From Agromyces sp. 3263 (GTDB lineage Bacteria > Actinomycetota > Actinomycetes > Actinomycetales > Microbacteriaceae): a stretch of DNA of 64,000 bases. Every line of letters begins with the position of its first letter. The stretch's first letter is position 1. The notes beneath the pieces are model-generated. The model did not search any database and was not told the origin of the DNA. It was given only the letters and a program-made list of their open reading frames with translations. Positions 1 through 64,000 of this stretch are shown in pieces. A program made the position numbers and the translations under genes. The DNA lies in contig NZ_JAVDUV010000002.1 in the NCBI RefSeq assembly GCF_031456545.1, positions 806,001-870,000 on the forward strand, in the 5' to 3' direction.

Positions 1-1
1 G

Positions 2-703
2 CGCGAGGCATCCGTCGCCGCATCGGGCGCGATCACCGGCGGGGTGCGCACGATCGGCGAGGCCGAAGCGGACGCCGCGTCGCACGGCGTGTTCCGCGCG
101 ATCGCGACCCACCGTGCGGTGCTGCTGCGCATCGGGAGCGGCGTGGGCCTGCTCGCGGCCGTGCGTGCCAGCCGCACCGTGATCGTGCCGCTGTGGGCCG
201 TGTCGATCGGGATGCCGCCCGAGGCCGCCGCGATCGTGATCGGCGTCTCGGCGACCATCGACTTCGCGCTGTTCTACGTGAGCGGCCAGGTGATGGACCG
301 GTTCGGGCGCCTCTGGAGCGCCATCCCCGGCCTCGTCGGACTCGGCGTGGGGCAGCTCGTGCTCGCCTTCACGCACGACCTGCCGAACGCCGTCGCGTGG
401 TTCACCGGCGTCGCTGTGCTGCTCGGCGTGGCGAACGGCCTCTCGAGCGGGGTGATCCTCACGCTCGGCGCCGACCTCGCGCCCAGGGCCAACCCGGCGC
501 CGTTCCTCGGCGCGTTCCGCACGATCGCCGACGCGGGCCAGGCCGCGGCGCCGCTCGTGCTCGCGGCCGTCACCTCGGCGGCGTCCATCATGGCGGCGAG
601 CGCGACCATGGGCGTGCTCGGTCTCGTGGGCGCGGCCGTGCTGTGGCGGTACGTGCCGCGCTACGTGCCGCGGCGGCCGCGGCCCCGCCCCCGCCGCGAC
701 TGA
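2..703 (+). CDS. MFS transporter, C-terminal part (5' end outside window)
   Basis: The frame is open from the first bases of the window with no start needed, so this is the C-terminal ~230 residues of a longer protein; the GTG at 44 is internal. Long hydrophobic stretches alternate with short charged loops. The loop GQVMDRFGRLW after one membrane segment matches the MFS motif-A pattern (G-x-x-x-D-R-x-G-R). It ends in an Arg/Pro-rich tail (PRRPRPRPRRD), common for a cytoplasmic C terminus. This fits a 12-segment major facilitator efflux protein in the plasma membrane; the substrate cannot be told. It converges on the minus-strand gene ending at 722. Confidence 0.75.
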   Translation, partial: REASVAASGAITGGVRTIGEAEADAASHGVFRAIATHRAVLLRIGSGVGLLAAVRASRTVIVPLWAVSIGMPPEAAAIVIGVSATIDFALFYVSGQVMDRFGRLWSAIPGLVGLGVGQLVLAFTHDLPNAVAWFTGVAVLLGVANGLSSGVILTLGADLAPRANPAPFLGAFRTIADAGQAAAPLVLAAVTSAASIMAASATMGVLGLVGAAVLWRYVPRYVPRRPRPRPRRD

Positions 704-721
704 ACGGCGCCGGGCCCGACG

Positions 722-1702
722 TCAGCCGAGCGCGTCGAGTGCGGTCTCGGCAGCCTCGACATCGTCGCGCGCGCGGTCGGCGGCGGTGGCGGCCTTGGCG
801 CGTGCCCGCTCGGCCTCGCGTTCGCCGCGCTCCGCGTCGGCGATCTCCGAGCGGAGCTCCTTCAAGCGCGTCTCGAGGTCGTGGCGCTCGTCGCGCAGCT
901 CGTCGGCGTGCCACTCGGCGGCGTGCAGCAGGTCCTGCGCCTCATCGAGCTCGCGTTGCGCCTGCTCCGCCCGGTCGCGCGCCTCCTGCACGTCGGCCTC
1001 GGCGCGCTCGCGTTCGGCGGCACGCGCGGCGTCGACGCGTCGCCGTTCCGCCTCGGCCTCGCGCTCGGCCGCGGCATCCGAGTCACCGGCGCCCTGCTTC
1101 GATGTCCGCTTCGAGGCGGTCGCGCCCGAGCGCTCGGCCGTAACCTCGCCGCCCGAACGCGTCGTGCGGCGCTTCGGCGGTCGCCGGGCGGATGCCTCGC
1201 CGGCGACGGCCCCGTCGAGGTCGACGTCCTCGAAGCCCACCGCCTGGATGCCACGCACCAGCCGGCCGGTCGCGAGCGCCTCCCCCGCTCGCTCGTCGAC
1301 CGTGGCGGCGATGAGCGACTGCTCCACCTCGTCGAGCACCGCCCGCGAGGGCGGGCGGCCGGCGTCATCCGCGATCCTCGTCGCCTCGTGCAGCAGGCCC
1401 GACACGAGCTTGCGGCGCTCGGAGCCGATGCCGGTGAGCGCCCGGCCGTCACCCGCCGACTGCGCCTCGCGCAGGTCCTGGCCGAGGTCGAGCAGCTCGT
1501 CAATGCCGTCGGGCTGCTCGCGCACCAGCCGGTTCACGATCCACGCCGCCGGCGATGGCTTGCGCAGCTCGCCGATGCGTTGCGCGAGCTCGCGGTCGTC
1601 GGCCCTGACGGCCTTGGCACGGGCGTTGCGCGCCGACGTGAACTCCTCGGGCACGAGCCCGTACAGCTCGTCGGCCTCGGTGGTGAGCGCGTCGATCGGC
1701 AT
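722..1702 (-). CDS. Coiled-coil hypothetical protein (326 aa)
   Basis: I do not recognise a named family. The first ~130 residues are mixed and globular-looking (MPIDALTTEADELYGLVPEE...). A basic low-complexity linker follows (PPKRRTTRSGG), and the last ~120 residues are almost purely E/R/A/D heptad-like, typical of a long alpha-helical coiled coil. There is no signal peptide or membrane segment, so it is probably cytoplasmic. I chose ATG 1702 because the longer frame to 1795 runs through the end of the neighbouring membrane-protein gene with arginine-rich, non-natural composition. It is the last gene of a minus-strand run with the genes at 1708 and 1992, so it may be co-transcribed. The coiled coil suggests a scaffold role; no function is claimed. 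Confidence 0.75.
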   Translation of the reverse strand: MPIDALTTEADELYGLVPEEFTSARNARAKAVRADDRELAQRIGELRKPSPAAWIVNRLVREQPDGIDELLDLGQDLREAQSAGDGRALTGIGSERRKLVSGLLHEATRIADDAGRPPSRAVLDEVEQSLIAATVDERAGEALATGRLVRGIQAVGFEDVDLDGAVAGEASARRPPKRRTTRSGGEVTAERSGATASKRTSKQGAGDSDAAAEREAEAERRRVDAARAAERERAEADVQEARDRAEQAQRELDEAQDLLHAAEWHADELRDERHDLETRLKELRSEIADAERGEREAERARAKAATAADRARDDVEAAETALDALG

Positions 1703-1707
1703 GGGCG

Positions 1708-1995
1708 TCAACCGAGCATCGTGAAGCTCACGAGCAGCACGGCCTGGCTGAGGAACACGAACGCGCCGATGATGATCGCCGCGAGCGACACCCACGACGG
1801 GCCGGTGGCCGGATCGCGCTTGAACTGGCGGCGGCCCATCACGCCGAGGACGATGCCGCCGGCCGCGGCGACGAGTGCCGGCACGGCCGGCAGCAGGAAC
1901 GACCCCGCCGAGAGCACGACGCCGATGATCGCGTACAGCGAGGTGCGCCGCCGGGCGACGCCACTGCCGTCCGTGCCGGGGGCTCCTGAGCTCAT
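1708..1995 (-). CDS. Small membrane protein (95 aa)
   Basis: A short N-terminal soluble segment (MSSGAPGTDGSGVARRR) is followed by two closely spaced hydrophobic stretches (about residues 20-52), a basic loop (GRRQFKRDPATG) and a third hydrophobic helix (about 70-92). This is the DUF4190-like layout of small actinobacterial membrane proteins, where a GxVLGxMGRRQ-type loop joins the helices. The ATG overlaps the stop of the upstream PPOX gene (ATGA, 1992-1995), so translation is likely coupled. Function is unknown. Confidence 0.75.
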   Translation of the reverse strand: MSSGAPGTDGSGVARRRTSLYAIIGVVLSAGSFLLPAVPALVAAAGGIVLGVMGRRQFKRDPATGPSWVSLAAIIIGAFVFLSQAVLLVSFTMLG

Positions 1996-2390
1996 CGGCC
2001 GTTCACCTTCTCGATCCGCATGACGAGCACGACTCGGTCGGCCTTGTCGGCCGGCGGCTCGGGGTCGGTCTCGCCGTACCGCTTCGCGAGGTGGACGTAG
2101 AAGGCACCCTCGGGGTCGGGCACGGTCTCGGCGAGCCGGCCGCGCACCTCCACGTACTTGAGCGGGTTCTCGGGGTCGAGCGCCTCGAGCGTCATGTGCG
2201 GGTCGTGCTGCAGGTTGCGGTACTTCGCCCGCGTGGTGGTGTGCGTGAAGCGGATGACGCCGGCATCGGCGTCGAGCTCGAACCACATCGGGTTCACCTG
2301 GATCCCTCCGTGACGACGCACGGTGGCGAGGTGGCCGAAGACGGGTGCGGTGAGGATGCGGACGAAGTGATCGGTGAGCTCGGCGGTCAT
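1992..2390 (-). CDS. PPOX-class flavin/F420-dependent split-barrel protein
   Basis: 132 residues with the layout of the pyridoxamine-5'-phosphate-oxidase fold of the Rv1155-like class. The N-terminal strand is FGHLATVRRHGGIQVNPMWF, followed by IRFTHTTTRAKYRNLQHDPHMTL and the closing YVEVRGRLAE strand. Members bind F420 or FMN as dimers and reduce small substrates in the cytoplasm. Length is usual for the family. The start at 2390 begins the domain exactly. The divergent M64 gene begins at 2578, leaving a 187-base control region. It heads a three-gene minus-strand unit. Cofactor choice (F420 versus FMN) cannot be decided here. Confidence 0.85.
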   Translation of the reverse strand: MTAELTDHFVRILTAPVFGHLATVRRHGGIQVNPMWFELDADAGVIRFTHTTTRAKYRNLQHDPHMTLEALDPENPLKYVEVRGRLAETVPDPEGAFYVHLAKRYGETDPEPPADKADRVVLVMRIEKVNGR

Positions 2391-2543
2391 GCCTCCAGTC
2401 AACCGCACAGGGGCGCACCGCGGCATCCGTCGACGCCCGCCAAGCGCCACGCGAGGCGACACGCCGGGGAGGATCCGCCTGTCCCCCGGGCTGGGGGCGC
2501 GGCATCCGAGCGCCTGTGGTAATCCTTTCGTTGTTGATTGCGA

Positions 2544-2561
2544 GCGGGCCGGGGGGCCCGC
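2544..2561 (+). promoter_or_regulatory. GC hairpin just upstream of the M64 peptidase start
   Basis: A perfect 7-bp stem GCGGGCC / GGCCCGC with a GGGG loop ends 16 bases before the ATG at 2578, next to the G-rich ribosome-binding stretch. In the mRNA leader it would sit beside the translation start and could limit ribosome access. Any regulatory role is inference. Confidence 0.4.
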
Positions 2562-2577
2562 GAGTGCGGGGGGCACC

Positions 2578-4200
2578 ATGCGACGATCGCGACTACTCGG
2601 CGTGCTGCTGATGGCACCGCTGCTGGCCCTGCCACTGGTGGTGGCGTCGCCCGCGGCGGCCGCGCCCGACGTGGAGGTGCGGGTCACGCTGGAGCGGATC
2701 CGCCTGACCGGCGGCGACGACGGATGCGGCGACCCCGACTGGTACGCCAAGGTCACCATCGACGGCCAGACGTTCAACAACGAGGACACGCCGTCGCAGG
2801 ACGCCGAGGAGGGCGACCCCGACATCACGCCGAACTGGGAGTTCTCGCGCACGGTCGACACGGCCGCGCTCGCGACGCCGGGCCAGGTGCCGCTCTCGAT
2901 CGAGATCTGGGAGGAGGACGGCGGGCTCTGCTTCGGCGACGACCTGTTCGACGCGTCGCAGTCCGCCGGATCGGCCATCGCCGGCTCTGCCACCGTGGCA
3001 CCCTGCAGCGTCGGCCTCGACGGGCAGACGCTGCTCTGCGGCGCGAGCGGCATCTTCGCCGGCACCGGCGGCGACCGCGTCGAGGTGACCATGCGCGTGG
3101 AGGTGGACGAGCCGGCGAGTGCACCAGGCCAGCGCATCCGCTGCATGCACACGCCCGCATGGCCGCAGGCCGGCGAGACCGTGACGATCACGGCGACCTC
3201 GCTCGACGGCGCGCTCCAGCCGCTCATCGCCGACGACCTCGAGATCTGGTTCCAGCCTGACACCGCCGACGTCACGACGCGCACGAAGGCGGTCGACACC
3301 TCGGGCGTGGCATCCGCGACGTTCACCTTCACCGCCTCGCCCGACCCGGGCGCCGACGACTTCGACTTCGCCTACGGATGCCGCATGGCGAAGGGCGGCA
3401 CGCCGATCTTCAGCGGCTGGCGACGGGCGACCGAGGGCGACCCGGGCACGTCGAGCTTCCCGATCGTCTACACCGGTCCGAGCGCGAGCCGACTCGACAT
3501 CGTGTTCATCGCCGACGTCGACACCTATCCCTTCGGGCCGGATGCCCCGTTCAACGCCATGTTCGTCCAGGACATCGCCCAGGTGGTGAACACCTCGTAC
3601 TACGGGTTCGATCCGTTCCTCACGAACCAGGACAAGTTCAACTTCTGGGTGGTGCTGAACCAGGGCAGGGCGGATGACGCGAACGACGGCAGCTGCGACC
3701 ACGACCTGCCGCCCGGGTGGGACGAGGACTTCGCCTTCGCGGACGCCGGGGCCATCCTGCACCGCAAGTCGCAACGCGACTGCGCGCTGCGCGGGGACCG
3801 CATCTTCTCGGGCACGCTGAACACGGCGTACCGGGGCGACGCCTTCCAGGTGGTGACCCACGAGACGGGCCACCAGCCCTTCGGCCTCGCCGACGAGTAC
3901 TGCGACCAGCGGCCGGGGTCGGCGAGCACGACGTGCGACGGCGGCTACTTCGAGCAGGACGACGCCCCGAACGTCTACGAGGAGCCCGAGGACTGCGTCG
4001 ACGACCTCGGGGCGTTCCCGGGTCGACCCGAGTCGGCGTGCCAGGAGTTCACGGAGGACAACTTCTGGTTCTTCGACACCGACTACACGGTGTCGGACCC
4101 GGTCTCGAACGACCTGATGGTCGACAACGGACTCGCCCAGCCGTCGGACATCAGGCGGATGGACTTCATCTTCGGGCACTGCCAGGCTGCGGGATGCTGA
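2578..4200 (+). CDS. Secreted M64-like zinc metallopeptidase
   Basis: 540 residues. It begins with a classical signal peptide: Arg-rich start (MRRSRLL), hydrophobic core, and cleavage after ASPAAAA near residue 27. The first half is beta-rich and acidic with several Cys pairs, suggesting disulfides outside the cell. The C-terminal half has the zinc motif H428-E-T-G-H432 followed by GLADEY (D439/E440), the arrangement of M64 (IgA peptidase-like) metzincins, where two His and a downstream Asp bind zinc and Glu is the base. A Cys-rich tail follows. I chose ATG 2578 because upstream codons contain no signal peptide. It precedes another secreted protein by 8 bases. The substrate is unknown. Confidence 0.82.
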   Translation: MRRSRLLGVLLMAPLLALPLVVASPAAAAPDVEVRVTLERIRLTGGDDGCGDPDWYAKVTIDGQTFNNEDTPSQDAEEGDPDITPNWEFSRTVDTAALATPGQVPLSIEIWEEDGGLCFGDDLFDASQSAGSAIAGSATVAPCSVGLDGQTLLCGASGIFAGTGGDRVEVTMRVEVDEPASAPGQRIRCMHTPAWPQAGETVTITATSLDGALQPLIADDLEIWFQPDTADVTTRTKAVDTSGVASATFTFTASPDPGADDFDFAYGCRMAKGGTPIFSGWRRATEGDPGTSSFPIVYTGPSASRLDIVFIADVDTYPFGPDAPFNAMFVQDIAQVVNTSYYGFDPFLTNQDKFNFWVVLNQGRADDANDGSCDHDLPPGWDEDFAFADAGAILHRKSQRDCALRGDRIFSGTLNTAYRGDAFQVVTHETGHQPFGLADEYCDQRPGSASTTCDGGYFEQDDAPNVYEEPEDCVDDLGAFPGRPESACQEFTEDNFWFFDTDYTVSDPVSNDLMVDNGLAQPSDIRRMDFIFGHCQAAGC

Positions 4201-4208
4201 GGCGCGAC

Positions 4209-5513
4209 ATGCAACGGAAGCACATGACGTACTGGGGGCTGGGGGTCGCCGCGGCGACGCTCGCCATCGTGGCCCTGCCGTTGACGACGGTGCAGGCGGA
4301 CACCACCGAGGACCCGGGCACGGCCGCCCTGCCGGTGATCGTGGATGCCGCGACCGACCCCGCGAAGGCCGTCGTCGTGCGGCTCGACTTCGCCTCCCGC
4401 ACCGAGACGAGCGTGCAGAGCGTCGAGGTGTCGATCCAGCGGGCGCACTCGCACGTCGGCGATCCGCCGCTGCTGCGCCTGACCACGGCCGATGCCGACG
4501 GCGTGCCCATCGAGGTCATGAACGCGTGGAGCCCGCTGTGGGTGTTCACGAACGACGGGCAGGAGCGCCTCGAGATCCAGGACAGCGGTTCGGGCAGCTT
4601 CGTCGTGCCGTTCGCGGCGAACCTCGCGAGCCTCACCGTGGAGGACATCGAGCTCGGGCAGACCGTGGCCGACGTCGACCTCGAGGGGCCGATCCAGGAC
4701 TTCTGCGCCGCGAACCCCGCCGACCCCGACTGCCTCGAAGCCGATCTCGGCGTCGACTCGGTGTCGCCGACGGGACCGCTGTTCGCCGTCATGGGCGACG
4801 CGGTGGACGTCCCCGTGGCGAGCGTGGTGAGCAACGCCGGCCCCGATGGACCGATCGACGCGGAGGTCACGCGCTCGGTCGTCGCCGACCCCGGCCTCAC
4901 CGTGGTGCCTTCGGCGGCGGACACCGTCGACGTCACCGCGCTCGCGGTCGGCAGCCCGCAGACCCTCGAGCGGACGTATTCGGTGACCTGCACCGCGCCC
5001 GGCGTGCACTCGGTGTCGTTCACCACGTCGATCGAGCCGAAGCTCGCCTCGGTCGTCGACGCCAACACGGCGAACGACTCGCTGACCGAGGCGTTCGAGG
5101 TCGACTGCGCGGTGCCCGTCACGATCAACATCCAGCCCGGCAGCACCACCAACCCGGTGAAACTGAACTCGGGGGTGCTGCCGTTGGCCGTGCTCACCAC
5201 GAGCGCCGGCGAGTACGGCAACCCGGTGGCATTCGACGCGACCACGATCGACCCGCTCAGCGTGAAGTTCGGGTCCGAGTCGGTCCTGCTCGGCGGTGGC
5301 GGCGGAACGGAGAGCCACCGCAAGGGGCATCCGGAGCGATCGCTCGAGCTCGACGAGCGCACGAAGGACGCCGACGTCGACCTCGTGCTGCACTTCGGGC
5401 CGCGCACAGGCGTGCTGGACCCGAGCGACACCGAAGGCTGCGTCTTCGGCCGCTTCGACGGCCCCGACGGCTCGACGGCGTTCTTCGGATGCGACGTCGT
5501 GCACGTGAAGTGA
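4209..5513 (+). CDS. Secreted repeat/adhesion-type protein with C-terminal IKPGS-like domain
   Basis: 434 residues with an N-terminal signal (hydrophobic GLGVAAATLAIVALPL, cleavage near VQA-D). The middle (about residues 180-300) looks like a CARDB/DUF11-type Ig-like domain (VVSNAGPDGPIDAEVTRSV). The C terminus has the motif INIQPGSTTNPVKLNSG followed by VLPLAVLTTS, FDATTIDPLSVKFG and a D-rich LVLHFGPRTG stretch. This is a recurrent terminal domain of secreted bacterial proteins (the 'IDIKPGS...SxGVIPVAIL' domain). ATG 4209 has GAGG at 4199-4202 with 6-base spacing; ATG 4194 overlaps the previous stop. It probably forms an operon with the M64 peptidase. The partner or ligand is unknown. Confidence 0.75.
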   Translation: MQRKHMTYWGLGVAAATLAIVALPLTTVQADTTEDPGTAALPVIVDAATDPAKAVVVRLDFASRTETSVQSVEVSIQRAHSHVGDPPLLRLTTADADGVPIEVMNAWSPLWVFTNDGQERLEIQDSGSGSFVVPFAANLASLTVEDIELGQTVADVDLEGPIQDFCAANPADPDCLEADLGVDSVSPTGPLFAVMGDAVDVPVASVVSNAGPDGPIDAEVTRSVVADPGLTVVPSAADTVDVTALAVGSPQTLERTYSVTCTAPGVHSVSFTTSIEPKLASVVDANTANDSLTEAFEVDCAVPVTINIQPGSTTNPVKLNSGVLPLAVLTTSAGEYGNPVAFDATTIDPLSVKFGSESVLLGGGGGTESHRKGHPERSLELDERTKDADVDLVLHFGPRTGVLDPSDTEGCVFGRFDGPDGSTAFFGCDVVHVK

Positions 5514-5536
5514 CCCCACCCCTTCGCTGAGCCGAC

Positions 5537-5573
5537 CCGCCGCGCGACCCCCGCTCTGGGGCTCGCGCGGCGG
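5537..5573 (+). terminator. Hairpin terminator after the M64/adhesion pair
   Basis: An 11-bp perfect outer stem (CCGCCGCGCGA at 5537-5547 with TCGCGCGGCGG at 5563-5573) encloses an inner CCCC/GGGG stem. It lies 24 bases after the stop at 5513 and before the subtilase. No strong T tract follows, as is common in high-GC actinobacteria. Confidence 0.7.
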
Positions 5574-5662
5574 ATGGCGGCCATGGCACGTCTCCGCCAC
5601 CATCTCGGTGCACTGTCGTGGCAGCGTCGTGTCAAGCCACGAACGCGCACGAGAGGTCAGCC

Positions 5663-8600
5663 ATGCCACGACGCACTCCCCCATCACCGATCCGACGCAC
5701 CCGCGCCATCGCCGTCGCCGCCGCCATCAGCGGCCTGGCGATCGGCGTCGGCGGGGTCGGAACCGCACTTCCCGCCGTCGCGGGCCCCGTCGACGGCGGC
5801 TCGGGCGGCGGCGGCTCCGCGCCCGCTGCCGCGTCGCCGACCGGCGAGCACCGGGTCACCCTCATCACGGGCGACCGCGTCACGGTCACCGACCTCTCCG
5901 ACGGGCGGCAGACGGTCGAGATCGACCCGGCGGTCGAGGGCGGCGGCGTGCAGACGGTCCAGGTCGGGGACGACCTCATCGTCCTCCCCCAGCAGGCGAT
6001 GCCCTACGTCGCCTCCGGCGCACTCGATCGCGACCTCCTCAACGTGACGAAGCTCATCGAGTTCGGGTACGACGACGCCTCGGTCGCTGCCACTCCGGTC
6101 ATCCTCGAACTCGCCGACGGGCCCGTCGCGATGAGCGCCGAGCCGCTGCCCGGCGTCGAGGTCGGCGCGGCGCTGCCGAGCATCGACGCCGCAGCCGCCG
6201 TGGCCGACCACGCGTCGGCCGCATCCACGTGGGCTGCGCTGACGGATGCCCCGGCCGGCCCGGGCCTGTTCTCGGCCGAGCCGGGCGCCAAGACCTTCGG
6301 CGGCGGCATCGAGGCGATCCACCTCGACGGCAAGGTGCAGGCGACCCTCGACAGCTCGGTGCCGTGGATCGGCGCCCCCGAGGCGTGGGCCGCCGGCTAC
6401 ACCGGCACCGGGGTCACCGTGGCCGTGCTCGACACGGGCTACGACGACACGCACCCCGACCTCGCGGGCCACGTGCTCCCCGAGTCGACCAGCTTCGTGC
6501 CCGGCGAGGAAGTGGCGTTCGACCCGCACGGTCACGGCACCCACGTCGCGTCGACCATCGCGGGCACCGGCGCGGCCAGCGGCGGCACCCACCGCGGCGT
6601 CGCGGACGGCGCCGACCTGCTCGTCGGCAAGGTGCTCGGCAACGACGGCTACGGCCAGGACTCGTGGATCATCGAGGCCATGGAGTGGGCAGGCCAGCGC
6701 GCACCGATCGTCTCGATGAGCCTCGGCTCGTCCGAGGCATCCGACGGCGAGGACCTCCTCGCAGAGGCGCTGAACACGGTGGCCGAGCAGACCGGCACCC
6801 TCTTCGTGGTGGCCGCCGGCAACGCGGGCGCACCCGAGACCATCGGCACGCCCGGCTCGGCCGCGAGCGCCCTCACTGTCGGCTCGGTCGACGACCCGAG
6901 CGGCGCGCTGTCGTACTTCTCCAGCCAGGGCCCGCTCACCCGTTCCGGTGCATTGAAGCCCGATCTCTCCGGCCCCGGCAACGATGTCACCGCGGCGCGC
7001 TCCGCGGACAGCGAGGGCGAGGGCGCGTACACCAGCAAGAGCGGCACGTCGATGGCGACGCCGCACGTCGCCGGCGCCGCGGCGATCCTCAAGCAGCAGC
7101 ACCCCGAGTACACCGCCGCGCAACTGCGGGCGGCGCTCACGAGCACCGCGACCGACACCGGCATGGCGCCCTACCAGGGCGGCTCGGGCGTGGTGAACGT
7201 GGCCGCCGCCGTCGAGTCCGATCTCGTGGCCTCGGGCTCGGGCGACTTCGGCATGCTCACGTGGGGCGAGGAGCCCGAGCTCGTCGTGCGCACCATCGAG
7301 TACACGAACCGCGGCGACGCCGAGGCGACGGTCTCGCTCGAGGCCTCCCTCGTCGACACGACCCCCGGCACCGGCGGCGAAGAGGGCCCCGGCCCGTTGT
7401 CGGTGGGCGAGGCATCCGAGGTGCTCAGCCTCGACGCCGACTCGCTCACCATCCCCGCCGGCGAGACGCGCTCGGTCACGCTCACCGCCGACCCGGCCGC
7501 CGTGCCCGCGGGCGTGCAGCTGTCGGGCGCGCTCGTCGCGTCGGTCGACGGCGTGCCCGTCACGCGCACGGCCCTCGGCATCATCGCCGAGTCCGAGCGC
7601 TACGACCTCGAGGTCACCGCCACCGGGCTCGACGGCGAGCCGACGCACGCCGTCGGCTGGATCTGGAACCCCGAGACGGAGTGGTACGACATCGTGCAGG
7701 TCGACGGCAGCACCACGCTGCGTCTGCCCGCCGGCGACTACGCGCTGATGACCTACATGGATGTCGCGCCGTCGGCCGATTCGCAGGGCGTCGCGCTCGT
7801 CGGCGACCCCCACGTCGTGCTCGACGGGTCCGACCAGGCGCGCGTCGCGTTCGACGCCCGCGCCGCGAAGAAGGTGTCGGTCGATGTCGGCGAACGCGGA
7901 CTCGAGTCGCTCGTGATGCGCATGGACTACCTCGTCGACGGGTTCGGGGGCAGCATGATCGCCCCGGTGTGGGCCGACGACCTGTATGCGCAGCCGATCG
8001 ACGCGTCGGATGCCGAGGAGTTCAGCTTCACGACCCGCTGGCGCCTGCAGCACCCGAACCTGGTGCTGAAGTGGGGCACGAAGACGTTCGACGTGACGAA
8101 CGTCCCCGGCGCCACCATGCTCGACCATGAGGTGAAGGGCGCCGCGGTCGGCGTGGGCCTGGGCTCCGCCGAGGAGTTCGCCGCGGTCGACGTGCGCGGC
8201 AAGGTCGCGGTGGCGCTCCGCTCCGACGCGGTGTCGCCCGTGCAGCGTGCCGCCAACGCGGCGGCGGCCGGCGCGGCCCTGCTGGTGGTCGTCAACGACG
8301 CCGACGGCGAGTTCAACGAGTGGGTCGGCGCCGAGGACGGATCACGGGCCGCGGTGGCGGTCGCCACGGTCAGCGGCGTAGAGGGCCGTCCGCTCCTCGA
8401 CGCCCTCGCCGGCACGAAGAGCGTGAAGGTCACCGCCACGGGCGTCGCCAACTCCGACGAGGTCTGGGACGTCGTGCGCTACAGCGAGGACGAGATCCCC
8501 GCCGACCTCGCCTACCGACCCACCGACCTCGCGCGCATCGACACGACCTACCACGGTCGGCAGGGCGACCTCGTTGGCGAGTACCGCTACGACTTCACGC

Positions 8601-9598
8601 CGAACGGCATGTCGGGAGCCGGCTACCCGCAGCGCGCGGCCCGCGGGGTGGAGCGCACCGAGTGGGTGAGCACCGACGACGTGCGCTGGTACCAGGGCGT
8701 GTTCCTCGTCGACGGCACCTGGGGCATCCGCGACGTGCAGCGCACGTACGAGCCCGGCTCGGTGAACGCGACCAGCTACTTCGGGCCGATCGTGCGTCCG
8801 TACGTCGGGCGCGGCTTCTGGGCGCCGAACCGCCAGGGCGCCTACGTGCAGGTGAACGTGGCCTCGTGGGCCGACGGCGGCGAGCCCGAGCACACCGGCG
8901 GGTTCGACACGTGGGCCGGCATCCCCGGCATCGTGCAGCACTCCGAGCTGTACGTGAACGGCGAGTTCGTGAAGGCCTCGGAGTACCAGGGCCTGAACTA
9001 CTACGGCCTGCCCGACGGTGACAGCGAGTTGCGCATCGTCAACGTCGCCGAGCACGACGGAACGTGGCTCGACTCGTCGACGTCGACCACGACCGAGTGG
9101 ACGGTCACGTCGACGGGCACGGCTGACGTCTACGCCGCGCAGTTGCTGCCCATGCTGCAGGCGACGTACGACGTCGAGGTCGGCGCCGACGCTCGGGTGG
9201 GCGACGGCCGCAAGAAGGGGGCCACGGTGCCCCTCGGCTTCGCGGTCGGGCACGTGTCGGGTGCGGCCGGCAGCGGCATGGTGACGGATGCCACGCTCGA
9301 GGTGCGCCTGCCCGGCGGCGACTGGACGCCCGTCGACATCGAGCTCGCCTCGACGCTCGACGAGGGACCGGGCGAGATGCCCCTGAGCCTGTTCCCCACC
9401 GGACGCGCCTACGTCGCCTCGTACGAGGCTGACCTGCGGGTGCCCGACGCGGGCGGCTGGGTCGACCTGCGGGTGACGGCGTCGGATGCCGCGGGCAACA
9501 CGTTCAGCCAGGAGATCGAGCGTGCCTTCGAGGCCGCCCCGGCGAAGGGCGCCGGCCACGGCGGCCACGTCGGCGGCAGCCACGGGGGCCGGCCGTGA
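5663..9598 (+). CDS. Large secreted subtilisin-like serine protease (S8) with PA domain
   Basis: 1311 residues. A twin-arginine-like/Sec signal lies in the first ~40 residues, followed by a Gly-rich linker and a propeptide. The S8 catalytic domain shows the full triad: D257 (VAVLDTGYDD), H291 (HGHGTHVAS), S463 (SGTSMATPHVAG), plus oxyanion N387 (AAGNAG). A protease-associated (PA) domain follows at roughly residues 825-910 (VRGKVAVALRSD, AAAAGAALLVVVND), then ~400 residues of beta-rich domains and a His/Gly-rich C terminus. ATG 5663 is preceded by GAGAGG with 6-base spacing; the frame upstream lacks a signal. It probably degrades extracellular protein. All key residues are intact, so it should be active. 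Confidence 0.92.
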   Translation: MPRRTPPSPIRRTRAIAVAAAISGLAIGVGGVGTALPAVAGPVDGGSGGGGSAPAAASPTGEHRVTLITGDRVTVTDLSDGRQTVEIDPAVEGGGVQTVQVGDDLIVLPQQAMPYVASGALDRDLLNVTKLIEFGYDDASVAATPVILELADGPVAMSAEPLPGVEVGAALPSIDAAAAVADHASAASTWAALTDAPAGPGLFSAEPGAKTFGGGIEAIHLDGKVQATLDSSVPWIGAPEAWAAGYTGTGVTVAVLDTGYDDTHPDLAGHVLPESTSFVPGEEVAFDPHGHGTHVASTIAGTGAASGGTHRGVADGADLLVGKVLGNDGYGQDSWIIEAMEWAGQRAPIVSMSLGSSEASDGEDLLAEALNTVAEQTGTLFVVAAGNAGAPETIGTPGSAASALTVGSVDDPSGALSYFSSQGPLTRSGALKPDLSGPGNDVTAARSADSEGEGAYTSKSGTSMATPHVAGAAAILKQQHPEYTAAQLRAALTSTATDTGMAPYQGGSGVVNVAAAVESDLVASGSGDFGMLTWGEEPELVVRTIEYTNRGDAEATVSLEASLVDTTPGTGGEEGPGPLSVGEASEVLSLDADSLTIPAGETRSVTLTADPAAVPAGVQLSGALVASVDGVPVTRTALGIIAESERYDLEVTATGLDGEPTHAVGWIWNPETEWYDIVQVDGSTTLRLPAGDYALMTYMDVAPSADSQGVALVGDPHVVLDGSDQARVAFDARAAKKVSVDVGERGLESLVMRMDYLVDGFGGSMIAPVWADDLYAQPIDASDAEEFSFTTRWRLQHPNLVLKWGTKTFDVTNVPGATMLDHEVKGAAVGVGLGSAEEFAAVDVRGKVAVALRSDAVSPVQRAANAAAAGAALLVVVNDADGEFNEWVGAEDGSRAAVAVATVSGVEGRPLLDALAGTKSVKVTATGVANSDEVWDVVRYSEDEIPADLAYRPTDLARIDTTYHGRQGDLVGEYRYDFTPNGMSGAGYPQRAARGVERTEWVSTDDVRWYQGVFLVDGTWGIRDVQRTYEPGSVNATSYFGPIVRPYVGRGFWAPNRQGAYVQVNVASWADGGEPEHTGGFDTWAGIPGIVQHSELYVNGEFVKASEYQGLNYYGLPDGDSELRIVNVAEHDGTWLDSSTSTTTEWTVTSTGTADVYAAQLLPMLQATYDVEVGADARVGDGRKKGATVPLGFAVGHVSGAAGSGMVTDATLEVRLPGGDWTPVDIELASTLDEGPGEMPLSLFPTGRAYVASYEADLRVPDAGGWVDLRVTASDAAGNTFSQEIERAFEAAPAKGAGHGGHVGGSHGGRP

Positions 9599-9612
9599 TC
9601 GGCTGACCGACC

Positions 9613-9645
9613 GCGTGGGCTGCGCTGGGACAGCTCGGCCCACGC
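9613..9645. terminator. First of two tandem hairpins between convergent genes
   Basis: Stem GCGTGGGC (9613-9620) pairs with GCCCACGC (9638-9645). It lies 14 bases after the subtilase stop and can act for transcripts from both sides. Confidence 0.6.
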
Positions 9646-9650
9646 ACCAC

Positions 9651-9692
9651 GACGGCCCGGGCGATCGGAGAATGTCGCCCGGGCCGTCGTTC
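9651..9692. terminator. Strong intrinsic terminator (14-bp perfect stem)
   Basis: GACGGCCCGGGCGA (9651-9664) pairs perfectly with TCGCCCGGGCCGTC (9675-9688) around a 10-base loop, followed by GTTCGTTC. It separates the subtilase (plus) from the convergent Tad operon (minus). Confidence 0.8.
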
Positions 9693-9728
9693 GTTCACGG
9701 CCGCGTCGGCTCAGTGGAAGGCGTCAGC

Positions 9729-10247
9729 TCAGTGGAAGACGGAACGCGCCATCACCGTCACCTCGATCGGCACGGTGAGCGGCACGAGCTCGGTGGAGAG
9801 CGGCGCGTACCACACGGAGCGGAGTGTGACCGTCGCGGTTCGGCCGTCGTCGGAGGCCGCCCGCACCAGCTCGACGTGGTCGAGGTCGGTCGCGGCCGCA
9901 CCGAGGTATTCGGCCGCTGCGCGGTGCACGTCGGCATCTCGCAGGTCGAACTCCAGGCGATCACCGTCGACGCGAACCGACTCGAGCGGCCACGCTTCGG
10001 CGCCCGCGAGGGCGGCCCCATCGGCCACCGTGAAGAGTCGCTTGCGTTCGAGGTAGAGGGTCGTCGCTGAGGCCACGACCATGACGATGGTGAGTCCGAG
10101 GAAGCAGTAGAAGATGGTGAGCAGGAGGGTCGAGCCCTGCTCGTCGCTCCGTCGCTCGCCGACCACTCGCTCGCCGACCTCTCGCTCGCCGACGACTCGC
10201 TCGCGGGCGAATCGGTCGCCGAGCCGGAGTCGAGGACTCGGGATCAT
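9729..10247 (-). CDS. TadG-like pilus assembly protein
   Basis: 172 residues. An unusual basic/acidic N-terminal repeat (VVGER EVGER VVGER) is followed by a DEQGSTLLL start and one membrane helix (LLTIFYCFLGLTIVMVVASATTLYL). A periplasmic-side part follows with the TadG/TadE-type phrase LFTVADGAALAGAEAWP. Such proteins are pseudopilin-like factors of the Flp/Tad pilus. It is the last gene of the minus-strand tad operon, and its ATG overlaps the previous stop (10244-10247). The helix is encoded normally, so the protein should insert in the membrane. Confidence 0.78.
   Translation of the reverse strand: MIPSPRLRLGDRFARERVVGEREVGERVVGERRSDEQGSTLLLTIFYCFLGLTIVMVVASATTLYLERKRLFTVADGAALAGAEAWPLESVRVDGDRLEFDLRDADVHRAAAEYLGAAATDLDHVELVRAASDDGRTATVTLRSVWYAPLSTELVPLTVPIEVTVMARSVFH
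10152..10207 (-). repeat. 15-base in-frame tandem repeat in the TadG-like gene
   Basis: About 3.7 copies of a TCGCTCGCCGAC-containing unit occur with an exact 15-base period (starts at 10152, 10167, 10182, 10197). They encode a five-residue V-x-G-E-R repeat in front of the membrane helix. Copy-number change would keep the reading frame. Confidence 0.8.
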
Positions 10248-10705
10248 TGCGGCCGTCCCGCGAAGCGCGACACCGTCTGCGTGGCACTCGCCTCGATCGG
10301 CACACTGCCGATCGCGCTGAGCGTCAGGACGTCGGGCACGAGCGGCAGGTCGACCCGAGCGCGAATGGCGACGTTCACGTGGGCGCCCGCCCCGGTGCAG
10401 TCCGCGCGGTCGCAGGTCAGGGACACGGACGCCGCGTCGGCGTCGATGCCGTAGTCGTCGAGCGTCACGCGCACCGCACGCTCCACCGCGGCATCCGATG
10501 CGCCGTTGTCGCCGCCGAGCACCGCGACCCGCGCCGCCTGACGCGCTGCCCCCTCGACGCCGAGCGCCCCGGCCTGGATGGTGGCGACGGCGAGGACCAG
10601 GTAGACCAACGGCACCAGCAGGAGGATCCCCACGGTGAGGAATTCGAGCGATGCCGTGCCCTCGTCCCGACGGAGTCGGTCAATCCAGGGTCTCAACCGC
10701 CGCAT
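10244..10705 (-). CDS. TadE-like pseudopilin
   Basis: 153 residues with the TadE signature near the N terminus. RDEGTASLEFLTVGILLLVPLVYLVLAVATIQAGALGVEGAARQAARVAV carries the conserved small-x-x-E-F motif at the start of the helix and the downstream A-A-R-x-A-A-R stretch. Two Cys in the outer part (LTCDRADC) could form a disulfide. TadE proteins are processed by the prepilin peptidase and act as minor pilins in Tad pilus assembly. It overlaps the next TadE-like gene upstream (stop at 10680) by 26 bases, so translation is likely coupled. Confidence 0.85.
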   Translation of the reverse strand: MRRLRPWIDRLRRDEGTASLEFLTVGILLLVPLVYLVLAVATIQAGALGVEGAARQAARVAVLGGDNGASDAAVERAVRVTLDDYGIDADAASVSLTCDRADCTGAGAHVNVAIRARVDLPLVPDVLTLSAIGSVPIEASATQTVSRFAGRPQ

Positions 10706-11099
10706 GGCCCGATACCTCCAACCCCTGCTGGACGCCCAGGAGCCCGATGACGGGCATCGTGGTGCGCACGGTGACCTCGATCGCCGGCACGCCCGCGATC
10801 GAGGTCGTACCCGCCGTCACATCCTGCCCGTAGTCGGCGGAGATCGCGGAGGCGATGAGGTCTCGGGTGCGCGCGATTCCGTCGCTCGGCGACGACCCGG
10901 CCAGTGCCGCGTATCTTGCTCCCTCGGCCGCCGCGTCGAGCACCGTGTTGCGCACGTGCAGCGCCAGGGCGAGTTGGACCACCGCGAGCGCGAGGACCGT
11001 GAGCAGGACGCCGACGAGCGTGAACTCGGCGACGGCTGAGCCCCGCTCGTTCGCGAGCCCGTGCGCGATCCCGCGGCCGAGGCGGAGCACGCCGGACAC
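10680..11099 (-). CDS. TadE-like pseudopilin (GTG start)
   Basis: About 139 residues. The core NERGSAVAEFTLVGVLLTVLALAVVQLALALHVRNTVLDAAAEGARYAAL is a textbook TadE segment with small-A-E-F before the helix. No ATG is available; GTG codons at 11099 or 11090 fit the frame and neither has a convincing ribosome-binding site, so the start is uncertain by three codons. It follows the pilin-like gene by ~30 bases and overlaps the next TadE-like gene. Its role is as a minor pilin of the Tad system at the membrane. Confidence 0.75.
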   Translation of the reverse strand: MSGVLRLGRGIAHGLANERGSAVAEFTLVGVLLTVLALAVVQLALALHVRNTVLDAAAEGARYAALAGSSPSDGIARTRDLIASAISADYGQDVTAGTTSIAGVPAIEVTVRTTMPVIGLLGVQQGLEVSGHAAVETLD

Positions 11100-11128
11100 G
11101 CCGGACCGCTGTCGCCGATGGGGCGCTC

Positions 11129-11296
11129 CTAGAACCCCGTCACGCGACCGATCGCCTGGTCGAACACCCCGCTGAGGGCTGGACCGGCGAGGCCCCAGAT
11201 CACGATCACCAGCCCGGCTGTCATGAGCGTGATCAGCACCCACCCCGGTACGTCGCCCCGCTCGTCGCGCACCCGTTCGAGCAGCCGTTCTCGCAT
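11129..11296 (-). CDS. Tad/Flp pilin-like small membrane peptide (55 aa)
   Basis: Translation of the minus strand from ATG 11296 gives a 55-residue peptide. A charged N terminus (MRERLLERVRDERGD) is followed by one hydrophobic helix (VPGWVLITLMTAGLVIVIWGLAG) and a short tail ending RVTGF. AAAGGA lies 6 bases before the ATG. Its place between tadC and tadE genes is where the Flp pilin (or the DUF4244-type peptide) sits in actinobacterial tad loci, so it is the best candidate for the pilin subunit. The usual Glu at position 5 after a Gly cleavage site is not present in the helix, so processing may differ. Confidence 0.7.
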   Translation of the reverse strand: MRERLLERVRDERGDVPGWVLITLMTAGLVIVIWGLAGPALSGVFDQAIGRVTGF

Positions 11297-11356
11297 GGTC
11301 GTTCCTTTCGTGGGCGCGGCCGCCGTGGCGCGCGCGTGGCGTGGTGGAGTGGCGCA

Positions 11357-12304
11357 TCAGAAGCCCGTCTGCAGCACGAGGTAGCCGGGGAACAGGGCGA
11401 AGGCCACCGTGACGGGCAGAATCAGGAAGATCAGCGGAACGAGCATCGCGATCTCCTTGCGGCCCGCCAGCTCGATGATGGTGCGCTTCGCCTCCTCGCG
11501 GGCGTCGCCCGCCTGCGACCGCAGGACGGCGGCGAGGGGCGCACCGCGCTCGAGAGCGCCGAGGATCTGATCGACGGCTCGTGAGAGCGCCGGGTGGTCG
11601 AGGCCGTCGCGGAGTTCCGCGAGCGCGAGGCTGAGCGGGACGCCGGTTCCGACCGCGGACACCACGCGCGCGAACTCGCTCGGCAGTTCGCCGTGGCCGG
11701 CGGCGGCGATCCGCCGGATCGCGTCGAGCATGCCCTCGCCCGCCGTGAGGCTGAGCGTCAGGAACTCGAGCACGGTGGGCAGCTCGGCCGAGACCCGCGC
11801 GAGCCGACGGCGAGCGCGACGCTGCAGCATCCAGTCGCGCAGCGCGGCACCGAGTGCCGCGCCGATCACCGGCATGGCGACGCGCACGATCGCGGGCAGG
11901 GCGGTGAACGTGGGGGCGGCGATCGCGAGCGCGGCGCCCGCCACGAATGCGCCGGCCCCCCAGGCGAGCTGCTCGCCCCGGAACCGCTCGACGGAGGCGC
12001 TGGAGCCCGACTGGCGCAGCCGCTTCGCGATCACCTCGTTGCCGCCGAGCCACTCCGTGGCGATGGCCCTGGCTCGGTGGGCGAGCGGCGCGACGACGAT
12101 GCCGAGGACGGGTGCCGGTCCCGCCGGACGCTGCGCCAGCATCGCTCGCGCCTCGGCGGACAGGTCGGCCACGTACGGGGCGACGCGTTCCACGAGACGC
12201 GGCCGTCCGAGCCGCGGCACCGTCGAGACGATCAGCCACAGCCCGAGCCCGAGGATCGCGCCGAGGACGAGCCCCGTCGGCGAGATCGCATTCAGCGAAG
12301 CCAT
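11357..12304 (-). CDS. tadC: Tad pilus inner-membrane platform protein TadC
   Basis: 315 residues, type II secretion F-domain family. A cytoplasmic four-helix-bundle part (SAELPTVLEFLTLSLTAGEGMLDAIRRIA, then PALSRAVDQILGALERGAPLAAVLRSQAGDAREEAKR) is followed by two C-terminal membrane helices ending ALFPGYLVLQTGF, as in TadC proteins. One or two helices lie at the N terminus. TadB/TadC form the platform that couples the TadA motor to pilin polymerisation. The ATG overlaps the end of tadB by 13 bases. Confidence 0.88.
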   Translation of the reverse strand: MASLNAISPTGLVLGAILGLGLWLIVSTVPRLGRPRLVERVAPYVADLSAEARAMLAQRPAGPAPVLGIVVAPLAHRARAIATEWLGGNEVIAKRLRQSGSSASVERFRGEQLAWGAGAFVAGAALAIAAPTFTALPAIVRVAMPVIGAALGAALRDWMLQRRARRRLARVSAELPTVLEFLTLSLTAGEGMLDAIRRIAAAGHGELPSEFARVVSAVGTGVPLSLALAELRDGLDHPALSRAVDQILGALERGAPLAAVLRSQAGDAREEAKRTIIELAGRKEIAMLVPLIFLILPVTVAFALFPGYLVLQTGF

Positions 12305-13155
12305 CGGCGCTCCTCGGGCAGGCGACCGAGTGCGACCATCAACCGATATGCCACGATCGTCACCACGACGCCGACGATGATCAGGGTCGACCCTGCCGCC
12401 GAGTCGTACGCGACGAGGGTCTCGTGGCGAGACGCCAGCACGACGAGGAGCAGCCAGGGTGCGGCCACGCCGAGGCGCGCGGCGTTTCGGATCCACGACT
12501 GCCGGGCGATGACCTCGGCGCGGAGTGCCGCGTCTTCGCGGAGGTAGCCCGAGAGCCCGCGCAGCACGGCGGTGACGTCACTGCCGCCCACCTCCCGCGC
12601 CATGCGGAGGGTCTCGAGCAGCCGGTCGGCAACGGGATCGGCCAGCGTGGCCTTGAGCTGGTCGAGGGAGAGCACGAAGTTGCCGGTGCGCTCGTAGTGC
12701 CCGGCGAACTCGGCGAACGCGCGCCGGGTGGGCGCCGGGCCGAGTTCTGCGAGCGCGGCGACGCTCTCGGGGAGCGACATACCGGCGCGAACGGACGCCA
12801 CGAGGTGATCGACCACGTCGGGCCACACCGCCCGGTTCGCCGCACGTCGCCGGGACGCGCGCCCGCGCACTGCGAGCGGGACGAGCGCGGCGCCGAGCAC
12901 CGCGGAGACGGCGGTGAGCACGGGGATCTGGAACACCGCCTGCGCGATCGCGCCGAGGATGATCGCGAGGATGGCGCACACGGCGCCGACCGCCGTCAGG
13001 GGCACCCCGCCGAGCCCGGCGAGGGCGAGGTCGTCGTGGATGCCGCGGAACGCCGGTGACGGTGCGCCATCGGTTCCCCGCCGCGCGGGCCACAGCAGTG
13101 GTGACACCGCCAGCAGCACGCCCAGTCCGAGGAGTCCGCCGAGGATGAGGCTCAT
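12292..13155 (-). CDS. tadB: Tad pilus inner-membrane platform protein TadB
   Basis: 287 residues with an F-domain: WPDVVDHLVASVRAGMSLPESVAALAELGP, then RLLETLRMAREVGGSDVTAVLRGLSGYLREDAALRAEVIARQ. Membrane helices lie at the N terminus, around residues 55-90, and near the C terminus. It partners TadC as the platform over the TadA ATPase. The ATG overlaps the tadA stop (13152-13155). Length fits family members. Confidence 0.88.
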   Translation of the reverse strand: MSLILGGLLGLGVLLAVSPLLWPARRGTDGAPSPAFRGIHDDLALAGLGGVPLTAVGAVCAILAIILGAIAQAVFQIPVLTAVSAVLGAALVPLAVRGRASRRRAANRAVWPDVVDHLVASVRAGMSLPESVAALAELGPAPTRRAFAEFAGHYERTGNFVLSLDQLKATLADPVADRLLETLRMAREVGGSDVTAVLRGLSGYLREDAALRAEVIARQSWIRNAARLGVAAPWLLLVVLASRHETLVAYDSAAGSTLIIVGVVVTIVAYRLMVALGRLPEERRWLR

Positions 13156-14384
13156 CCCGTCGCTCCGCCGAGCACCAGCGCGGGATCGAGCCCGGCTGCG
13201 ACGAACTTCTCGAGGCGTGCGGGCCGGGCGCCGGTCGGCACGAGGCGGCCGCCGCGGCGGAGGAAGATGGGGTCGACGTCGACCGTGGCATCCGTCGTCG
13301 CGCCGGTGGGAGCGGCGATCTCGAGCACGCGCCGCACCCCGTCGCGGTCGATGCCGAGGTGCACGACGAGGTCGATGCAGCTCGCGACGGTGGGGACCAC
13401 GAACGACGAGTCGATGTTGCGCCCCGCGAGCAGCGGCAGCGTGCACAGCTTCACGAGGGCGTCGCGGGCGGAGTTGGCATGAATGGTGCACATCCCCGGC
13501 AGCCCCGAGTTGAGTGCGATGAGCAGGTCGAGGCTCTCGGCCTCGCGCACCTCGCCGACCACGATCCGGTCGGGTCGCATGCGCAGGGCCTCCTTGATGA
13601 GGCGCCGGAGTGTGATCTCACCCGTGCCCTCGAGGTTGGGCTGGCGGCACTGCATCGACACGAGGTCGCGCACGTCGAGGTCGAGCTCGAACGTCTCCTC
13701 GACGGTGACGACCCGGTCGCCCACCCGCGCCGCCGACATGAGTGCGTTGAGCAGCGTGGTCTTGCCCGTGTGCGTCGCCCCTGACACGAGGATGTTCGCG
13801 CCCGCGAGCACGTTCATGCGCAGGAACTCCGCGGCCTGCAGCGGCAGCGAGCCGAGCTCGACGAGCTGCGCCAGCGAGCGGATGCTGCGCCGGAACTTGC
13901 GGATGTTCACCGCCCAGTGCGAACGTGCGACATCGGGGATCGCGACGTGCAGGCGCGAGCCGTCGGGCAGCGACGCGTCGACGAAGGGCGACGACAGGTC
14001 GACCCGACGCCCCGAATGCTGCAGCATCCGCTCGACGAGCTCACGCACCTCGCGGTCGGAGAGCACGACCGTCGTCAACTCGGCGACGCCGTCTCGCGCG
14101 ACGAACACGCGGGTGGGCGCGTTGATCCAGATCTCCTCGACCGTGGGGTCGTCGAAGAACGGCTGCAGCGGCCCATAGCCCGTGATCGAGGCCACGACGT
14201 CGCGCGCCGTGCCGGCCTCGTCGCCGAGCTGGGCGTGCGCCCCGGCCAGCGCCCGCTCGCTGTAGCGGCGCACCTCCTCGTTCGCGTAGCGCGCCGCGAC
14301 GCTGCCGTCGGTGGCGAGATCGACGCCCTCGCGGAGGACCCTGGTGCGCACGCGGTCGGCGATGGTGCGCACGGGGTCGGTCAT
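13152..14384 (-). CDS. tadA: Tad pilus assembly ATPase (CpaF/TadA type)
   Basis: 410 residues, secretion ATPase family. It has an N-terminal helical domain, then TGYGPLQPFFDDPTVEEIWINAP typical of CpaF, Walker A at residues 202-210 (GATHTGKTT), a His/Asp-box region, and Walker-B/Glu region RPDRIVVGEVREAE (residues 270-282). It forms a cytoplasmic hexamer driving pilin extension and retraction. It is the first gene of the operon tadA-tadB-tadC-pilin-tadE-tadE-tadG-like. No TadZ/CpaE, RcpC/CpaB or prepilin peptidase is in the window, so processing must come from elsewhere. A perfect DnaA box lies 40 bases upstream. Confidence 0.92.
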   Translation of the reverse strand: MTDPVRTIADRVRTRVLREGVDLATDGSVAARYANEEVRRYSERALAGAHAQLGDEAGTARDVVASITGYGPLQPFFDDPTVEEIWINAPTRVFVARDGVAELTTVVLSDREVRELVERMLQHSGRRVDLSSPFVDASLPDGSRLHVAIPDVARSHWAVNIRKFRRSIRSLAQLVELGSLPLQAAEFLRMNVLAGANILVSGATHTGKTTLLNALMSAARVGDRVVTVEETFELDLDVRDLVSMQCRQPNLEGTGEITLRRLIKEALRMRPDRIVVGEVREAESLDLLIALNSGLPGMCTIHANSARDALVKLCTLPLLAGRNIDSSFVVPTVASCIDLVVHLGIDRDGVRRVLEIAAPTGATTDATVDVDPIFLRRGGRLVPTGARPARLEKFVAAGLDPALVLGGATG

Positions 14385-14423
14385 GCGTCCATATTGCGGG
14401 GCCGCGGACGACGCGCCGCGAAC

Positions 14424-14432
14424 TTATCCACA
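14424..14432 (-). promoter_or_regulatory. Perfect DnaA box (TTATCCACA) upstream of tadA
   Basis: TTATCCACA lies at 14424-14432 on the plus strand, in the 103-base gap between tadA and the alpha/beta hydrolase. A single box is not an origin. It may be chance or a DnaA-responsive site at the tad promoter. Confidence 0.4.
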
Positions 14433-14487
14433 GCTCCGATGCTGGCCCGTGAGCACGGCGACCAAGCCTGCCGCGAGAAGCCCTCCC

Positions 14488-15198
14488 TTAGGCCGTCGGT
14501 CGGTCTGCCGTCGCCCGGATCGCCTCCATGACGAGGTCGGCGATCACCCTCGGGTGCGTGATCATCGAGAGGTGGCCGGCGTCGACCTCGATGGTCGTGG
14601 CGTTCATGCGGTCGGCGAGGAACCGCTCGAGGTCGGGGGCGATGGTGTGGTCCTGCTTCGAGACGGCGTACCAGCACGGTCGGGTGCGCCACGCCGCCGC
14701 CGTCGTGCGCGACGCGAAGAGCGTCTCGGCGATGGGACCCTGGGCCGCGTAGAGCACCCGCGCGCGCTCCTCGGGCACGCCGTTGGCGAAGTGCGCGAGG
14801 AAGGTCCCCTCGTCGAGTCGGCCGAAGCCGTCGGTGAAGGTGAGCCCGGCCGACGCCGGCGCCTTGGGGTACCCGCCCGCGAGCGCGGCGTAGTCCTCGC
14901 CCGCATCAGGCGCCCGCGCCGCCACGTAGACCAGGCCGGCGACGTTCGGATGGTCGCCCGCCTCACTGATCACGGTGCCGCCCCACGAGTGGGCGACGAG
15001 CACCGTCGGCCCGTCCTGCAGGTCGAGCGCGCGTCGCGTGGCCGCGGCGTCATCGGCCAGTGAGGTCAGCGGGTTCTGCACCGACATCACCGACACTCCC
15101 GCCTGTTGCAGCAGCGGGATGACGTCGGCCCAGCTTGATCCGTCGGCGTAGGCGCCGTGCACCATCACGACCCGTCCGGCCTGCTGTTCGGTCGCCAT
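14488..15198 (-). CDS. Alpha/beta hydrolase
   Basis: 236 residues, no signal peptide, so cytoplasmic. Fold marks in order: VVMVHGAYADGSSW (oxyanion HG), nucleophile elbow LVAHSWGGTV (Ser in A-H-S-W-G-G), acid region around SKQDHTIAPDLE, and catalytic His in DAGHLSMITHP. This resembles the small salicylate-esterase/hydroxynitrile-lyase-like hydrolases common in actinobacteria. ATG 15198 has GGGAG 7 bases upstream; the longer frame to 15390 would overlap the PadR gene and is unlikely. It is divergent from PadR (127-base gap), suggesting it could be under PadR control. The substrate is unknown. Confidence 0.85.
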   Translation of the reverse strand: MATEQQAGRVVMVHGAYADGSSWADVIPLLQQAGVSVMSVQNPLTSLADDAAATRRALDLQDGPTVLVAHSWGGTVISEAGDHPNVAGLVYVAARAPDAGEDYAALAGGYPKAPASAGLTFTDGFGRLDEGTFLAHFANGVPEERARVLYAAQGPIAETLFASRTTAAAWRTRPCWYAVSKQDHTIAPDLERFLADRMNATTIEVDAGHLSMITHPRVIADLVMEAIRATADRPTA

Positions 15199-15289
15199 GT
15201 CGTCACTCCCGTCCTCGGTCGCCGTCGACCGTCCTCGAGTACGCCGTGGCGCTCCATGACCCGCGCCCCGTCCCACCCTAGGGCAGGTG

Positions 15290-15318
15290 TTCACATCAGG
15301 TAGTTGATCTGATACAGT
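15290..15318 (+). promoter_or_regulatory. Promoter and candidate operator of the PadR gene
   Basis: TTCACA (15290-15295), 17 bases, then TACAGT (15313-15318) forms a good -35/-10 pair. The predicted start site is then at or within a base or two of the ATG at 15326, so the mRNA should be leaderless. An ATCAG/CTGAT inverted repeat (15295-15313) lies between and over the two boxes, a natural place for autorepression. Confidence 0.55.
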
Positions 15319-15325
15319 ACTCGAC

Positions 15326-15706
15326 ATGATGCAAGACATTGCCGACAGCGAGGCGTTCACCGCCGACCTGCTCCGCGGCCATACCGACACGATCGTGCTC
15401 GGCGTGCTGCGACGACACGACAGCTACGGCTTCGAGATCTACAAGTCCATCCGCGAGGCCACGGGCGGCGCCTACGAGATCAAGGAGGCGACGCTCTACG
15501 CGAGCTACCGCCGCCTCGTGCGCGACGGCCTGGCCGAGGCCTACTGGGGCGACGAGTCCCAGGGCGGACGCCGCAAGTACTACCGCATCACCGATGCGGG
15601 CCGCGCCGCCTTCCGCTCGAACGTGGCCAACTGGGTCGCCACGCGCGGCATCATCGACGACCTCCTGGGCACCGCGCCCACCGCACTGAAAGGCACCCGC
15701 GCATGA
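15326..15706 (+). CDS. PadR-family transcriptional regulator
   Basis: 126 residues with the PadR winged helix: DTIVLGVLRRHDSYGFEIYKSIREATGG, then IKEATLYASYRRLVRDGLAEAYWG and the wing SQGGRRKYYRITDAGRAAF. PadR proteins are dimeric repressors released by phenolics, drugs or other ligands. ATG 15326 (or 15329) sits at the predicted transcription start, so no ribosome-binding site is expected. It overlaps the next gene by ATGA (15703-15706), the usual PadR plus membrane-partner pair. Confidence 0.9.
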   Translation: MMQDIADSEAFTADLLRGHTDTIVLGVLRRHDSYGFEIYKSIREATGGAYEIKEATLYASYRRLVRDGLAEAYWGDESQGGRRKYYRITDAGRAAFRSNVANWVATRGIIDDLLGTAPTALKGTRA

Positions 15707-16629
15707 ACGCGACCGACCCCATCCGCCGCAGCACCGACATCCACCGCCTCCTCGACGAGTCGTTCGCGGGCGTCGAGGTCACCCCTGAGACGCAGGACCT
15801 GAAGGAGGAGATCCGCGACAACCTCCTCTTCCGCGTCGCCGAGCTCGAGGCATCCGGCATCGAGCCGTCGGATGCCGCGCGCCGGGCGATCGCCGAGCTC
15901 GGCGACCTCCGCGCCCTCGTCGACAGCGACTCCCCCGCCGAGACGCCTGCGGCGACGCGCACCGAGTCCGCGGCATCCGCTGCGCTGCGCAACCGCGTGC
16001 GGCCGAAGCCCGGCTTCGTCGTGCGCACCGTGCTGCTCTCGATCGTCGCCGCCGCGGCCCTCGCGCTGCTCGTGCTCGGCCTGTTCGACGTGGTGTCGAC
16101 CAGCACCGCGGTGCTCGTGACGCTCAGCGCGGTGTTCGGCATCGCCCTCGGGTTCGTCACGGGCGACGCCCTGCGGCAGGAGACCAGCGCGAGTCATCCG
16201 CTGCCCACCGGCCGCGCCGTCGGGTTCGGCGCATCGACCGGCGCGCTGCTGGCGGGCCTCGCGTTCACCGCCGTGGTGATCGTGCGGCTCGACCTCGCGT
16301 GGATCATCCTCGGCGCCCTGCTGGTCGTCGCCGCCATCGGCGTGCTGAGCTACCTCGGCGCCACGCAGACGAACCGGCACAAGCCGTGGGTGCTCGAGCA
16401 GCAGCGCACGGCGAACGTCGCGAACCGCTTCGACGAGGACCCGGCGTCGGCCGCCCGCTTCGGCATCTACACCGCCGCCATCTGGACCGTCGCGTTCGTG
16501 GTCGCCATCGTGCTCGGCTTCACCGTCGGATGGCTGTGGGCGCCCCTCGCGCTCATCGCCGGCTTCGTCGTGATGCTCATCACGCTCGCGCGCATGCTGT
16601 TCGGCGCCGACGCGAAGCCCAAGGCCTGA
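15703..16629 (+). CDS. PadR-partner membrane protein (permease-prefix domain)
   Basis: 308 residues. The N-terminal ~80 residues (VTPETQDLKEEIRDNLLFRVAELEASGIEPSDAARRAIAELGDL) match the helical 'permease prefix'/DUF1700-like domain found with PadR genes. Five or so membrane helices follow (pairs at about 110-165, 175-225 and 255-300). The C terminus is short and basic. Such proteins are typically controlled by the adjacent PadR and act in the membrane, role unclear. The hydrophobic pattern and start/stop overlap make the gene sure; the function is not. Confidence 0.85.
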   Translation: MNATDPIRRSTDIHRLLDESFAGVEVTPETQDLKEEIRDNLLFRVAELEASGIEPSDAARRAIAELGDLRALVDSDSPAETPAATRTESAASAALRNRVRPKPGFVVRTVLLSIVAAAALALLVLGLFDVVSTSTAVLVTLSAVFGIALGFVTGDALRQETSASHPLPTGRAVGFGASTGALLAGLAFTAVVIVRLDLAWIILGALLVVAAIGVLSYLGATQTNRHKPWVLEQQRTANVANRFDEDPASAARFGIYTAAIWTVAFVVAIVLGFTVGWLWAPLALIAGFVVMLITLARMLFGADAKPKA

Positions 16630-16681
16630 GCAACCTCGACCCTGATCGGACCCCGTGCGCGCCTAGACTGATCGGGCACTC

Positions 16682-16763
16682 GCGGGAGTGGTGAAATCGG
16701 CAGACACGCAGGATTTAGGTTCCTGTGCCTTCGGGCGTGAGGGTTCAAGTCCCTCCTTCCGCA
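16682..16763 (+). tRNA. tRNA-Leu (anticodon TAG)
   Basis: The full cloverleaf is visible: acceptor GCGGGAG (16682-16688) pairs with CTTCCGC (16756-16762) with one G-T wobble; the anticodon arm is CAGGA-TTTAGGT-TCCTG with TAG in the loop; a long variable arm marks a class II tRNA; the T arm is GAGGG-TTCAAGT-CCCTC. The discriminator base is A and CCA is not encoded. A TAGACT -10 box lies at 16664-16669. Confidence 0.95.
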
Positions 16764-16776
16764 CGCGCAGAACGAA

Positions 16777-16812
16777 GCGAGGGTAGGGCGGAGATCTCCG
16801 CCCTACCCTCGC
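16777..16812. terminator. Perfect 36-base palindrome after tRNA-Leu
   Basis: The 18 bases 16777-16794 are the exact reverse complement of 16795-16812, so either strand can fold into a near loop-less hairpin. It lies 13 bases after the tRNA and can stop transcription from both sides. No T tract follows. Confidence 0.8.
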
Positions 16813-17257
16813 GTGTGAAACGGCTCATCCTCGGCCGGTCGAGACGCGCCTCGTGAGACGCGAGTCGCTTCGGCCTACGAGCACCGATTCCGAATCAGCG
16901 CCACCACCAGTGCCCCATGAACGCCACCTCCTCGTGTCGTCGAACCATCAGCATCACCGGGCGAACGACGCCCGCTGTGCTCAGTCAAGCGTAGACAGGG
17001 AGGCGGGCGCCAGTCTCCGGATCGGACACGCCCAGGACCCTCGCCGCCACGTGAGATCGAGCGGAGGCGTGTCCGCTTTCAGTAGAGCGTGGTCCGCAGT
17101 CGGAAGCAGCCGCCATCAGCGAGGGATCCTCACAGAGATCGGAATCTACGGTGTCCGTGTGCACGGCTGGAGCGGCTCACGAACCGCCGATCCACACCGT
17201 GCGCGGCCGCATCGATGACCCGCGACGCGGCGCCCCTCAGCGCATTGGAGGCCCCGA
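16813..17257. other. 445-base region without a standard gene
   Basis: No convincing protein gene of usual length is seen; the plus-strand frame 16853-17218 has shadow-like composition. The one striking element is the minus-strand 8-codon frame at 16895-16918 with a perfect ribosome-binding site. The right end carries the promoter and GGAGG site of the DUF7882 gene. Confidence 0.6.
16895..16918 (-). CDS. Eight-codon leader-peptide-like frame MGHWWWR
   Basis: ATG at 16918 (minus) reads M-G-H-W-W-W-R-stop. A perfect AGGAGG (16927-16932 on the plus strand as CCTCCT) lies 8 bases upstream. Three consecutive Trp codons after a strong ribosome-binding site is the hallmark of a tryptophan attenuation leader peptide. 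Downstream on the same strand comes the palindrome at 16777-16812, which could be the terminator, but no trp gene follows: the next genes lie on the other strand. It could be an orphan leader, a small regulatory RNA, or chance. Confidence 0.5.
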   Translation of the reverse strand: MGHWWWR

Positions 17258-17659
17258 ATGGGAGCACTCGTCTACAACGGTCAGCAGACCATCGAGCTCG
17301 ACGACCGCGTCCTGGCGCACCTCCAGGTCGTGATCATCACCAAGCTCCGGCGACGCGAATCCTTCGCGTTCGCGTGGAAGGAGGACGGACAGGAGACCGT
17401 GTGCTGGTTCACGCAGTCGATTCCGCTCCAGTTCGCCTACTCCGGTGAGCGGCCCTCGGAGCTGAATCGCGAGTGGGTGGAGCTTCTCGCCATGGCCGCG
17501 AACACCACCGCGGGACTGTTCGTCATGCCCGAACCCGAGCCCGTCGCAGGAGTCGCCGGGACGAGGGATCAGGAATGCGTTCCGACGGTCCGGCGCATAC
17601 CCCAGCCGACGCGCTCCGCACGGGCGGCTCGCCCGCTGCAGGAGCTCGTCAGCGCCTGA
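17258..17659 (+). CDS. DUF7882 family protein
   Basis: 133 residues. The start MGALVYNGQQTIELDDRVLAHLQVVIITKLRRRESFAFAW and the central W-x-T-Q-S-I-P-L-Q-F stretch match a small protein family widespread in Microbacteriaceae and often mislabelled 'ATP-dependent DNA ligase'. No ligase motif (K-x-D-G) is present. GGAGG with 6-base spacing supports ATG 17258. The conserved part ends near residue 92 (LFVMPEPEP); the last ~40 residues are a basic, low-complexity tail. Function unknown, cytoplasmic. Confidence 0.8.
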   Translation: MGALVYNGQQTIELDDRVLAHLQVVIITKLRRRESFAFAWKEDGQETVCWFTQSIPLQFAYSGERPSELNREWVELLAMAANTTAGLFVMPEPEPVAGVAGTRDQECVPTVRRIPQPTRSARAARPLQELVSA

Positions 17660-17751
17660 GCCGAGCCGACCGGCCCAAGGTTGCGCCGCGCCGCTCGGCC
17701 TGGCGTCCGCCGTCCCCGCTGACGAGCGCTGCCGGGCAGAAGCCGGAGGCG

Positions 17752-18345
17752 TCACCAGGTCGCGACGTACTCCGACACGGGCAGCACCGTGGAGCGGACG
17801 ACCGGGAGGCCGCGGCCGATGGCCTGGTCGATGCGGTCACGCAGGCCCTGCGAGTCGATGCGGTAGTCGACGAAGTCGGTGTCGCTCGCGTAGACGCCGA
17901 TCGGGAGCGTGATCGCCTGGAAGAACGAGAACAGCGGGCGGAACTGGTGCTCGATGATGAGCGCGTGCCGGTCGCTGCCACCCGTCGCCGCGAGCAGCAC
18001 CGGCTTGTCGATGAGCGCGTACTGCCCGACGAAGTCGAACACGTGCTTGAACAGGCCCGTGAACGACGCCCGGTACACGGGGCTGGCGACGATGAGCAGG
18101 GTCGCCGACTCGATGCGGCGCAGCGCGTCCTCGGCGATGGGGCTGAGGTCGTCCCGGCTCAGCGCGCCCGAGAACTCGCGCCCGATGTCGGAGAGCTCGA
18201 TGAGGTGCGTCTCGACCTCGAGGTCGTTGCCCGACCCCGAGCGGAGGGCGGTGGCGAAGCCCTCGAGGATCTCGTGCACGAGCACGGTGGTCTTCGACGG
18301 CGAGTGCAGGCTTCCGGAGACGGCGACGATGGAGATGTTCGGCAT
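17752..18345 (-). CDS. NAD(P)H-dependent FMN reductase (MsuE-like)
   Basis: 197 residues, flavodoxin-like fold of the MsuE/SsuE class. VAVSGSLHSPSKTTVLV is the FMN-phosphate loop, LIVASPVYRASFTGLFKHVFDFV the conserved P-V-Y-x-x-x-x-x-G-x-x-K motif, and LLAATGGSDRHALIIEHQFRPLFSFFQA the C-terminal signature. It would supply reduced FMN to the luciferase-like monooxygenases of this island. The translation has no internal Met and no Cys, like most proteins here. It lies downstream of the peptide-ABC/M20 operon on the same strand after a 164-base gap with a hairpin, so it may have its own promoter. A CGGCGTCACG element (18435-18444) recurs at 42931. Confidence 0.9.
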   Translation of the reverse strand: MPNISIVAVSGSLHSPSKTTVLVHEILEGFATALRSGSGNDLEVETHLIELSDIGREFSGALSRDDLSPIAEDALRRIESATLLIVASPVYRASFTGLFKHVFDFVGQYALIDKPVLLAATGGSDRHALIIEHQFRPLFSFFQAITLPIGVYASDTDFVDYRIDSQGLRDRIDQAIGRGLPVVRSTVLPVSEYVATW

Positions 18346-18382
18346 GGTGGGACGCTAACCCGCCACGGGCGACACCGGAATC

Positions 18383-18400
18383 ACCCCGGACTCCCGGGGT
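18383..18400. terminator. Small GC hairpin between M20 peptidase and FMN reductase genes
   Basis: ACCCCGG-ACTC-CCGGGGT forms a 7-bp stem with a 4-base loop. It could end the upstream minus-strand operon or lie in the FMN reductase leader. Confidence 0.4.
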
Positions 18401-18509
18401 AAGGCGACGACACAGGCCTTCACACGAGGTATCCCGGCGTCACGGAAGGCGCCGCGCACGCGGCATCCGCGGCTCGCAGATGTCGCCGCGTGACCGCTCG
18501 GATGCGTCG

Positions 18510-19844
18510 TCATGCGTCGCGGAGCAGCCGGTGCGTGACGCGCGCCGAGAAGTACAGGGCGTCGACCGGGATGTGCTCGTCGGCCGTGTGGAACTGCCCG
18601 AACACGTCGAAGTCGTCGGGCACGCGGAGCGGCACGAAGCCGTAGCCGGCGATGCCGAGCCGGGCGAGGTGCTTGTTGTCGGTGCTGGCGGGGAGCAGGT
18701 AGGGCACGACCACGCCGCCGTCGTCCTCGGCCGTGATCGCACGCTGGGCGACCTGGAGGAGCGGCGAGTCGAGCGGTGACGCGATCGGCGGGATCCACCG
18801 GGCGACCTCGAGCTCGACGTCGTCGCCGACGACGCGCTGCAGGCCGTCGCGGAACGTGTCCTCGTGGCCGGGCAGGATCCGGAGGTCGAGGGCCGCCGTC
18901 GCCGTGGCTGGGATCACGTTCGTCTTGGATCCGGCGTCGAGCACCGTGGGCGACGCCGTGTCGCGCAGGGTCGCGCCGACGATGCCGCCGACGAACCCGA
19001 GGTCGCCGAGCTGTGCCTCGAGCGCGGCATCCGAGAACTCGACGCCGCGCGCCGCGCCGAAGCTCGCGAGGAACGCGTCGAGCGCCGGCGTGCGGGTGAC
19101 CGGGAACCGGTGGTCGCCGACGGCGGCGACCGCGCGGGCGAGCCGCACCACGGCGTTGTCGGCGGTGGGGCGCGAGCCGTGCCCGGGCCGTCCGCGAGCC
19201 GTCAGCTGCGCCCACGCGACGCCCTTCTCGGCGGTCGCGACCAGGTAGGCCCGACGACCGGGCGCGAGCGGCACGGAGAATCCGCCGACCTCGCTGAGCG
19301 CCTCGGTCGCGCCGGCGAACAGCTCGGCATGGTGCTCGACGAGCCAGCGTGCGCCCCAGACTCCGCCCGCCTCCTCGTCGGCGAAGAACGCGAAGACGAG
19401 GTCGCGCTCGGGCACCTCGCCGTCGCGCGCGAACGCCCGAGCGACGGCGAGGATGACCCCGGCGAAGTTCTTCATGTCGACGGCGCCGCGCCCGTAGAGC
19501 ACGCCGTCGTCGACCTCGGCGCCGAACGGCGGATGCGTCCAGTCCTGCCCGTCGACCGGGACGACGTCGAGGTGCGCGTGCACGACGAGTGCCCCGCGGG
19601 ACGGATCACGTCCGGCGAGCCGCGCCACGACGCTCCCCCGGCCGGGACGGGACTCGAGGAAGGTCGTCTCGTAGCCGACCTCCTCGAGGGCCGCCTGCAC
19701 GTAGCGGGCGGCCCGGGTCTCCCCGTCGCCGATCGTGTCGAGGTCGCCGGTGTTCACGCTCTCGATGCGGATGAGGTCGCGGATGAACCGCAGCGCCTCC
19801 TCCTCGAGCAGCGAGCCGGCCGGGGGAACGTCGTTCGAAGCCAT
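18510..19844 (-). CDS. M20 family metallopeptidase (ArgE/DapE/ACY1-like)
   Basis: 444 residues. The di-zinc ligands are in place: H91/D93 in VHAHLDVVP, D123 in YGRGAVDMKN (the bridging Asp), E157/E158 in FADEEAGG, and the dimerisation-domain region GRPGHGSRP. Such enzymes remove N-acyl groups or cleave dipeptides in the cytoplasm. It follows the ABC substrate-binding gene by 16 bases, so it probably hydrolyses the imported peptide or N-acyl amino acid. Only one internal Met and no Cys occur, in keeping with the island. I chose ATG 19844; the frame upstream is Arg/Ser-rich and not conserved-looking. Confidence 0.88.
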   Translation of the reverse strand: MASNDVPPAGSLLEEEALRFIRDLIRIESVNTGDLDTIGDGETRAARYVQAALEEVGYETTFLESRPGRGSVVARLAGRDPSRGALVVHAHLDVVPVDGQDWTHPPFGAEVDDGVLYGRGAVDMKNFAGVILAVARAFARDGEVPERDLVFAFFADEEAGGVWGARWLVEHHAELFAGATEALSEVGGFSVPLAPGRRAYLVATAEKGVAWAQLTARGRPGHGSRPTADNAVVRLARAVAAVGDHRFPVTRTPALDAFLASFGAARGVEFSDAALEAQLGDLGFVGGIVGATLRDTASPTVLDAGSKTNVIPATATAALDLRILPGHEDTFRDGLQRVVGDDVELEVARWIPPIASPLDSPLLQVAQRAITAEDDGGVVVPYLLPASTDNKHLARLGIAGYGFVPLRVPDDFDVFGQFHTADEHIPVDALYFSARVTHRLLRDA

Positions 19845-19860
19845 GTCGTTCAGTGTTCCC

Positions 19861-21480
19861 CTACTCCGCGGACTTCCACGCCGCGACGAGCGAGTCGAGG
19901 CGCGAATCCGCACCCAGCGTCACGCCGTGCACCGTCGGCTGGGTGCCGAGGATCGACGTCAGCTCGTGCACCGGGACCTGGTGGAACTCCGTTGCGATGC
20001 GCTCCTGCGCGTCGGCGAGCACGGCATCGCGCCCCGCGGCATCCGCCACCGCCGCCTGCTCCTGCAGCAGCGACTCGAGCTCGGGGTCGTCGAGGTGGAG
20101 CCGGTTCGTGGCCGCCGTCGAGTAGGTGGTGCGCAGCACGTCGCCGTCGGCGCGCGACAGGTTCTGCCAGGACAGGTCGAAGTCCCCCGACTCCTGCAGC
20201 TTCAGGAACTCGGGCACCGTGCCGCCCACGAGGTTCACCTCGATGCCGACCGCCTTCAACTGCTGCTGGATGAGCTCGAGCGACGTCTGGTTCGGGCCGA
20301 AGTTCGTGATCCACGCGAGGTCGAGCGAGAGTCGTTCGCCGTCGCGCTCGCGGATCCCGTCGGATCCGGTCGCCCAGCCGGCCTCGTCGAGCAGCTCCTC
20401 GGCGTGGTCGGGGTCGAAGGCGAAGCTGCCCGACTGGTCGGCGAACCCCGGCGTGGTCGCGGCGAGCGAGCTCGTGGCGACCGCGAACAGGTCGTTGAGC
20501 GCCGTGTCGCGCACCTCCTCGGCGTCGATCGCGTTGGCGATGGCCTCGCGCACGGTGCGGTCGGCGACGATGGGACGTGCCTCGTTGAAGTAGACGCCGA
20601 ACGTGGCGCCGGGGTTGCCGCGGTGCACGAGCGGGAACCCGCCGTCCTCGAGGGTCTGCACGTCGATCGGCTGCACGCCGCCGATGACGTCCACCTGCGC
20701 GGAAGCCAGGCTGCCCGTGCGCACGCCCGCCTCGGGCACGACCTGGAAGGTCACCGTGTCGAGGTGCGCCGCACCGTCGTTGCCGAGGGGCGTCGGCCCC
20801 CAGGCGTAGTCATCGCGTCGCTCGAGCACCGTCTGCACGTCCTTCGTGTACTCGTCGAGCGTGAAGGGTCCGCTCCCCACCACGGCCGAGCCGTCGGCGC
20901 GCTCGGCGAACGGCGTCGCGCGGGTCGACTCCGCCACGATGCCGAGTGCGACCGACGCGGCCGAGCTCGGGAACGCGGCGTTCGGCGCGGCGAAGTGCAC
21001 CTCGACGGTGTCGTCATCGACGGCCACGGTCTCGGCGTAGCCGATGAACGAGCTGATCGCCTGACTCTCGGCGCCGGCGGCGACGATGTCGTCGAACGTG
21101 CCCTTGACGTCGGCGGCCGTGAGCGGCGAACCGTCGGAGAACGAGACGTCGTCGCGCAGCTCGAACGTGAACACCGTCGCGTCGTCGTTGCTCGACCACT
21201 CGGTGGCCAGCCAGGGCTCGAGCGTCCCCGTCTCCGGGTCCTGGTAGAGCAGCGAGTCGACGAGTTGGCGCGTGACGTAGAGGGTGTCGTTGCCCGAGCC
21301 GGTGCCCGAGGGGTTCAGCGAGATCGGGTCGTTGCCGATGGCGAAGACGAGATCTCCGCCCTCGGTGACGGCGGTGTCGGATGCCGCGTCCGAGGTGCTC
21401 GCGGCGGTGGCGCAGCCCGTGAGGGCGAGGGTCGTCGCCGCGACGGCGGCGGCGAGGGCGGTTCGGCGATGGATGGACAT
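19861..21480 (-). CDS. Peptide/opine-type ABC transporter substrate-binding lipoprotein
   Basis: 539 residues, solute-binding family 5. A lipoprotein signal has lipobox L-T-G-C (C23). Family marks: LVFAIGNDPISLNPSGTG at the mature start, TLEPWLATEWSSNDDATVFTFELRDDVSFSDGSPLTAADV, and EELLDEAGWATGSDGIRERDG. It binds oligopeptides or similar solutes outside the membrane for the permease pair upstream. The lipid-attachment Cys is the only Cys and there is no internal Met, which is extreme for 539 residues. AGGAG lies 6 bases before ATG 21480. Confidence 0.92.
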   Translation of the reverse strand: MSIHRRTALAAAVAATTLALTGCATAASTSDAASDTAVTEGGDLVFAIGNDPISLNPSGTGSGNDTLYVTRQLVDSLLYQDPETGTLEPWLATEWSSNDDATVFTFELRDDVSFSDGSPLTAADVKGTFDDIVAAGAESQAISSFIGYAETVAVDDDTVEVHFAAPNAAFPSSAASVALGIVAESTRATPFAERADGSAVVGSGPFTLDEYTKDVQTVLERRDDYAWGPTPLGNDGAAHLDTVTFQVVPEAGVRTGSLASAQVDVIGGVQPIDVQTLEDGGFPLVHRGNPGATFGVYFNEARPIVADRTVREAIANAIDAEEVRDTALNDLFAVATSSLAATTPGFADQSGSFAFDPDHAEELLDEAGWATGSDGIRERDGERLSLDLAWITNFGPNQTSLELIQQQLKAVGIEVNLVGGTVPEFLKLQESGDFDLSWQNLSRADGDVLRTTYSTAATNRLHLDDPELESLLQEQAAVADAAGRDAVLADAQERIATEFHQVPVHELTSILGTQPTVHGVTLGADSRLDSLVAAWKSAE

Positions 21481-21538
21481 GTGCTGCTCCTGGTGTTCGG
21501 TCGGTTCGGAATGCGTGGACGGGATGGAGGTGGGTGGA

Positions 21539-23263
21539 TCAGGGGGCCGGATGCCGCGTGCGCGCCGCATCGGAGCCCGGGATGGCGTCGAGCAGCGCGC
21601 GCGTGTACGGGTCGCGAGGGGCGCTGAACACCGCGTCGATGCCGCCGCTCTCGACGACCCGACCGTCGCGCATGACCACGACCTCGTGCGCGATGCGGCG
21701 CACCACGGCGAGGTCGTGCGAGATGAACAGGTAGCTCAGCCCCAGATCGCGTTGGATCTCGACGAGCAGCGTGAGGATCTGGTCCTGGATCGACACGTCG
21801 AGCGCCGAGACGGGCTCGTCGAGCACGAGCAGTTCGGGCGAGATCGCGAGGGCGCGGGCGATCGCGACGCGCTGCCGCTGCCCGCCCGACAGCTCGGCGG
21901 GCTTCCGCCGCAGCACGCTGCTCGGCAGGGCGACGACGTCGATGAGCTCGGCCACCCGGCGCGCCCGCGACGCGCGGGTGCCGAGCCGGAACGCCTCGAG
22001 CGGATCGGCGACGATCGCGCCGATCGTCAGCCTGGGGTTCAGCGACGCGTACGGATTCTGGTGCACGAGCTGCGCGCGCCGGCGGAACTGCCGCAGCGCC
22101 CGGCCCTCCACCCGCGTGAGGTCGTCGCCCGCGAACTCGATGCGACCCGAGGTCGGGTCGGCGAGTCGCAGCACGAGCCGTGCGGTCGTCGACTTGCCCG
22201 ACCCCGATTCCCCGACGACGGCCAGGGTGCGACCGCGCGGGATCGCGAAGCTCACGCCGTCGACCGCCCGGTGGGTACCTCCGCCGGCCGCGCGCGGGAC
22301 GGGGAACTCCTTCACCAGGTCGATCGCCGCGAGGAGGGCGGGGGACTCGGGTGCCGTCGCGGCATCCGCTGCCACCGTCGTCGCCCGCGACACCGACCGC
22401 GGGTCGTCGAGGCTCGGCGCCGCCGCGATGAGCTGCTTCGTGTACGGATGCCGCGGGGCGCCGAGCACCTCGGCGGGAGTGCCGGTCTCGACCACCTCGC
22501 CCTCCGACATCACGACGATGCGGTCGGCGCGGTCGGCTGCCACACCGAGGTCGTGCGTGATGAGCAGCAGGCTCGTGCCGAGCTCGCGCTTGAGCACGTC
22601 GATGCGGTCGAGGATCTGGCGCTGCACGGTGACGTCGAGCGCGCTCGTGGGCTCGTCGGCGATGATGAGCGCCGGCCGGGCGATGATCGCGATCGCGATG
22701 AGCACCCGCTGGCGCATGCCCCCCGACAGCTCGTGCGGGTACTGCTCGGCGTGCACCTCGGGGTCGGGCAGGCCCGCCTCCGCGAGCGCCTCGACGGCTC
22801 GGCTCCGTGCGGTGCGCCGGTCGGCGAGCCTGTGGATGCGCAGCACCTCGCCGACCTGGTCGCCGATGCGCTGCACCGGGTTGAGGCTGACCGTCGGGTC
22901 CTGCGGCACGAATCCGATCGCCCGGCCCCGGATGCCACGGAGCTCCGCCTCCCCCGCCCGTGCGAGGTCGCGGCCGCGGAACCGCACGGAGCCGCCCGCG
23001 ATGGCCGCCGACGGCGGCAGGAGGCGCAGGATCGCGTGGGCGGTCGTGGACTTGCCCGATCCGGACTCCCCCACGATCGCGACCGTCTCCCCCTGCCCGA
23101 TCGTGAGGGACGCTGCACGCACGCCGTCGATGACCGCGCCGTTCACCCGGTAGGTCACGGCGAGGCGGTCGACGACGAGGAGGTCGGCCGGGTCGGCCGG
23201 CCGCGACGCGTCGGCCGCGACGTCCGCATGGCTGGTGGGAGGCGCATCGGTTGCGAGGCTCAT
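21539..23263 (-). CDS. Fused peptide ABC transporter ATPase (DppD-DppF type)
   Basis: 574 residues with two complete ABC domains. The first has Walker A GESGSGKST at residues 65-73, signature LSGGMRQRV and DEPTSALD. The second has another GESGSGKST, signature LSGGQRQRV and DEPVSALD. The family-specific tails for oligopeptide ATPases (HPYTKQLIAAAP and DPYTRALLDAIPG) follow each domain. It powers the permeases encoded just upstream; its ATG overlaps the DppC-type stop. There are three internal Met and no Cys, well below what two ABC domains normally carry. Confidence 0.93.
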   Translation of the reverse strand: MSLATDAPPTSHADVAADASRPADPADLLVVDRLAVTYRVNGAVIDGVRAASLTIGQGETVAIVGESGSGKSTTAHAILRLLPPSAAIAGGSVRFRGRDLARAGEAELRGIRGRAIGFVPQDPTVSLNPVQRIGDQVGEVLRIHRLADRRTARSRAVEALAEAGLPDPEVHAEQYPHELSGGMRQRVLIAIAIIARPALIIADEPTSALDVTVQRQILDRIDVLKRELGTSLLLITHDLGVAADRADRIVVMSEGEVVETGTPAEVLGAPRHPYTKQLIAAAPSLDDPRSVSRATTVAADAATAPESPALLAAIDLVKEFPVPRAAGGGTHRAVDGVSFAIPRGRTLAVVGESGSGKSTTARLVLRLADPTSGRIEFAGDDLTRVEGRALRQFRRRAQLVHQNPYASLNPRLTIGAIVADPLEAFRLGTRASRARRVAELIDVVALPSSVLRRKPAELSGGQRQRVAIARALAISPELLVLDEPVSALDVSIQDQILTLLVEIQRDLGLSYLFISHDLAVVRRIAHEVVVMRDGRVVESGGIDAVFSAPRDPYTRALLDAIPGSDAARTRHPAP

Positions 23264-24207
23264 CGTGCTCGGCTCCGTTCGAGGTCGAGGGCATGGGACA
23301 GCCGGTTCGCGGCCAGCACCGTGGCGGCGATGACGAGACCCGGCATGGTGGTCAGCCACCAGTCGTTGCGGAGGAAGTCGCGGCCTCCGGCGACGAGCGA
23401 TCCCCACTCGGGCGTGGGCGGCTGGGCGCCGTAGCCGAGGAAGCTGAGCGCCGACACGGCGAGGATCGCGGTGGCGAACTCGAGGGTCGCGAGCACCAGC
23501 ACCGGGCCGGCAGAGTTGGGCAGCACATGGCGGAACAGGACCCGGCTCCACCGGTCGCCCGACGCGTGCGCGGCATCCACGTACACCGAGGTGCGCACCC
23601 GCAGCACCTCCGATCGCATGATGCGCGAGACGGATGCCACGCTCGCGACGCCGACCGCGATCGCCACGTTCACCGTGCCGAAGCCCAGCGCCGTGATGAT
23701 CGCGAGCGACAGGAGCAGCGAGGGGATCGCGAGCAGCACGTCGGCGAACCGCATGACGCCCGCGTCGACCCAGCGGCCGACGAACCCGGCGAGCAGGCCG
23801 AGCAGCGTGCCGAGGACGAGCCCGACCGTGACCGCGATGCCCGCGGCCTGGAGCGAGAGGGCGGTGCCGTGCACGACACGGGTGAACAGGTCGCGGCCGA
23901 GCTGGTCGGTGCCGAACCAGTGCGCGGCGGACGGCGGCTGCAGTCGTTCGGCGGGCACGCCCGCGAGCGGATCGCCCGGCGCGAGCACCTGCGGGGCCAC
24001 CGCTGCGAGCACGACGAGCGCGAGCCAGACGACGGCGACCAGGAGCGTCGGCCGCGCGACGAGCCGTCCGGCGACCCCGATCGTCCGGGACGCGGCATCC
24101 GTCGACCGCGACCGCACCGCGTCGCCGAACCTCGCCGAGGCGGTGGCCGCGAAGAGGTCGTCGGACTGCTGCCGCTCCCCCGACGTGAGCGTGACCGTCT
24201 CGGTCAT
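23260..24207 (-). CDS. Peptide ABC transporter permease (DppC type)
   Basis: 315 residues. The DppC layout: N-terminal extension, first helix (LLVAVVWLALVVLAAVAPQVLAP), family phrase HWFGTDQLGRDLFTRVVHG, four to five further helices, EAA-loop VYVDAAHASGDRWSRVLFRHVLPNSAGP, and end motif PEWGSLVAGG. It forms the channel with the DppB-type subunit. Both ends overlap their neighbours by 4 bases, showing a tight operon. Three internal Met, no Cys. Confidence 0.93.
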   Translation of the reverse strand: MTETVTLTSGERQQSDDLFAATASARFGDAVRSRSTDAASRTIGVAGRLVARPTLLVAVVWLALVVLAAVAPQVLAPGDPLAGVPAERLQPPSAAHWFGTDQLGRDLFTRVVHGTALSLQAAGIAVTVGLVLGTLLGLLAGFVGRWVDAGVMRFADVLLAIPSLLLSLAIITALGFGTVNVAIAVGVASVASVSRIMRSEVLRVRTSVYVDAAHASGDRWSRVLFRHVLPNSAGPVLVLATLEFATAILAVSALSFLGYGAQPPTPEWGSLVAGGRDFLRNDWWLTTMPGLVIAATVLAANRLSHALDLERSRAR

Positions 24208-25199
24208 GAGGTCTCCTCCCTGGCGGCGGGCGTGAAGGCGGGCCGCGGCGTGCGTGACCGGGAACGGCCGCCGGCCCCGAGGATGCGGGGGTCGAGGAGC
24301 GGGTACACGAGGTCGACGAGCAGGTTCGCGATGACGAACGCCGCCGCGGCGAACAGCACGATGCCCTGCACGACGGGCACGTCCTGCTGTTGCACGGCGC
24401 CCGAGGTGACCCGGCCGAGTCCCGGCCGGGAGAAGACCGTCTCGGTGACGACCGTTCCCGACAGCAGCTGGCCGACGATCAGCCCGGTGATCGTGAGGGC
24501 GGGCAGCGCGGCGTTCTTCAGCGCATGCCCGAGGTGCACGCGGGCGCGATCGGCGCCCTTCGCCCATGCGGTGTCGACGTACGGCTCTGACAGCGTGGTG
24601 GCGAGGCTCTTCGACAGCAGCTGGGCGATCATCGCCCCGGTCGGCAGCGCGAGCGCGATCGCCGGGAGCACGATCGACGCCGGTCCCCGGTCTCCCACCG
24701 CCGGGAAGATCGGCAGGCTGAACGAGAACCACTGGATGAGCATCAGCCCGAACCAGAACGCCGGGATCGCGACGCCGAGCGGGGGCAGTCCGAGCAGCAC
24801 GTTCGCGAGCCACCCGCGGCGGGTGTAGTTCGCGAGGATCGCGAGGCCGGCCCCGAACACGACGGCGAGCATGAGCGCCGCCGACGCGATCGCCGCCGTG
24901 GGCGGGATGGCCTCGCCGATGACCTCGGTGACGGGCCGGCCGCTCACGAGCGAGCGTCCGAGGTCGCCGTGCAGCGCGGCGGCGAGCTGGTCGAGGTACT
25001 GCACGAGGAGGGGCCGGTCGAGGCCGTACTGCGCGCGCAGCGCGTCGAGCTGCTCGGGACTGACGTCGTTCGCGTCGGCTCCGGCCAGCAGCGACACCGG
25101 GTCGCCGGGCAGTGCGTAGAGCACGAGGAACGCCACGGTGTACGCGGCCCAGAGCACCCCCACCGCCTGCAGGAGCCGGATGCCGAGATACCTCACCAT
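24204..25199 (-). CDS. Peptide ABC transporter permease (DppB type)
   Basis: 331 residues. MVRYLGIRLLQAVGVLWAAYTVAFLVLYALPGDP is the classic DppB start, followed by LDALRAQYGLDRPLLVQYLDQLAAALHGDLGRSL, five further membrane helices and the EAA-loop YVDTAWAKGADRARVHLGHALKNAALP. It pairs with the DppC-type permease. Its ATG is buried in the last codons of a 37-codon frame that ends at 25193, implying coupled translation. Three internal Met and no Cys. Confidence 0.93.
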   Translation of the reverse strand: MVRYLGIRLLQAVGVLWAAYTVAFLVLYALPGDPVSLLAGADANDVSPEQLDALRAQYGLDRPLLVQYLDQLAAALHGDLGRSLVSGRPVTEVIGEAIPPTAAIASAALMLAVVFGAGLAILANYTRRGWLANVLLGLPPLGVAIPAFWFGLMLIQWFSFSLPIFPAVGDRGPASIVLPAIALALPTGAMIAQLLSKSLATTLSEPYVDTAWAKGADRARVHLGHALKNAALPALTITGLIVGQLLSGTVVTETVFSRPGLGRVTSGAVQQQDVPVVQGIVLFAAAAFVIANLLVDLVYPLLDPRILGAGGRSRSRTPRPAFTPAAREETS

Positions 25200-25306
25200 G
25201 GTCGCGGTCCCCCGCCCTGCGCGCCCGTCACCGTCTGCGCCGGCGACGCCGCCGTCGCGCCCTCGAGCTCGGGTGCGGGTTGGGTGATCTCGGTGGTCGA
25301 CGTCAC
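25193..25306 (-). CDS. 37-residue leader reading frame overlapping the permease start
   Basis: GTG 25306 has GGGAG 5 bases upstream, a better site than the permease itself has. The frame (VTSTTEITQPAPELEGATAA...) ends with TGA at 25193-25195, 4 bases inside the permease gene (ATGGTGA overlap). It is Thr/Ala/Pro-rich, has no Met or Cys and no membrane helix. It could be a coupling leader peptide that lets ribosomes reinitiate on dppB. It could also mean that the real transcript simply has a permissive start. Confidence 0.5.
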   Translation of the reverse strand: MTSTTEITQPAPELEGATAASPAQTVTGAQGGGPRPW

Positions 25307-25545
25307 GGGGTCTCCCTCTTCACGTGGTGGTCGGGTGCGGTCGGCACCACTGTTTCGCCGGCTCGGAGCGTGCCGCAAACGTCGTCACGCCGCGTGACGC
25401 ACCGTGAAGCGATGTGGCGATTGCGACGGCGGATGACGCGCCGAATCGGTCGCCCGAAGGCGCCGGATGAAGGGATGTTGCGATCGGCGGCGTCCTGTGA
25501 CGAAGCCTGTTGCACGGCTGCCCGGCCCCGCCGAGAGTGGCCGCT
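25307..25545. promoter_or_regulatory. Divergent control region with a perfect 17-base dyad
   Basis: This 239-base region drives the peptide-ABC operon leftward and the monooxygenase operon rightward. At 25383-25399 is CGTCACGCCGCGTGACG, with two 8-bp arms around a single central C. Related GTCAC/GTGAC elements lie at 38126 and 42935. A TTGCGA(T)CGGCGG element occurs twice (25421-25432 and 25478-25490), and GTTGCGATCGGCGGC (25477-25491) recurs with one mismatch on the minus strand at 42679-42693. Confidence 0.6.
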
Positions 25546-26736
25546 ATGACACGACGAACCACCATCGCCCTCGCCCTCGACGGCGCCGGCTGGCACCCGG
25601 CCGCGTGGCGCGACCCCTCGGCCCGGCCGGCCGAGCTGTTCAGCCCCGGCTACTGGATCGAGCTCGCACGCACGGCCGAACGCGCCGGCGTCGACTTCCT
25701 CACCATCGAGGACGCCCTCGGCGTGCAGTCCTCCTCGTTCTGGGGCGTCGACGACCGTGTCGACCAGGTGCGCGGCCGGCCCGACGCGCTGCTCATCGCC
25801 TCCCTCATCGCGCCGTCCACGAGCCGGATCGGGCTCGTGCCCACGGTGACCACGACCCATACCGAGCCGTTCCACGTCGCGACCGGCCTGCAGACGCTCG
25901 ACTTCGCGAGCCGCGGCCGGGCCGGCTGGCGGGTGCAGGTGTCGGGGGCGGCGCACGAGGCCCGCCACTTCGGCCGGCGCGAGATCGCCCCGCTCGACCA
26001 CGACGCCGTGCGCCGCGGCGACTCGGCCGTCGTGCGCGAGCTCTTCGACGAGGCGCGCGACGTCGTCGAGGTGGTGCGCCGGCTCTGGGACAGCTGGGAG
26101 GACGACGCGATCATCCGGGATGCCGCCACGGCCCGCTTCGTCGACCGCGACAAGCTGCACTACGCCGACTTCGAGGGCGAGCGCTTCTCGGTCAAGGGCC
26201 CCTCGATCACGCCGCGCTCCCCGCAGGGCCAGCCCCTCGTCACCGCGCTCGCGCACCAGACGATCCCCTACGAGCTCGCCGCGACGAGCGCCGACGTCGT
26301 CTTCGTCACGCCGCACGACGACGTGCAGGCGGCCTCGATCCTCGCCGAGGTGCGCGACGCCGAGTCCCGCGTCGGCCGGGAGGACCGGCCGCTCTCGGTG
26401 CTCGCCGACGCCGTCGTGCTCCTCGAAGCGACCCCCGCGGGTGCCGCCGCCGCGCTCGGACGGCTCGACGCGTGGCACGGCGCGCCCGCGGCATCCGACG
26501 CCCTCATCTTCGCGGGCACGCCCGAAGCACTGGTGGAGCAGATCGACGCGTGGACCGCGCTCGGCTACGACGGCGTCCGCCTGCGCCCCGCCCGCCTCAC
26601 CCGCGACCTCGACCAGCTCGCCGAGTGGGTGCTCCCCGCCTACGACCGAGCGGATGCCGCGGGCACGACCCTGCGCGAGCGCCTCGGCTTCGAGCGCCCC
26701 GCCAACCGCTACGCCGTGGAGGAGACCGCAGCATGA
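25546..26736 (+). CDS. Luciferase-like FMN-dependent monooxygenase 1
   Basis: 396 residues, LLM class TIM barrel. Marks: ELARTAERAGVDFLTIEDALGVQ, then RIGLVPTVTTTHTEPFHVATGLQTLDFASRGRAGWRVQVS, LWDSWEDDAIIRD and FSVKGPSITPRSPQGQP. It uses reduced FMN from a partner reductase to oxygenate a small organic (often sulfur or nitrogen) compound in the cytoplasm. There is no internal Met and no Cys in 396 residues. It is the first gene of a plus-strand operon whose members overlap (26733, 28093, 29406). The exact substrate is not determinable. Confidence 0.9.
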   Translation: MTRRTTIALALDGAGWHPAAWRDPSARPAELFSPGYWIELARTAERAGVDFLTIEDALGVQSSSFWGVDDRVDQVRGRPDALLIASLIAPSTSRIGLVPTVTTTHTEPFHVATGLQTLDFASRGRAGWRVQVSGAAHEARHFGRREIAPLDHDAVRRGDSAVVRELFDEARDVVEVVRRLWDSWEDDAIIRDAATARFVDRDKLHYADFEGERFSVKGPSITPRSPQGQPLVTALAHQTIPYELAATSADVVFVTPHDDVQAASILAEVRDAESRVGREDRPLSVLADAVVLLEATPAGAAAALGRLDAWHGAPAASDALIFAGTPEALVEQIDAWTALGYDGVRLRPARLTRDLDQLAEWVLPAYDRADAAGTTLRERLGFERPANRYAVEETAA

Positions 26737-28103
26737 GCACGACACCCCGCCAGGTGCACCTGGCCGCCCACTTCCCAGGCGTCAACAACACCACCGTGTG
26801 GAGCGACCCGCTGCAGCGCAGCCAGATCGACTTCAGCGCCTTCGAGCACTTCGCCCGCACCGCCGAGCGGGGCCGGTTCGACTACCTGTTCCTCGCCGAG
26901 GGGCTGCGGCTGCGCGAGCACAAGGGACTCATCCACGACCTGGACGTCGTCGGACGGCCGAACACCCTCGCGGTGCTCGCGGCCCTGGCCGCCGTGACCC
27001 GGCACATCGGGCTCGTGGGCACCCTGAGCGCCACGTTCAACGAGCCCTACGAGCTCGCACGCCAGCTCGCGACGCTCGACCACCTGTCGAACGGACGCGC
27101 CGGCTGGAACGTCGTGACGAGCTCGGACGCGTTCCACGGCGCGAACTTCCGCCGCGGCGGCTTCCTCGACCACGCCGACCGCTACACCCGGGCATCCGAG
27201 TTCGTCAGCCTCGCGAAGGAGCTGTGGGACAGCTGGTCGCCCGACGCGATCGTGGCCGACCGGGCGAGCGGACGGTTCCTCGCCGACGACGGGATCGAGC
27301 CGTTCGCGCACCGCGGTCCGCAGTTCGACGTGGCCGGCCGGTTCAACGTGCCGCGCAGCCCGCAGGGCTATCCGGTGATCGTGCAGGCGGGCGACTCGGC
27401 CGACGGCCGCGACTTCGCCGCCGAGCATGCCGAGGTCATCTTCTCGCGGCACAGCGCGTTCGAGGAGGCGCAGCAGTTCTACCGCGACGTGAAGGGCCGG
27501 CTCGCCGGCCGCGGCCGCACCGAGGACTCGCTGAAGATCCTGCCGGCCGTCACCTTCGCGCTCGGCGACACCGAGGCCGAGGCGGCCGAGCGCGCCCGCG
27601 AGGACGCGCTCGCGCAGGTCGGCCCGAAGACCGCCATCACCGTGCTCGAGCAGGTCTGGGGCGTCGACCTCTCCGACCGTGACCCCGACGGCCCGCTGCC
27701 GGAGTTCGACCCCGATCCCGATGCCTCGATCACCAAGGGCTGGGCGCCGCGCTACCCCAACGCCGTGCAGATCGCCCAGGGGTGGCGGGCACGGTCCGAG
27801 GCCGAGGGGCTCAGCATCCGCGAGCTCGTCATCGCGGTCGCGGGACGCCAGTCGTTCGTCGGCACGCCGGCCACCGTCGCCGCGGAGCTCGACCGCTACG
27901 TGCAGGAGCGGGCCACCGACGGGTTCGTCATCGTCGGCACCACGTCGCCGCACGGCCTCGACGAGTTCGTCGAGCGGGTCATCCCCGAGCTGCAGGACCG
28001 CGGCGTGTACCGCACCGAGTACGAGGAGGGCGCCACCCTGCGCCGCACGCTCGGACTCCCGGAGCCGACCGAGCTCGCCGAGGAGGTGCGTCGTGTCGGC
28101 TGA
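26733..28103 (+). CDS. NtaA/SnaA/DszA-family FMN-dependent monooxygenase 2
   Basis: 456 residues of the NtaA/SnaA/SoxA(DszA) branch of the LLM superfamily. Marks: FEHFARTAERGRFDYLFLAEGLRLREH, LVGTLSATFNEPYELARQLATLDHLSNGRAGWNVVTS, ASEFVSLAKELWDSWSPDAIVADRASG, FNVPRSPQGYPVIVQAGDSADGRDFAAEHAEVIFS. Family members act on sulfones, nitrilotriacetate, or in Bacillus YxeK on S-(2-succino)cysteine derivatives. No internal Met, no Cys. The start overlaps the previous stop (ATGA). With GNAT, M20D and ABC genes nearby, S-oxygenation of an N-acetyl S-substituted cysteine is a reasonable inference. Confidence 0.92.
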   Translation: MSTTPRQVHLAAHFPGVNNTTVWSDPLQRSQIDFSAFEHFARTAERGRFDYLFLAEGLRLREHKGLIHDLDVVGRPNTLAVLAALAAVTRHIGLVGTLSATFNEPYELARQLATLDHLSNGRAGWNVVTSSDAFHGANFRRGGFLDHADRYTRASEFVSLAKELWDSWSPDAIVADRASGRFLADDGIEPFAHRGPQFDVAGRFNVPRSPQGYPVIVQAGDSADGRDFAAEHAEVIFSRHSAFEEAQQFYRDVKGRLAGRGRTEDSLKILPAVTFALGDTEAEAAERAREDALAQVGPKTAITVLEQVWGVDLSDRDPDGPLPEFDPDPDASITKGWAPRYPNAVQIAQGWRARSEAEGLSIRELVIAVAGRQSFVGTPATVAAELDRYVQERATDGFVIVGTTSPHGLDEFVERVIPELQDRGVYRTEYEEGATLRRTLGLPEPTELAEEVRRVG

Positions 28104-29409
28104 GACGACGGATGCCGCGGGCCGAGGGTCGCTCGCGAGGCGCGTGCCGCTCGCGGTGCTCGACCTCGTGCCCATCGCGGCGGGTTCGACCGCCGGCGAG
28201 GCGCTGCGCAATTCGATCGACCTCGCCCGGCGAGCGGAGGCGTTCGGGTACGCGCGCTACTGGCTCGCCGAGCACCACCTGAATACGGGGGTCGCCGGAT
28301 CGGCGCCGCACACGCTGCTCGGCATCATCGCGGGCGCGACCGAGCACATCCGCGTCGGCACGGCCGCCACGATCCTCGGCAACTACGAGCCGCTGCAGGT
28401 CGCCGAGGCACTCGGCACGGTCGCGTCGATCTGGCCGGAGCGGGTCGACCTCGGGCTCGGGCGGTCGGGGTTCCCGCCACCGTCCGCGTCCGGCGAGGCG
28501 TCCGCCGCGCCGGGGGCGCCCGCGGCACCCGCGGCCCCGTCGGCAGCGGCATCCGGTGTCGAATCGAACCGCGTCGTCGACGGCCTCGTCGTGCCGCCGG
28601 TGCGCCCCTTCGCCTTCGATCGGGCGCGCTTCGCGCTGCAGGGCCGCCTGCTCGGGCGGGAGGCCGGCGACGCCGCGCGCTTCGCCGACAGCGTCGACGA
28701 CCTGCTCGCGTTCTTCGGCGGCGGCTACGTCGGCGACGGCATCCCCGTGACCGTGCAGCCCGCCGAGGGCAGTGGCGTGCAGGTGTGGATCCACGGCTCG
28801 ACGGCGGGCGAGAGCGCCCGCATCGCCGGCCGCCTGGGCCTGCGGTACGGCGCCAACTACCACGTCGCCCCCAGCGGCGTGATCGAGTCGCTCGCCGAGT
28901 ACCGCGCGCACTTCCGGCCGTCCGCCGAGCTCGATCGCCCGCACACCATCGTGTCGGTCGACGTGGTCGTCGCGGAGACGGATGCCGAGGCACGGCGCCT
29001 GGCCGCCGGCTACGCCGAGTGGGTGCTCTCCATCCGCGAGGGACAGGGCGCGGTGCCGTACCCGAGCCCCGACCATGCCCTGCCCGACGCCGAGCTCGGA
29101 GCCATCGAGCGCGCCGCCGTGCAGGACCGGCTCGACACCCGCTTCGTCGGCTCGCCCGAGACCGTCGTCGGCCTGCTCGAGACGCTGCAGCGCGTCACGG
29201 GCGCCGACGAGCTGCTCGTCACGACCATCACCCACGACCACGAGGCGCGGGTCGCGTCGTACCGGCTGCTCGCGGAGGCGTGGTCGCGGTCGGATGCCGC
29301 GGGCGACGGCGGTGGCGCGGGCGAATCCCCCGTGGATACGGACGCGGACGCTGGCACCGCCCACACCGACGCCGACTCGGACGCCGACTCGATCCTCGCG
29401 AGCGCATGA
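28093..29409 (+). CDS. Luciferase-like FMN-dependent monooxygenase 3 (GTG start)
   Basis: 438 residues, LLM class with N-terminal marks VPLAVLDLVPIAAGSTAGEALRNSIDLARRAEAFGYARYWLAEHHLN and RVGTAATILGNYEPLQVAEALGTVASIWPERVDLGLGRSG. It resembles the MsnO8-like LLMs. GTG 28093 has AGGAGG 6 bases upstream and lies inside the end of the previous gene. An Ala/Pro/Ser insert (about residues 136-155) and an Asp-rich tail (DTDADAGTAHTDADSDADS) are unusual. No internal Met, no Cys. It ends in an ATGA overlap with the amidohydrolase. Confidence 0.9.
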   Translation: MSAETTDAAGRGSLARRVPLAVLDLVPIAAGSTAGEALRNSIDLARRAEAFGYARYWLAEHHLNTGVAGSAPHTLLGIIAGATEHIRVGTAATILGNYEPLQVAEALGTVASIWPERVDLGLGRSGFPPPSASGEASAAPGAPAAPAAPSAAASGVESNRVVDGLVVPPVRPFAFDRARFALQGRLLGREAGDAARFADSVDDLLAFFGGGYVGDGIPVTVQPAEGSGVQVWIHGSTAGESARIAGRLGLRYGANYHVAPSGVIESLAEYRAHFRPSAELDRPHTIVSVDVVVAETDAEARRLAAGYAEWVLSIREGQGAVPYPSPDHALPDAELGAIERAAVQDRLDTRFVGSPETVVGLLETLQRVTGADELLVTTITHDHEARVASYRLLAEAWSRSDAAGDGGGAGESPVDTDADAGTAHTDADSDADSILASA

Positions 29410-30776
29410 CGGGGGGCGCCGCCGCGCACGGCATCCGCGTGGGTGCGGCGCCCACCCGGCCGAGCTCGCTGTTCCTCGACTCGGCGGCGGCCGAGGCGGA
29501 GCGGCGGGCGGCCGTCGCCGCGCCGATCGTCTCGTCGCACGCGGGAGCGCCCGAGCACGTGCGAGCGGCGATCGGCGCGGCGGTCGACCGAGCGGCGCCC
29601 GCGCTCGGCGACCTCGCCGCGCGCATCTTCGAGCTCGCCGAGCCCGGGTTCGCCGAGTCGGCGAGCGTGGCGGCGATCCGGGACCTGCTGGCGTGCGAGG
29701 GCCTCGACGCCGAGGTCGGCGTGCACGGCCTCCCGACGGCGTTCCTCGCCGAGGCGCCCGGCACGAGCGACGGCCCCACCGTGGTGCTGCTGGCCGAGTA
29801 CGACGCGCTCCCGGGCGTCGGGCACGCCTGCGGCCACCAGCTCATCGCCGCGGCCTCCGTCGGCGCCTTCCTCGCCCTCGCCGACGCCCGACGCGCGCTG
29901 CCGCCCGGCACGCTGCCCGGCCGGATCCTGCTCATGGGCACGCCCGCCGAGGAGGGCGGCAACGGCAAGGAGCTGCTCGCCCGGGCCGGCGCGTTCGACG
30001 GCGTCGACGCGGCCGTGATGGCGCATCCGTTCGGCGCCGACGTCGCCGATCCGCCGTTCATCGGTCGCCGCATCGTGCGGATCGTCTACCACGGGGTCGC
30101 CGCGCACGCGTCGGCGGCACCGTGGCAGGGCCGCAACGCGCTCGACGCGGCCACGCTGCACTACCAGGCGATCGGCTTGCTGCGGCAGCACCTCGCACCG
30201 GGCGATCGCATCCACGGCGTGTTCGTCGACGGCGGCGAGCGCCCCAACGTCGTGCCCGAGCGCGCGGAGCTCGAGTACTACGTGCGCTCGCACGCCGCGG
30301 ACACGCTCCGCGAGCTGTCGGCTCGGGTGGACGACGTCGCGCACGGCATCGCGTTGGCCACCGGCACGGGCGTCGAGGTGACCTGGGATCCGCAGCCGTT
30401 CAGCCTGCCGATCCGGCACAATGCCCCGCTCGCAGCACGGTGGGCGCTGGCGCAGGGCGAACGGGGGCGCATCGTGCGGCGGGCGGCCGACGCGCCGTCC
30501 CATCAGTCGGCGTCGACCGACTTCGGCAACGTGAGCGTGCGGGTGCCGGGCATCCACCCCGTGATCCGGGTCGCACCGCCCGACGTCAGCCTGCACACGC
30601 GCGAGTTCGCCGCGTATGCCGGCGCACCGGAGGCGATCACGGCCGTGACGGATGCCGCGTACGGCCTCGCGACGACGCTTGCCGACGTCCTCGTCGACGA
30701 CGGGCTGCTGGCCGCCGTGCGCGCCGACTTCGCGGCGCAGGGCGGCGTGCTGGACGTCGAGGGCTACTTCGCCTGA
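29406..30776 (+). CDS. M20D amidohydrolase (AbgB/HipO/YxeP-like)
   Basis: 456 residues. M20D metal site: GHACGH with C142 as the metal-binding Cys, EEGGNGK region after it, AHPFGADVAD and the late HQSASTDFGNVS motif; AVMAHPF and LLMGTPAEEGG are conserved family phrases. Such enzymes remove N-acetyl groups from amino acids, including the final step in S-(2-succino)cysteine breakdown (YxeP). It has only two Cys (one is the catalytic ligand) and two internal Met. The last gene of the monooxygenase operon; its end overlaps the convergent GNAT by 13 bases. Confidence 0.92.
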   Translation: MTGGAAAHGIRVGAAPTRPSSLFLDSAAAEAERRAAVAAPIVSSHAGAPEHVRAAIGAAVDRAAPALGDLAARIFELAEPGFAESASVAAIRDLLACEGLDAEVGVHGLPTAFLAEAPGTSDGPTVVLLAEYDALPGVGHACGHQLIAAASVGAFLALADARRALPPGTLPGRILLMGTPAEEGGNGKELLARAGAFDGVDAAVMAHPFGADVADPPFIGRRIVRIVYHGVAAHASAAPWQGRNALDAATLHYQAIGLLRQHLAPGDRIHGVFVDGGERPNVVPERAELEYYVRSHAADTLRELSARVDDVAHGIALATGTGVEVTWDPQPFSLPIRHNAPLAARWALAQGERGRIVRRAADAPSHQSASTDFGNVSVRVPGIHPVIRVAPPDVSLHTREFAAYAGAPEAITAVTDAAYGLATTLADVLVDDGLLAAVRADFAAQGGVLDVEGYFA

Positions 30777-31303
30777 CTCCCCGGCGTCGACGCCCCCATC
30801 TCGGGACGGGCGCGACGCACCATGCGGATCTCGCGGACGCCCTCGTCGACCTGCGCCACGCCGTCGGGGACGAAGCCGTGCTTCCGATAGAACGCCTGCG
30901 CGCGCGGGTTCGGGTCGGCGACCCAGAGCGCGGCGGACTCGCGCGGGTCGATCACCGCGTCGAGCAGGGCGGCGCCGGCACCCGATCCGTGCTCGGCTGC
31001 GATGACGTAGAGCACGGAGAGGTGGCTGGTCCAGCCCGGCTCGGGCGGATCCGGCGGACCGGCGAGCGCGACCCCGATCAGCTCGCCGTCGCGTTCGGCC
31101 ACGGCGGCGCGGCTCGCGCGGTAGCGCTCATCGGTCAGCACGGCGACCCAGAACCGCTCCCGGAACCCGATCAGACCGGGGTCGTCGAGCACCTCGTCGC
31201 GCATGAGCCCGCGATACGTCTCCTGCCACGACCGCACGAGCACGCGCGCCATACCGGCGGCGTCCTCGACGCGGGCCGCACGTACCGCCAACGGGGAGTC
31301 CAT
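30764..31303 (-). CDS. GNAT family N-acetyltransferase
   Basis: 179 residues. The GNAT fold is seen in LAVRAARVEDAAGMARVLVRSWQETYRGLM, the beta-4 LSVLYVIAAEHGSGAGAALLDAVI acetyl-CoA loop (degenerate Q/R-x-x-G-x-G/A), and NPRAQAFYRKHGFVPDG. It is probably cytoplasmic and acetylates a small amine. It has four internal Met, unlike the sulfur-poor genes next door, so it likely belongs with the molybdoenzyme pair upstream (51-base gap) rather than with the island. Confidence 0.88.
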   Translation of the reverse strand: MDSPLAVRAARVEDAAGMARVLVRSWQETYRGLMRDEVLDDPGLIGFRERFWVAVLTDERYRASRAAVAERDGELIGVALAGPPDPPEPGWTSHLSVLYVIAAEHGSGAGAALLDAVIDPRESAALWVADPNPRAQAFYRKHGFVPDGVAQVDEGVREIRMVRRARPEMGASTPGSQAK

Positions 31304-31354
31304 GGCCAGACCCTACCGACTCCGGCGCTCGACGGGGACGCCGCGCGGCATCCG

Positions 31355-31816
31355 TCAGCTCGCGGCGATGAGCGCCTGCGGCGCAGCCTGCTTCATGCGC
31401 GTCTGCAGCCAGTGGAGCTGCACGTCCACCTCCTGCTGGCAGGTGTTCACGACCCCGAGGAGCTCCTCGTCGCGCAGCGCCTCGGCGGCCTGCTTCACCA
31501 TCGTCCAGGTGACCTCGGCGAGGCTCGCGAGCAGGTAGAGGTCCTGCAGGTCGCGCAGCAGGCCGAGCGGTCCGGTGCGCGTCGTGCGGAGGCCGTCGGC
31601 GTGCAGCCGTTCGGGCTCGTCGTCGCTCGGCGCCGCGCCATACCGCTCGACGATCGGCGCGAGCTGCTCGCGGTGCCCGTCGCACTGCTCGGCGAGCGTG
31701 AGGCACAGGAGGTGCACGTCGGGTTCGTCCCCGTGGCCCTCGGCGACCTGGCGGAACGACTCGGCCAGGGTGCGCTCCGACTCCCGGAGCAGTGACAGGT
31801 ACACGGGAAGCTTCAT
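31355..31816 (-). CDS. Ferritin-like helical protein beside the molybdoenzyme
   Basis: 153 residues, all helical. It contains LPVYLSLLRESERTLAESFRQVAEGHGDEPDVHLLCLTLAEQCDGHREQLAPIV and LYLLASLAEVTWTMVKQAAEALRDEELLGVVNTCQQEVDVQLHWLQTRMKQ, with E/H pairs spaced as in four-helix bundles. I recognise it as ferritin-like by pattern only. Its ATG overlaps the stop of the molybdopterin oxidoreductase (31813-31816), so both are made together, and it probably serves that enzyme (electron transfer, metal or protection). Function not established. Confidence 0.7.
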   Translation of the reverse strand: MKLPVYLSLLRESERTLAESFRQVAEGHGDEPDVHLLCLTLAEQCDGHREQLAPIVERYGAAPSDDEPERLHADGLRTTRTGPLGLLRDLQDLYLLASLAEVTWTMVKQAAEALRDEELLGVVNTCQQEVDVQLHWLQTRMKQAAPQALIAAS

Positions 31817-34182
31817 CGCACGCCCTTCGCTCGGTTCACGCGCACGGCGGCGGTCTTGAACACCGGCTGCTTCGAGACGGGGTCCCACTCCGTGATCGTG
31901 AGCTCGTTGGCGGCCGTCGGATGCCGCTCCTCGGCGCCCTCGGGCGCGTCCCAGTAGCCGTAGTGGAAGGGCGCGAACACCGTGCCGGGCCGGATGCCGG
32001 TCACGCGGAGCGGCGCCACGATGCGCCCCCGACGCGAGCGCACCTCGACGACGTCGCCGTCGGCGAACCCGTGCTCCGCGGCATCCGGAGCGGCCATCTC
32101 GACCCAGACGTGGGGTGCGGCCGCCTGGAGCTCGGGCGTGCGACCCGTCTTCGTGCGGGTGTGGAAGTGGTAGACCGAGCGTCCGGTAGTGAATCGGAAC
32201 GGGTACTCCCGGTCGGGCGGCTCATGGGGCCCCGTGTAGGCCGCCGACTTCAGGAACGCGCGGCCGTCGGGTCGCATGGCCGAGTACGCCTGCGGGTCGA
32301 CCTCCGCGCCCGTGGCCAGGTCGTGCCCGTAGTCCTCGCAGTACTCGGGGTGCGTCGGGAACTCGGCATCGGCGTAGAGCCGTTCGGTGCTCGTCGCCTG
32401 CCCCTCGGCGCGCGGCCAGCGGATTCCGCTCTCGCGACGCAGGTCGTCGTAGGAGATGCCCGTGTAGTCGCAGGGCCGACCGCGCGAGCACTCCTGCCAG
32501 GCGCGATACGCGTCCTCGGGCGCGGACCAGTCGAGCAACGGCCGCCCGTCGTCGCGCCGGAAGTCCATGCGGCGCGAGTAGTCGAGGAAGATCTCGAAGT
32601 CGGAGCGCGCCTCGCCCGGCGGGTCGACGGCCTGCTCCGAGAGGTGCACGGTGCGCTCCGCGTTCGTGAAGGTGCCCGTCTTCTCACCCCACCCGGCCGC
32701 GGGCAGCACGACGTCGGCGAGCGCGGCGGTCTCGGTGAGGTAGAGGTCCTGCACGACGACGAAGGTCTCGGGCTTCGTGAGGATCTCGCGGATGCGCGCG
32801 AGTTGCGGCAGCGACACCGCCGGATTCGTCGCCGAGATCCAGAGGAACCGGATCGAGCCCTGCTCGACGTAGCGGAACAGCTGCATCGCGTGCGTCGGCG
32901 GCGCCCAGTGCGGGATGACTCGCGGATCGACGCCCCAGAGCTTCGCCAACTGCGCGACGTGGTCGGGATTGTGCCAGTTGCGGAACCCCGGCAGGTCGCC
33001 GTCGGCGCCGCACTCGCGGTTGTTCTGCGCGGTCGGCTGCCCGTTCATCTGCAGCACCCCGGCGCCCGGCCGGCCGAGCATGCCGCGAAGCAGGTGCAGG
33101 TTGTTCACCTGGCACGAGGACGCGGTCGCCTGGGCCGACTGGTAGAAGCCCTGCAGCACCGTGGAGAGCACGCGTTCGGACGTGCCGAAGATGCGTGCGG
33201 CCGCACGGATGTCGGATGCCGCGACGCCGCACGTTTCGGCGGCGCGCTCGGGCGTCCACTCCCTGACGTGCTTCGCCAGGTCGCTGAACCCCACCGTGTG
33301 CTCGGCGACGTAGTCGTCGTCGGTCCACCCGTTGACGAGGATCTCGCGCACGAGCGCGTGCATCAGTGCGAGGTTCGTGCCGGGGTTCACCGCGAGGTGC
33401 ACGGTCGCGCGCTCGGCGACCGGCGTCTCACGGGGGTCGACCACCACGAGCTTCGGCGGCTCGGGGCCGTCGAGGCGGTCGAGCACCCGCGACCACAGCA
33501 CGGTCTGCGTGGCCGCCATGTTGTGTCCGTAGAGGAAGAGCGCGTCGCACTCGTCGATGTCCGCGTAGCATCCCGGCTGGCCGTCGGCGCCGAACGACTC
33601 CTTCAGCGATGACGCGGCGGTCGCGGTGCACAGCCTCGTGTTGCCGTCCATGTGCGGTGTGCCGATGCCGGCCTTGCCGATGATGCCCAGTGCGTAGTAC
33701 TCCTCGAGGAAGAGCTGCCCGCTCGTGTAGAAGCCGTGGCTGAGCGGGCCGACCTCGTCGAGCAGGGCGCGGCTGCGCTCCACGACGAGGCTCATCGCCT
33801 CGTCCCAGCTCGCCGGCACGAGCTCGCCGTCGCGGCGTACCAAGGGTGTGGTGAGCCGGTCCCGCGCCTCGAGCCCCTGCCAGCTGGCGTAGAGGCCCTT
33901 CGGACCGAGCCGGCCGTGGTTGACGTGGTCGTCGGCCCGGCCGCGGATGCCGACCATGCGGCCGTCCTTCACCGCGATGTCGCAGCCGCAGCCGTTGCTG
34001 CACAGCACGCACGCCGAGTGCACCCAGCGGTCGACGTCCCCCTCGGCCACCCCCTCGGCGAGCACCTGGTCGACGCGTTCGGGCCACCGCGCTCCGCGCT
34101 CGAAGGGCGTTCTCGATCCCCAGACGTCGTCGATGCGATCCGGGCGGTCGGATGCCGCGACGACCGTACCTTCTTCGGTCAC
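31813..34182 (-). CDS. Molybdopterin oxidoreductase, assimilatory nitrate reductase-like
   Basis: 789 residues, single-subunit bis-MGD oxidoreductase. An N-terminal iron-sulfur region has C58-x2-C61-x3-C65; the position of the usual fourth Cys is Gly 93 (GRLGPKG). The molybdenum region reads DGNTRLCTATA (C185, likely Mo ligand). Later marks are VVVDPRETPVAERATVHLAVNPGTNLALMHALV, LLRGMLGRPGAGVLQMNGQPTAQNNRE and the C-terminal dinucleotide-binding barrel ending KTAAVRVNRAKG. GTG 34182 has GGAGAG 7 bases upstream. The best guess is a cytoplasmic nitrate reductase; no NirB, NarK or reductase is in the window. Normal Met and Cys content sets it apart from the island. Confidence 0.82.
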   Translation of the reverse strand: MTEEGTVVAASDRPDRIDDVWGSRTPFERGARWPERVDQVLAEGVAEGDVDRWVHSACVLCSNGCGCDIAVKDGRMVGIRGRADDHVNHGRLGPKGLYASWQGLEARDRLTTPLVRRDGELVPASWDEAMSLVVERSRALLDEVGPLSHGFYTSGQLFLEEYYALGIIGKAGIGTPHMDGNTRLCTATAASSLKESFGADGQPGCYADIDECDALFLYGHNMAATQTVLWSRVLDRLDGPEPPKLVVVDPRETPVAERATVHLAVNPGTNLALMHALVREILVNGWTDDDYVAEHTVGFSDLAKHVREWTPERAAETCGVAASDIRAAARIFGTSERVLSTVLQGFYQSAQATASSCQVNNLHLLRGMLGRPGAGVLQMNGQPTAQNNRECGADGDLPGFRNWHNPDHVAQLAKLWGVDPRVIPHWAPPTHAMQLFRYVEQGSIRFLWISATNPAVSLPQLARIREILTKPETFVVVQDLYLTETAALADVVLPAAGWGEKTGTFTNAERTVHLSEQAVDPPGEARSDFEIFLDYSRRMDFRRDDGRPLLDWSAPEDAYRAWQECSRGRPCDYTGISYDDLRRESGIRWPRAEGQATSTERLYADAEFPTHPEYCEDYGHDLATGAEVDPQAYSAMRPDGRAFLKSAAYTGPHEPPDREYPFRFTTGRSVYHFHTRTKTGRTPELQAAAPHVWVEMAAPDAAEHGFADGDVVEVRSRRGRIVAPLRVTGIRPGTVFAPFHYGYWDAPEGAEERHPTAANELTITEWDPVSKQPVFKTAAVRVNRAKGVR

Positions 34183-34278
34183 GCGACGACTCTCCGCGCG
34201 GGCGCGATGACCGACAAGCCCCTTGACGGAACCCCCGCGCGGTGGTCGACAGGACCGGCGGGCACCGCGGACGAACAC

Positions 34279-34317
34279 GACGGATGCCGCGCGGCCCCCG
34301 GCCACGCGGCATCCGTC
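34279..34317 (-). terminator. 13-bp hairpin after the amino-acid ABC operon
   Basis: GACGGATGCCGCG (34279-34291) pairs perfectly with CGCGGCATCCGTC (34305-34317) around a 13-base loop. It lies 21 bases beyond the stop of the binding-protein gene on the minus strand. The stem is built from one GGATGCC and one GGCATCC element, the heptamer overused across this window. Confidence 0.7.
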
Positions 34318-34337
34318 GACGGATCGACTCGTCGGCC

Positions 34338-35360
34338 CTACTCGGACTTCGGCAGGCCGGGCGGGTTGATCTCGGACTCGTCGACCGCCTCGCTCGTGAG
34401 CGCCCACCGGTCGAGCACCTCCTGGTAGGTGCCGTCGTCGATGATCGACTGCAGCACGAGCTGCACCGGTTCGATGAGGCCGTTGCCCTTCGCCGTGCCC
34501 GCGGCGATCGGCGCCGTCTCGGGCCAGCCGCCGTTCAGCGTGCCGACGAGCTTCGTCTCACCGGTGGTGGCGGCGCGGTAGGCGGCGGTCGCGTTCGGGC
34601 CGAAGGTGGCGTCGACGCGGCCCGACGAGAGCGCGAGGTCGGATGCCGCCTGGTCGTCGTAGTAGACGAGCTCGGCGGGCTGCTCCCCTTCACCCTCGAG
34701 CTCCTCGTTCCACGCGAGCAGGATCTTCTCCTGGTTCGTGCCCGAGCCGACGACGATCTTCAGGCCCGAGATGTCCTCGGCGCTCGCGATCGAGTCGATG
34801 TCGCTGTCGGCCTTGACGTAGAAGCCGAGGAGGTCCTGGCGGTAGCTCGCGAAGTCGTAGAGCTCCTTGCGCTCCTCGGTCACCGTCACGTTCGAGGCGA
34901 TGAGGTCGTACTTGCCCGACTGGATGCCGAGCGGCCAGTCGGCCCAGTTCACGGCCACCGGGTTGTACTCGAGGCCGAGGCCGTCGGCGATCAGCGAGCC
35001 GAAGTCCGCCTCGGTGCCGATCACGGTGGCGTCGTCATCGGAGGCGAGCACGCCGAGCGGCGCCGCGAACGGCGAGACCGCCACGGTGAGCTTGCCGGCC
35101 TCGATCGGCGTGAACCCGCTCTCCTCGAGGGCGTCGACGGCGGCCTGCACCGGCTCGATGGTGGGGCGGTCCTCGGCGTTCTGCGACGTCAGGTCGAACT
35201 GCGCCGCCTCCTGCACCTGCTCCTCGGTGCTGCCGGATGCCGCCGTCTCGGCCGCGGCGGAGTTGCCGGCGCTGACCGCCCAGACGATGCCGCCGCCGAT
35301 GAGCGCGACGACCGCGACACCCGCGACGATCACTCCCACCTGCTTCTTGTTGATTGCCAT
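34338..35360 (-). CDS. Amino-acid (cystine-type) ABC substrate-binding protein, cysteine-free
   Basis: 340 residues, solute-binding family 3. Marks: LTVAVSPFAAPLGVLASDDDATVIGTEADFGSLIADGLGLEYNPVAVNW, then YDLIASNVTVTEERKELYDFASYRQDLLGFYV and ISGLKIVVGSGTNQEKILLAWN. The N terminus has a hydrophobic helix (VGVIVAGVAVVALIGGGIVWAVSA) but no lipobox Cys, so it is anchored by the helix or released. The whole protein has no Cys and only the initiator Met. It is last in the operon GNAT-permease-ATPase-binding protein. Substrate likely an S-containing amino acid, by context. Confidence 0.9.
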   Translation of the reverse strand: MAINKKQVGVIVAGVAVVALIGGGIVWAVSAGNSAAAETAASGSTEEQVQEAAQFDLTSQNAEDRPTIEPVQAAVDALEESGFTPIEAGKLTVAVSPFAAPLGVLASDDDATVIGTEADFGSLIADGLGLEYNPVAVNWADWPLGIQSGKYDLIASNVTVTEERKELYDFASYRQDLLGFYVKADSDIDSIASAEDISGLKIVVGSGTNQEKILLAWNEELEGEGEQPAELVYYDDQAASDLALSSGRVDATFGPNATAAYRAATTGETKLVGTLNGGWPETAPIAAGTAKGNGLIEPVQLVLQSIIDDGTYQEVLDRWALTSEAVDESEINPPGLPKSE

Positions 35361-35417
35361 GAGTGGACTCTCCTAGTGTTGTTCCGTCCGATAGCCGGGT
35401 CGGTGTCTCGGATCTCG

Positions 35418-35447
35418 CCCGGTGCGGCAGTGCGATGCCGCGCCGGG
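35418..35447 (-). promoter_or_regulatory. Intercistronic stem-loop between ATPase and binding-protein genes
   Basis: CCCGGTGCGGCA (35418-35429) pairs with TGCCGCGCCGGG (35436-35447), 12 bp with one G-T, 6-base loop, in the 109-base gap. Such hairpins before a solute-binding gene can stabilise its part of the message or attenuate it. This is inference. Confidence 0.5.
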
Positions 35448-35469
35448 TTCTTCTCGCGGGGCTCGGGTT

Positions 35470-36318
35470 CTAGAGCACCTTCGCGAGGAAGTCGCGGGTG
35501 CGGCGCTGACGCGGGTTGCGGAGCACCTGCCCCGGGGTTCCCTGTTCGACGATCTCGCCGTGGTCGAGGAAGACGATGCGGTCGGCGACCTCGCGCGCGA
35601 ACCCGATCTCGTGCGTGACGATCACGAGCGTGGTGCCATCGCGGGCGAGGCCGCGGATGACGTCGAGCACCTCGCCGACGAGCTCGGGGTCGAGGGCCGA
35701 GGTCGGCTCGTCGAAGAGGAGCACCTTCGGCGAGAGCGCGAGCGCCCTGGCGATGGCCACACGCTGCTGCTGTCCGCCGGAGAGCTGCCGCGGGTAGTGG
35801 TCGGCCTTGTCGGCGAGACCCACCCTGGCGAGGAGAGCCTCGGCGAGCGCCCGAGCGTCGGCCTTCGAGAGCCGCTTGTGGGCGAGCGGTGCCTCGATGA
35901 TGTTCTCGATCGCCGTGAGGTGCGGGAAGAGGTTGAAGTTCTGGAAGACGAGCCCGACCTGCGTGCGCCGGCGGAGGATCTCGGCCTCGCGCAGCTCGTG
36001 CAGGGTGTCGCCCTTGCGCTCGTATCCGATGTACTGCCCGTCGACCGTGATCGAGCCGCGGTCGACGGTCTCGAGGTGGTTGATCGTGCGCAGCAGGGTC
36101 GACTTGCCCGATCCCGACGGCCCGATGAGGGCGACGACCTGCCCGGGTTCGATCGTGAGCGAGACGTCGCGCAGCACGAGGTTGGCGCCGTATGACTTCG
36201 ACACGTCGGCGATGTCCACCCGCCCGACCGTGGCGGCCTTGCGAGTCGGCACGAAGTGCTCGTCGAACGACGGCGTGAGGGTCGTGGCGGCGGCCGTCGT
36301 CGTGGTCGTGCTGGTCAT
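35470..36318 (-). CDS. Polar amino-acid ABC transporter ATPase (TcyN/GlnQ type)
   Basis: 282 residues. Walker A GPSGSGKS at residues 66-73, Q-loop VFQNFNLFPHLTAIENI, signature LSGGQQQRV, Walker B VLLFDEPTSALDPELVGEVLDVI, H-switch VTHEIGFAREVADRIVFLDHGEIVEQG. In this family Met is usual at V-G-M-V-F, F-P-H-M-T, V-M-L-F, H-E-M-G-F and V-F-M-D; here all are L, I or V. No internal Met and no Cys. A Thr-rich N-terminal extension (TSTTTTTAAATT) precedes the domain. ATG 36318 overlaps the permease stop. Confidence 0.95.
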   Translation of the reverse strand: MTSTTTTTAAATTLTPSFDEHFVPTRKAATVGRVDIADVSKSYGANLVLRDVSLTIEPGQVVALIGPSGSGKSTLLRTINHLETVDRGSITVDGQYIGYERKGDTLHELREAEILRRRTQVGLVFQNFNLFPHLTAIENIIEAPLAHKRLSKADARALAEALLARVGLADKADHYPRQLSGGQQQRVAIARALALSPKVLLFDEPTSALDPELVGEVLDVIRGLARDGTTLVIVTHEIGFAREVADRIVFLDHGEIVEQGTPGQVLRNPRQRRTRDFLAKVL

Positions 36319-37514
36319 GCGGCACCTCCGGTGCGGGTCGTGGCGAGGGCGGGGTCAGTCGATACCGCGGGGTCGGCCGATGTCGCGGCGTCGGCGTCGG
36401 CGGGTGCCGGCGGGGTTCCCGCCGTCGGGGCGTCGCCGAGCCGCTGCCACTGCGTGCGCGTCCAGGCCTTCGCACGTTGCACGGGCGTGGGCGGCAGCTC
36501 GCGCACGGCGCCGCGGGCGAACCGCCGCTCCACGTAGTACTGCGCGATGGACAGGATGGTGGTGATGAGCGCGTACCAGACCACCGCGACGAGCAGCAGC
36601 GGGATGACCCGCTGGTTGCGGTTGTAGATGACCTGCACCGTGTAGAACAGCTCGGGCAGCGCCACGATGAAGACGACCGACGTGCCCTTCACGAGCCCGA
36701 TGATCTCGTTGAACGCGTTCGGCACGATGGCGCGCGCGGCCTGCGGCAGCGTGATGCGGAAGAACCGGATGCGGCGGGGCAGGCCGAGCGCGCCGGCCGC
36801 CTCGAGCTGCCCTTGGTCGACCGAGAGGATGCCCGCCCGGATGATCTCGGCCGAGTAGGCGGCCTGGTGCAGGGAGAGGCCGATCGTCGCGGCGGCGAAC
36901 GCGCTGATCAGCGTGGTCGTGGGGAACTCGACGAGCCAGAAGTCGGTCGTGAACGGGGTGCCGAGCCCCAGCGTGGGATAGAGGTAGCCGAGGTTGTACC
37001 AGACGAGGATCTGCACGACGAGCGGCACCGACCGGAAGAACCAGATGTACCACCAGGCCGCGCCGTTGAGCAGCGGCGACTTCGACAGGCGGAACACGGC
37101 GAGCACCGCGCCGAGCACGAAGCCGATGACGCCCGACACCGCGGTGAGGGCGAGGGTCAGCCAGAGGCCGTTGATCACCGAGGGGGCGAAGAAGTACTCG
37201 GCGAACACGTCCCACTGCCACTGCGGGTTCGAGGCGAGCGACCACAGGAACTGCAGGATGACGAACGCGACGACGGCCGAGAGCGCCCAGCGTCCCCAGT
37301 GCTTCACGGGCACGACGCGCAGGCCCGCGTCGATGCGACCGCCCGACGTGTCGACGGGCGTGGAGCCGGCAGCGCCTGCCGCCGGCGCGTCCGCCGCGGC
37401 GACGACCGGAGCAGGCTCGATCGTGCCGGATGACGGCGCCGGCGCGGCATCCGTGACGGCTGCGGCATCCGGAGCCGTGGTCTCGGAGCGGCGGCGGGCG
37501 AGGATGCGACTCAT
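36315..37514 (-). CDS. Polar amino-acid ABC transporter permease
   Basis: 399 residues, HisM/GlnP family. An Ala/Pro-rich N-terminal extension (~65 residues) precedes helices from VVAFVILQFLWSLA onward. The EAA loop is AAYSAEIIRAGILSVDQGQLEAAGALGLPRRIRFFRITLPQAARAIVPNAFNEIIGLVKGTS, the family signature. A long Pro/Ala/Thr C-terminal tail follows. It is a membrane protein with no internal Met and no Cys, which is exceptional because membrane helices are normally Met-rich. Both ends overlap neighbours by 4 bases. Confidence 0.94.
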   Translation of the reverse strand: MSRILARRRSETTAPDAAAVTDAAPAPSSGTIEPAPVVAAADAPAAGAAGSTPVDTSGGRIDAGLRVVPVKHWGRWALSAVVAFVILQFLWSLASNPQWQWDVFAEYFFAPSVINGLWLTLALTAVSGVIGFVLGAVLAVFRLSKSPLLNGAAWWYIWFFRSVPLVVQILVWYNLGYLYPTLGLGTPFTTDFWLVEFPTTTLISAFAAATIGLSLHQAAYSAEIIRAGILSVDQGQLEAAGALGLPRRIRFFRITLPQAARAIVPNAFNEIIGLVKGTSVVFIVALPELFYTVQVIYNRNQRVIPLLLVAVVWYALITTILSIAQYYVERRFARGAVRELPPTPVQRAKAWTRTQWQRLGDAPTAGTPPAPADADAATSADPAVSTDPALATTRTGGAA

Positions 37515-38014
37515 GCGCGGACTCCTTCGGTGACGAGCGACTTGTCGAACGCGTGGATGCCGATCTGCTCGGCTGGCAGGGACGGGTCGAACCTCGGCGT
37601 GTAGCCGCTCGCCAGGTAGAGCGCCACCGCCTCGGGCTGCCGGGGACCGGTCGTGAGCGTGACGGCCGTGTAGCCGCGGTGCCTCGCGGCGGCCTCGAGC
37701 TCGGCGACGACCCGCCGGCCGAGGCCGCGGCCGCGGTGGTCGGGGTGGGTCCAGACCCGCTTGAGCTCGGCGGTCCGGTCGTCGTAGCGCTTGAACGCGC
37801 CGCCGGCGACGGGCTCGCCGTCCTCGAGGATCACGAGGAATGCGCCGTACGGCGGTGCGAAGTCCGACGCCGGGTAGCGGTTCAGCTCGGCGCTGGCACG
37901 CTCGCCGAAGAACTCGCCGTAGCGGCCGTCGTACTCCCGCTCGAGGTCGGCGAGCAGGGGCTTCGCCAACGCGTCGTCCGCGCTCACGTACCGCACGCTC
38001 AACTGGGTGGTCAT
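37511..38014 (-). CDS. GNAT acetyltransferase heading the amino-acid ABC operon
   Basis: 167 residues. Acetyl-CoA loop HPDHRGRGLGRRVVAELEAAARHRG followed by VTLTTGPRQPEAVALYLASGYTPR. It is close to the YtmI/YxeL type that N-acetylates S-substituted cysteines in Bacillus; the assignment rests on its place directly upstream of a cystine-type importer. No internal Met, no Cys. First gene of the operon; the 253-base upstream region holds a CGTCACCCCGCGTCAT element. Confidence 0.88.
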   Translation of the reverse strand: MTTQLSVRYVSADDALAKPLLADLEREYDGRYGEFFGERASAELNRYPASDFAPPYGAFLVILEDGEPVAGGAFKRYDDRTAELKRVWTHPDHRGRGLGRRVVAELEAAARHRGYTAVTLTTGPRQPEAVALYLASGYTPRFDPSLPAEQIGIHAFDKSLVTEGVRA

Positions 38015-38125
38015 CGCTCGCTCCGTCCTCTTCGGTTCGATCCGGCCGCCGTGACGGGGCCGGTATCTCGAAGCTAGGGAGCGCCGCAGAGCCGGGCAAC
38101 GCGGTGTTTCACGGGGCGACCGAAA

Positions 38126-38142
38126 GCGTCACCCCGCGTCAT
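38126..38142. promoter_or_regulatory. GTCAC-type element upstream of the amino-acid ABC operon
   Basis: GCGTCACCCCGCGTCAT matches the left arm and spacer of the 25383 dyad (CGTCACGCCGCGTGACG) at 12 of the first 13 bases, and is followed by GTGGCGAT, also seen at 25415. It lies 112 bases upstream of the GNAT start. Confidence 0.45.
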
Positions 38143-38267
38143 CACCAGGTGGCGATCGCCGCGATTCCGGGCCTCGGCGGTCACAACATGACGAATTCCG
38201 TCGCCGGCATGTGTCGAACTCCTACGCGCGACGGCTCGACGTCGGCGTCGAGCCCGGCCGCGACGAC

Positions 38268-38786
38268 TCAGACGAGGTCGCGGGCGTAGCAGTGCGAGAA
38301 GCTGATCGCGTCGTAGGGCGGGTAGACCGGGATGGGGCGGTAGCCGAGCCACTCGTAGAGGCGCACGGCCTCGGGCTGGCGGTGGCCCGTCTGCAGGATG
38401 AGCCGGGTGCCGCCCTGCTCGACGACGAGGCGCTCGATCTCGGTGATGAGGGCTCGCGAGACGCCCCGCCCGCGGAACTCGGGCAGGGTCACCACGCGCT
38501 TCAGCTCCCACTCGTCGCCGAGTCTCCGAAGCGCCGCGTGCCCCGCCGGCACACCGTCGACCGTGGCCATGAGCGTCGCGACGAGGTCGTCGGGATCGAT
38601 GGCCAGCGCCCTCGAGACGGCGGCGCGCGCGTCGGGATCGAATCCGGCGACATCGCCGGCGTAGCGCGGGCCGATCTCGTCGTCCATGGCGGCACGAAGG
38701 GCGACCGCCCGCGGGTCGTGCCAGTCGACGCGCTCGAGCTCGACGGCATCGGTGCGGGACTCGGCGAGGGGGCGGCGGTCGATCAT
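38268..38786 (-). CDS. GNAT family N-acetyltransferase
   Basis: 172 residues. Acetyl-CoA loop LPEFRGRGVSRALITEIERLVVEQGGTRLILQTGHRQPEAVRLYEWLGYRPIP. The TGHRQPEAV stretch is almost the same as TGPRQPEAV in the GNAT at 37511, suggesting related substrates. Two internal Met and one Cys, so less depleted. It is the last gene of the operon that starts at 42827; the FAD enzyme lies 12 bases upstream. Confidence 0.88.
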   Translation of the reverse strand: MIDRRPLAESRTDAVELERVDWHDPRAVALRAAMDDEIGPRYAGDVAGFDPDARAAVSRALAIDPDDLVATLMATVDGVPAGHAALRRLGDEWELKRVVTLPEFRGRGVSRALITEIERLVVEQGGTRLILQTGHRQPEAVRLYEWLGYRPIPVYPPYDAISFSHCYARDLV

Positions 38787-38798
38787 GCGTGCTCCAGG

Positions 38799-39914
38799 TC
38801 AGGTGGCGGCGAAGCGGCCGAGGCGGAAGACACCCGGCGCCGGGCGCCCATCGGCGAGGTCGGCGAGGACGCGGCCGACCGCGGGAGTGAACTTGAATCC
38901 GTGCCCCGAGAAGCCCGCGCCGACGGCGACTGGGCCCGACGCGTCGAGCACGAACGTCGAATCGGGCGTCGTCGTGTAGGTGCAGCTGATCGGCGCGGCG
39001 ACCTCGGCGTCGACGCCGGGCAGCCATTCGCGGGCGTAGCGACGCAGCGCCGCGAACTGCACCGGCTCGGCTTCGTAGTCGCGCAGGTCGGGATCGACGA
39101 CCGGGCCGACGCCGTGCCATCCGGCCTTCACGCCCTCGCCGGGCGTGAGCATGCCGTAGGTGCCCGAGTACCACCACTCGTCACCGGGACCCGGGTGGTG
39201 GTTGAAGCCGGGCCACGTGATCGTGTCGTCGCGCATGGCGAAGTGTGCCGGCTGCTCCTGGGTGACGACGAGCCGCGGCAGGTCGACGAGGCCCCCGAGC
39301 AGCTTCGAGGTCCAGCCGCCGACGGCCACCACGGCCCGGCGGGCGGTGATCGTTCCGCGATCGGTCTCGACCTGCACGCGGTCGTCGTCGAGCACGCGGA
39401 TGCCGCGGGCGGGCGTCTCGTGGCGCACGTCGGCGCCGCGCGCGGCCGCAGCCGCCTGCAACGCCCGTACCGCGGCATCCGCGTCGAGGCGCCCCGCCGT
39501 CGGCAGGTGCAGCGCCGTCGTCGTGAAGCGGATGCCGCCCCAGCGGCGCTGCGCCTCATCGGGCGGGAGGAGTTCGTTGGGGATGCCGACGGCGGTGAGC
39601 GCGGCGCGCACCTCGTCGTGGCCGGGGTTGTGGCCATGGTCGACGAGGCCGACCTGATCGAGGACCGGCGTGCCCGTCTCGGCCTCGAGCTCGCGCCACG
39701 CCAGCTGCGATTCGAGGAGCATGGCGACGTGAGTGGGCTCGGCGTAGGCGAGGTTGAAGTTGCGCGAGGCGCCGTGCGACGCCCCGTGCCGGTGGCCGGG
39801 GGCGAAGCGCTCGAGGAGGGTGACCTGCCGGCCGCGTCGCGCGAGGTTCCACGCCGCGGAGGAGCCCATCGCTCCCCCGCCGATGACGACGATCTCGGTG
39901 TCGAGTGCGGTCAC
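38799..39914 (-). CDS. Sarcosine-oxidase-like FAD-dependent amine oxidase
   Basis: 371 residues, MSOX/N-methyltryptophan oxidase branch of the DAO family. FAD dinucleotide motif VVIGGGAMGSSAAWNLARRG, then GASHGASRNFNLAY. C311 in SCTYTTTPDSTFVLD is at the site where FAD is covalently bound in sarcosine oxidase. C-terminal GAGFSGHGFKFTPAVGRVLADLA is the family signature. It oxidises N-alkyl or alpha-amino groups, giving peroxide. GTG 39914 overlaps the previous stop. Substrate by context: an N-methyl or S-substituted amino acid. Four internal Met. Confidence 0.9.
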   Translation of the reverse strand: MTALDTEIVVIGGGAMGSSAAWNLARRGRQVTLLERFAPGHRHGASHGASRNFNLAYAEPTHVAMLLESQLAWRELEAETGTPVLDQVGLVDHGHNPGHDEVRAALTAVGIPNELLPPDEAQRRWGGIRFTTTALHLPTAGRLDADAAVRALQAAAAARGADVRHETPARGIRVLDDDRVQVETDRGTITARRAVVAVGGWTSKLLGGLVDLPRLVVTQEQPAHFAMRDDTITWPGFNHHPGPGDEWWYSGTYGMLTPGEGVKAGWHGVGPVVDPDLRDYEAEPVQFAALRRYAREWLPGVDAEVAAPISCTYTTTPDSTFVLDASGPVAVGAGFSGHGFKFTPAVGRVLADLADGRPAPGVFRLGRFAAT

Positions 39915-40504
39915 GAGGCGATGCCGAGCTCGTCGTCGTGACTCGGGGCCTCGTCCGCGGCATCCACGTCGATCGTGAATGCGAGCAGCCGGAACCGGCG
40001 GCCGCCGTCGACGATCTCGCGCTCGCGGTCGTGCAGCCGGGTGAAGCCGAGCTTCGCGTAGAGCGCGTGCGCGCCGACCATCTGCGGGCCGCTGTTCATG
40101 ACCACCCGGTCGAGTCGGCGCTGCCTCGCCAACTCGATCACGTGCCGGGTGAGCCGCGCCCCCACGCCCCGTCCGCGCGCCGACGGGTCGACGGCGAGGA
40201 GCCGGAAGTCGAGCTCGCCGGGTCGCGCGAGCGGCGAGATCGTGCGGCCGGGCCGGGGCGTGGCCACGGCGCCGAGCAGCGCGCCCGACGCGGCATCCGC
40301 GGCGACCCACACCTCGTGCTCCGCGGCGCGCTCGGCGACGGCGAGGATCGAGGCGCGGTACTCGGCCGAGATCTCGTACTCGAGCTCGTACGCTCGCAGT
40401 GACAGGGCGGCGACCTCGTCGTACTCGTCGGGCCGCACGAGGCGCACGGCGAGCCCATCGGTCGGGTCGGACGCCGCACCGTGCGGCTGCTGGCTCTCGC
40501 TCAT
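39911..40504 (-). CDS. GNAT family N-acetyltransferase
   Basis: 197 residues. Loop LLAVDPSARGRGVGARLTRHVIELARQRRLDRVVMNSGPQMVGAHALYAKLGFTR gives a clear GNAT. An acidic C-terminal tail (DVDAADEAPSHDDELGIAS) follows. Two internal Met, no Cys. It lies 37 bases after the LLM gene and overlaps the FAD oxidase start. It likely acetylates an amine substrate in the same pathway. Confidence 0.88.
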   Translation of the reverse strand: MSESQQPHGAASDPTDGLAVRLVRPDEYDEVAALSLRAYELEYEISAEYRASILAVAERAAEHEVWVAADAASGALLGAVATPRPGRTISPLARPGELDFRLLAVDPSARGRGVGARLTRHVIELARQRRLDRVVMNSGPQMVGAHALYAKLGFTRLHDREREIVDGGRRFRLLAFTIDVDAADEAPSHDDELGIAS

Positions 40505-40541
40505 CGATCCACGATCCTACGGGCGACGCCTGACGCAGCGG

Positions 40542-41705
40542 TCACCGGGTCGCCCCGGATGCCGCGGACAGGCGGTCGTGCGGCGCGGTCGCCGACTCCA
40601 CGGCCGCCGCGGCGTCCGCCTCGACCCCGCCGCTGACCGCAGGACGCAGGGCATAGGGATCGCCCGGTCCCCAGAGCGTGCTCGGGAACTCCCGGCGAGC
40701 GACCGGGGCGACCTCGGCGGCGAAGCGCTCGACGAGGTCGACCTGCTGCTCGACCGGCAGGGTGGTGGGCAGGCTGATCGACTGCAGGTCGTGCCCGAGC
40801 GCCTCGTGGAAGCGGCCGATCTTGTCGATGACCTGCTGCGGGCTGCCGACGAGCGCGGGCCCCTCGGCGATGGCGTGGTCGATGTCGCGGAATGGGGAGT
40901 TGTTGCCCGGCACGTTCGTCGCGGCGACGAGCGCCTCGTAGACCGGGCCGTACAGCTCCCTGGCCTGCTGGGTGGTGTCGGCGATGAACAACGCTCCGGC
41001 GCCGGCCCCCACGTAGGCGAACCGCGGGTCGTGCCCGTGGCGTGCGCGCTCGTCGCGGTAGTGCTGCACGAGCACCGCGTAGTTGCGGAGCGGCTGGATC
41101 GCGTTCGCGCTGAACAGCGGGTCGCCCCAGCGCGCCGCGAGCGCCGCCGAGGCGAGCGTGGTCGCCGATCCGTGCCACACCCGCGGCGCGCCGGCGTACG
41201 GGCGCGGCAGCGTCGTGGTGCCCCGCTGTGCGCGCGTGTACGGCGTGGCCTCCCAGTCGACGTCGGTCTCCCGCCAGAGCCTGCGGAGCAGGGCGTAGCG
41301 GTCGGCGAGCAGCTCCCACTGGTCGTCGATCTCCAGACCGAACAGGGGGAACTGCGCCGCCTCGTTGCCCTTGCCGATCGTGAGCTCGAGCCGGCCGCGC
41401 GAGAGCTGGTCGATGGTGGCATAGTCCTCGGCCACGCGCACGGGGTCGAGCACCGACAGCACGGTCACCCCCGTCTGCAGGCGGATCGTCGAGGTGACCG
41501 CGGCGATGGCGCCGAGCAGCACGGTCGGCGACGACGAGAGGAATCGCCCCGCGTGCCGCTCGCCCACCGCGAAGGCGTCGAAGCCGAGCCGCTCGGCCCG
41601 GCGGGCGAACTCGACGGTCTGGTCGAGCCGCTCGGCCGGGCTGACGAGCCGCCCGGTGACCGGGTTCTGCACGTAGGGGACGATGTCGAGGATCTGGAAG
41701 CGCAT
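40542..41705 (-). CDS. Luciferase-like FMN-dependent monooxygenase 4
   Basis: 387 residues, LLM class with MRFQILDIVPYVQNPVTGRLVSPAERLDQTVEFARRAERLGFDAFAVGERHAGRF and VLSVLDPVRVAEDYATIDQLSRGRLELTIGKGNEAAQFPLFGL. This belongs to a branch of putative F420/FMN-dependent oxidoreductases near CE1758-like LLMs. No internal Met and no Cys. It sits between DUF1684 and GNAT genes in the same operon. Substrate unknown. Confidence 0.88.
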   Translation of the reverse strand: MRFQILDIVPYVQNPVTGRLVSPAERLDQTVEFARRAERLGFDAFAVGERHAGRFLSSSPTVLLGAIAAVTSTIRLQTGVTVLSVLDPVRVAEDYATIDQLSRGRLELTIGKGNEAAQFPLFGLEIDDQWELLADRYALLRRLWRETDVDWEATPYTRAQRGTTTLPRPYAGAPRVWHGSATTLASAALAARWGDPLFSANAIQPLRNYAVLVQHYRDERARHGHDPRFAYVGAGAGALFIADTTQQARELYGPVYEALVAATNVPGNNSPFRDIDHAIAEGPALVGSPQQVIDKIGRFHEALGHDLQSISLPTTLPVEQQVDLVERFAAEVAPVARREFPSTLWGPGDPYALRPAVSGGVEADAAAAVESATAPHDRLSAASGATR

Positions 41706-41761
41706 GGGGTCTCCGGTTCTGGCGCGTCGATGGTCGGATGCTGCGGGCGGGGCGGCGCCGA

Positions 41762-42625
41762 TCAGGCGACGTTGCGCTCGACGGGCGTCTTCTCCCCCGC
41801 CTCGATGCCGATCGGCAGCCGGTTCCCGGCGGGCGGCAGCGGGCAGGTGGCGTGGTCGGTGTACGCGCAGGGCAGGTTCACCGCCCGGTTGAAGTCGAGC
41901 ACGACCGAGCCGTCGGCGTCGGGAGCCTCGATCTCGAGCGAGCGGTTCGCCGCGTAGGTCGTGAGCCCGCTCGTGGCATCCGTGAAGAGCACCTGCAGCG
42001 TGCCGGGCGCATGGCCGTTGAACGCCGTGAGCCGGAAGGTCTCGCCGCGCAGCTCGAACTCGACCTCGCCCGGCACCTCGTAGACGTGCTGCAGGCCCTC
42101 GGCGGCCGAACCGACGGTGACCTCGCGCGGCGTTGCGGCGGGAATGAGCCGGCCGCGCGCGATCCAACGCGGGTTGGGCAGGTAGGTGGGCGTGCCCGTG
42201 AAGCGGGCGAGGTAGGGGTGCTTCGGGTCGCGGGGACGCACGATGTCACGGCCGCCGCGGCGGGCGACCTCGATCGCGAGCTCGCCCGAGCGCACCACGA
42301 CGCCGCCGCGCTCGGCGATGGGGCCGAAGGCGTGGCGACCCTCGAGGCGGGTGCCGTCGGCCACCTCGAGCGACTCACCCGGGGCGAGCTCGACGACCGG
42401 CCCCGCGGCATCCGTGGACCAGGTGCCCGGCACGTCGTCGATGTGCTGCGGCGTCTCGTCGAGCCAGTGGATCGCGGTCACGGCCAGGAAGCCGTGCGGG
42501 TCGGCGCGGCGGGCCTCGTGGTCGCGGTGCCACTGCTCCCACTCGCGGGCGAAGGCGGCACGGTCCAAGGTGGCGGTGTCGGTGGTGGCGGCGTCGGTGG
42601 TGGCGGCTGCATCGGTGATCGTCAT
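41762..42625 (-). CDS. DUF1684 family protein
   Basis: 287 residues. The DUF1684 core is clear: HPYLARFTGTPTYLPNPRWIARGRLI, then VLDFNRAVNLPCAYTDHATCPLPPAGNRLPIGIEAGEK with the paired Cys found across the family. The N-terminal 20 residues are Thr/Ala/Asp low complexity. No internal Met; the two Cys are the conserved pair. Biochemical role unknown; the family is frequently found near LLM monooxygenases. It lies 56 bases upstream of the LLM gene and 10 bases after the small upstream gene. Confidence 0.9.
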   Translation of the reverse strand: MTITDAAATTDAATTDTATLDRAAFAREWEQWHRDHEARRADPHGFLAVTAIHWLDETPQHIDDVPGTWSTDAAGPVVELAPGESLEVADGTRLEGRHAFGPIAERGGVVVRSGELAIEVARRGGRDIVRPRDPKHPYLARFTGTPTYLPNPRWIARGRLIPAATPREVTVGSAAEGLQHVYEVPGEVEFELRGETFRLTAFNGHAPGTLQVLFTDATSGLTTYAANRSLEIEAPDADGSVVLDFNRAVNLPCAYTDHATCPLPPAGNRLPIGIEAGEKTPVERNVA

Positions 42626-42635
42626 GTCGCCACTG

Positions 42636-42827
42636 TCACGCTCCCGCGAGCACTTCGCCAGCGGTGTCGTCACCATTCGCCACCGATCGCAACACCGAGT
42701 CACGTTCGGGGGCGGCGGACGCCGCATCCGCGCTCCCGCCGTCGAATTCCGCGGCTCGGGCCGCCTCGACGATGCGGAGCGCGCGGGGCCCGTGGATACG
42801 GGCGTACCAGTGCAGCAGGTCGGTCAT
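42636..42827 (-). CDS. Small 63-residue protein at the head of the DUF1684/LLM operon
   Basis: ATG 42827 has GGAGG 4 bases upstream and the stop is 10 bases before the DUF1684 start. The first half (MTDLLHWYARIHGPRALRIVEAARA) could form an amphipathic helix; the rest is Ala/Ser/Asp-rich. No internal Met or Cys, no signal peptide or membrane helix. I do not recognise a family. It is probably a real small protein because of its position and start site. Confidence 0.55.
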   Translation of the reverse strand: MTDLLHWYARIHGPRALRIVEAARAAEFDGGSADAASAAPERDSVLRSVANGDDTAGEVLAGA

Positions 42828-42934
42828 GATGCCTCCGATCGAGGTGAGGGTGGCGGGCCTCCGCCGGATGGCTGGCCACGATAGGCGCGCCGCCGAGGGG
42901 CGGCGACGGATGCCGCAACACGCGGACACGCGGC

Positions 42935-42947
42935 GTCACGATGTGAC
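42935..42947. promoter_or_regulatory. GTCAC-GAT-GTGAC dyad in a divergent control region
   Basis: The gap 42828-43012 serves the leftward DUF1684/LLM operon and the rightward MetY/LLM pair. It carries a perfect 5-bp inverted repeat GTCAC/GTGAC, preceded by CGGCGTCACG (42931-42940) also found at 18435-18444. GTGACC repeats again at 42953. Confidence 0.55.
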
Positions 42948-43012
42948 CGCGGGTGACCCCACGCGTCGCGACGCGATTGCCCGGATGCCGCGGCGCGCTC
43001 AGGATGGGCCGC

Positions 43013-44488
43013 ATGTCTGAGCCCGATGCGCACGACCACTTCGCCGACGCGGCCCTCGCCCACGAGGGCTTCGCCACCCAGCAGGTGCACGCCGGCGAGC
43101 ACGCCGACGCAGCCTTCGGCGCGCGCATCATGCCGATCTACCTGAGCGCCGGATTCCGCTTCGACGATTTCGCGCATGCGCGAGAGCGCTTCGCCGGCGA
43201 CGACGGCGGCTATGTCTACACGCGGGCGGGCAACCCCTCGAACGCCGCCCTCGAACGGCGGCTCGCCGCGATCGAGCGCGGGCGCGACGCGATCGTCCTC
43301 GCGAGCGGGCAGGCGGCGCTGACCGTGGCCGTGCTCGGCATCGCGCAGGCCGGCGACCACGTGCTGTCGGCGCAGACCGTCTACTCGGGCACCCGCAGCC
43401 TCTTCACCCAGGGATTCGGCCGGTTCGGCATCGAGGTCGAGTTCGTCGACGACCCGGCCGACCTCGACGAGTGGCGCCGCCGCATCCGCCCGAACACGCG
43501 GGCGATCTACGCCGAGTCGATCGCGAACCCCACCGGCGAGGTCATCGACCTGCGCGGCGTGGCGGGGGTCGCCCAGGCGGCCGGCGTGCCGTTCCTCGTC
43601 GACAACACGCTCGCGACGCCCTACCTCGTGCGGCCCATCGAGCACGGCGCCGACCTCGTGGTGCACTCGGCGAGCAAGTTCCTCTCGGGGCACGGCGCGG
43701 CGCTGGGCGGCGTGATCGTCGACGCAGGCACGTTCGACTGGTCGGCGCGTCCTGATGCCTTCCCGCACCTGCACCTGCCCGACACCGGGCTGCAGGGCCG
43801 CAGCTACCTCGGCGCGCACGGCGACGGCGCCTACACCGCGTACCTCCGCGGCGTCACGGCCGCGCTGTTCGGGCCGGTGCTCTCGCCGTTCAACGCGTTC
43901 CTCATCCAGCAGGGCGTCGAGACGCTCTCGTTGCGCGTGCAGCGCCAGTCGTCCACGGCCGCCGCGATCGCCGCCTGGCTGGAGGAGCAGCCCGAGGTGC
44001 TGGTCGTCAACTACCCGGGCCTCCGTTCGAGCCCGTCGTTCGAGCTGGCGCAGCGGTACCTGCCGCGCGGGCAGGGAGCGGTGCTGTCGTTCGTGCTGGC
44101 CGGCGGCGAGGCATCCGTCGCGCCCTTCTACGACGCCGTCGAGCTGTTCAGCCGCATGAGCCACATCGGCGACACGAGGTCGCTCATCCTCCACCCCGCG
44201 ACGACGACGCACGCGCACCTCGACGCCGGCACACGCGCCAAGGGCCGCATCTCGTCGGGGCTGCTGCGACTGTCGATCGGGCTCGAAGAGCCGGAGGACC
44301 TCGTGCGGGACCTCGAACGCGGGTTCGCGGCGCTGCGCGCCGTCGCGGCATCCGTCACCGCATCGCCCGCGACCGCGACGGCGGGCGCCACGGCATCGGT
44401 CACCGCATCGCCCGTCCGTGCATCGACGGTCTCCGACCTCGCGACGGATGCCGCATCCCGCGCCGTGCTCGAAGGGAGCGCACGATGA
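43013..44488 (+). CDS. O-acetylhomoserine sulfhydrylase-like PLP enzyme
   Basis: 491 residues, Cys/Met metabolism PLP family (MetY branch). Marks: GFATQQVHAGEH, YVYTRAGNPSNAALERRLAAIERG, ASGQAALTVAV (usually S-G-M/Q-A-A), and the Schiff-base lysine K222 in HSASKFLSGHG. It would use sulfide or methanethiol with an O-acyl homoserine to make homocysteine or methionine. The catalytic domain ends near residue 440; a repetitive Ala/Thr/Ser tail (SVTASPATATAGATASVTASP) is unusual. Two internal Met, no Cys. It overlaps the next LLM gene by ATGA. Role: capture of sulfur released by the monooxygenases. Confidence 0.9.
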   Translation: MSEPDAHDHFADAALAHEGFATQQVHAGEHADAAFGARIMPIYLSAGFRFDDFAHARERFAGDDGGYVYTRAGNPSNAALERRLAAIERGRDAIVLASGQAALTVAVLGIAQAGDHVLSAQTVYSGTRSLFTQGFGRFGIEVEFVDDPADLDEWRRRIRPNTRAIYAESIANPTGEVIDLRGVAGVAQAAGVPFLVDNTLATPYLVRPIEHGADLVVHSASKFLSGHGAALGGVIVDAGTFDWSARPDAFPHLHLPDTGLQGRSYLGAHGDGAYTAYLRGVTAALFGPVLSPFNAFLIQQGVETLSLRVQRQSSTAAAIAAWLEEQPEVLVVNYPGLRSSPSFELAQRYLPRGQGAVLSFVLAGGEASVAPFYDAVELFSRMSHIGDTRSLILHPATTTHAHLDAGTRAKGRISSGLLRLSIGLEEPEDLVRDLERGFAALRAVAASVTASPATATAGATASVTASPVRASTVSDLATDAASRAVLEGSAR

Positions 44489-45807
44489 CCCGGCCGCAGC
44501 ACTTCGGATGGTTCTTCTCCCGGGGCTTCGGGCCGCAGGGCTGGGGACACCCGCACTGGGACTGGGACTACCGCTGGACCGAGCCGAAGCTCTACCAGCA
44601 GTCGGTGCGCGAGCTCGAGCAGGCGGGCCTCGACCTCGTCATCATCGAGGACGGTCCGTCGATCGGCACGCCCGAGACGGTCGAGCTGCGGGTGCGCAAG
44701 GCGTACGGCGGACCGAAGCACGATCCGGTCGCGCTGACGCCCTACCTGCTCGCCGCGACCGAGCACCTCGGCATCGCCCCCACGGTCAACGCGGGGATCT
44801 GGCCGCCATACCTCGCGGCCCGGCAGTTCGCGTCGCTGCACCACCTGAGCGGGCACCGCGTCGGGATCAACGTGGTGACGGATGTCTCGAGCACGCGCCA
44901 CACGGGCACGCCGCCCGTGACGCACGACCAGGCGTACGACCGCGCGAGCGAGTGGCTCGCCGCGGTGCGCGGCCTCTGGCACAGCTGGGATGACGGCGCC
45001 CTCGTGGCGGATGCCGCGACCGGCCGCTTCGCCGACGGCTCGAAGATCCGCGAGACCCGCTTCGAGGGCGAGTACTTCGACGTGACCGGACCGCTCAACG
45101 CCATCCCGTTCACCGAGGGCGACCCGGCGATCGTCTCCCCCGGCGGCTCCCCCAAGGGACTCGCGTTCGCCGGCACCCACTCGGACGTGCAGCTCGCGTA
45201 CGCGCCGCTCGACCTCGACGTCGTGCGCGCCTACCGGCAGAAGATCATCGACGCGGCCGTCGCGCACGGGCGCGCGGCGAACGCCGTGAAGACCCTGTTC
45301 GTGTTCAAGCCCGAGATCGTGTCGAGCGAGGAGGAGGTCGACCGGGTGGTGCGCGCGTCCCTCGATCCGTCGGACGCGACGCTCGCCGCGATCCTCGAGG
45401 GCCAGTCGAGCGACCTCGAGACCGACCTCACCGGGCTGCCCCTCGACCGCCCCCTCGACCCGGGTGTCTTCGGTGACCACGTGTCGCAGGGCAGCATCAA
45501 GGGCCTCCTCGGCAAGACCGCCGCGTCGTTCGCGGATGCCACGCTGCGCGAGCTCCTCGTCGCGAAGGCCCGCAAGGGCCGCATCGCCGACCACGCGGGC
45601 TTCGTGGGCACGGCCGAGCAGGTCGCCGACTTCATCGAGGAGTTCGGCGAGGAGGCCGACAACGACGGCTTCATCTTCTCGGGCGACCTGCACCCGGTCA
45701 CGGTGCACCGGTACCTCGACGAGCTCGTGCCGATCCTGCGCCGGCGCGGCGTGCTGCGCCGGGAGTACGGGGGCGGGGGCATCCAGGGCAACCTGCGCGA
45801 CTTCTGA
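44485..45807 (+). CDS. NtaA/SnaA/DszA-family FMN-dependent monooxygenase 5
   Basis: 440 residues. Marks: ELEQAGLDLVIIEDGPSIGTP, IAPTVNAGIWPPYLAARQFASLHHLSGHRVGINVVTD, ASEWLAAVRGLWHSWDDGALVADAATGRF, FDVTGPLNAIP, and the C-terminal YLDELVPILRRRGVLRREYGGGGIQGNLRDF tail typical of the branch. No internal Met, no Cys. Translationally coupled to the MetY-like gene, so it probably releases the sulfur compound that MetY fixes. Confidence 0.92.
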   Translation: MTRPQHFGWFFSRGFGPQGWGHPHWDWDYRWTEPKLYQQSVRELEQAGLDLVIIEDGPSIGTPETVELRVRKAYGGPKHDPVALTPYLLAATEHLGIAPTVNAGIWPPYLAARQFASLHHLSGHRVGINVVTDVSSTRHTGTPPVTHDQAYDRASEWLAAVRGLWHSWDDGALVADAATGRFADGSKIRETRFEGEYFDVTGPLNAIPFTEGDPAIVSPGGSPKGLAFAGTHSDVQLAYAPLDLDVVRAYRQKIIDAAVAHGRAANAVKTLFVFKPEIVSSEEEVDRVVRASLDPSDATLAAILEGQSSDLETDLTGLPLDRPLDPGVFGDHVSQGSIKGLLGKTAASFADATLRELLVAKARKGRIADHAGFVGTAEQVADFIEEFGEEADNDGFIFSGDLHPVTVHRYLDELVPILRRRGVLRREYGGGGIQGNLRDF

Positions 45808-46007
45808 TCGGCGCCGAGGCGCGGCCAGGGGCGCTGGGCGGATTCACGCCATGTCGCCCATTCGCCACAGTCGTCGATTGACCCTAGAACGGGGGCACTG
45901 GGAGATTCGGACCGAGTTCGAGGAGCCCCGGGGCCTGCAGCTCCCACTCCGCGCTCACACCGGTGTCCGGCATGGGCGCCGGTGCTCTCCCAGCGTCGAG
46001 GAGCACG

Positions 46008-49000
46008 ATGAGCACACGCAGGAAGCTGGTCGGGGCCGCGTCAGCGGCACTGATCTCCGCCGCCATGATGATGGCGCCGATCGGGACGGCCGCGGCCTCT
46101 CCGGCAGCGCCACCCGACCGGGGATCGTCGACGACGCCCGACCCGAACGGTCCGTTCGCGGCGGGCCGTCCGGGCGCCGTGGGGCCACGTGACGGATCGG
46201 CGGGAATCGACACCCGGTCGGCCGGCGATCCCGGGCTCTACGATCCCGCCGCCGACCCCGGCTTCCACCCCCTCGACTCCACCGGCTCCTCCGACGATGC
46301 CGCCGAGAAGCTCGGCGCGGCCGACACCCGGCTGCTGCAGCAGGCGCAGGTCGACGAGACTGACACCGTCACGGTCATGATCCTCGCTCGCAAGGGCGCC
46401 GCCGACGAGGTCGTCGCGGCCGTGCGCAAGGCCGGCGGCACCGTCGGCTCCGTCACCGAGAAGCTGGGCTACGTGCGCGCCACCGTGCCCACCGACCGCG
46501 TCTCCGACCTGGCCGGGCGGTCCGACGTGAAGGCGATCGACCTGAACCGCACCTATCGCGTCCCCGCGCCGGGAACGGGCGCGGAGGTCGCCCTGCAGCC
46601 CTCGTCCTTCGAGGCCGGGCCGAGCGCGCCCGACGCGACGACCCCCGCCGCCAATCCCTACCTGCCCATCGGCGAGACCGGCGCCGCCGAGTTCGTCGCG
46701 GCCCATCCCGAATGGGACGGGCGCGGCACCGTCGTGGGCGTGCTCGACACGGGCGTCGACGTGGGTCACCCGGCCCTGCAGACGACCAGCGACGGCAAGC
46801 CGAAGATCATCGACTGGGTCACCGCGACCGATCCGATCCAGGACGGCGACGGCAGCTGGATCGAGATGACGACGGAGAAGACCGGACCGTCGTTCCGCTC
46901 GGGCGGCGCGGAATGGACGGCACCCGCGGGCGACTTCCGCTTCGCCCGGTTCTACGAGTACGCGACCTCGGGCAGCGACTTCGGCGGCGACCTCGATCGC
47001 AACGGCGACATCTGGGACTCGTTCGGCGTGCTCTACGAGCCGTCGACCCACAAGATCTGGGTCGACGCCGACAACGACCAGGACTTCACCGACGCTCCGG
47101 CCATGTCGCCGTACGGCATCGACCGTTCGGTGGGCCACTTCGGCGCGGACGACCCCTCGACCGCCGAGAACGAGGAGGTGCCGTTCGTCGTGGAGTACCG
47201 CGACGACGTCGACCTCACGCCGCTCGGCGACGGTCGCGACGGTCAGACCGGCACGTTCGTCAACATCGGCCTCCCGGCCGCCGCGCACGGCACCCACGTC
47301 GCCGGCATCGTCGCGGCGACGTCCATGTTCGGCGGCGAGATGCACGGCGCCGCGCCCGGAGCCCAGATCGTCTCCTCGCGAGCCTGCACCTTCCAGGGCG
47401 GCTGCACCCAGGCGGCCCTCACCGAGGGCATGATCGACCTGGTCATGAACCGCGGCGTCGACGTGGTGAACCTGTCGATCGGCGGCCTGCCGGCCCTCAA
47501 CGACGGGTCGGACGTCATCGCCGACCTCTACGACCAGCTCATCGACGCCTACGGCGTGCAGATCATCGTCGCGGCCGGCAACGACGGCCTCGGCACCAAC
47601 ACCGTGAGCTCGCCGTCGGTGGCCGGAAAGGCCATCTCGGTCGCGGCATCCGTCAGCTCGTCGACGTGGTGGGCCGACTACGGGGCCCGGGTGACGGCCG
47701 AGCAGGGCATCTTCGGCTTCTCCTCGCGCGGTCCCGCCGAGGACGGCGGGCTCGCACCGCAGCTCTCCGCCCCGGGCGCGGCGGTCTCCACCATTCCGAT
47801 GTGGCTGTCCGGCCAGGCGGTCCCCGAGACGGGATACGCGCTGCCCGCCGGCTACGGCATGTTCAACGGCACCTCGATGGCGGCGCCGCAGGTCGCCGGC
47901 TCGGCCGCACTGCTGCTCTCCGCAGCGAAGGCCGGCACCGTGCCGGTCTCGCCGGCCGCACTGAAGACCGCCCTCACGGGAACCGCCCGCCAGATCGCCG
48001 GGGTCCCGACGACGGCGCAGGGCGCCGGCATCATCGACACGGTCGCCGCGTGGAAGCAGCTGGCCAAGAAGGTCGCGGTCAACGCACTGGACGTCGCCGC
48101 TCCCGTGTGCAGCTCGCTGTCGCATCTCCTCGAGACGCCGCACACCGGCCCCGGTGCGTACAACCGCTGCCTGCCCGGCGAGGGCGGGCAGCTGACCGGC
48201 GAGGAGCAGACGTACAAGGTGGCCGTCACCCGCACGAGCGGTGCCGCCGGCAACGTCGTCCATCGCATCGGCTGGATCGGCAACGACGGAACGTTCAATG
48301 CACGTGGCAGCCTGCCCCTGAAGAAGGACAAGGCCGCCACGGTGACGGTCACCGCGAACGCGGCGACCTCGGGCCTGCACAGCGCGATCATGACGATCGA
48401 CGACCCGGCGACCGTCGGCATCGACGAGTTCGTCTCGGTCGCCGTGCTCGCGACCACGCCGCTGGAGCGTCCCGACTTCGCGGTGACCGGTTCGGGCACG
48501 CTGCCGCGGGGCGGCAGCACGTCGCTGCTCGTGCCGGTCCCCGAGGGGGTCGAAGCGCTGCAGATGACGCTCGACGGCGTCGCCGACGGCAGCCAGGTGC
48601 GCATCCTGCCCATCGATCCCGACGGCATGCCCGCGGACTCGAACGCGAGCGACCACTGCTACACCGCCTCCACCGATCCCTCCGGGTGCGACGCCGCCGC
48701 ACGGGCGGTGTATCGCCCCAAGGCCGGCATCTGGGAGTTCGTCATCGAGGCGCGCCGCACCTCGGGCACGGACGCGAACTCGTACACCGCAGCGGTCTCG
48801 CTGCAGGGCATGAGCGTCGAGCCCGGATCGACCACGCTCGACTCCGTGACGATGAACGAGCCGACCGATGTCAGCATGGCGGGCACGAACACCTTCGCTC
48901 CCGTCGACGCGCACGTCACGACCGGCGAGGTCGGCACCGTGGCCAACCTGTTCTCCACCGTGGCGCAGGGCGAGGTCACGGCCAATCAGCTCTACGTCCC

Positions 49001-50414
49001 GCGCGAGACGACGCGGCTCGATGTCACGCTCACGCCCCGCGAGGAGGCCGACCTGGACTTCTTCGTGTACTTCGCCGGGAGCCCCATCGGCCAGGGGACG
49101 GCGACCGCGGACTCGCCGGCGCGCATCGTCGTCGACGATCCCCAGCCCGGGACGTACTACATCGTGGTGGCGGGAGTCAGCGTCGCCGGAGACGGCGTGA
49201 CGTTCGACTACCACCAGGAGATGTACTCGAAGGGGCAGGGCACCGTCACGCCGAAGTCGGACGCGACGTACGGCCTGTCCTCGGGCGAGTCCATGCCGGT
49301 CGACGGAGCACTGATCGTCACCGCGCGCCAGCTCACCGGTGAACCGATGGTCGGCCGGGTCCGCGTCGCCAACGAGTACGGCACGATCATCGGCGCGGCG
49401 AGCGTCGCCGTCACCACGGTGGACGTGCCCCAACTCGACGTCGTCAGCTGGGCGCCGCCGTTCGTCGGAGCCGGGCTGACCGATGACGGCGTCGTCGCCG
49501 GTGATCGGCAGTACGAGGCGCGGATGACTCCGACGACCTGGACCGCGGACGGCGGCTTCGTGAACCTGGAGGTCCAGGAGGACGGCTACGGTTCGGCGCT
49601 CGGGATCAACGAGGAGCACACGGCCGTCGGCGTCGTCACCGGCGACGACGGCGGGTTCATCCCCGCGCAGTGGTCGGCCGACGGCTCGCTCACGCGGATC
49701 GGCACACCCGACTGGCGGTCCTATTCCGGCGGCTACGCCACCGGCGTGAACGACGAGGGCATCGCGATCGGCTTCGCCGAACTCACGGAGCAGGACTCCG
49801 ACGGGCTCTGGCACGCCTACAGCGATGGGTTCTCGCGCACGTCCGACGGCACCTTCCACAAGCTGGACCACCTGTCGACGTCCACGTCGGGCACCCAGCC
49901 GCGCGCGATCAACGGCGCGGGCACGGTCGTGGGGCAATCGCTCGACGCCGACCATGCGCCTCGTGCCGTGCGGTGGGATGCCGCGACGGGAGCCGTGAGC
50001 GATCTCGGCACCCTTCCGGGGCAGTCGTCCGCGGTGGCACTGGACGTCAACGCGAGCGGCACTGTGGTCGGCGTGAGCGGTGACGACGCGTTCGTCTGGA
50101 GCGAGGCGGGCGGCATGACGCGCCTGGCCGACTACGGGTACGACGCGGCCGCGGAGAAGGTGAGCGACGACGGGTGGGTCCTCGGTTCGATCGAGCTCGC
50201 CCCGTACTTCCCCGTCTCGGCGATGTGGGATCCGCAGGGCCGGCTCTGGGACCTGTCGGGCATGGTGCCGGTCGCCGAGGGCGACTGGTTCCTGGCGACG
50301 TATGGCTTCGACCTCAACGACGTGCACCAGCTGATGCTGTACGGCGAGGGCGGGCCCGAGGGCGCACCGTCCAGCTCGGTGCTGCTCAGCATCCCGGCCG
50401 CGCTGCGCGACTAG
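46008..50414 (+). CDS. Giant secreted subtilase with HAF repeats
   Basis: 1468 residues. A signal peptide (LVGAASAALISAAMMMAPIGTAAASPA) is followed by an I9-type propeptide (about 120-175; TVTVMILARKGAADEVVAAV). The S8 domain has D247 (VGVLDTGVDV), H427 (AHGTHVAGIV), N525 (AAGNDG) and S623 (NGTSMAAPQVAG), with a ~180-residue insert between Asp and His. Beta domains follow, then from about residue 1145 HAF-type repeats (LGTLPGQSSAVALDVNASGTVVGVS and four similar units). GAGGAG lies 4 bases before ATG 46008. A secreted peptidase with a predicted propeller; substrate unknown. Confidence 0.92.
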   Translation: MSTRRKLVGAASAALISAAMMMAPIGTAAASPAAPPDRGSSTTPDPNGPFAAGRPGAVGPRDGSAGIDTRSAGDPGLYDPAADPGFHPLDSTGSSDDAAEKLGAADTRLLQQAQVDETDTVTVMILARKGAADEVVAAVRKAGGTVGSVTEKLGYVRATVPTDRVSDLAGRSDVKAIDLNRTYRVPAPGTGAEVALQPSSFEAGPSAPDATTPAANPYLPIGETGAAEFVAAHPEWDGRGTVVGVLDTGVDVGHPALQTTSDGKPKIIDWVTATDPIQDGDGSWIEMTTEKTGPSFRSGGAEWTAPAGDFRFARFYEYATSGSDFGGDLDRNGDIWDSFGVLYEPSTHKIWVDADNDQDFTDAPAMSPYGIDRSVGHFGADDPSTAENEEVPFVVEYRDDVDLTPLGDGRDGQTGTFVNIGLPAAAHGTHVAGIVAATSMFGGEMHGAAPGAQIVSSRACTFQGGCTQAALTEGMIDLVMNRGVDVVNLSIGGLPALNDGSDVIADLYDQLIDAYGVQIIVAAGNDGLGTNTVSSPSVAGKAISVAASVSSSTWWADYGARVTAEQGIFGFSSRGPAEDGGLAPQLSAPGAAVSTIPMWLSGQAVPETGYALPAGYGMFNGTSMAAPQVAGSAALLLSAAKAGTVPVSPAALKTALTGTARQIAGVPTTAQGAGIIDTVAAWKQLAKKVAVNALDVAAPVCSSLSHLLETPHTGPGAYNRCLPGEGGQLTGEEQTYKVAVTRTSGAAGNVVHRIGWIGNDGTFNARGSLPLKKDKAATVTVTANAATSGLHSAIMTIDDPATVGIDEFVSVAVLATTPLERPDFAVTGSGTLPRGGSTSLLVPVPEGVEALQMTLDGVADGSQVRILPIDPDGMPADSNASDHCYTASTDPSGCDAAARAVYRPKAGIWEFVIEARRTSGTDANSYTAAVSLQGMSVEPGSTTLDSVTMNEPTDVSMAGTNTFAPVDAHVTTGEVGTVANLFSTVAQGEVTANQLYVPRETTRLDVTLTPREEADLDFFVYFAGSPIGQGTATADSPARIVVDDPQPGTYYIVVAGVSVAGDGVTFDYHQEMYSKGQGTVTPKSDATYGLSSGESMPVDGALIVTARQLTGEPMVGRVRVANEYGTIIGAASVAVTTVDVPQLDVVSWAPPFVGAGLTDDGVVAGDRQYEARMTPTTWTADGGFVNLEVQEDGYGSALGINEEHTAVGVVTGDDGGFIPAQWSADGSLTRIGTPDWRSYSGGYATGVNDEGIAIGFAELTEQDSDGLWHAYSDGFSRTSDGTFHKLDHLSTSTSGTQPRAINGAGTVVGQSLDADHAPRAVRWDAATGAVSDLGTLPGQSSAVALDVNASGTVVGVSGDDAFVWSEAGGMTRLADYGYDAAAEKVSDDGWVLGSIELAPYFPVSAMWDPQGRLWDLSGMVPVAEGDWFLATYGFDLNDVHQLMLYGEGGPEGAPSSSVLLSIPAALRD

Positions 50415-50434
50415 CGCTCCGCCGGGAGCACATC

Positions 50435-50483
50435 GACGGCGTCCCGTCGGGCCGGTTCAGCACCGGTTCGGCGGGACGCCGTC
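50435..50483. terminator. Bidirectional hairpin terminator
   Basis: GACGGCGTCCCG (50435-50446) pairs with CGGGACGCCGTC (50472-50483), 12 bp, with an inner CCGGT/ACCGG stem in the loop. It separates the subtilase from the convergent C-glycoside operon. Confidence 0.75.
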
Positions 50484-50539
50484 GTTCGCGCGTCGGCATT
50501 CGCGGCGCTCCCGGTTCTCGAATCCCCGAGCGTCGCGGG

Positions 50540-51742
50540 CTACGCCGTGCGCGCGAGTGCGTCCTCGTCGACGCGGACCCAGCTCGAGTCCCGATCGGAG
50601 CTCTGCTCCACGGCGGCCAGCACGCGCTGCACCTGGAGTCCCTCCGCGAAGGTGGGGTGCGGGTCGGTGCCCGCGTCGATGGCCTCCACGAGATCCTTCA
50701 CCTGGTGGCTGAAGCCGTGCTCGTAGCCGAGCATGTGGCCGGCGGGCCACCAGGCCGCGACGTACGGATGCTCCGCCTCGGTCACGAGGATCTTCGTGAA
50801 GCCCTGGGTCTGCGTCGGCGTGGTGCGGTCGTAGAACCACAGCGCGTTGAGGTCCTCGAGGTCGAAGGCCAGGGAACCCTGGTCGCCCGACACCTCGATG
50901 GACAGGGCGTTCTTGCGACCGGTGGCGAAGCGCGTCGCCTCGAACGACCCGAGCACGCCGCCCTCGAACCGGCCGGTGAAGATCGCCACGTCGTCGACGG
51001 TGACCTCGCCATAGCCCTCGGCCGCGGTGCCCGACAGTCCCGAGCCCGATCCCAGCAGCGGCCGCTGCTTCACGATCGTGTCGATCACGCCCGAGACCCG
51101 CTCGAGCTTCATGCCGGTCACGAACTGCGCCAGGTCGATGGCGTGGGCGCCGATGTCGCCAAGCGCGCCCGAACCGGCGTGCTCCTTCTGCAGCCGCCAC
51201 GCCAGGGGCATGTCGCGGTCGACGAGCCAGTCCTGCCGGTAGCTCGCACGCACCTGCGCGATGCGACCCACCGCGCCCTGGGCGATCAGGTCGCGCAGGA
51301 ACGTCACGGCCGGCACCCGCCGGTAGGTGAAGCCGACCATGGCCCGGATGCCGCGTGCTCCAGCCCGCGCCGCGGCATCCGCCATGGCCTCGGCCTCGGC
51401 GACGGTGTTCGCCAGGGGCTTCTCGCACAGCACGTGCTTGCCGGCCTCCAGCGCGGCGATCGCGATCTCGGCGTGGGAGTCCCCGGGTGTCACGATGTCG
51501 ACGACGTCGATGTCGTCGCGTGCGATGACCTCGCGCCAGTCGGTGGCCGACTCGGCCCAGCCCCACTTCGCCGCGGCATCCGCCACGGAATCGGCGTTCC
51601 GACCGACGATGACCGACATCTCGACGGCCGCCGGCAGGTCGAACACGCGGGGCGCGGTGCGCCAGCCCTGCGAGTGGGCGGCGCCCATGAAGCCGTGGCC
51701 GATCATCGCGACGCGCAGCCGCCGAACGGTGCCCCCGCTCAT
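50540..51742 (-). CDS. Gfo/Idh/MocA family oxidoreductase
   Basis: 400 residues. N-terminal Rossmann motif RVAMIGHGFMGAAHSQGW, then D-V-V-D-I-V-T-P-G-D-S-H and the family's EKPLA (GKHVLCEKPLANT). The C-terminal domain carries GALGDIGAHAIDLAQFVTG. NAD(P)-dependent; members oxidise or reduce sugar C3, including 3-keto intermediates. In C-glycoside clusters such an enzyme can reduce the released 3-keto sugar or oxidise the glycoside. Its start overlaps the DUF6379 stop (51739-51742). It is the last gene of the long minus-strand operon. Confidence 0.9.
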   Translation of the reverse strand: MSGGTVRRLRVAMIGHGFMGAAHSQGWRTAPRVFDLPAAVEMSVIVGRNADSVADAAAKWGWAESATDWREVIARDDIDVVDIVTPGDSHAEIAIAALEAGKHVLCEKPLANTVAEAEAMADAAARAGARGIRAMVGFTYRRVPAVTFLRDLIAQGAVGRIAQVRASYRQDWLVDRDMPLAWRLQKEHAGSGALGDIGAHAIDLAQFVTGMKLERVSGVIDTIVKQRPLLGSGSGLSGTAAEGYGEVTVDDVAIFTGRFEGGVLGSFEATRFATGRKNALSIEVSGDQGSLAFDLEDLNALWFYDRTTPTQTQGFTKILVTEAEHPYVAAWWPAGHMLGYEHGFSHQVKDLVEAIDAGTDPHPTFAEGLQVQRVLAAVEQSSDRDSSWVRVDEDALARTA

Positions 51743-52155
51743 GCCAGCACGACCTCGCGCTCGACCGGGACCCGGTTGGTGACGTACCGCCCGGGACCGC
51801 CGTCGACGCCCGGCGCGATCTGCATGTAGAGCAGGCGCATCGTGAGGACGACCTCGACGGTGAGGCGCTCGCCCGCCGCGGGAGCGTGCTCGAGCGGGAT
51901 GACGACCTCGGGCTTGTCGGCGACGAACCAGAGCGTCTCCCACTGCTCGGGAAGCTCCTCGACGCGGTAGCTCGTGCCGTTCAGCTCGAACCGCAGCGCG
52001 TCCTTCGGCACGGTGACGCCGTTGACGGATGCCGCGACATCGTCGACCGCCGAGAGCCAGAGGCTGCGGTACCAGGGAAGCTGCACTGCGACGGCGATGC
52101 CGTCGGCGGTGCGACGGACGTCCTTCTCGGAGAAGAGTGAATTGTGCGTGGCCAT
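51739..52155 (-). CDS. C-deglycosylation enzyme beta subunit (DUF6379), copy 1
   Basis: 138 residues, beta-rich. The family phrase QLPWYRSLWLSAVDDVAASVNG contains the P-W-Y-R motif shared with the second copy at 55096, followed by ALRFELNGTSYRVEELPE and VEVVLTMRLLYMQIAPG. DUF6379 proteins are the small subunits of C-glycoside deglycosidases (Dgp/Car type), contributing to the active site with the TIM-barrel alpha subunit. Here it is separated from its likely partner (52922) by the SnoaL-like gene. Confidence 0.85.
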   Translation of the reverse strand: MATHNSLFSEKDVRRTADGIAVAVQLPWYRSLWLSAVDDVAASVNGVTVPKDALRFELNGTSYRVEELPEQWETLWFVADKPEVVIPLEHAPAAGERLTVEVVLTMRLLYMQIAPGVDGGPGRYVTNRVPVEREVVLA

Positions 52156-52164
52156 GATGGGTCC

Positions 52165-52929
52165 CTACTTGAAGGTGTCTTCGAAGGTGTCGTGCGCGAC
52201 CGGCGGCGCCGGCTCGAGCTTCTGCACGGTCGTGGGGCTGTACGGGTGGTTCGTGCTCGGCACGGGCTCGTCGGCGGGGGGCATGAACACGGGCTTGCCG
52301 TCGTCGCCGAAGTACATGAGGTCGAGGTCGAACGCGCCCTGGTTCTTCAGCCCGAAGCTGATCCAGTTCTCCTCGAAGGGGGCGCGGGCGAGCTCGTAGC
52401 AGCGGAACTTCCAGAACTTCCACTCGCCGTCCTGCTTGAGGAAGTCGATGGCGTACTTGCACCAGACCCAGTGCGCCCAGACCTTCTTGCCGAGCACCTC
52501 ACCGGGCGAGTACATGTCGGGGAACGACTCGGCCACCTTCGGGTCGGTCAGGCCCGACTCGGTGCCGGCCATGAGCCAGACGCCCTTGGCCGTCCGCCCA
52601 TCGGCGGCGACCTCGATCACCGGGGTCGTGGTGGCGTGCAGGATGAGCTTGCCTTCGGGACTCGGGCGGTCACGGTGGTAGCGCGTCACGCTCTCCCACG
52701 TCGTGTACTGCCCGGCGTTCGTGTACCGCGCACGGATGCCCGGCGTCCCCTCGGCCACCCACAGCGGGATGATCTGCTCGTCCTGGAACGCGTTGTGCAG
52801 GTACATGTAGCGGTTGAAGAGGTTCTCCACCGCGCCGCGATCCTCAGCGCGCTGCGCGAGGGCCCGCGCGGAGGCGACCTCCTCGCGCAGTCCGGCGATC
52901 TCTGCCCGGAGCTCGGCGATCTCAGACAA
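52165..52929 (-). CDS. SnoaL-like nuclear-transport-factor-2 fold protein (TTG start)
   Basis: 254 residues. A short N-terminal coiled coil (IAELRAEIAGLREEVASARALA) precedes an NTF2/SnoaL-like cone: RGAVENLFNRYMYLHNAFQDEQIIPLW, VTRYHRDRP, HATTTPVIEVAADGRTAKGVWLMAG and WVWCKYAIDFLKQDGEWKFWKFRCYE. It could bind or convert the aromatic aglycone. TTG 52929 has GAGGAG 7 bases upstream and overlaps the previous gene by 8 bases. Such proteins are found in C-glycoside clusters; the reaction is not known. Confidence 0.8.
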   Translation of the reverse strand: MSEIAELRAEIAGLREEVASARALAQRAEDRGAVENLFNRYMYLHNAFQDEQIIPLWVAEGTPGIRARYTNAGQYTTWESVTRYHRDRPSPEGKLILHATTTPVIEVAADGRTAKGVWLMAGTESGLTDPKVAESFPDMYSPGEVLGKKVWAHWVWCKYAIDFLKQDGEWKFWKFRCYELARAPFEENWISFGLKNQGAFDLDLMYFGDDGKPVFMPPADEPVPSTNHPYSPTTVQKLEPAPPVAHDTFEDTFK

Positions 52930-53962
52930 CGGCCTGCTCCTCGACCGTGGCTTCGATCGCCCGACGCATGAGCGCGTGCTGCTGCTTCACCAGCTCGATC
53001 GGGTCGGCCTCGCCGAGGTCGGAGAACGCGTGGCCCTCCCACTCGCTGGAGAGGTATCCCCGGTAGCCGCCCTCGACGAACTGGCGGACGATGCGCGGGA
53101 TATCCATCGCGGGCTCGTCGCCGTTCTCGTCGATGTCGTAGAACTTCGCGTGCACGTGGAAGATCTGCGGCATGATGTCGAGCCACTCCTCGGGCGGCAC
53201 CAGGCCGTGCATGTTGAAGGCGAGACGCGTGAACGGGCCGAAGCGGAGGAAGTCCACCCCCTCCCCCGACAGGTAGTCCTCGAACTTCTGGTTGCGCACG
53301 TGCATCGGCGTCGGCTCGTGCCAGATCTCGTCCATCACGGGGAAGTGCCGCTCGTCCATGCCCATCTGGCTCAGCGTGCGGAGCAGCGTCGGCGAGAGCG
53401 AATGCATGGTCGAGCTGAAGTCCGCGGTGAACCCGAGGCGGTCGCTGTCGAGCTCCTCGTACAGCTCGCGGATCTGCAGCACCTGCGGGTTGTTCGGACC
53501 CGAGGGCGCGTGGATCTCGTAGCCGAGCTTCTGGTCGTACTTCTCCGCGAGCGGGAGGAGGCTGCGCAGGAGTTCCTTCCCCGCGGAACGGATGACGATC
53601 TTCGTGAAGCCGAGCGTGTTCGCGGTCTTCAGCTGCCGAGCGAGGAACTCGTGCTCCTCGTCGGGCGTCATGTCGCGGTCCTTGCGGCGCCCCATGTCGA
53701 GGTTCGTGCCGATCGCGCTGGGCTCGAGTCCGTACCGATCCATGCTGTCGCGCCAGATCCTGACGAACTCGTCGTCGACGTCGGGATAGGTGCGCAGCAT
53801 CTGGGCGATGTTGAACTCGATGCCGGGGCCGAGCCCGTGATCGGCCGCAGCCTTGATGAGGGTCTCGGGCGTGTAGAGCCCTGCGGCGAACTCGGAGGTG
53901 AGGGAGTAGAGGGTGATCCCGAGCTTGATCCCGGTGCCGGCGATGCCGTGGTCTTCAGTCAT
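52922..53962 (-). CDS. C-deglycosylation enzyme alpha subunit (TIM barrel), copy 1
   Basis: 346 residues, sugar-phosphate isomerase/epimerase fold. Metal ligands in the usual order: E149 (GYEIHAP), D181 (FTADFSS), H271 (HVHAKF), E307 (SSEWEG). It starts with LGITLYSLTSEFAAGLYTPETLI, typical of CarC/DgpB-like subunits. With a DUF6379 partner and divalent metal it cleaves the C-C bond between a 3-keto sugar and the aglycone. No signal peptide, so cytoplasmic. Confidence 0.87.
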   Translation of the reverse strand: MTEDHGIAGTGIKLGITLYSLTSEFAAGLYTPETLIKAAADHGLGPGIEFNIAQMLRTYPDVDDEFVRIWRDSMDRYGLEPSAIGTNLDMGRRKDRDMTPDEEHEFLARQLKTANTLGFTKIVIRSAGKELLRSLLPLAEKYDQKLGYEIHAPSGPNNPQVLQIRELYEELDSDRLGFTADFSSTMHSLSPTLLRTLSQMGMDERHFPVMDEIWHEPTPMHVRNQKFEDYLSGEGVDFLRFGPFTRLAFNMHGLVPPEEWLDIMPQIFHVHAKFYDIDENGDEPAMDIPRIVRQFVEGGYRGYLSSEWEGHAFSDLGEADPIELVKQQHALMRRAIEATVEEQAVV

Positions 53963-53995
53963 GTCTGTGTCCCTGAGCGTGTCGAAGGGGGCGGG

Positions 53996-55099
53996 TCAGC
54001 CGTGGACCGGCTGCGCGAGGTGGGAGTGGAGGATCGCGCGCGCTTCCGCGGCATCCGTGATCATGCGAGAGCCCGCCGCCTCGGCGGCCGAGCGCTGCAC
54101 GGCCTGCTCACCGGCGATGATCTCGAAGGGGCTCTGCCAGTGGTTCCAGTGCCAGCCCTCGTACTCGCTGGAGATCGCGCCCGAGTAGCCCTGTTCGACG
54201 AGGAGCGCGATGAGGTCGCGCACGGGGACCGACGGCTCCTCGCCGTGCTCGTCGATGCCGAAGAACTTGCCGTGCACGTGGCGGATCCACGGCATGATCT
54301 CGAGCCAGTCGTCGACGCGCGCCGGTCCGAACAGGCCGGTGCCGTTGATGCCGAAGTCGATGCCGAGGTCGGGGCGTCCGTTCTGGGCGGCGAGGCCGAT
54401 GAACGCGCCGAACCGCTGGCCGTGCTCGGCCTGGTCGGCGGGCGGGCCCTGCTCGTAGAAGGTGTTCCAGAGATCGACGACCTTCGCGAGCAGTTCGTCG
54501 GATGCCCCGCGTCGGCGGTACGCCTCGAGCAGCGACGGGGCGAACCCGGTGACCGTCGCGCCCCAGTCGGCGGTGAAGCCGAGGAACGGCGAGCCGACCT
54601 CTTCGTAGCGGTCGCGCAGCGCGAGGATGCGCGGGTGCGAGGCGTACTGGTCGGCGTGCACCTCGAGGGCGAGGGTGACGCCGTACTCCTCGGCGACCGG
54701 GGCGAGCTGCTCCATCGAGTCGGGTGTGAGCGAGATCTGCACGCGGGCGATCGGGAAGCCGAGCTTCGCGGCGGCCGCGATCTGGCGCCGCATGTACTCG
54801 ATGAGCTCGTCCTGCGTGAGGAGGCGATCGCGATGGATGCCGATGTCGGCATTCACCGCGAGCGACGTGGTGACCAGTCCGACCTCGTCGACGAGGTCGC
54901 GGAACCACCCGGCGAAGCGGTCGTCGATCTCGGGGAAGCCGCGGAAGCTCGAGAATCCGATGATCTCGAGCCCGGGACCGTAGCCGTCGGCCGCGACCTT
55001 GCGGATGAGCGCCTCGAGGTCGTACTCCCGGGCGTGGAAGGCCCGGGTGAAGCTGTAGAGGGTGACGCCCTGGATGGGCGTGCCGAGTGCGTCGCTCAT
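53996..55099 (-). CDS. C-deglycosylation enzyme alpha subunit (TIM barrel), copy 2
   Basis: 367 residues. Same fold and metal set as copy 1: E146 (ALEVHAD), D178 (FTADWG), H276 (HVHGKF), E312 (SSEYEG), beginning QGVTLYSFTRAFHAREYDLEALI. Sequence is clearly diverged from copy 1 outside the motifs, so it is an old paralogue with another substrate preference. Its ATG overlaps the stop of the DUF6379 copy 2 gene (55096-55099), which makes these two the matched pair. Confidence 0.87.
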   Translation of the reverse strand: MSDALGTPIQGVTLYSFTRAFHAREYDLEALIRKVAADGYGPGLEIIGFSSFRGFPEIDDRFAGWFRDLVDEVGLVTTSLAVNADIGIHRDRLLTQDELIEYMRRQIAAAAKLGFPIARVQISLTPDSMEQLAPVAEEYGVTLALEVHADQYASHPRILALRDRYEEVGSPFLGFTADWGATVTGFAPSLLEAYRRRGASDELLAKVVDLWNTFYEQGPPADQAEHGQRFGAFIGLAAQNGRPDLGIDFGINGTGLFGPARVDDWLEIMPWIRHVHGKFFGIDEHGEEPSVPVRDLIALLVEQGYSGAISSEYEGWHWNHWQSPFEIIAGEQAVQRSAAEAAGSRMITDAAEARAILHSHLAQPVHG

Positions 55100-55494
55100 G
55101 CGGCCACCGCCTTCATGGTCTTGGAGTCGTGCTCCTCGATGTGGAGCACCTCGTTCTCGCCGATGACGATGTACGGGATGTACAGCGTCAGGTCGACGTC
55201 GACCTCGTGCTCCGCTTCACCGGCCTCGACGCGCACCTCGCCCGAGAGCACGGCCGAGTCGGTGGGGAACCACCACTCGCCCGTCTCGTCGACGAGCTCG
55301 GCGAAGGTGAAGGTGCGGCCGTTCATCGTCCAGCGCAGCGACTCCTCGGCCGCCGGCACGCCGTCGATGCTGAGGCCGGCGCCCGCGATGCAGGAGCCCG
55401 GAAGGGCGCGGTACCACGGGATGCGGACCTCGACCTCGGCGCGCCGGCCGTCGGTGGTGAGCGTGTTCGGCTCGATGATGCGATCGGGGATCAC
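55096..55494 (-). CDS. C-deglycosylation enzyme beta subunit (DUF6379), copy 2 (GTG start)
   Basis: 132 residues with the shared RIPWYRALPGSCIAGAGLSIDG (P-W-Y-R), SLRWTMNGRTFTFAELVDE and VDLTLYIPYIVIGENEVLHIEEHDSK. GTG 55494 has GAGGAGG 5 bases upstream. It is the first gene after the operator-containing gap, so it probably starts its own transcript with copy-2 alpha, copy-1 alpha, SnoaL, copy-1 beta and Gfo/Idh. Confidence 0.85.
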   Translation of the reverse strand: MIPDRIIEPNTLTTDGRRAEVEVRIPWYRALPGSCIAGAGLSIDGVPAAEESLRWTMNGRTFTFAELVDETGEWWFPTDSAVLSGEVRVEAGEAEHEVDVDLTLYIPYIVIGENEVLHIEEHDSKTMKAVAA

Positions 55495-55557
55495 CGGGAC
55501 CTCCTCGTCAGGGGCGGCGTCGCGCCGCTGGACTTCTTTGTCATGATTTCCTCATTC

Positions 55558-55578
55558 TAATGTCTGTTTTAGACATAA
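55558..55578 (-). promoter_or_regulatory. TAATGTCT/AGACATAA inverted repeat
   Basis: ATGTCT-GTTTT-AGACAT (55560-55576), extended to 8-base arms with one mismatch. It lies in an AT-rich gap of 97 bases between the GMC oxidase gene and the DUF6379 gene, about 65 bases upstream of the GTG. Similar TAATGT sites are at 59890 and 63260. Confidence 0.65.
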
Positions 55579-55591
55579 GCAAGACGTGGGC

Positions 55592-57151
55592 TCATTTCGA
55601 GGCGAGTGACGTCGCGATCCGCCGGGCACCGCGCACCGCCAGGGCGACGCTCGTGAGCGTCGGGTTGCAGGCCGTCGCGGTGGGGATCACGCCGTTGCCG
55701 GCGACGTACACGCCCGGCGCGCTCCACAGCTCGCTGTCGGGCGTGCAGACGCTCTCGCCGTCGTCGGTCTCGCCCATGCGCGTCGTCCCCTGGTAGTGCA
55801 GGGATGCGCCGGGCGGCATCGTGAACGGCCGGGAATCGATGGGCTCCCCCACCGCTGCGCCGAGGCGCACGATCTCCTCGCGTGCGCGGTCGATCACCGC
55901 ATGGTCGCGATCGGTGAGGCGGTAGTGGATGCGCATGGCGGGCATGCCGTAGGCGTCGGTCGCGTCCTCCGCGAACTCGACACGGTCGTCGGGTTGCAGG
56001 TCCTTCGCGCAGAACAGGCCCAGGCCGACGATCGACCCCGGCACGACGGGATCGTCGTCCGCGAGCGGCACCGGCGAGGCGTCCAGCTGCATGATCTGGC
56101 CGTGGAACGGCACGTCGTCGGTGAACGGCACCCAACTCACGCCGCTCTGCTCGCTCAGCGCCCCGGCGGCGGCGACCTGGTCGCGGGCCGCAGCGGGCGC
56201 AAGGCGTTCGGCGTCGCGGATGCGGGACGCGAACACCACCTGGGCCTGGTCGTTCAGGTAGCGGCCGAGTGCGGGCGGCCGGATGCCGGACGCCCACAGC
56301 AGTTGCGGCGTGCGGAGCGCATCGCCGGCGACGACGACGGCCCGGGCACGCACCGTGTGCGTCTCGCCGGAGCGGCGATCACGCACCTCCACGCCGGCGG
56401 CGCGTCCCGCGTCGTCGACGAGGACGCGGGTGACGAGGGACTCGTCGTGGAGTTCGAAGTCCGGGTTCGCCCGGGTGGCCTCGCCGAGCACGACGTCGGA
56501 GCCCGACCACACGAGGCGGCCGTCGGCACGCCGGTGGACGGCCAGCGGCATCCGCTGCACTCGCGCCGCAGGCGCTCGGTCGTCGTCCACGACGGCGGCG
56601 AGGCGTTCGCGCACCACCGCACCGAATGGCGAGCCGTCGAAGGCGTCGGTCGTCACGCCGAGCAGGCGGTCGGCCTCATCGAGCAGCTCGTCGAGGTCGG
56701 GGAGGAACGCGATGCGCTCGCTGCCGCCCGGACGCGGGCACGCGGCCGTCCAGTGCGCGGACATGCCGCCGACGTTGGTCGACATCGCCGCGACGGGCAG
56801 CCCGTCCTCGCCGGGGAAGGCGTAGCCGTCGTCGAGGAGGAAGGTGCCGGGCCGGGCGCGCCGGTCGCCGCTCTTGACGGCTCCCGGTGAACTGACGGTG
56901 TCGGCCCCCGCGCCCGGACCCTCGGAGGCGCGCTGTGCGGCGGAGCGCCTCGCCGGATCCTCGATGTTCTTCACGTGCGCTCCGGGCGGGTCCGACACGG
57001 TCGGCCCGGCCTCGAACATCGCGATGGTGAACCCGGGCGCCTCCTCGCTCAGGATCCGGGCGTAGGCGGCACCGGTCGGGCCGCTGCCGACGATGGCGAC
57101 GTCGACCTCGGCGGGATACCGCGACGCGTCGTCCACCGCTGCGGGGTTCAT
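55592..57151 (-). CDS. GMC/pyranose-oxidase-like FAD oxidoreductase (C-glycoside 3-oxidase type)
   Basis: 519 residues. FAD motif G22-S-G-P-T-G27 in VDVAIVGSGPTGAAYARIL, NVGGMSAHWTAACPRP near the flavin, VVVAGDALRTPQLLWASGIRP, and the C-terminal GMC segment SLHYQGTTRMGETDD...NGVIPTATACNPTLTSVALA with the His/Asn pair. This matches the FAD enzymes that oxidise the C3-OH of C-glucosides before C-C cleavage in Microbacterium/Arthrobacter. Cytoplasmic, no signal. Its ATG overlaps the TIM-barrel gene stop. Confidence 0.87.
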   Translation of the reverse strand: MNPAAVDDASRYPAEVDVAIVGSGPTGAAYARILSEEAPGFTIAMFEAGPTVSDPPGAHVKNIEDPARRSAAQRASEGPGAGADTVSSPGAVKSGDRRARPGTFLLDDGYAFPGEDGLPVAAMSTNVGGMSAHWTAACPRPGGSERIAFLPDLDELLDEADRLLGVTTDAFDGSPFGAVVRERLAAVVDDDRAPAARVQRMPLAVHRRADGRLVWSGSDVVLGEATRANPDFELHDESLVTRVLVDDAGRAAGVEVRDRRSGETHTVRARAVVVAGDALRTPQLLWASGIRPPALGRYLNDQAQVVFASRIRDAERLAPAAARDQVAAAGALSEQSGVSWVPFTDDVPFHGQIMQLDASPVPLADDDPVVPGSIVGLGLFCAKDLQPDDRVEFAEDATDAYGMPAMRIHYRLTDRDHAVIDRAREEIVRLGAAVGEPIDSRPFTMPPGASLHYQGTTRMGETDDGESVCTPDSELWSAPGVYVAGNGVIPTATACNPTLTSVALAVRGARRIATSLASK

Positions 57152-57942
57152 GCCGCCGCCGCGAGTTGCCGGATGAGCTTCACCGACTCGGCGGAGGCCG
57201 TCTGCGGGTAGTACTCGAGCCCGATGGGCCCGTCATAGCCGGCGGCGCGGAGGTCGGCGAGCCGCGCCGGCCAGTCGATCGCGCCGGTTCCGGGCTCGCC
57301 GCGACCCGGCGCGTCGGCCAGCTGCACGTACCTGATGAGGTCGCCGCCGTTCGCGAGCTCGGCGGCGACGTCCTCGCCCTCCACGGTCGAGTGGTAGAGG
57401 TCGTAGAGCACACCGAAGAACGGCGAATCGACGCCGCGGGCGACGTAGACCGCCTCCGACGTGCGATCGAGCAGCGACCCGGGGTGGTCCACGCGGACGT
57501 TGACCGGTTCGAGCACCAGGGTGATGCCCGAGCCGTCGATCTGCGCGACGGCCTTCTGGTAGATCTCGATGAGCTTGTCGAGCTGCACCTGGCGCTTCCA
57601 GCCGCCGAATCCGGTGCCGCTGCCCACGACGATGCGGGGCGTGCCGAGCTCGTGGGCGATCTCCACGCCCTCGTCGAGCTTGCGGAAGAACTCCGAATGA
57701 TCCCACGGCGGGATCATGAACTGCGTGCGCGGCTCGGCCAGCTGGGCCGTCAGCCGCGTGCCGGTGTCCTCGAGCGCGGCCTTCAGGGCGGGCAGGTCCT
57801 TGGGCGTCGACGGCGCGTCGACCCCGGTCGGCCCCCACATCTCGACGGCGGTGAAGCCGGATGCCGCGGCAGCGCGCACGCGGTCCTGGTAGTCGCCGGC
57901 CTCGGTGAAGAGGAGCTCGATGTTCGGCGCAAGTTCGTACAT
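57148..57942 (-). CDS. Hydroxypyruvate-isomerase-like TIM barrel
   Basis: 264 residues. MYELAPNIELLFTEAGDYQDRVRAAAASGFTAVEMWGP start, then ITLVLEPVNVRVDHPGSLLDRTSEA (Glu ligand), FGVLYDLYHSTVEGEDV (Asp/His), YVQLADAPGRGEPGTGAIDWPARL and GLEYYPQ (final Glu), the Hyi/IolE-like metal set. It would isomerise or cleave a keto-sugar. AAGGG lies 6 bases before ATG 57942. It is probably the step handling the 3-keto sugar freed by the deglycosylase. Confidence 0.85.
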   Translation of the reverse strand: MYELAPNIELLFTEAGDYQDRVRAAAASGFTAVEMWGPTGVDAPSTPKDLPALKAALEDTGTRLTAQLAEPRTQFMIPPWDHSEFFRKLDEGVEIAHELGTPRIVVGSGTGFGGWKRQVQLDKLIEIYQKAVAQIDGSGITLVLEPVNVRVDHPGSLLDRTSEAVYVARGVDSPFFGVLYDLYHSTVEGEDVAAELANGGDLIRYVQLADAPGRGEPGTGAIDWPARLADLRAAGYDGPIGLEYYPQTASAESVKLIRQLAAAA

Positions 57943-58007
57943 GGGGGTGCCCTTCGTGGGTGCGATGGAGTTCAGGAGATGAGTGAGCGTCGGCCGCGAG
58001 GCATCCG

Positions 58008-58844
58008 TCAGCCCTTGAGGCCGCCGGCGAAGCCCTGGATGAAGCGCTTCTGGGCGAACATGTAGAAGAGCAGGATCGGGACCATCGAGATGATGACGAC
58101 CGCGAAGATCTTGTTCCACGCCGAGACGAGGCCGCCGACGTAGGTGTACATCGCGACGGGGAGGGTCTGGGTCTCGGATCCGCCGAGGAAGATCAGCGAG
58201 TTGAAGAAGTCGTTCCAGACGATCAGGCCCGCGAGGATCGCGACCGTTCCGGTGGCGGGCGCCATGAGCGGCAGCACGACGCGGAAGAACGCCTGCGTGG
58301 GCGAGGCGCCGTCGATGACGGCGGCCTCCTCGTACTCGGTGGTCAGTCCGCGGAAGAAGCTCGCGTAGAGGAACACCGACAGCGGGAGCAGGATCGCGAT
58401 CCAGAGCAGGATCATGCCGACCGCGTTGCCGGTGAGCCCGACGCTGCGTGCGCCGATGTAGAGCGGCACGGTGCCGAGCTGCGCGGGCAGGATGATCGCG
58501 ACGAGCACGAGGTAGTAGGCGAGGTTGGTCCAGGCGCGGGTGCGCCGGGCGATCACGTACGCCGCGACCGACCCGAGCAGCACAAGCCCGAGGATGGCAC
58601 CGGCGGTGATGATGACGCTGTTGAGGATGCTCATCGGGATGCTGTTGCGCCCGGTGGTCGTGAGCACCTCCACGAATGCGCCGAAGTCCACCGTCGACGG
58701 CGGCGCGACGGCGCTGGTCGTGAGCAGTTCCTCGTCGGGCTTCAGGGCGGTCACGACGAGGAGGTAGAAGGGCAGCAGGCCGATCAGGGTGACGACCCAG
58801 ACGAGGACCTCACGGAGGGCGGTGGCCTTGGTGTAGCGGAACAT
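58008..58844 (-). CDS. Sugar ABC transporter permease (MalG type)
   Basis: 278 residues, six helices. It begins REVLVWVVTLIGLLPFYLLVVTALKPDEELLT (family start), has the EAA loop LTTEYEEAAVIDGASPTQAFFRVVLPLMAPAT and ends FAQKRFIQGFAGGLKG, the MalG-type C terminus. It pairs with the permease 4 bases upstream and the lipoprotein at 63361. The ATPase is not in the window; carbohydrate importers of this type often share one. Confidence 0.93.
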   Translation of the reverse strand: MFRYTKATALREVLVWVVTLIGLLPFYLLVVTALKPDEELLTTSAVAPPSTVDFGAFVEVLTTTGRNSIPMSILNSVIITAGAILGLVLLGSVAAYVIARRTRAWTNLAYYLVLVAIILPAQLGTVPLYIGARSVGLTGNAVGMILLWIAILLPLSVFLYASFFRGLTTEYEEAAVIDGASPTQAFFRVVLPLMAPATGTVAILAGLIVWNDFFNSLIFLGGSETQTLPVAMYTYVGGLVSAWNKIFAVVIISMVPILLFYMFAQKRFIQGFAGGLKG

Positions 58845-58847
58845 GGG

Positions 58848-59810
58848 TCAGGCCCTTCCGGTCTCGCGGTCGCGGGTGACGTACTGCTGGAGGATGGCGA
58901 ACGCCAGGATGATCACGGTGAGCACCAGCGCGAGCGCCGAGCCGAATCCGAACTGGCCGAGCGAGAACGCCTGCTTGTACACCTGGGTGGCGAGCGTCTC
59001 GGTGGCGCCGGCCGGCCCCCCGCCGGTGAGGGCGAGGATCTGGTCGAAGATGCGCAGGCCCTGGATGATGCCGAGCGTGGTCGCGATCGCGATCGACGGC
59101 CGGATGGCGGGGACGATGACGTACCGGAACCGCTGCCAGATGCCGGCGCCGTCGAGCGCGGCGGCCTCCTCGACCTCGATCGGCACGCTGGCGAGGCCCG
59201 CCAGGTAGATCACCATGGTGAACCCGGTCTGCTGCCAGACCACGGTGATCAGGATGGCCCAGATCGACCACGTCGGGTCGGCCAGCCAGACCTTCTGGAA
59301 CTCCTCGAGCCCGAGCAGGCCGAGGAAGCCGTTCAGCGGTCCGTCGAACTGGAAGATGAACTTCCACACGTAGGCCACCGCGAGCGGGCTCAGCACGACG
59401 GGCATGAACAGGAGCGTTCGCAGGATGTATCGCGACTTCAGTATCCGGTTGATGGCGAGTGCGAACAGGAGGCCGAAGACGTTGGTGAGGATGACCGAGG
59501 CGAACGCGAGGAACAGCGTGTTCACCACGGCCCCGACCATCAGCGGATCCTGGAAGATCCGCTGGAAGTTCTCGAGGCCCACGAACGCCCAGTCGCCGAG
59601 CCCCGTCCAGTCGGTGAAGGCGAAGAACCCGCCGGTCAGCGTCGCGACGTAGTGCACGGCGATGACCAGGATCACGGCGGGCATGGCCCACCACCAGTGG
59701 CCGAAGCTGATCAGCGGCTTCTTGCCGCGCTTGCGCGGCGCCGGCGTGTTCCACGCCTCGGGCGGCACGGTGAGTGTGCGAGTGCTGCTCTCGTCGATCG
59801 TCACTGTCAT
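58848..59810 (-). CDS. Sugar ABC transporter permease (MalF type)
   Basis: 320 residues, six helices. FFAFTDWTGLGDWAFVGLENFQRIFQDP is the family's outer loop, and the EAA loop is VPIEVEEAAALDGAGIWQRFRYVIVPAIRPS. First gene of the minus-strand operon, divergent from the GH106 gene across a 156-base control region with a TAATGT site. Confidence 0.93.
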   Translation of the reverse strand: MTVTIDESSTRTLTVPPEAWNTPAPRKRGKKPLISFGHWWWAMPAVILVIAVHYVATLTGGFFAFTDWTGLGDWAFVGLENFQRIFQDPLMVGAVVNTLFLAFASVILTNVFGLLFALAINRILKSRYILRTLLFMPVVLSPLAVAYVWKFIFQFDGPLNGFLGLLGLEEFQKVWLADPTWSIWAILITVVWQQTGFTMVIYLAGLASVPIEVEEAAALDGAGIWQRFRYVIVPAIRPSIAIATTLGIIQGLRIFDQILALTGGGPAGATETLATQVYKQAFSLGQFGFGSALALVLTVIILAFAILQQYVTRDRETGRA

Positions 59811-59889
59811 CTGCTCTCTGACCTCGTCGTCTCGCGCCCCGGTTGCAGGTCGGGCGCCCTAGGGCAACTGTGACACACTTGCGTCGGAA

Positions 59890-59906
59890 AGACACATTAG
59901 TTGTCT
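59890..59906. promoter_or_regulatory. AGACA/TGTCT inverted repeat in the divergent control region
   Basis: AGACA-CATTAGT-TGTCT lies between the permease and GH106 genes. Read on the minus strand it gives ACTAATGTGTCT, closely matching the sites at 55558 and 63260. An AT-rich CATATAAG follows (59916-59922). Confidence 0.6.
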
Positions 59907-59966
59907 CGATATCGCATATAAGTAGCGCCATGATCCGTCGTACGCGGCGGCTGGAAGGATTCCCCT

Positions 59967-62900
59967 GTGATGGAGCACGCGTCATCCGCTTCCACCGAGG
60001 CGTCCGACCGCCTCTGGGATGCCTTCGTCGACCCACCCGACGAGGCGCGCCCACGCGCCTGGTGGCACTGGATGGACGGCAACATCGACCCCGAGGGCAT
60101 CGAACGCGACTTGCGGTGGCTCCACGCCGTCGGGGTGCGCGGTGCGCAGGTGTTCGACGGCGGGATGGGCGGTCCCCTCGTCGTTCCCGCGCCCGTGCGG
60201 CCCGGCTCTTCGGCATGGGACGAGGCCGTGCTCGCCGCGAAGCGCACCGCGTCGGAACTCGGCATCGAACTGGCCGTCGCGACCTCGTCGGGCTGGAGTG
60301 CGGCCGGCGGCCCGTGGGTGGAACCGGCCGATGCCATGAAGAAGGTGGTCTGGTCGGAGCTCGCGTTGGCCGGCGGCCGCCCCGTCGAGGTGCCGCTTCC
60401 GCCTCTGCCCTCGGTGGCGGGCCTGTACCAGGACTCCCCTCGCTGGGACGCGGAGCCGGACGGCCCCGGCTGGGCCACGGACTGGCGCGTGCTCGCGTTC
60501 CCCGCCGATCCGCTGCACCAGGTGCAGGCACCGGCCCGCTTCCGCGCTTCCTCGCGAGTGCACGACTGGACGTGCCTCACCGACGGGTCGTTCGGCCGGT
60601 CGCTCGCGCTGCCGCGCGACCCCGACGGGTGGTCGACCGCGTGGATCGAGCAGGAGTTCGTCACCCCGATCACGGTGCGATCGGTCGTCGTCGGCCTGCC
60701 CGGCCCGCGCGGGTTCGGCGCGGCGCCACCCGCGACCGCGGTCCTGCAGGCGAGCGACGACGGCGAGACGTATCGAGACGTCGTCGAACTGCCGGCCGAC
60801 GGCGTTCCGGCTCGCACCGCGTCGTTCCCCGCCGTCACCGCACGGTGGTTCCGGCTCGTGCTCTCGGGGTCGAGCGCCGCCGAGGCGCTCCCGCCGATCG
60901 CCCACGGCGTGCGACGCCCACCGGTGCTCCGCACCACTGACCGCTTCGAGGTCTCCGAGTTCGTGCTGCGCTCGGGCGGGCGCGTCCACCGCGCCGAGGC
61001 GAAGGCCGGTTTCGGCGTCGTCGCCGACTACTTCGCCGTGTCCACCGACCCGCGGGCCGGCGCCGGCGCGCTGCATCCTGAGACCGTCATCGACGTCAGC
61101 GAGCACGTGCATGACGGCGTGCTCCGCTGGAACGCGCCGCCGGGCGATTGGACCATCCTTCGCCTCGGCGCGTCGCTCACGGGGCAGACGAACGGGCCTG
61201 CACCGGCCGATGCCACCGGGCTCGAGGTCGACAAGCTCGACGGCGACCCGGTGCGCGCGTACCTGCGCACGCACCTCGGCCGCTTCGCCGTCGACGACGA
61301 GCCGGGCGCGGTGTCGACGCCGCGCTTCGGCGCGCTCCTCAGCGACAGCATCGAGGCCGGCCCGCAGAACTGGACGGAGGCGATCCTCGAGCAGTTCGGA
61401 CGCCGTCGGGGCTACGACCCGACGCCCTGGCTGCCCGCGCTCGCCGGTTGCCCGGTGGGCGACCCCGAGGCATCCGACCGGTTCCTCTACGACTACCGCC
61501 GCACGATCACCGAGCTCATCGCGGACGAGTACTACCGAACGCTCGCGGCCGAGGCGCATCGGCGCGGCATGACGGCCTACGCCGAGGCGCTCGAGGATGG
61601 CCGGCCACAGCTCGGCGACGACCTCGCGATGCGCTCCCACGCCGACGTCCCGATGGGAGCGATGTGGACGTTCGACGCGGAGCGGGGTCCGCTTCCGACG
61701 TACGTGGCGGACCTGAAGGGCGCGTCCTCCGTCGCCCACGTGCAGGGCCGGCAGTGGGTTGGCGCCGAGGCCTTCACGTCGTTCGATCGTCCGTGGTCGT
61801 GGACGCCGCGCACGCTCAAGCACGTCGCCGACCTGCAACTCTCGCTCGGCGTGACCCGGTTCTGCATCCACACCTCGCCGCACCAGCCGATCGCCGCTCC
61901 GCCGCCGGGGATCGCCCTCGCCCCGTTCCTCGGGCAGGCGTTCACGATCAACGAGACCTGGTCGCACGTGGCCCGCCCGTGGATCGACTACCTCGCGCGC
62001 TGCTCGGCAGTGCTGAGCATGGGCGTGCCGGCGGTCGACGTCGCGGTCTTCGTCGGGGAGGAGGCGCCGGTCACCGGCCTCTTCGGGCAGGACTTCGACA
62101 CCGTCGTGCCGCCCGGGTTCGACTTCGACTACGTCGGGGTCGACGCCCTCACCGGCGTGCTGCGCGTCGAGGACGGTGCGGTCGTCGCCGACGGCGCCTC
62201 CTATCGCCTGCTGTACCTGGGCGGTTCGAGCGACCGGATGACGCTCGCGAGCCTCCTGGCGGTCGAGGGGCTGCTCGACCAGGGCGCCACAGTCGTGGGC
62301 CGACGGCCGACCGCGTCGCCATCGCTCGGCGACGATGCCGACTCGTTCGACCGCAGCTGCGACCGCATCTGGACCGCACCGCGCGCACGAGGACGCGTGC
62401 TCGACACCTCCGACCTCCGCGAGGCGCTCGACGAGCTCGGCCTGAAGCCCCCGCTCGAGGTCGTCGGCCCGCCGGTCCGGCAGATCTCCCGGGTCATCGA
62501 CGGTCGACGCGTGACGTTCCTCGCGAACCCGTCGGCCGAGCCGGCCGAGATGCAGCTCCTCGTGGCCGATTCTGCGCCGCACCTCGTGGCGTGGGATCCG
62601 GTGGCGCTGCAGGTGCAGGGGCTCCCGCACGACGGGACACCGTCGGGCGACGGCCGCAGGGCGTACGGGCTCTCGCTGCCGAGCTTCGGCTCCGCGTTCG
62701 TGCTCGGCGCCGACGCGGATCCGCCCACGCCGGCGGTCCGGTCCACGCAGCTCCGCGGGCCATGGGAGCTGCACCTGCCCGGCCGCCCCTCGACCGCGAT
62801 GCCCTCGGGCCCCGCACTGTGGACGACCCTCGACGACGAAGCCCGCGGCTTCTCGGGGACCGGCGCCTACTCGATCGCGTTCGACCTCGCCGATGCACCG

Positions 62901-63212
62901 GTCGACGGCGATCGCCATCTCGTCGACCTCGGTGTCGTGCGCGACATCGCCCGGGTGACCGTCAACGACGTCGACTGCGGGGTGGCCTGGACGGCGCCGT
63001 TCCAGGTCGAGGTGACCGCCGCGCTGCGCGCCGGGACGAACCTGCTGCGCATCGAGGTCACCACGCCGTGGCGGAACCGCCTCATCGCCGAAGCCGCGGC
63101 GGCGAGCGGCGGCATCCTCGAACCGATGACCCAGGTCTTCGAGCCGACGGCCGAGCCGCTCCCGGCCGGGCTCGCCGGCCCGGTCGTGCTCCTCGTCGAG
63201 TCCCCCGGCTGA
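59967..63212 (+). CDS. GH106-type alpha-L-rhamnosidase, cytoplasmic
   Basis: About 1081 residues. The N terminus carries PRAWWHWMDGNIDPEGIERDLRWLHAVGVRGAQVFDGGMGGP, the GH106 start motif; a large catalytic region follows, and the end is a GH2-like beta-sandwich (GFSGTGAYSIAFDLADAP, VNDVDCGVAWTAPFQVEVTAALRAGTNLLRIEVTTPWRNRLI). GGAAGGA lies 7 bases before GTG 59967 and 10 before ATG 59970; either could be used. There is no signal peptide, so it should act inside the cell on imported rhamnosylated compounds. Assigned to GH106 by motif; not proven to release rhamnose. Confidence 0.85.
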   Translation: MMEHASSASTEASDRLWDAFVDPPDEARPRAWWHWMDGNIDPEGIERDLRWLHAVGVRGAQVFDGGMGGPLVVPAPVRPGSSAWDEAVLAAKRTASELGIELAVATSSGWSAAGGPWVEPADAMKKVVWSELALAGGRPVEVPLPPLPSVAGLYQDSPRWDAEPDGPGWATDWRVLAFPADPLHQVQAPARFRASSRVHDWTCLTDGSFGRSLALPRDPDGWSTAWIEQEFVTPITVRSVVVGLPGPRGFGAAPPATAVLQASDDGETYRDVVELPADGVPARTASFPAVTARWFRLVLSGSSAAEALPPIAHGVRRPPVLRTTDRFEVSEFVLRSGGRVHRAEAKAGFGVVADYFAVSTDPRAGAGALHPETVIDVSEHVHDGVLRWNAPPGDWTILRLGASLTGQTNGPAPADATGLEVDKLDGDPVRAYLRTHLGRFAVDDEPGAVSTPRFGALLSDSIEAGPQNWTEAILEQFGRRRGYDPTPWLPALAGCPVGDPEASDRFLYDYRRTITELIADEYYRTLAAEAHRRGMTAYAEALEDGRPQLGDDLAMRSHADVPMGAMWTFDAERGPLPTYVADLKGASSVAHVQGRQWVGAEAFTSFDRPWSWTPRTLKHVADLQLSLGVTRFCIHTSPHQPIAAPPPGIALAPFLGQAFTINETWSHVARPWIDYLARCSAVLSMGVPAVDVAVFVGEEAPVTGLFGQDFDTVVPPGFDFDYVGVDALTGVLRVEDGAVVADGASYRLLYLGGSSDRMTLASLLAVEGLLDQGATVVGRRPTASPSLGDDADSFDRSCDRIWTAPRARGRVLDTSDLREALDELGLKPPLEVVGPPVRQISRVIDGRRVTFLANPSAEPAEMQLLVADSAPHLVAWDPVALQVQGLPHDGTPSGDGRRAYGLSLPSFGSAFVLGADADPPTPAVRSTQLRGPWELHLPGRPSTAMPSGPALWTTLDDEARGFSGTGAYSIAFDLADAPVDGDRHLVDLGVVRDIARVTVNDVDCGVAWTAPFQVEVTAALRAGTNLLRIEVTTPWRNRLIAEAAAASGGILEPMTQVFEPTAEPLPAGLAGPVVLLVESPG

Positions 63213-63247
63213 AGGGTGCTCGCGGGCAGGATCAGCGGCACTATTGC

Positions 63248-63289
63248 CACACATCACCAAGACTAATGTCGGAATCGTGCCAATGTGTG
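63248..63289 (+). promoter_or_regulatory. Operator region of the binding-protein gene
   Basis: CACACAT (63248-63254) and ATGTGTG (63283-63289) form an inverted repeat around AGACTAATGTC (63260-63270), which shares ACTAATGT with the other two sites of the locus. It lies 72-113 bases before ATG 63361. Confidence 0.55.
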
Positions 63290-63360
63290 CCACGCTGGAG
63301 GTGCGGCCAGCGGCCGAGCCGGCCCGAGGCTGGCGACAACGACGTCACGAAAGGTCCGAA

Positions 63361-64000
63361 ATGTCACAGCACCCCGCATCCAAGCCGCTTCGGTGGTCGC
63401 TCCTGGCGGCTCCCGTCGCCGGAGTGATGGTCCTCGCCGGTTGTTCCGGCGGCGGCGACACCGGCAGCACCGACGACGCATCGGGCGCCGGCTTCTCCAT
63501 GATGGTCGCCCAGGCCAACGACGCCGACGACTTCTACGCGCAGATGGCGAAGGCGTACACGGAGGAGACCGGCACCGAGATCGAGGTCATCCCGTACCCC
63601 TCCGAGGCGTACAACACCCAGGTCACCACCCAGTTCCAGGCGGGCAACGCGGCGGATGTCGCCGTCCTCTCGCCGGGAACCGGCCAGCCGATCTCGGTGA
63701 TCACCCTCGCCGACGCCGGCTTCCTCGAGCCCCTCGACGACACGTCGGCCGCAATCATCCCCGAGGGCACCGAGTCGCTCTACGAGGTGGATGGCAAGAT
63801 CTACGGCCAGCCGACCTCGCTCTCCCCCGTCGGCCTGATCTGGAACCCGGCGGCCGCTGAGGAAGCGGGCATCGACGAGTTCCCGGCCACCTTCGACGAC
63901 ATGCTGAAGGCCTGCACCACGGCGCGCGACGCGGGGAAGAGCTTCACCGTGCTCGCCGGCTCCGTGTCGTTCAACACCGGCCTGCTCGCCCAGCTCGTCT
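63361..64000 (+). CDS. Sugar ABC transporter substrate-binding lipoprotein (3' end outside window)
   Basis: The first 213 residues are present. Lipoprotein signal with lipobox L-A-G-C (C28), then a Gly/Ser/Asp linker. Family 1 solute-binding marks: AKAYTEETGTEIEVIPYPSEAYNTQVTTQFQAGNAADVAVLSPG, FLEPLDDTSA, LYEVDGKIYGQPTSLSPVGLIWNPAAAEEAGIDEFPATFDDMLKAC. AAAGG lies 6 bases before the ATG. It should bind the sugar or glycoside for the permease pair at 58008-59810. It is 148 bases after the GH106 gene with its own operator. Confidence 0.92.
   Translation, partial: MSQHPASKPLRWSLLAAPVAGVMVLAGCSGGGDTGSTDDASGAGFSMMVAQANDADDFYAQMAKAYTEETGTEIEVIPYPSEAYNTQVTTQFQAGNAADVAVLSPGTGQPISVITLADAGFLEPLDDTSAAIIPEGTESLYEVDGKIYGQPTSLSPVGLIWNPAAAEEAGIDEFPATFDDMLKACTTARDAGKSFTVLAGSVSFNTGLLAQLV

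Follow-up and report, generated by a model that had tools for sequence, protein, structure and literature searches.

Within the window (the whole 64,000-nucleotide stretch analysed, from the Agromyces-like genome of a soil bacterium), positions 17752 to 45807 hold an island of genes most of whose proteins contain almost no methionine (Met) or cysteine (Cys). The island is very probably a group of organosulfur-salvage operons for sulfur starvation, and prolonged selection to save sulfur has very probably cleared Met and Cys from its proteins. It is the strongest sulfur-poor cluster within the 2.41 Mb (59%) of the genome examined (some tests used the first 1.66 Mb), and is set apart by its composition, by the specificity and conservation of the depletion, by its family content and, in some homologous clusters, by sulfur-sensing leaders.

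Composition of the island

A first-pass annotation of the window named ten proteins as having only the initiator Met and no Cys. Independent gene calling recovers all ten at the same coordinates, with no internal Met and no Cys in a total of 3,502 aa, and likewise finds no internal Met and a single Cys, Cys23 of the lipobox, in the 539-aa binding protein at 19861. The features are listed below from these gene calls; proteins are named by their first coordinate, and Met counts are of internal Met, excluding the initiator.

17752..18345, minus strand: FMN reductase, MsuE equivalog; 197 aa, Met 0, Cys 0; TIGR03566 231.8 bits, cut-off 212.5
18510..19844, minus: M20 peptidase/deacylase; 444 aa, Met 1, Cys 0
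19861..21480, minus: SBP_bac_5 binding lipoprotein; 539 aa, lipobox Cys23 only
21539..23263, minus: double ABC ATPase (Opp/Nik type); 574 aa, Met 3, Cys 0
23260..24207, minus: ABC permease; 315 aa, Met 3, Cys 0
24204..25199, minus: ABC permease; 331 aa, Met 3, Cys 0
25200..25545: divergent upstream region with abundant GTGAC/GTCAC half-sites, suggestive of an operator only
25546..26736, plus: LLM 1 (core trio), NtaA/YtnJ-like, under the TIGR03860 cut-off; 396 aa, Met 0, Cys 0
26733..28103, plus: LLM 2 (core trio), NtaA/DmoA subfamily; 456 aa, Met 0, Cys 0
28093..29409, plus: LLM 3 (core trio), MsnO8 subfamily; 438 aa, Met 0, Cys 0
29406..30776, plus: M20 amidohydrolase (TIGR01891); 456 aa, Met 2, Cys 2
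30764..34182, minus: interposed GNAT, 153-aa ORF without a Pfam family and molybdopterin oxidoreductase; normal sulfur content, outside the sulfur-poor set
34338..35360, minus: SBP_bac_3 amino-acid-type binding protein; 340 aa, Met 0, Cys 0
35470..36318, minus: ABC ATPase, best NCBIfam model TcyN (cystine), under its cut-off; 282 aa, Met 0, Cys 0
36315..37514, minus: amino-acid ABC permease; 399 aa, Met 0, Cys 0
37511..38014, minus: GNAT acetyltransferase; 167 aa, Met 0, Cys 0
38268..38786, minus: GNAT; Met+Cys 1.75 per 100, near-normal
38799..39914, minus: FAD-dependent amino oxidase (DAO); Met+Cys 1.35 per 100
39911..40504, minus: GNAT; Met+Cys 1.02 per 100
40542..41705, minus: LLM 4, nearest the CE1758 family, under its cut-off; 387 aa, Met 0, Cys 0
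41762..42625, minus: DUF1684 protein; 287 aa, Met 0, Cys 2 (Cys253, Cys261)
43013..44488, plus: O-acetylhomoserine (OAH) sulfhydrylase-like PLP enzyme; 491 aa, Met 2, Cys 0; TIGR01326 490.9 bits, narrowly missing the cut-off of 495.1
44485..45807, plus: LLM 5, nearest solved relative DszA; 440 aa, Met 0, Cys 0; TIGR03860 272.9 bits, narrowly under the cut-off

Further island proteins are nearly as poor in Met+Cys: 1 in 444 aa (18510), 2 in 491 (43013), 2 in 287 (41762), 3 in 574 (21539), 3 each in 23260 and 24204, and 4 in 456 aa (29406). In nine of the ten zero proteins the residue after the initiator is small, and a small second residue generally permits removal of the initiator Met. The interposed genes that the annotation had called normal are so, with 24 Met+Cys in the 789 aa of the molybdoenzyme at 31813 and 3 in the 162 aa of the GNAT at 30764; 31355, also inside the island, has 3.3 per 100, above the genome mean. 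The further claim that the depletion marks the regulon member by member is only approximate, because 38799 and 39911 (both below the genome mean) remain in the cluster in both of the congeners compared, and 38268 (close to the mean) in one of them, G005, with half-normal to normal Met/Cys.

Genome-wide, proteins average 1.83 Met+Cys per 100 (Met 1.38, Cys 0.46). None at all is found in 13 of the 1,072 proteins of at least 300 aa in the 2.41 Mb, seven of these 13 lying in the island, and in 41 of the 1,808 of at least 150 aa; single zero proteins are thus not rare. Counted along the chromosome, the island is extreme at scales of 8, 12 and 20 genes. The 15 lowest of 1,409 20-gene segments in the first 1.66 Mb all overlap it (minimum 0.77 per 100, median 1.83), and in the 2.41 Mb its log10 p is -15.5 over 8 genes, versus -4.8 for the best segment elsewhere, and -15.8 versus -5.2 over 12. 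Over 5 genes the values are -9.1 and -7.0, and the contrast is therefore weaker at this scale.

That a GC-rich genome simply holds some Met/Cys-free proteins, of which a reader picked out a run by chance, is scarcely credible. Isolated zero proteins do occur, at least one of them conserved, and the best outside 5-gene segment reaches log10 p -7.0, but no cluster in the parts of the genome examined matches the island at 8, 12 or 20 genes, and the depletion persists in most homologues over many genera. Met/Cys-free proteins outside the island argue against uniqueness: C2:334510, with no obvious sulfur role, has zero Met+Cys here and in six of eight congener matches. An OAH sulfhydrylase/MetY paralogue outside the island shares the signature (zero in all eight congeners), and a desulfurase/LLM pair sited elsewhere in the genome is also sulfur-poor; relatives of the pair adjoin the island in a second congener, G008, and a relative of the desulfurase does so in G005.

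Specificity and conservation of the depletion

Paralogues of the island proteins mostly lack the depletion. The six LLM domain matches in the island, from its five LLM monooxygenases, contain no Met or Cys, and the 20 matches outside contain 99 in 5,148 aa (1.92 per 100), two of them, one full-length and one a short 87-aa piece, being zero. Fourteen low island families have a paralogue in the 1.66 Mb, and in ten the paralogues hold 1.2-2.8 per 100; those of the FMN reductase, Opp-type binding protein, GNAT and OAH sulfhydrylase are low too (0.48-0.74). We found no paralogues of 25546, 26733 or 44485 in this 1.66 Mb sample.

Sulfur-poor clusters recur in many other actinobacteria, as judged from 80 loci with homologues of the three-LLM core, each viewed up to 10 kb on either side. 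These loci, and a set of 120 homologues of 26733, were picked by similarity to Met/Cys-free queries and are somewhat biased toward low counts. In the trio homologues Met is reduced about 17-fold and Cys about 45-fold relative to control proteins (ratios 0.06 and 0.02), and no other residue falls below half (Lys 0.53, the rest 0.79-1.23). Zero Met+Cys is found in 48 of 57, 44 of 62 and 54 of 76 trio homologues of at least 45% identity; the 597 control proteins of the same loci have 1.84 per 100, with zero in 7 of the 264 of at least 300 aa. The best 120 of 8,000 scored homologues of 26733 contain 12 Met+Cys in 54,775 residues, against 1,002 expected, and 109 of them contain none. Five DAO homologues in the 80 loci have 0.97 per 100, and the GNAT was found in four of the 80.

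Base composition, codon bias or foreign origin might produce such a pattern, since ATG and TGY codons are disfavoured at high GC, which in the window stands at 71.9%, and Met and Cys are rare genome-wide. We consider this most improbable: in the trio homologues, residues with similar codons show no strong depletion (Ile 0.94, Phe 1.23, Trp 0.82, Tyr 0.92), and these ratios already contradict it, as do the ordinary contents of most paralogues, of outside LLM domains and of unrelated proteins at the same loci. Removal of Met and Cys to resist oxidation by peroxyflavin or H2O2 from flavin monooxygenases would suit the presence of five LLMs and a flavin reductase among the ten zero proteins. It too is improbable, if a little less so, as the amino-acid importer and the GNAT are equally Met/Cys-free, LLM domains elsewhere in the genome are ordinary, the island's own DAO-type oxidase keeps 1.35 per 100, and oxidisable Trp (0.82), Tyr (0.92) and His (1.22) are not comparably depleted.

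The orthologue comparison proposed in the first-pass annotation likewise finds depletion in most congener and other-genus homologues. It is mostly kept at 65-89% identity in G005 and G008, against which Met/Cys ends number 0.89 per 100 substituted sites in 32 island pairs and 3.65 in 41 control pairs; no orthologues of 17752 and 44485, two of the ten zero proteins, were found in the congener stretches compared. Seven island proteins hold 17 residual sulfur residues, nine invariant in the two congeners. Invariant residues include the single Met of 18510 (in GRGAVDMK), Cys142 (HACGH) and Met205 of 29406, and Cys253 and Cys261 of the DUF1684 protein; several fixed residues lie in motifs (the lipid anchor, the HACGH Cys, ABC motifs and M20 motifs). 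The other eight vary, including all three Met of permease 24204, and removal is therefore incomplete.

Predicted pathway and its regulation

The island families fit sulfur scavenging, and together with a depletion that is specific to Met/Cys, mostly absent from paralogues and mostly kept in congeners they support the scavenging function proposed in the first-pass annotation; substrates are assigned by family resemblance only. The sole island protein to pass TIGR03860 (NtaA/DmoA subfamily) is 26733 (433.2 bits, cut-off 279.7), a YtnJ/YxeK-class FMN monooxygenase whose nearest solved relative is YtnJ of Bacillus subtilis, which we take to be CmoJ; 44485 (272.9) and 25546 (231.3) score under the cut-off. 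The MsnO8 subfamily model TIGR03558 is passed by 28093 (295.5 bits, cut-off 166.95), TIGR01891 by 29406, which is nearer Xaa-Arg dipeptidase than YxeP, and PRK07906 by 18510. An SsuD identity was rejected for the LLMs, as 26733, 44485 and 40542 score 58.1, 43.2 and 31.1 bits with TIGR03565 against a cut-off of 518.2, and 25546 and 28093 are not among its matches.

We propose that low cysteine or SAM would turn the operons on, and that the two ABC importers would take up S-containing amino-acid or peptide-like compounds, perhaps S-modified cysteines. The GNAT may N-acetylate these; FMNH2-dependent LLMs, supplied by the MsuE-type reductase, would oxidise them and cut C-S bonds; the M20 hydrolases would deacylate the product; and the OAH sulfhydrylase-like enzyme would capture freed sulfide or thiol, the order of reactions being provisional. 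Because the core proteins need only the initiator Met as sulfur, such a pathway could be built from an empty sulfur pool, and most island proteins could probably be made once sulfur has run out.

Sulfur-sensing leaders occur in some homologous clusters; the window itself yielded neither a riboswitch nor a Cys leader. SAM-IV riboswitches are present in five of nine homologous loci scanned, of which the two Flexivirga loci had been picked as riboswitch-like: ahead of both LLM1 and the importer in each Flexivirga locus, ahead of the importer in two Streptomyces loci (at distances of 322 and 552 bases), and ahead of an FMN reductase in a Cellulomonas locus; none was found in the other four, including one Agromyces. 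In nine of 17 Streptomyces loci, and in the sole Actinacidiphila locus, LLM1 is preceded by a leader ORF with Cys among its final five residues; no such leader was found in the other eight Streptomyces loci or in 33 loci of other genera. All five leaders scanned, out of the ten found, pass NF042934; of the ten first genes that follow a leader, nine encode a protein with no Cys and the tenth a protein with one. The upstream GTGAC enrichment was seen after the regions had been chosen.

These Cys-codon leaders ahead of proteins with no or one Cys, and a depletion of Cys that exceeds that of Met, would also suit selection for translational continuity, that is, independence from charged tRNA-Cys and tRNA-Met during starvation, in place of economy. 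We think this unlikely, though far from negligible. The initiator Met is still required. Among homologues, Met+Cys per 100 is lowest in the LLMs (0.06-0.10) and the amino-acid binding protein (0.13) and roughly increases through the ATPase of that importer (0.25) to its permease (0.43); copy number would be expected to follow this order, which would speak for economy. The order in the Opp-type importer (0.30, 0.60, 0.52, 0.90) is less clean. Continuity and economy are compatible and not mutually exclusive.

Relation to known systems

Sulfur sparing by the island proteins has precedents. Element-sparing assimilatory proteins, those that acquire an element, hold less of it (Baudouin-Cornu et al. 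2001, cited in PMC5607370). Our counts of Escherichia coli tau/ssu proteins agree, with no internal Met or Cys in TauA and SsuE and 3.2-4.9 Met+Cys per 100 in three neighbouring proteins; however, tau and ssu pooled reach 1.18 per 100 (30 in 2,533) and their ATPases and permeases 1.9-2.4, whereas the island has one ATPase and one permease at zero, and in homologues of its core Met is about 17-fold and Cys about 45-fold rarer. In the actinobacterium Rhodococcus qingshengii IGTS8, sulfur-poor proteins become more abundant under sulfate starvation, with few or no Cys/Met in SfnG, TauD, AtsA and MetY; ScmK, TcyC, FliY/TcyA and a SoxA-like oxidase are also named (PMC8557817). That study counts selected proteins of one strain, and its DszA keeps five Met; our analysis concerns a whole cluster, uses paralogues from the same genome as controls, compares many genera and adds the sulfur-sensing leaders.

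The ytn/scm clusters of B. subtilis salvage S-alkylcysteines (PMC12757645, PMC10863075) and share with the island an acetyltransferase (here GNAT 37511), FMN monooxygenases and an M20 deacetylase (here putative). Unlike them, the island has five LLMs, two importers, an MsuE-type reductase, an OAH sulfhydrylase-like enzyme and DUF1684, its acetylation and deacetylation being putative. Mycobacteria have cysteine-responsive attenuator leaders (Canestrari et al. 2020, cited in PMC9031893; NCBIfam NF042934), which the short Cys-codon ORFs upstream of the operon in Streptomyces and Actinacidiphila resemble, although there the product of the gene that follows the leader has no Cys or almost none.

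Sulfur sparing is thus already published, Rhodococcus included; as far as we have seen, what is new is its degree, its cluster scale, its spread over genera and its pairing with sulfur-sensing leaders. Tentatively, the clusters may form an actinobacteria-wide starvation-proof module in which switches responding to the absence of Cys or SAM (Cys-codon attenuators and SAM-IV riboswitches) accompany near-total removal of replaceable sulfur from the enzymes and importers, sensing and product composition being matched to one set of missing amino acids. If so, the residual Met/Cys count would read out both sulfur-regulon membership and irreplaceable residues, and DUF1684, the desulfurase/LLM pair and LLM 5 could be assigned to the sulfur-starvation response. 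Whole enzymes and a transport complex without internal Met/Cys, a state that most homologues across many genera maintain, would show with unusual strength how the cost of an element can shape protein sequence in nature. They offer a composition test of sulfur-regulon membership in unannotated genomes, to be used with caution as a few other proteins are sulfur-free, mark possibly irreplaceable residues and supply ready Met/Cys-free enzyme scaffolds; and with Cys-sensing leaders ahead of Cys-free products, economy versus translational continuity becomes testable.

Gene content and composition of the island

The island occupies 17752 to 45807 of the window, which lies at G000:C2:806001-870000 of the 4.07-Mb genome and has a GC content of 71.9%. 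Independent gene models bear out the central claim of the first-pass annotation, that ten proteins (17752, 25546, 26733, 28093, 34338, 35470, 36315, 37511, 40542 and 44485, named by gene start) contain neither internal Met nor Cys, and that the 539-aa lipoprotein 19861 has Cys23 as its sole Met or Cys. The GNAT and molybdoenzyme that interrupt the island have normal Met/Cys contents, as had also been claimed, and the 153-aa open reading frame between them is likewise normal; the DAO and two GNATs of the island range from half-normal to normal. Families were assigned by Pfam and NCBIfam searches.

Island genes by start or range in the window, with Pfam/NCBIfam assignments
17752: FMN reductase MsuE
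18510, 29406: two M20 hydrolases
19861-25199: Opp/Nik-type importer
25546, 26733, 28093, 40542, 44485: five LLM-family monooxygenases (LLMs)
34338-37514: amino-acid importer, its ATPase closest to TcyN though under the TcyN cut-off
37511: GNAT
41762: DUF1684 protein
43013: OAH sulfhydrylase-like enzyme, slightly under the TIGR01326 cut-off

About 1 kb left of the island, at window 16682-16764, is a tRNA-Leu gene. When window 35000-45000 was searched against plasmids, all matches were partial, 59 of the 64 records being at 60-80% identity.

Met and Cys elsewhere in the same genome

The genome-wide count proposed in the first-pass annotation was run on 2,122 proteins from 2.41 Mb (59%) of the genome, and gave a mean of 1.83 Met+Cys per 100 residues, initiator Met excluded. 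Thirteen of the 1,072 proteins of at least 300 aa have no internal Met and no Cys ("zero" proteins), and seven of these are island members; the remainder are an OAH sulfhydrylase paralogue (C2:1188536), the product of window 722-1702, and four others. Among the 1,409 twenty-gene windows of an earlier, smaller sample (1.66 Mb), the 15 lowest all overlap the island. With the 2.41-Mb sample, the best log10 p for the island is -15.5 in eight-gene windows and -15.8 in twelve-gene windows, compared with -4.8 and -5.2 for the best windows elsewhere; the gap is smaller for five-gene windows (-9.1 versus -7.0), the best non-island example being G000:C1:2066511-2076463, with 23 Met+Cys in 3,179 residues. 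Chance, codon or GC bias, and oxidation avoidance were each considered as the cause of Met/Cys loss and rejected.

Paralogues were compared by family. The six island matches to LLM domains contain no Met or Cys, whereas 20 non-island matches contain 99 in 5,148 residues; two of these 20 are zero. One of the two is an 87-aa fragment, the other half of which has a single Met; the second is a 370-aa match forming part of a 468-aa LLM with one Met. In the other families, compared in the first 1.66 Mb of the genome, paralogues of transporter components have means of 1.2-2.8 per 100, apart from a binding protein at 0.74. The single paralogues found of the FMN reductase and the GNAT are both low (0.48 and 0.62, respectively), and three paralogues of the OAH sulfhydrylase together give 0.55. 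Low paralogues in four families, together with near-normal members within the island, count against reading the composition as sulfur economy.

There is a second small sulfur-poor locus at C1:1122634-1125488, where a 468-aa LLM with one Met adjoins a gene that we take to encode a protein of cysteine-desulfurase type (no Met and two Cys in 447 aa). Relatives of this pair adjoin the island in the congener G008, and in a second congener, G005, a relative of the presumed desulfurase does so; desulfurase, AhpD-like and nitroreductase-like are presumptive labels, given on sequence features, for proteins of this locus and of G005 and G008. The sulfur-poor signature tracks the gene rather than its location.

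Several other sulfur-poor proteins were noted. The OAH sulfhydrylase paralogue at C2:1188536-1189831 (TIGR01326) is zero here and in all eight congener matches examined, with one and two Met in two remoter genomes. The 339-aa product of C2:334510-335529 (L045) is zero here and in six of eight congener matches and has no apparent sulfur role, which weakens composition alone as a regulon marker. The 326-aa product of window 722-1702 (minus strand), outside the island and without a Pfam family, is probably zero by chance, since its six relatives have 1 to 3 Met+Cys. In the stretch L248 (around G000:C1:1767664), a 444-aa open frame with no Met and five Cys resembles, we presume, sulfite reductase; judged from this frame, sulfate-assimilation genes may also be Met-poor.

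Conservation of the depletion and the residues that remain

The island is kept in G005 and G008, mostly at 65-89% identity, and the zeros are mostly retained, except that a single Met is present in the permease of G008 and in the ATPase of G005, and a single Cys in 40542 of G008. An orthologue of 37511 was found in G008 only, and none of 17752 or 44485 within the compared G005 and G008 stretches. The G005 island also encodes a 271-aa zero protein (G005:C1:1964166-1964981) without a window counterpart by cluster comparison, which we take to be nitroreductase-like. Per 100 substituted sites, Met or Cys turns up 0.89 times across 32 island pairs, near-normal genes included, and 3.65 times across 41 control pairs, a large share of which come from one chromosomal region. 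No Met or Cys appears among the substituted sites of the amino-acid binding protein or of the LLM trio 25546, 26733 and 28093 relative to G005 and G008. Internal Met and Cys are absent throughout a four-genome alignment of 28093 whose lowest identity is 53%; in the fourth genome (G019, from another family), the 26733 homologue has four Met and the 25546 homologue one Cys.

To look further afield, we used homologous loci comprising the best 80 of 437 relatives of 28093 from public genomes. Homologues at 45% identity or more are zero in 48 of 57 cases for 25546, 44 of 62 for 26733 and 54 of 76 for 28093; below 45% identity, the counts are seven of seven (25546) and two of 11 (26733). The 597 unrelated control proteins from the 80 loci average 1.84 per 100. 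Relative to these controls, trio homologues have residue ratios of 0.02 for Cys, 0.06 for Met and 0.53 for Lys, the remainder of the twenty lying at 0.79-1.23. In the 120 database homologues of 26733 with the highest scores there are 12 Met+Cys in 54,775 residues; both samples are biased somewhat low because they were selected by similarity to Met/Cys-free queries. Zero trio copies occur in genera including Agromyces, Frondihabitans, Microbacterium, Curtobacterium, Arthrobacter, Cellulomonas, Flexivirga and Streptomyces; depletion is milder in Frankia homologues (0.2-0.5 per 100), and isolated remote homologues reach about 1 per 100. Some N-terminal internal Met residues in homologues (alignment column 14) are probably miscalled upstream starts, so the zero counts may be conservative there.

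Seven proteins with some Met or Cys have orthologues in both G005 and G008 (18510, 19861, 21539, 23260, 24204, 29406 and 41762). Nine of their 17 remaining residues are invariant in the three genomes (four of five Cys, five of 12 Met), so there is a tendency, plain for Cys but weak for Met, to retain only the sulfur that is needed.

Invariant Met and Cys residues
18510: Met124 in GRGAVDMK
19861: lipobox Cys
21539: Met183 in LSGGMRQR, and Met252
23260: Met152
29406: Cys142 in HACGH, and Met205
41762 (DUF1684): Cys253 and Cys261

We take the retained motifs to be metal-binding or ABC-signature elements; 24204 has no invariant Met or Cys. In the 28093 family we compared seven columns, each with Met in two or more of the five outside paralogues, and island-type proteins have mainly Leu, Arg, Ala, Val, Asn, Gln or Ile at these positions; the exception is ten Met at one N-terminal column, probably start-codon errors.

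Leaders, probable function and precedent

An Rfam scan of nine of the 80 homologous loci, of which Flexivirga L145 and L158 were picked for riboswitch-like upstream sequence, found SAM-IV riboswitches in five. L145 and L158 each have one before LLM1, at 65 and 72 bases, and another before the divergent amino-acid importer. The importer also has one upstream in the Streptomyces loci L167 and L182, at distances of 322 and 552 bases, and the FMN reductase gene has one in front of it in Cellulomonas L144. None was found in L103 (Agromyces), L107, L124 or L133. We also scanned the 51 loci with LLM1 on the scanned strand for leader open reading frames. Nine of 17 Streptomyces loci and the sole Actinacidiphila locus have one before LLM1, with an HID motif and Cys in the last five residues, and all five leaders scored pass NCBIfam NF042934 (putative leader peptide); the remaining eight Streptomyces loci and 33 loci of other genera yielded no such leader. 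The presence of leaders in part of the loci only is a further point against sulfur economy.

Near the island genes, neither a SAM-IV riboswitch nor an HID-type Cys leader was found in the window or the own-genome stretches searched, and Rfam matched only a tRNA in the window. Ahead of a gene for a small, 107-aa protein of membrane type, L064 (the stretch with the OAH sulfhydrylase paralogue) carries a Guanidine-III riboswitch at 17306-17372 (minus strand). No significant shared operator emerged from a dyad search of the sequences before ten sulfur-poor genes or operons. GTGAC/GTCAC occurs 17 times in these regions versus 4.2 expected (p 2.4e-6, 347 5-mers tested), which suggests a candidate operator; it is only a lead because the regions were preselected, two of the ten lack the motif, and many unrelated regions rank among the intergenic stretches densest in GTGAC.

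The closest solved relative of 26733 is YtnJ, which we take to be CmoJ, and that of 44485 is DszA; NCBIfam scores do not place the island LLMs in SsuD. Judged from sequence, the island very probably serves sulfur scavenging in general, and it might, more tentatively, salvage S-modified cysteines or related amino acids. PMC10863075 and PMC12757645 describe Bacillus subtilis pathways that acetylate S-alkylcysteines, use flavoenzymes to oxidize and cleave them, and use M20 enzymes for deacetylation; the island gene set resembles this pathway plan in family content.

It is established that proteins for assimilating an element contain little of that element, as PMC5607370 describes, and PMC8557817 reports sulfur-poor proteins, MetY among them, in sulfate-starved Rhodococcus. 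Pooled, the tau and ssu proteins of Escherichia coli have 1.18 Met+Cys per 100, and TauA and SsuE are zero. Given these precedents, the principle itself is not new. Our literature search covered open-access papers and cannot establish the cluster as unpublished. New relative to the open-access literature found are the near-complete removal of Met and Cys from an entire cluster, a membrane protein among its products; the controls by paralogues and by substitutions; the persistence over many genera; and the pairing of a sulfur-poor cluster with Cys- and SAM-sensing leaders.
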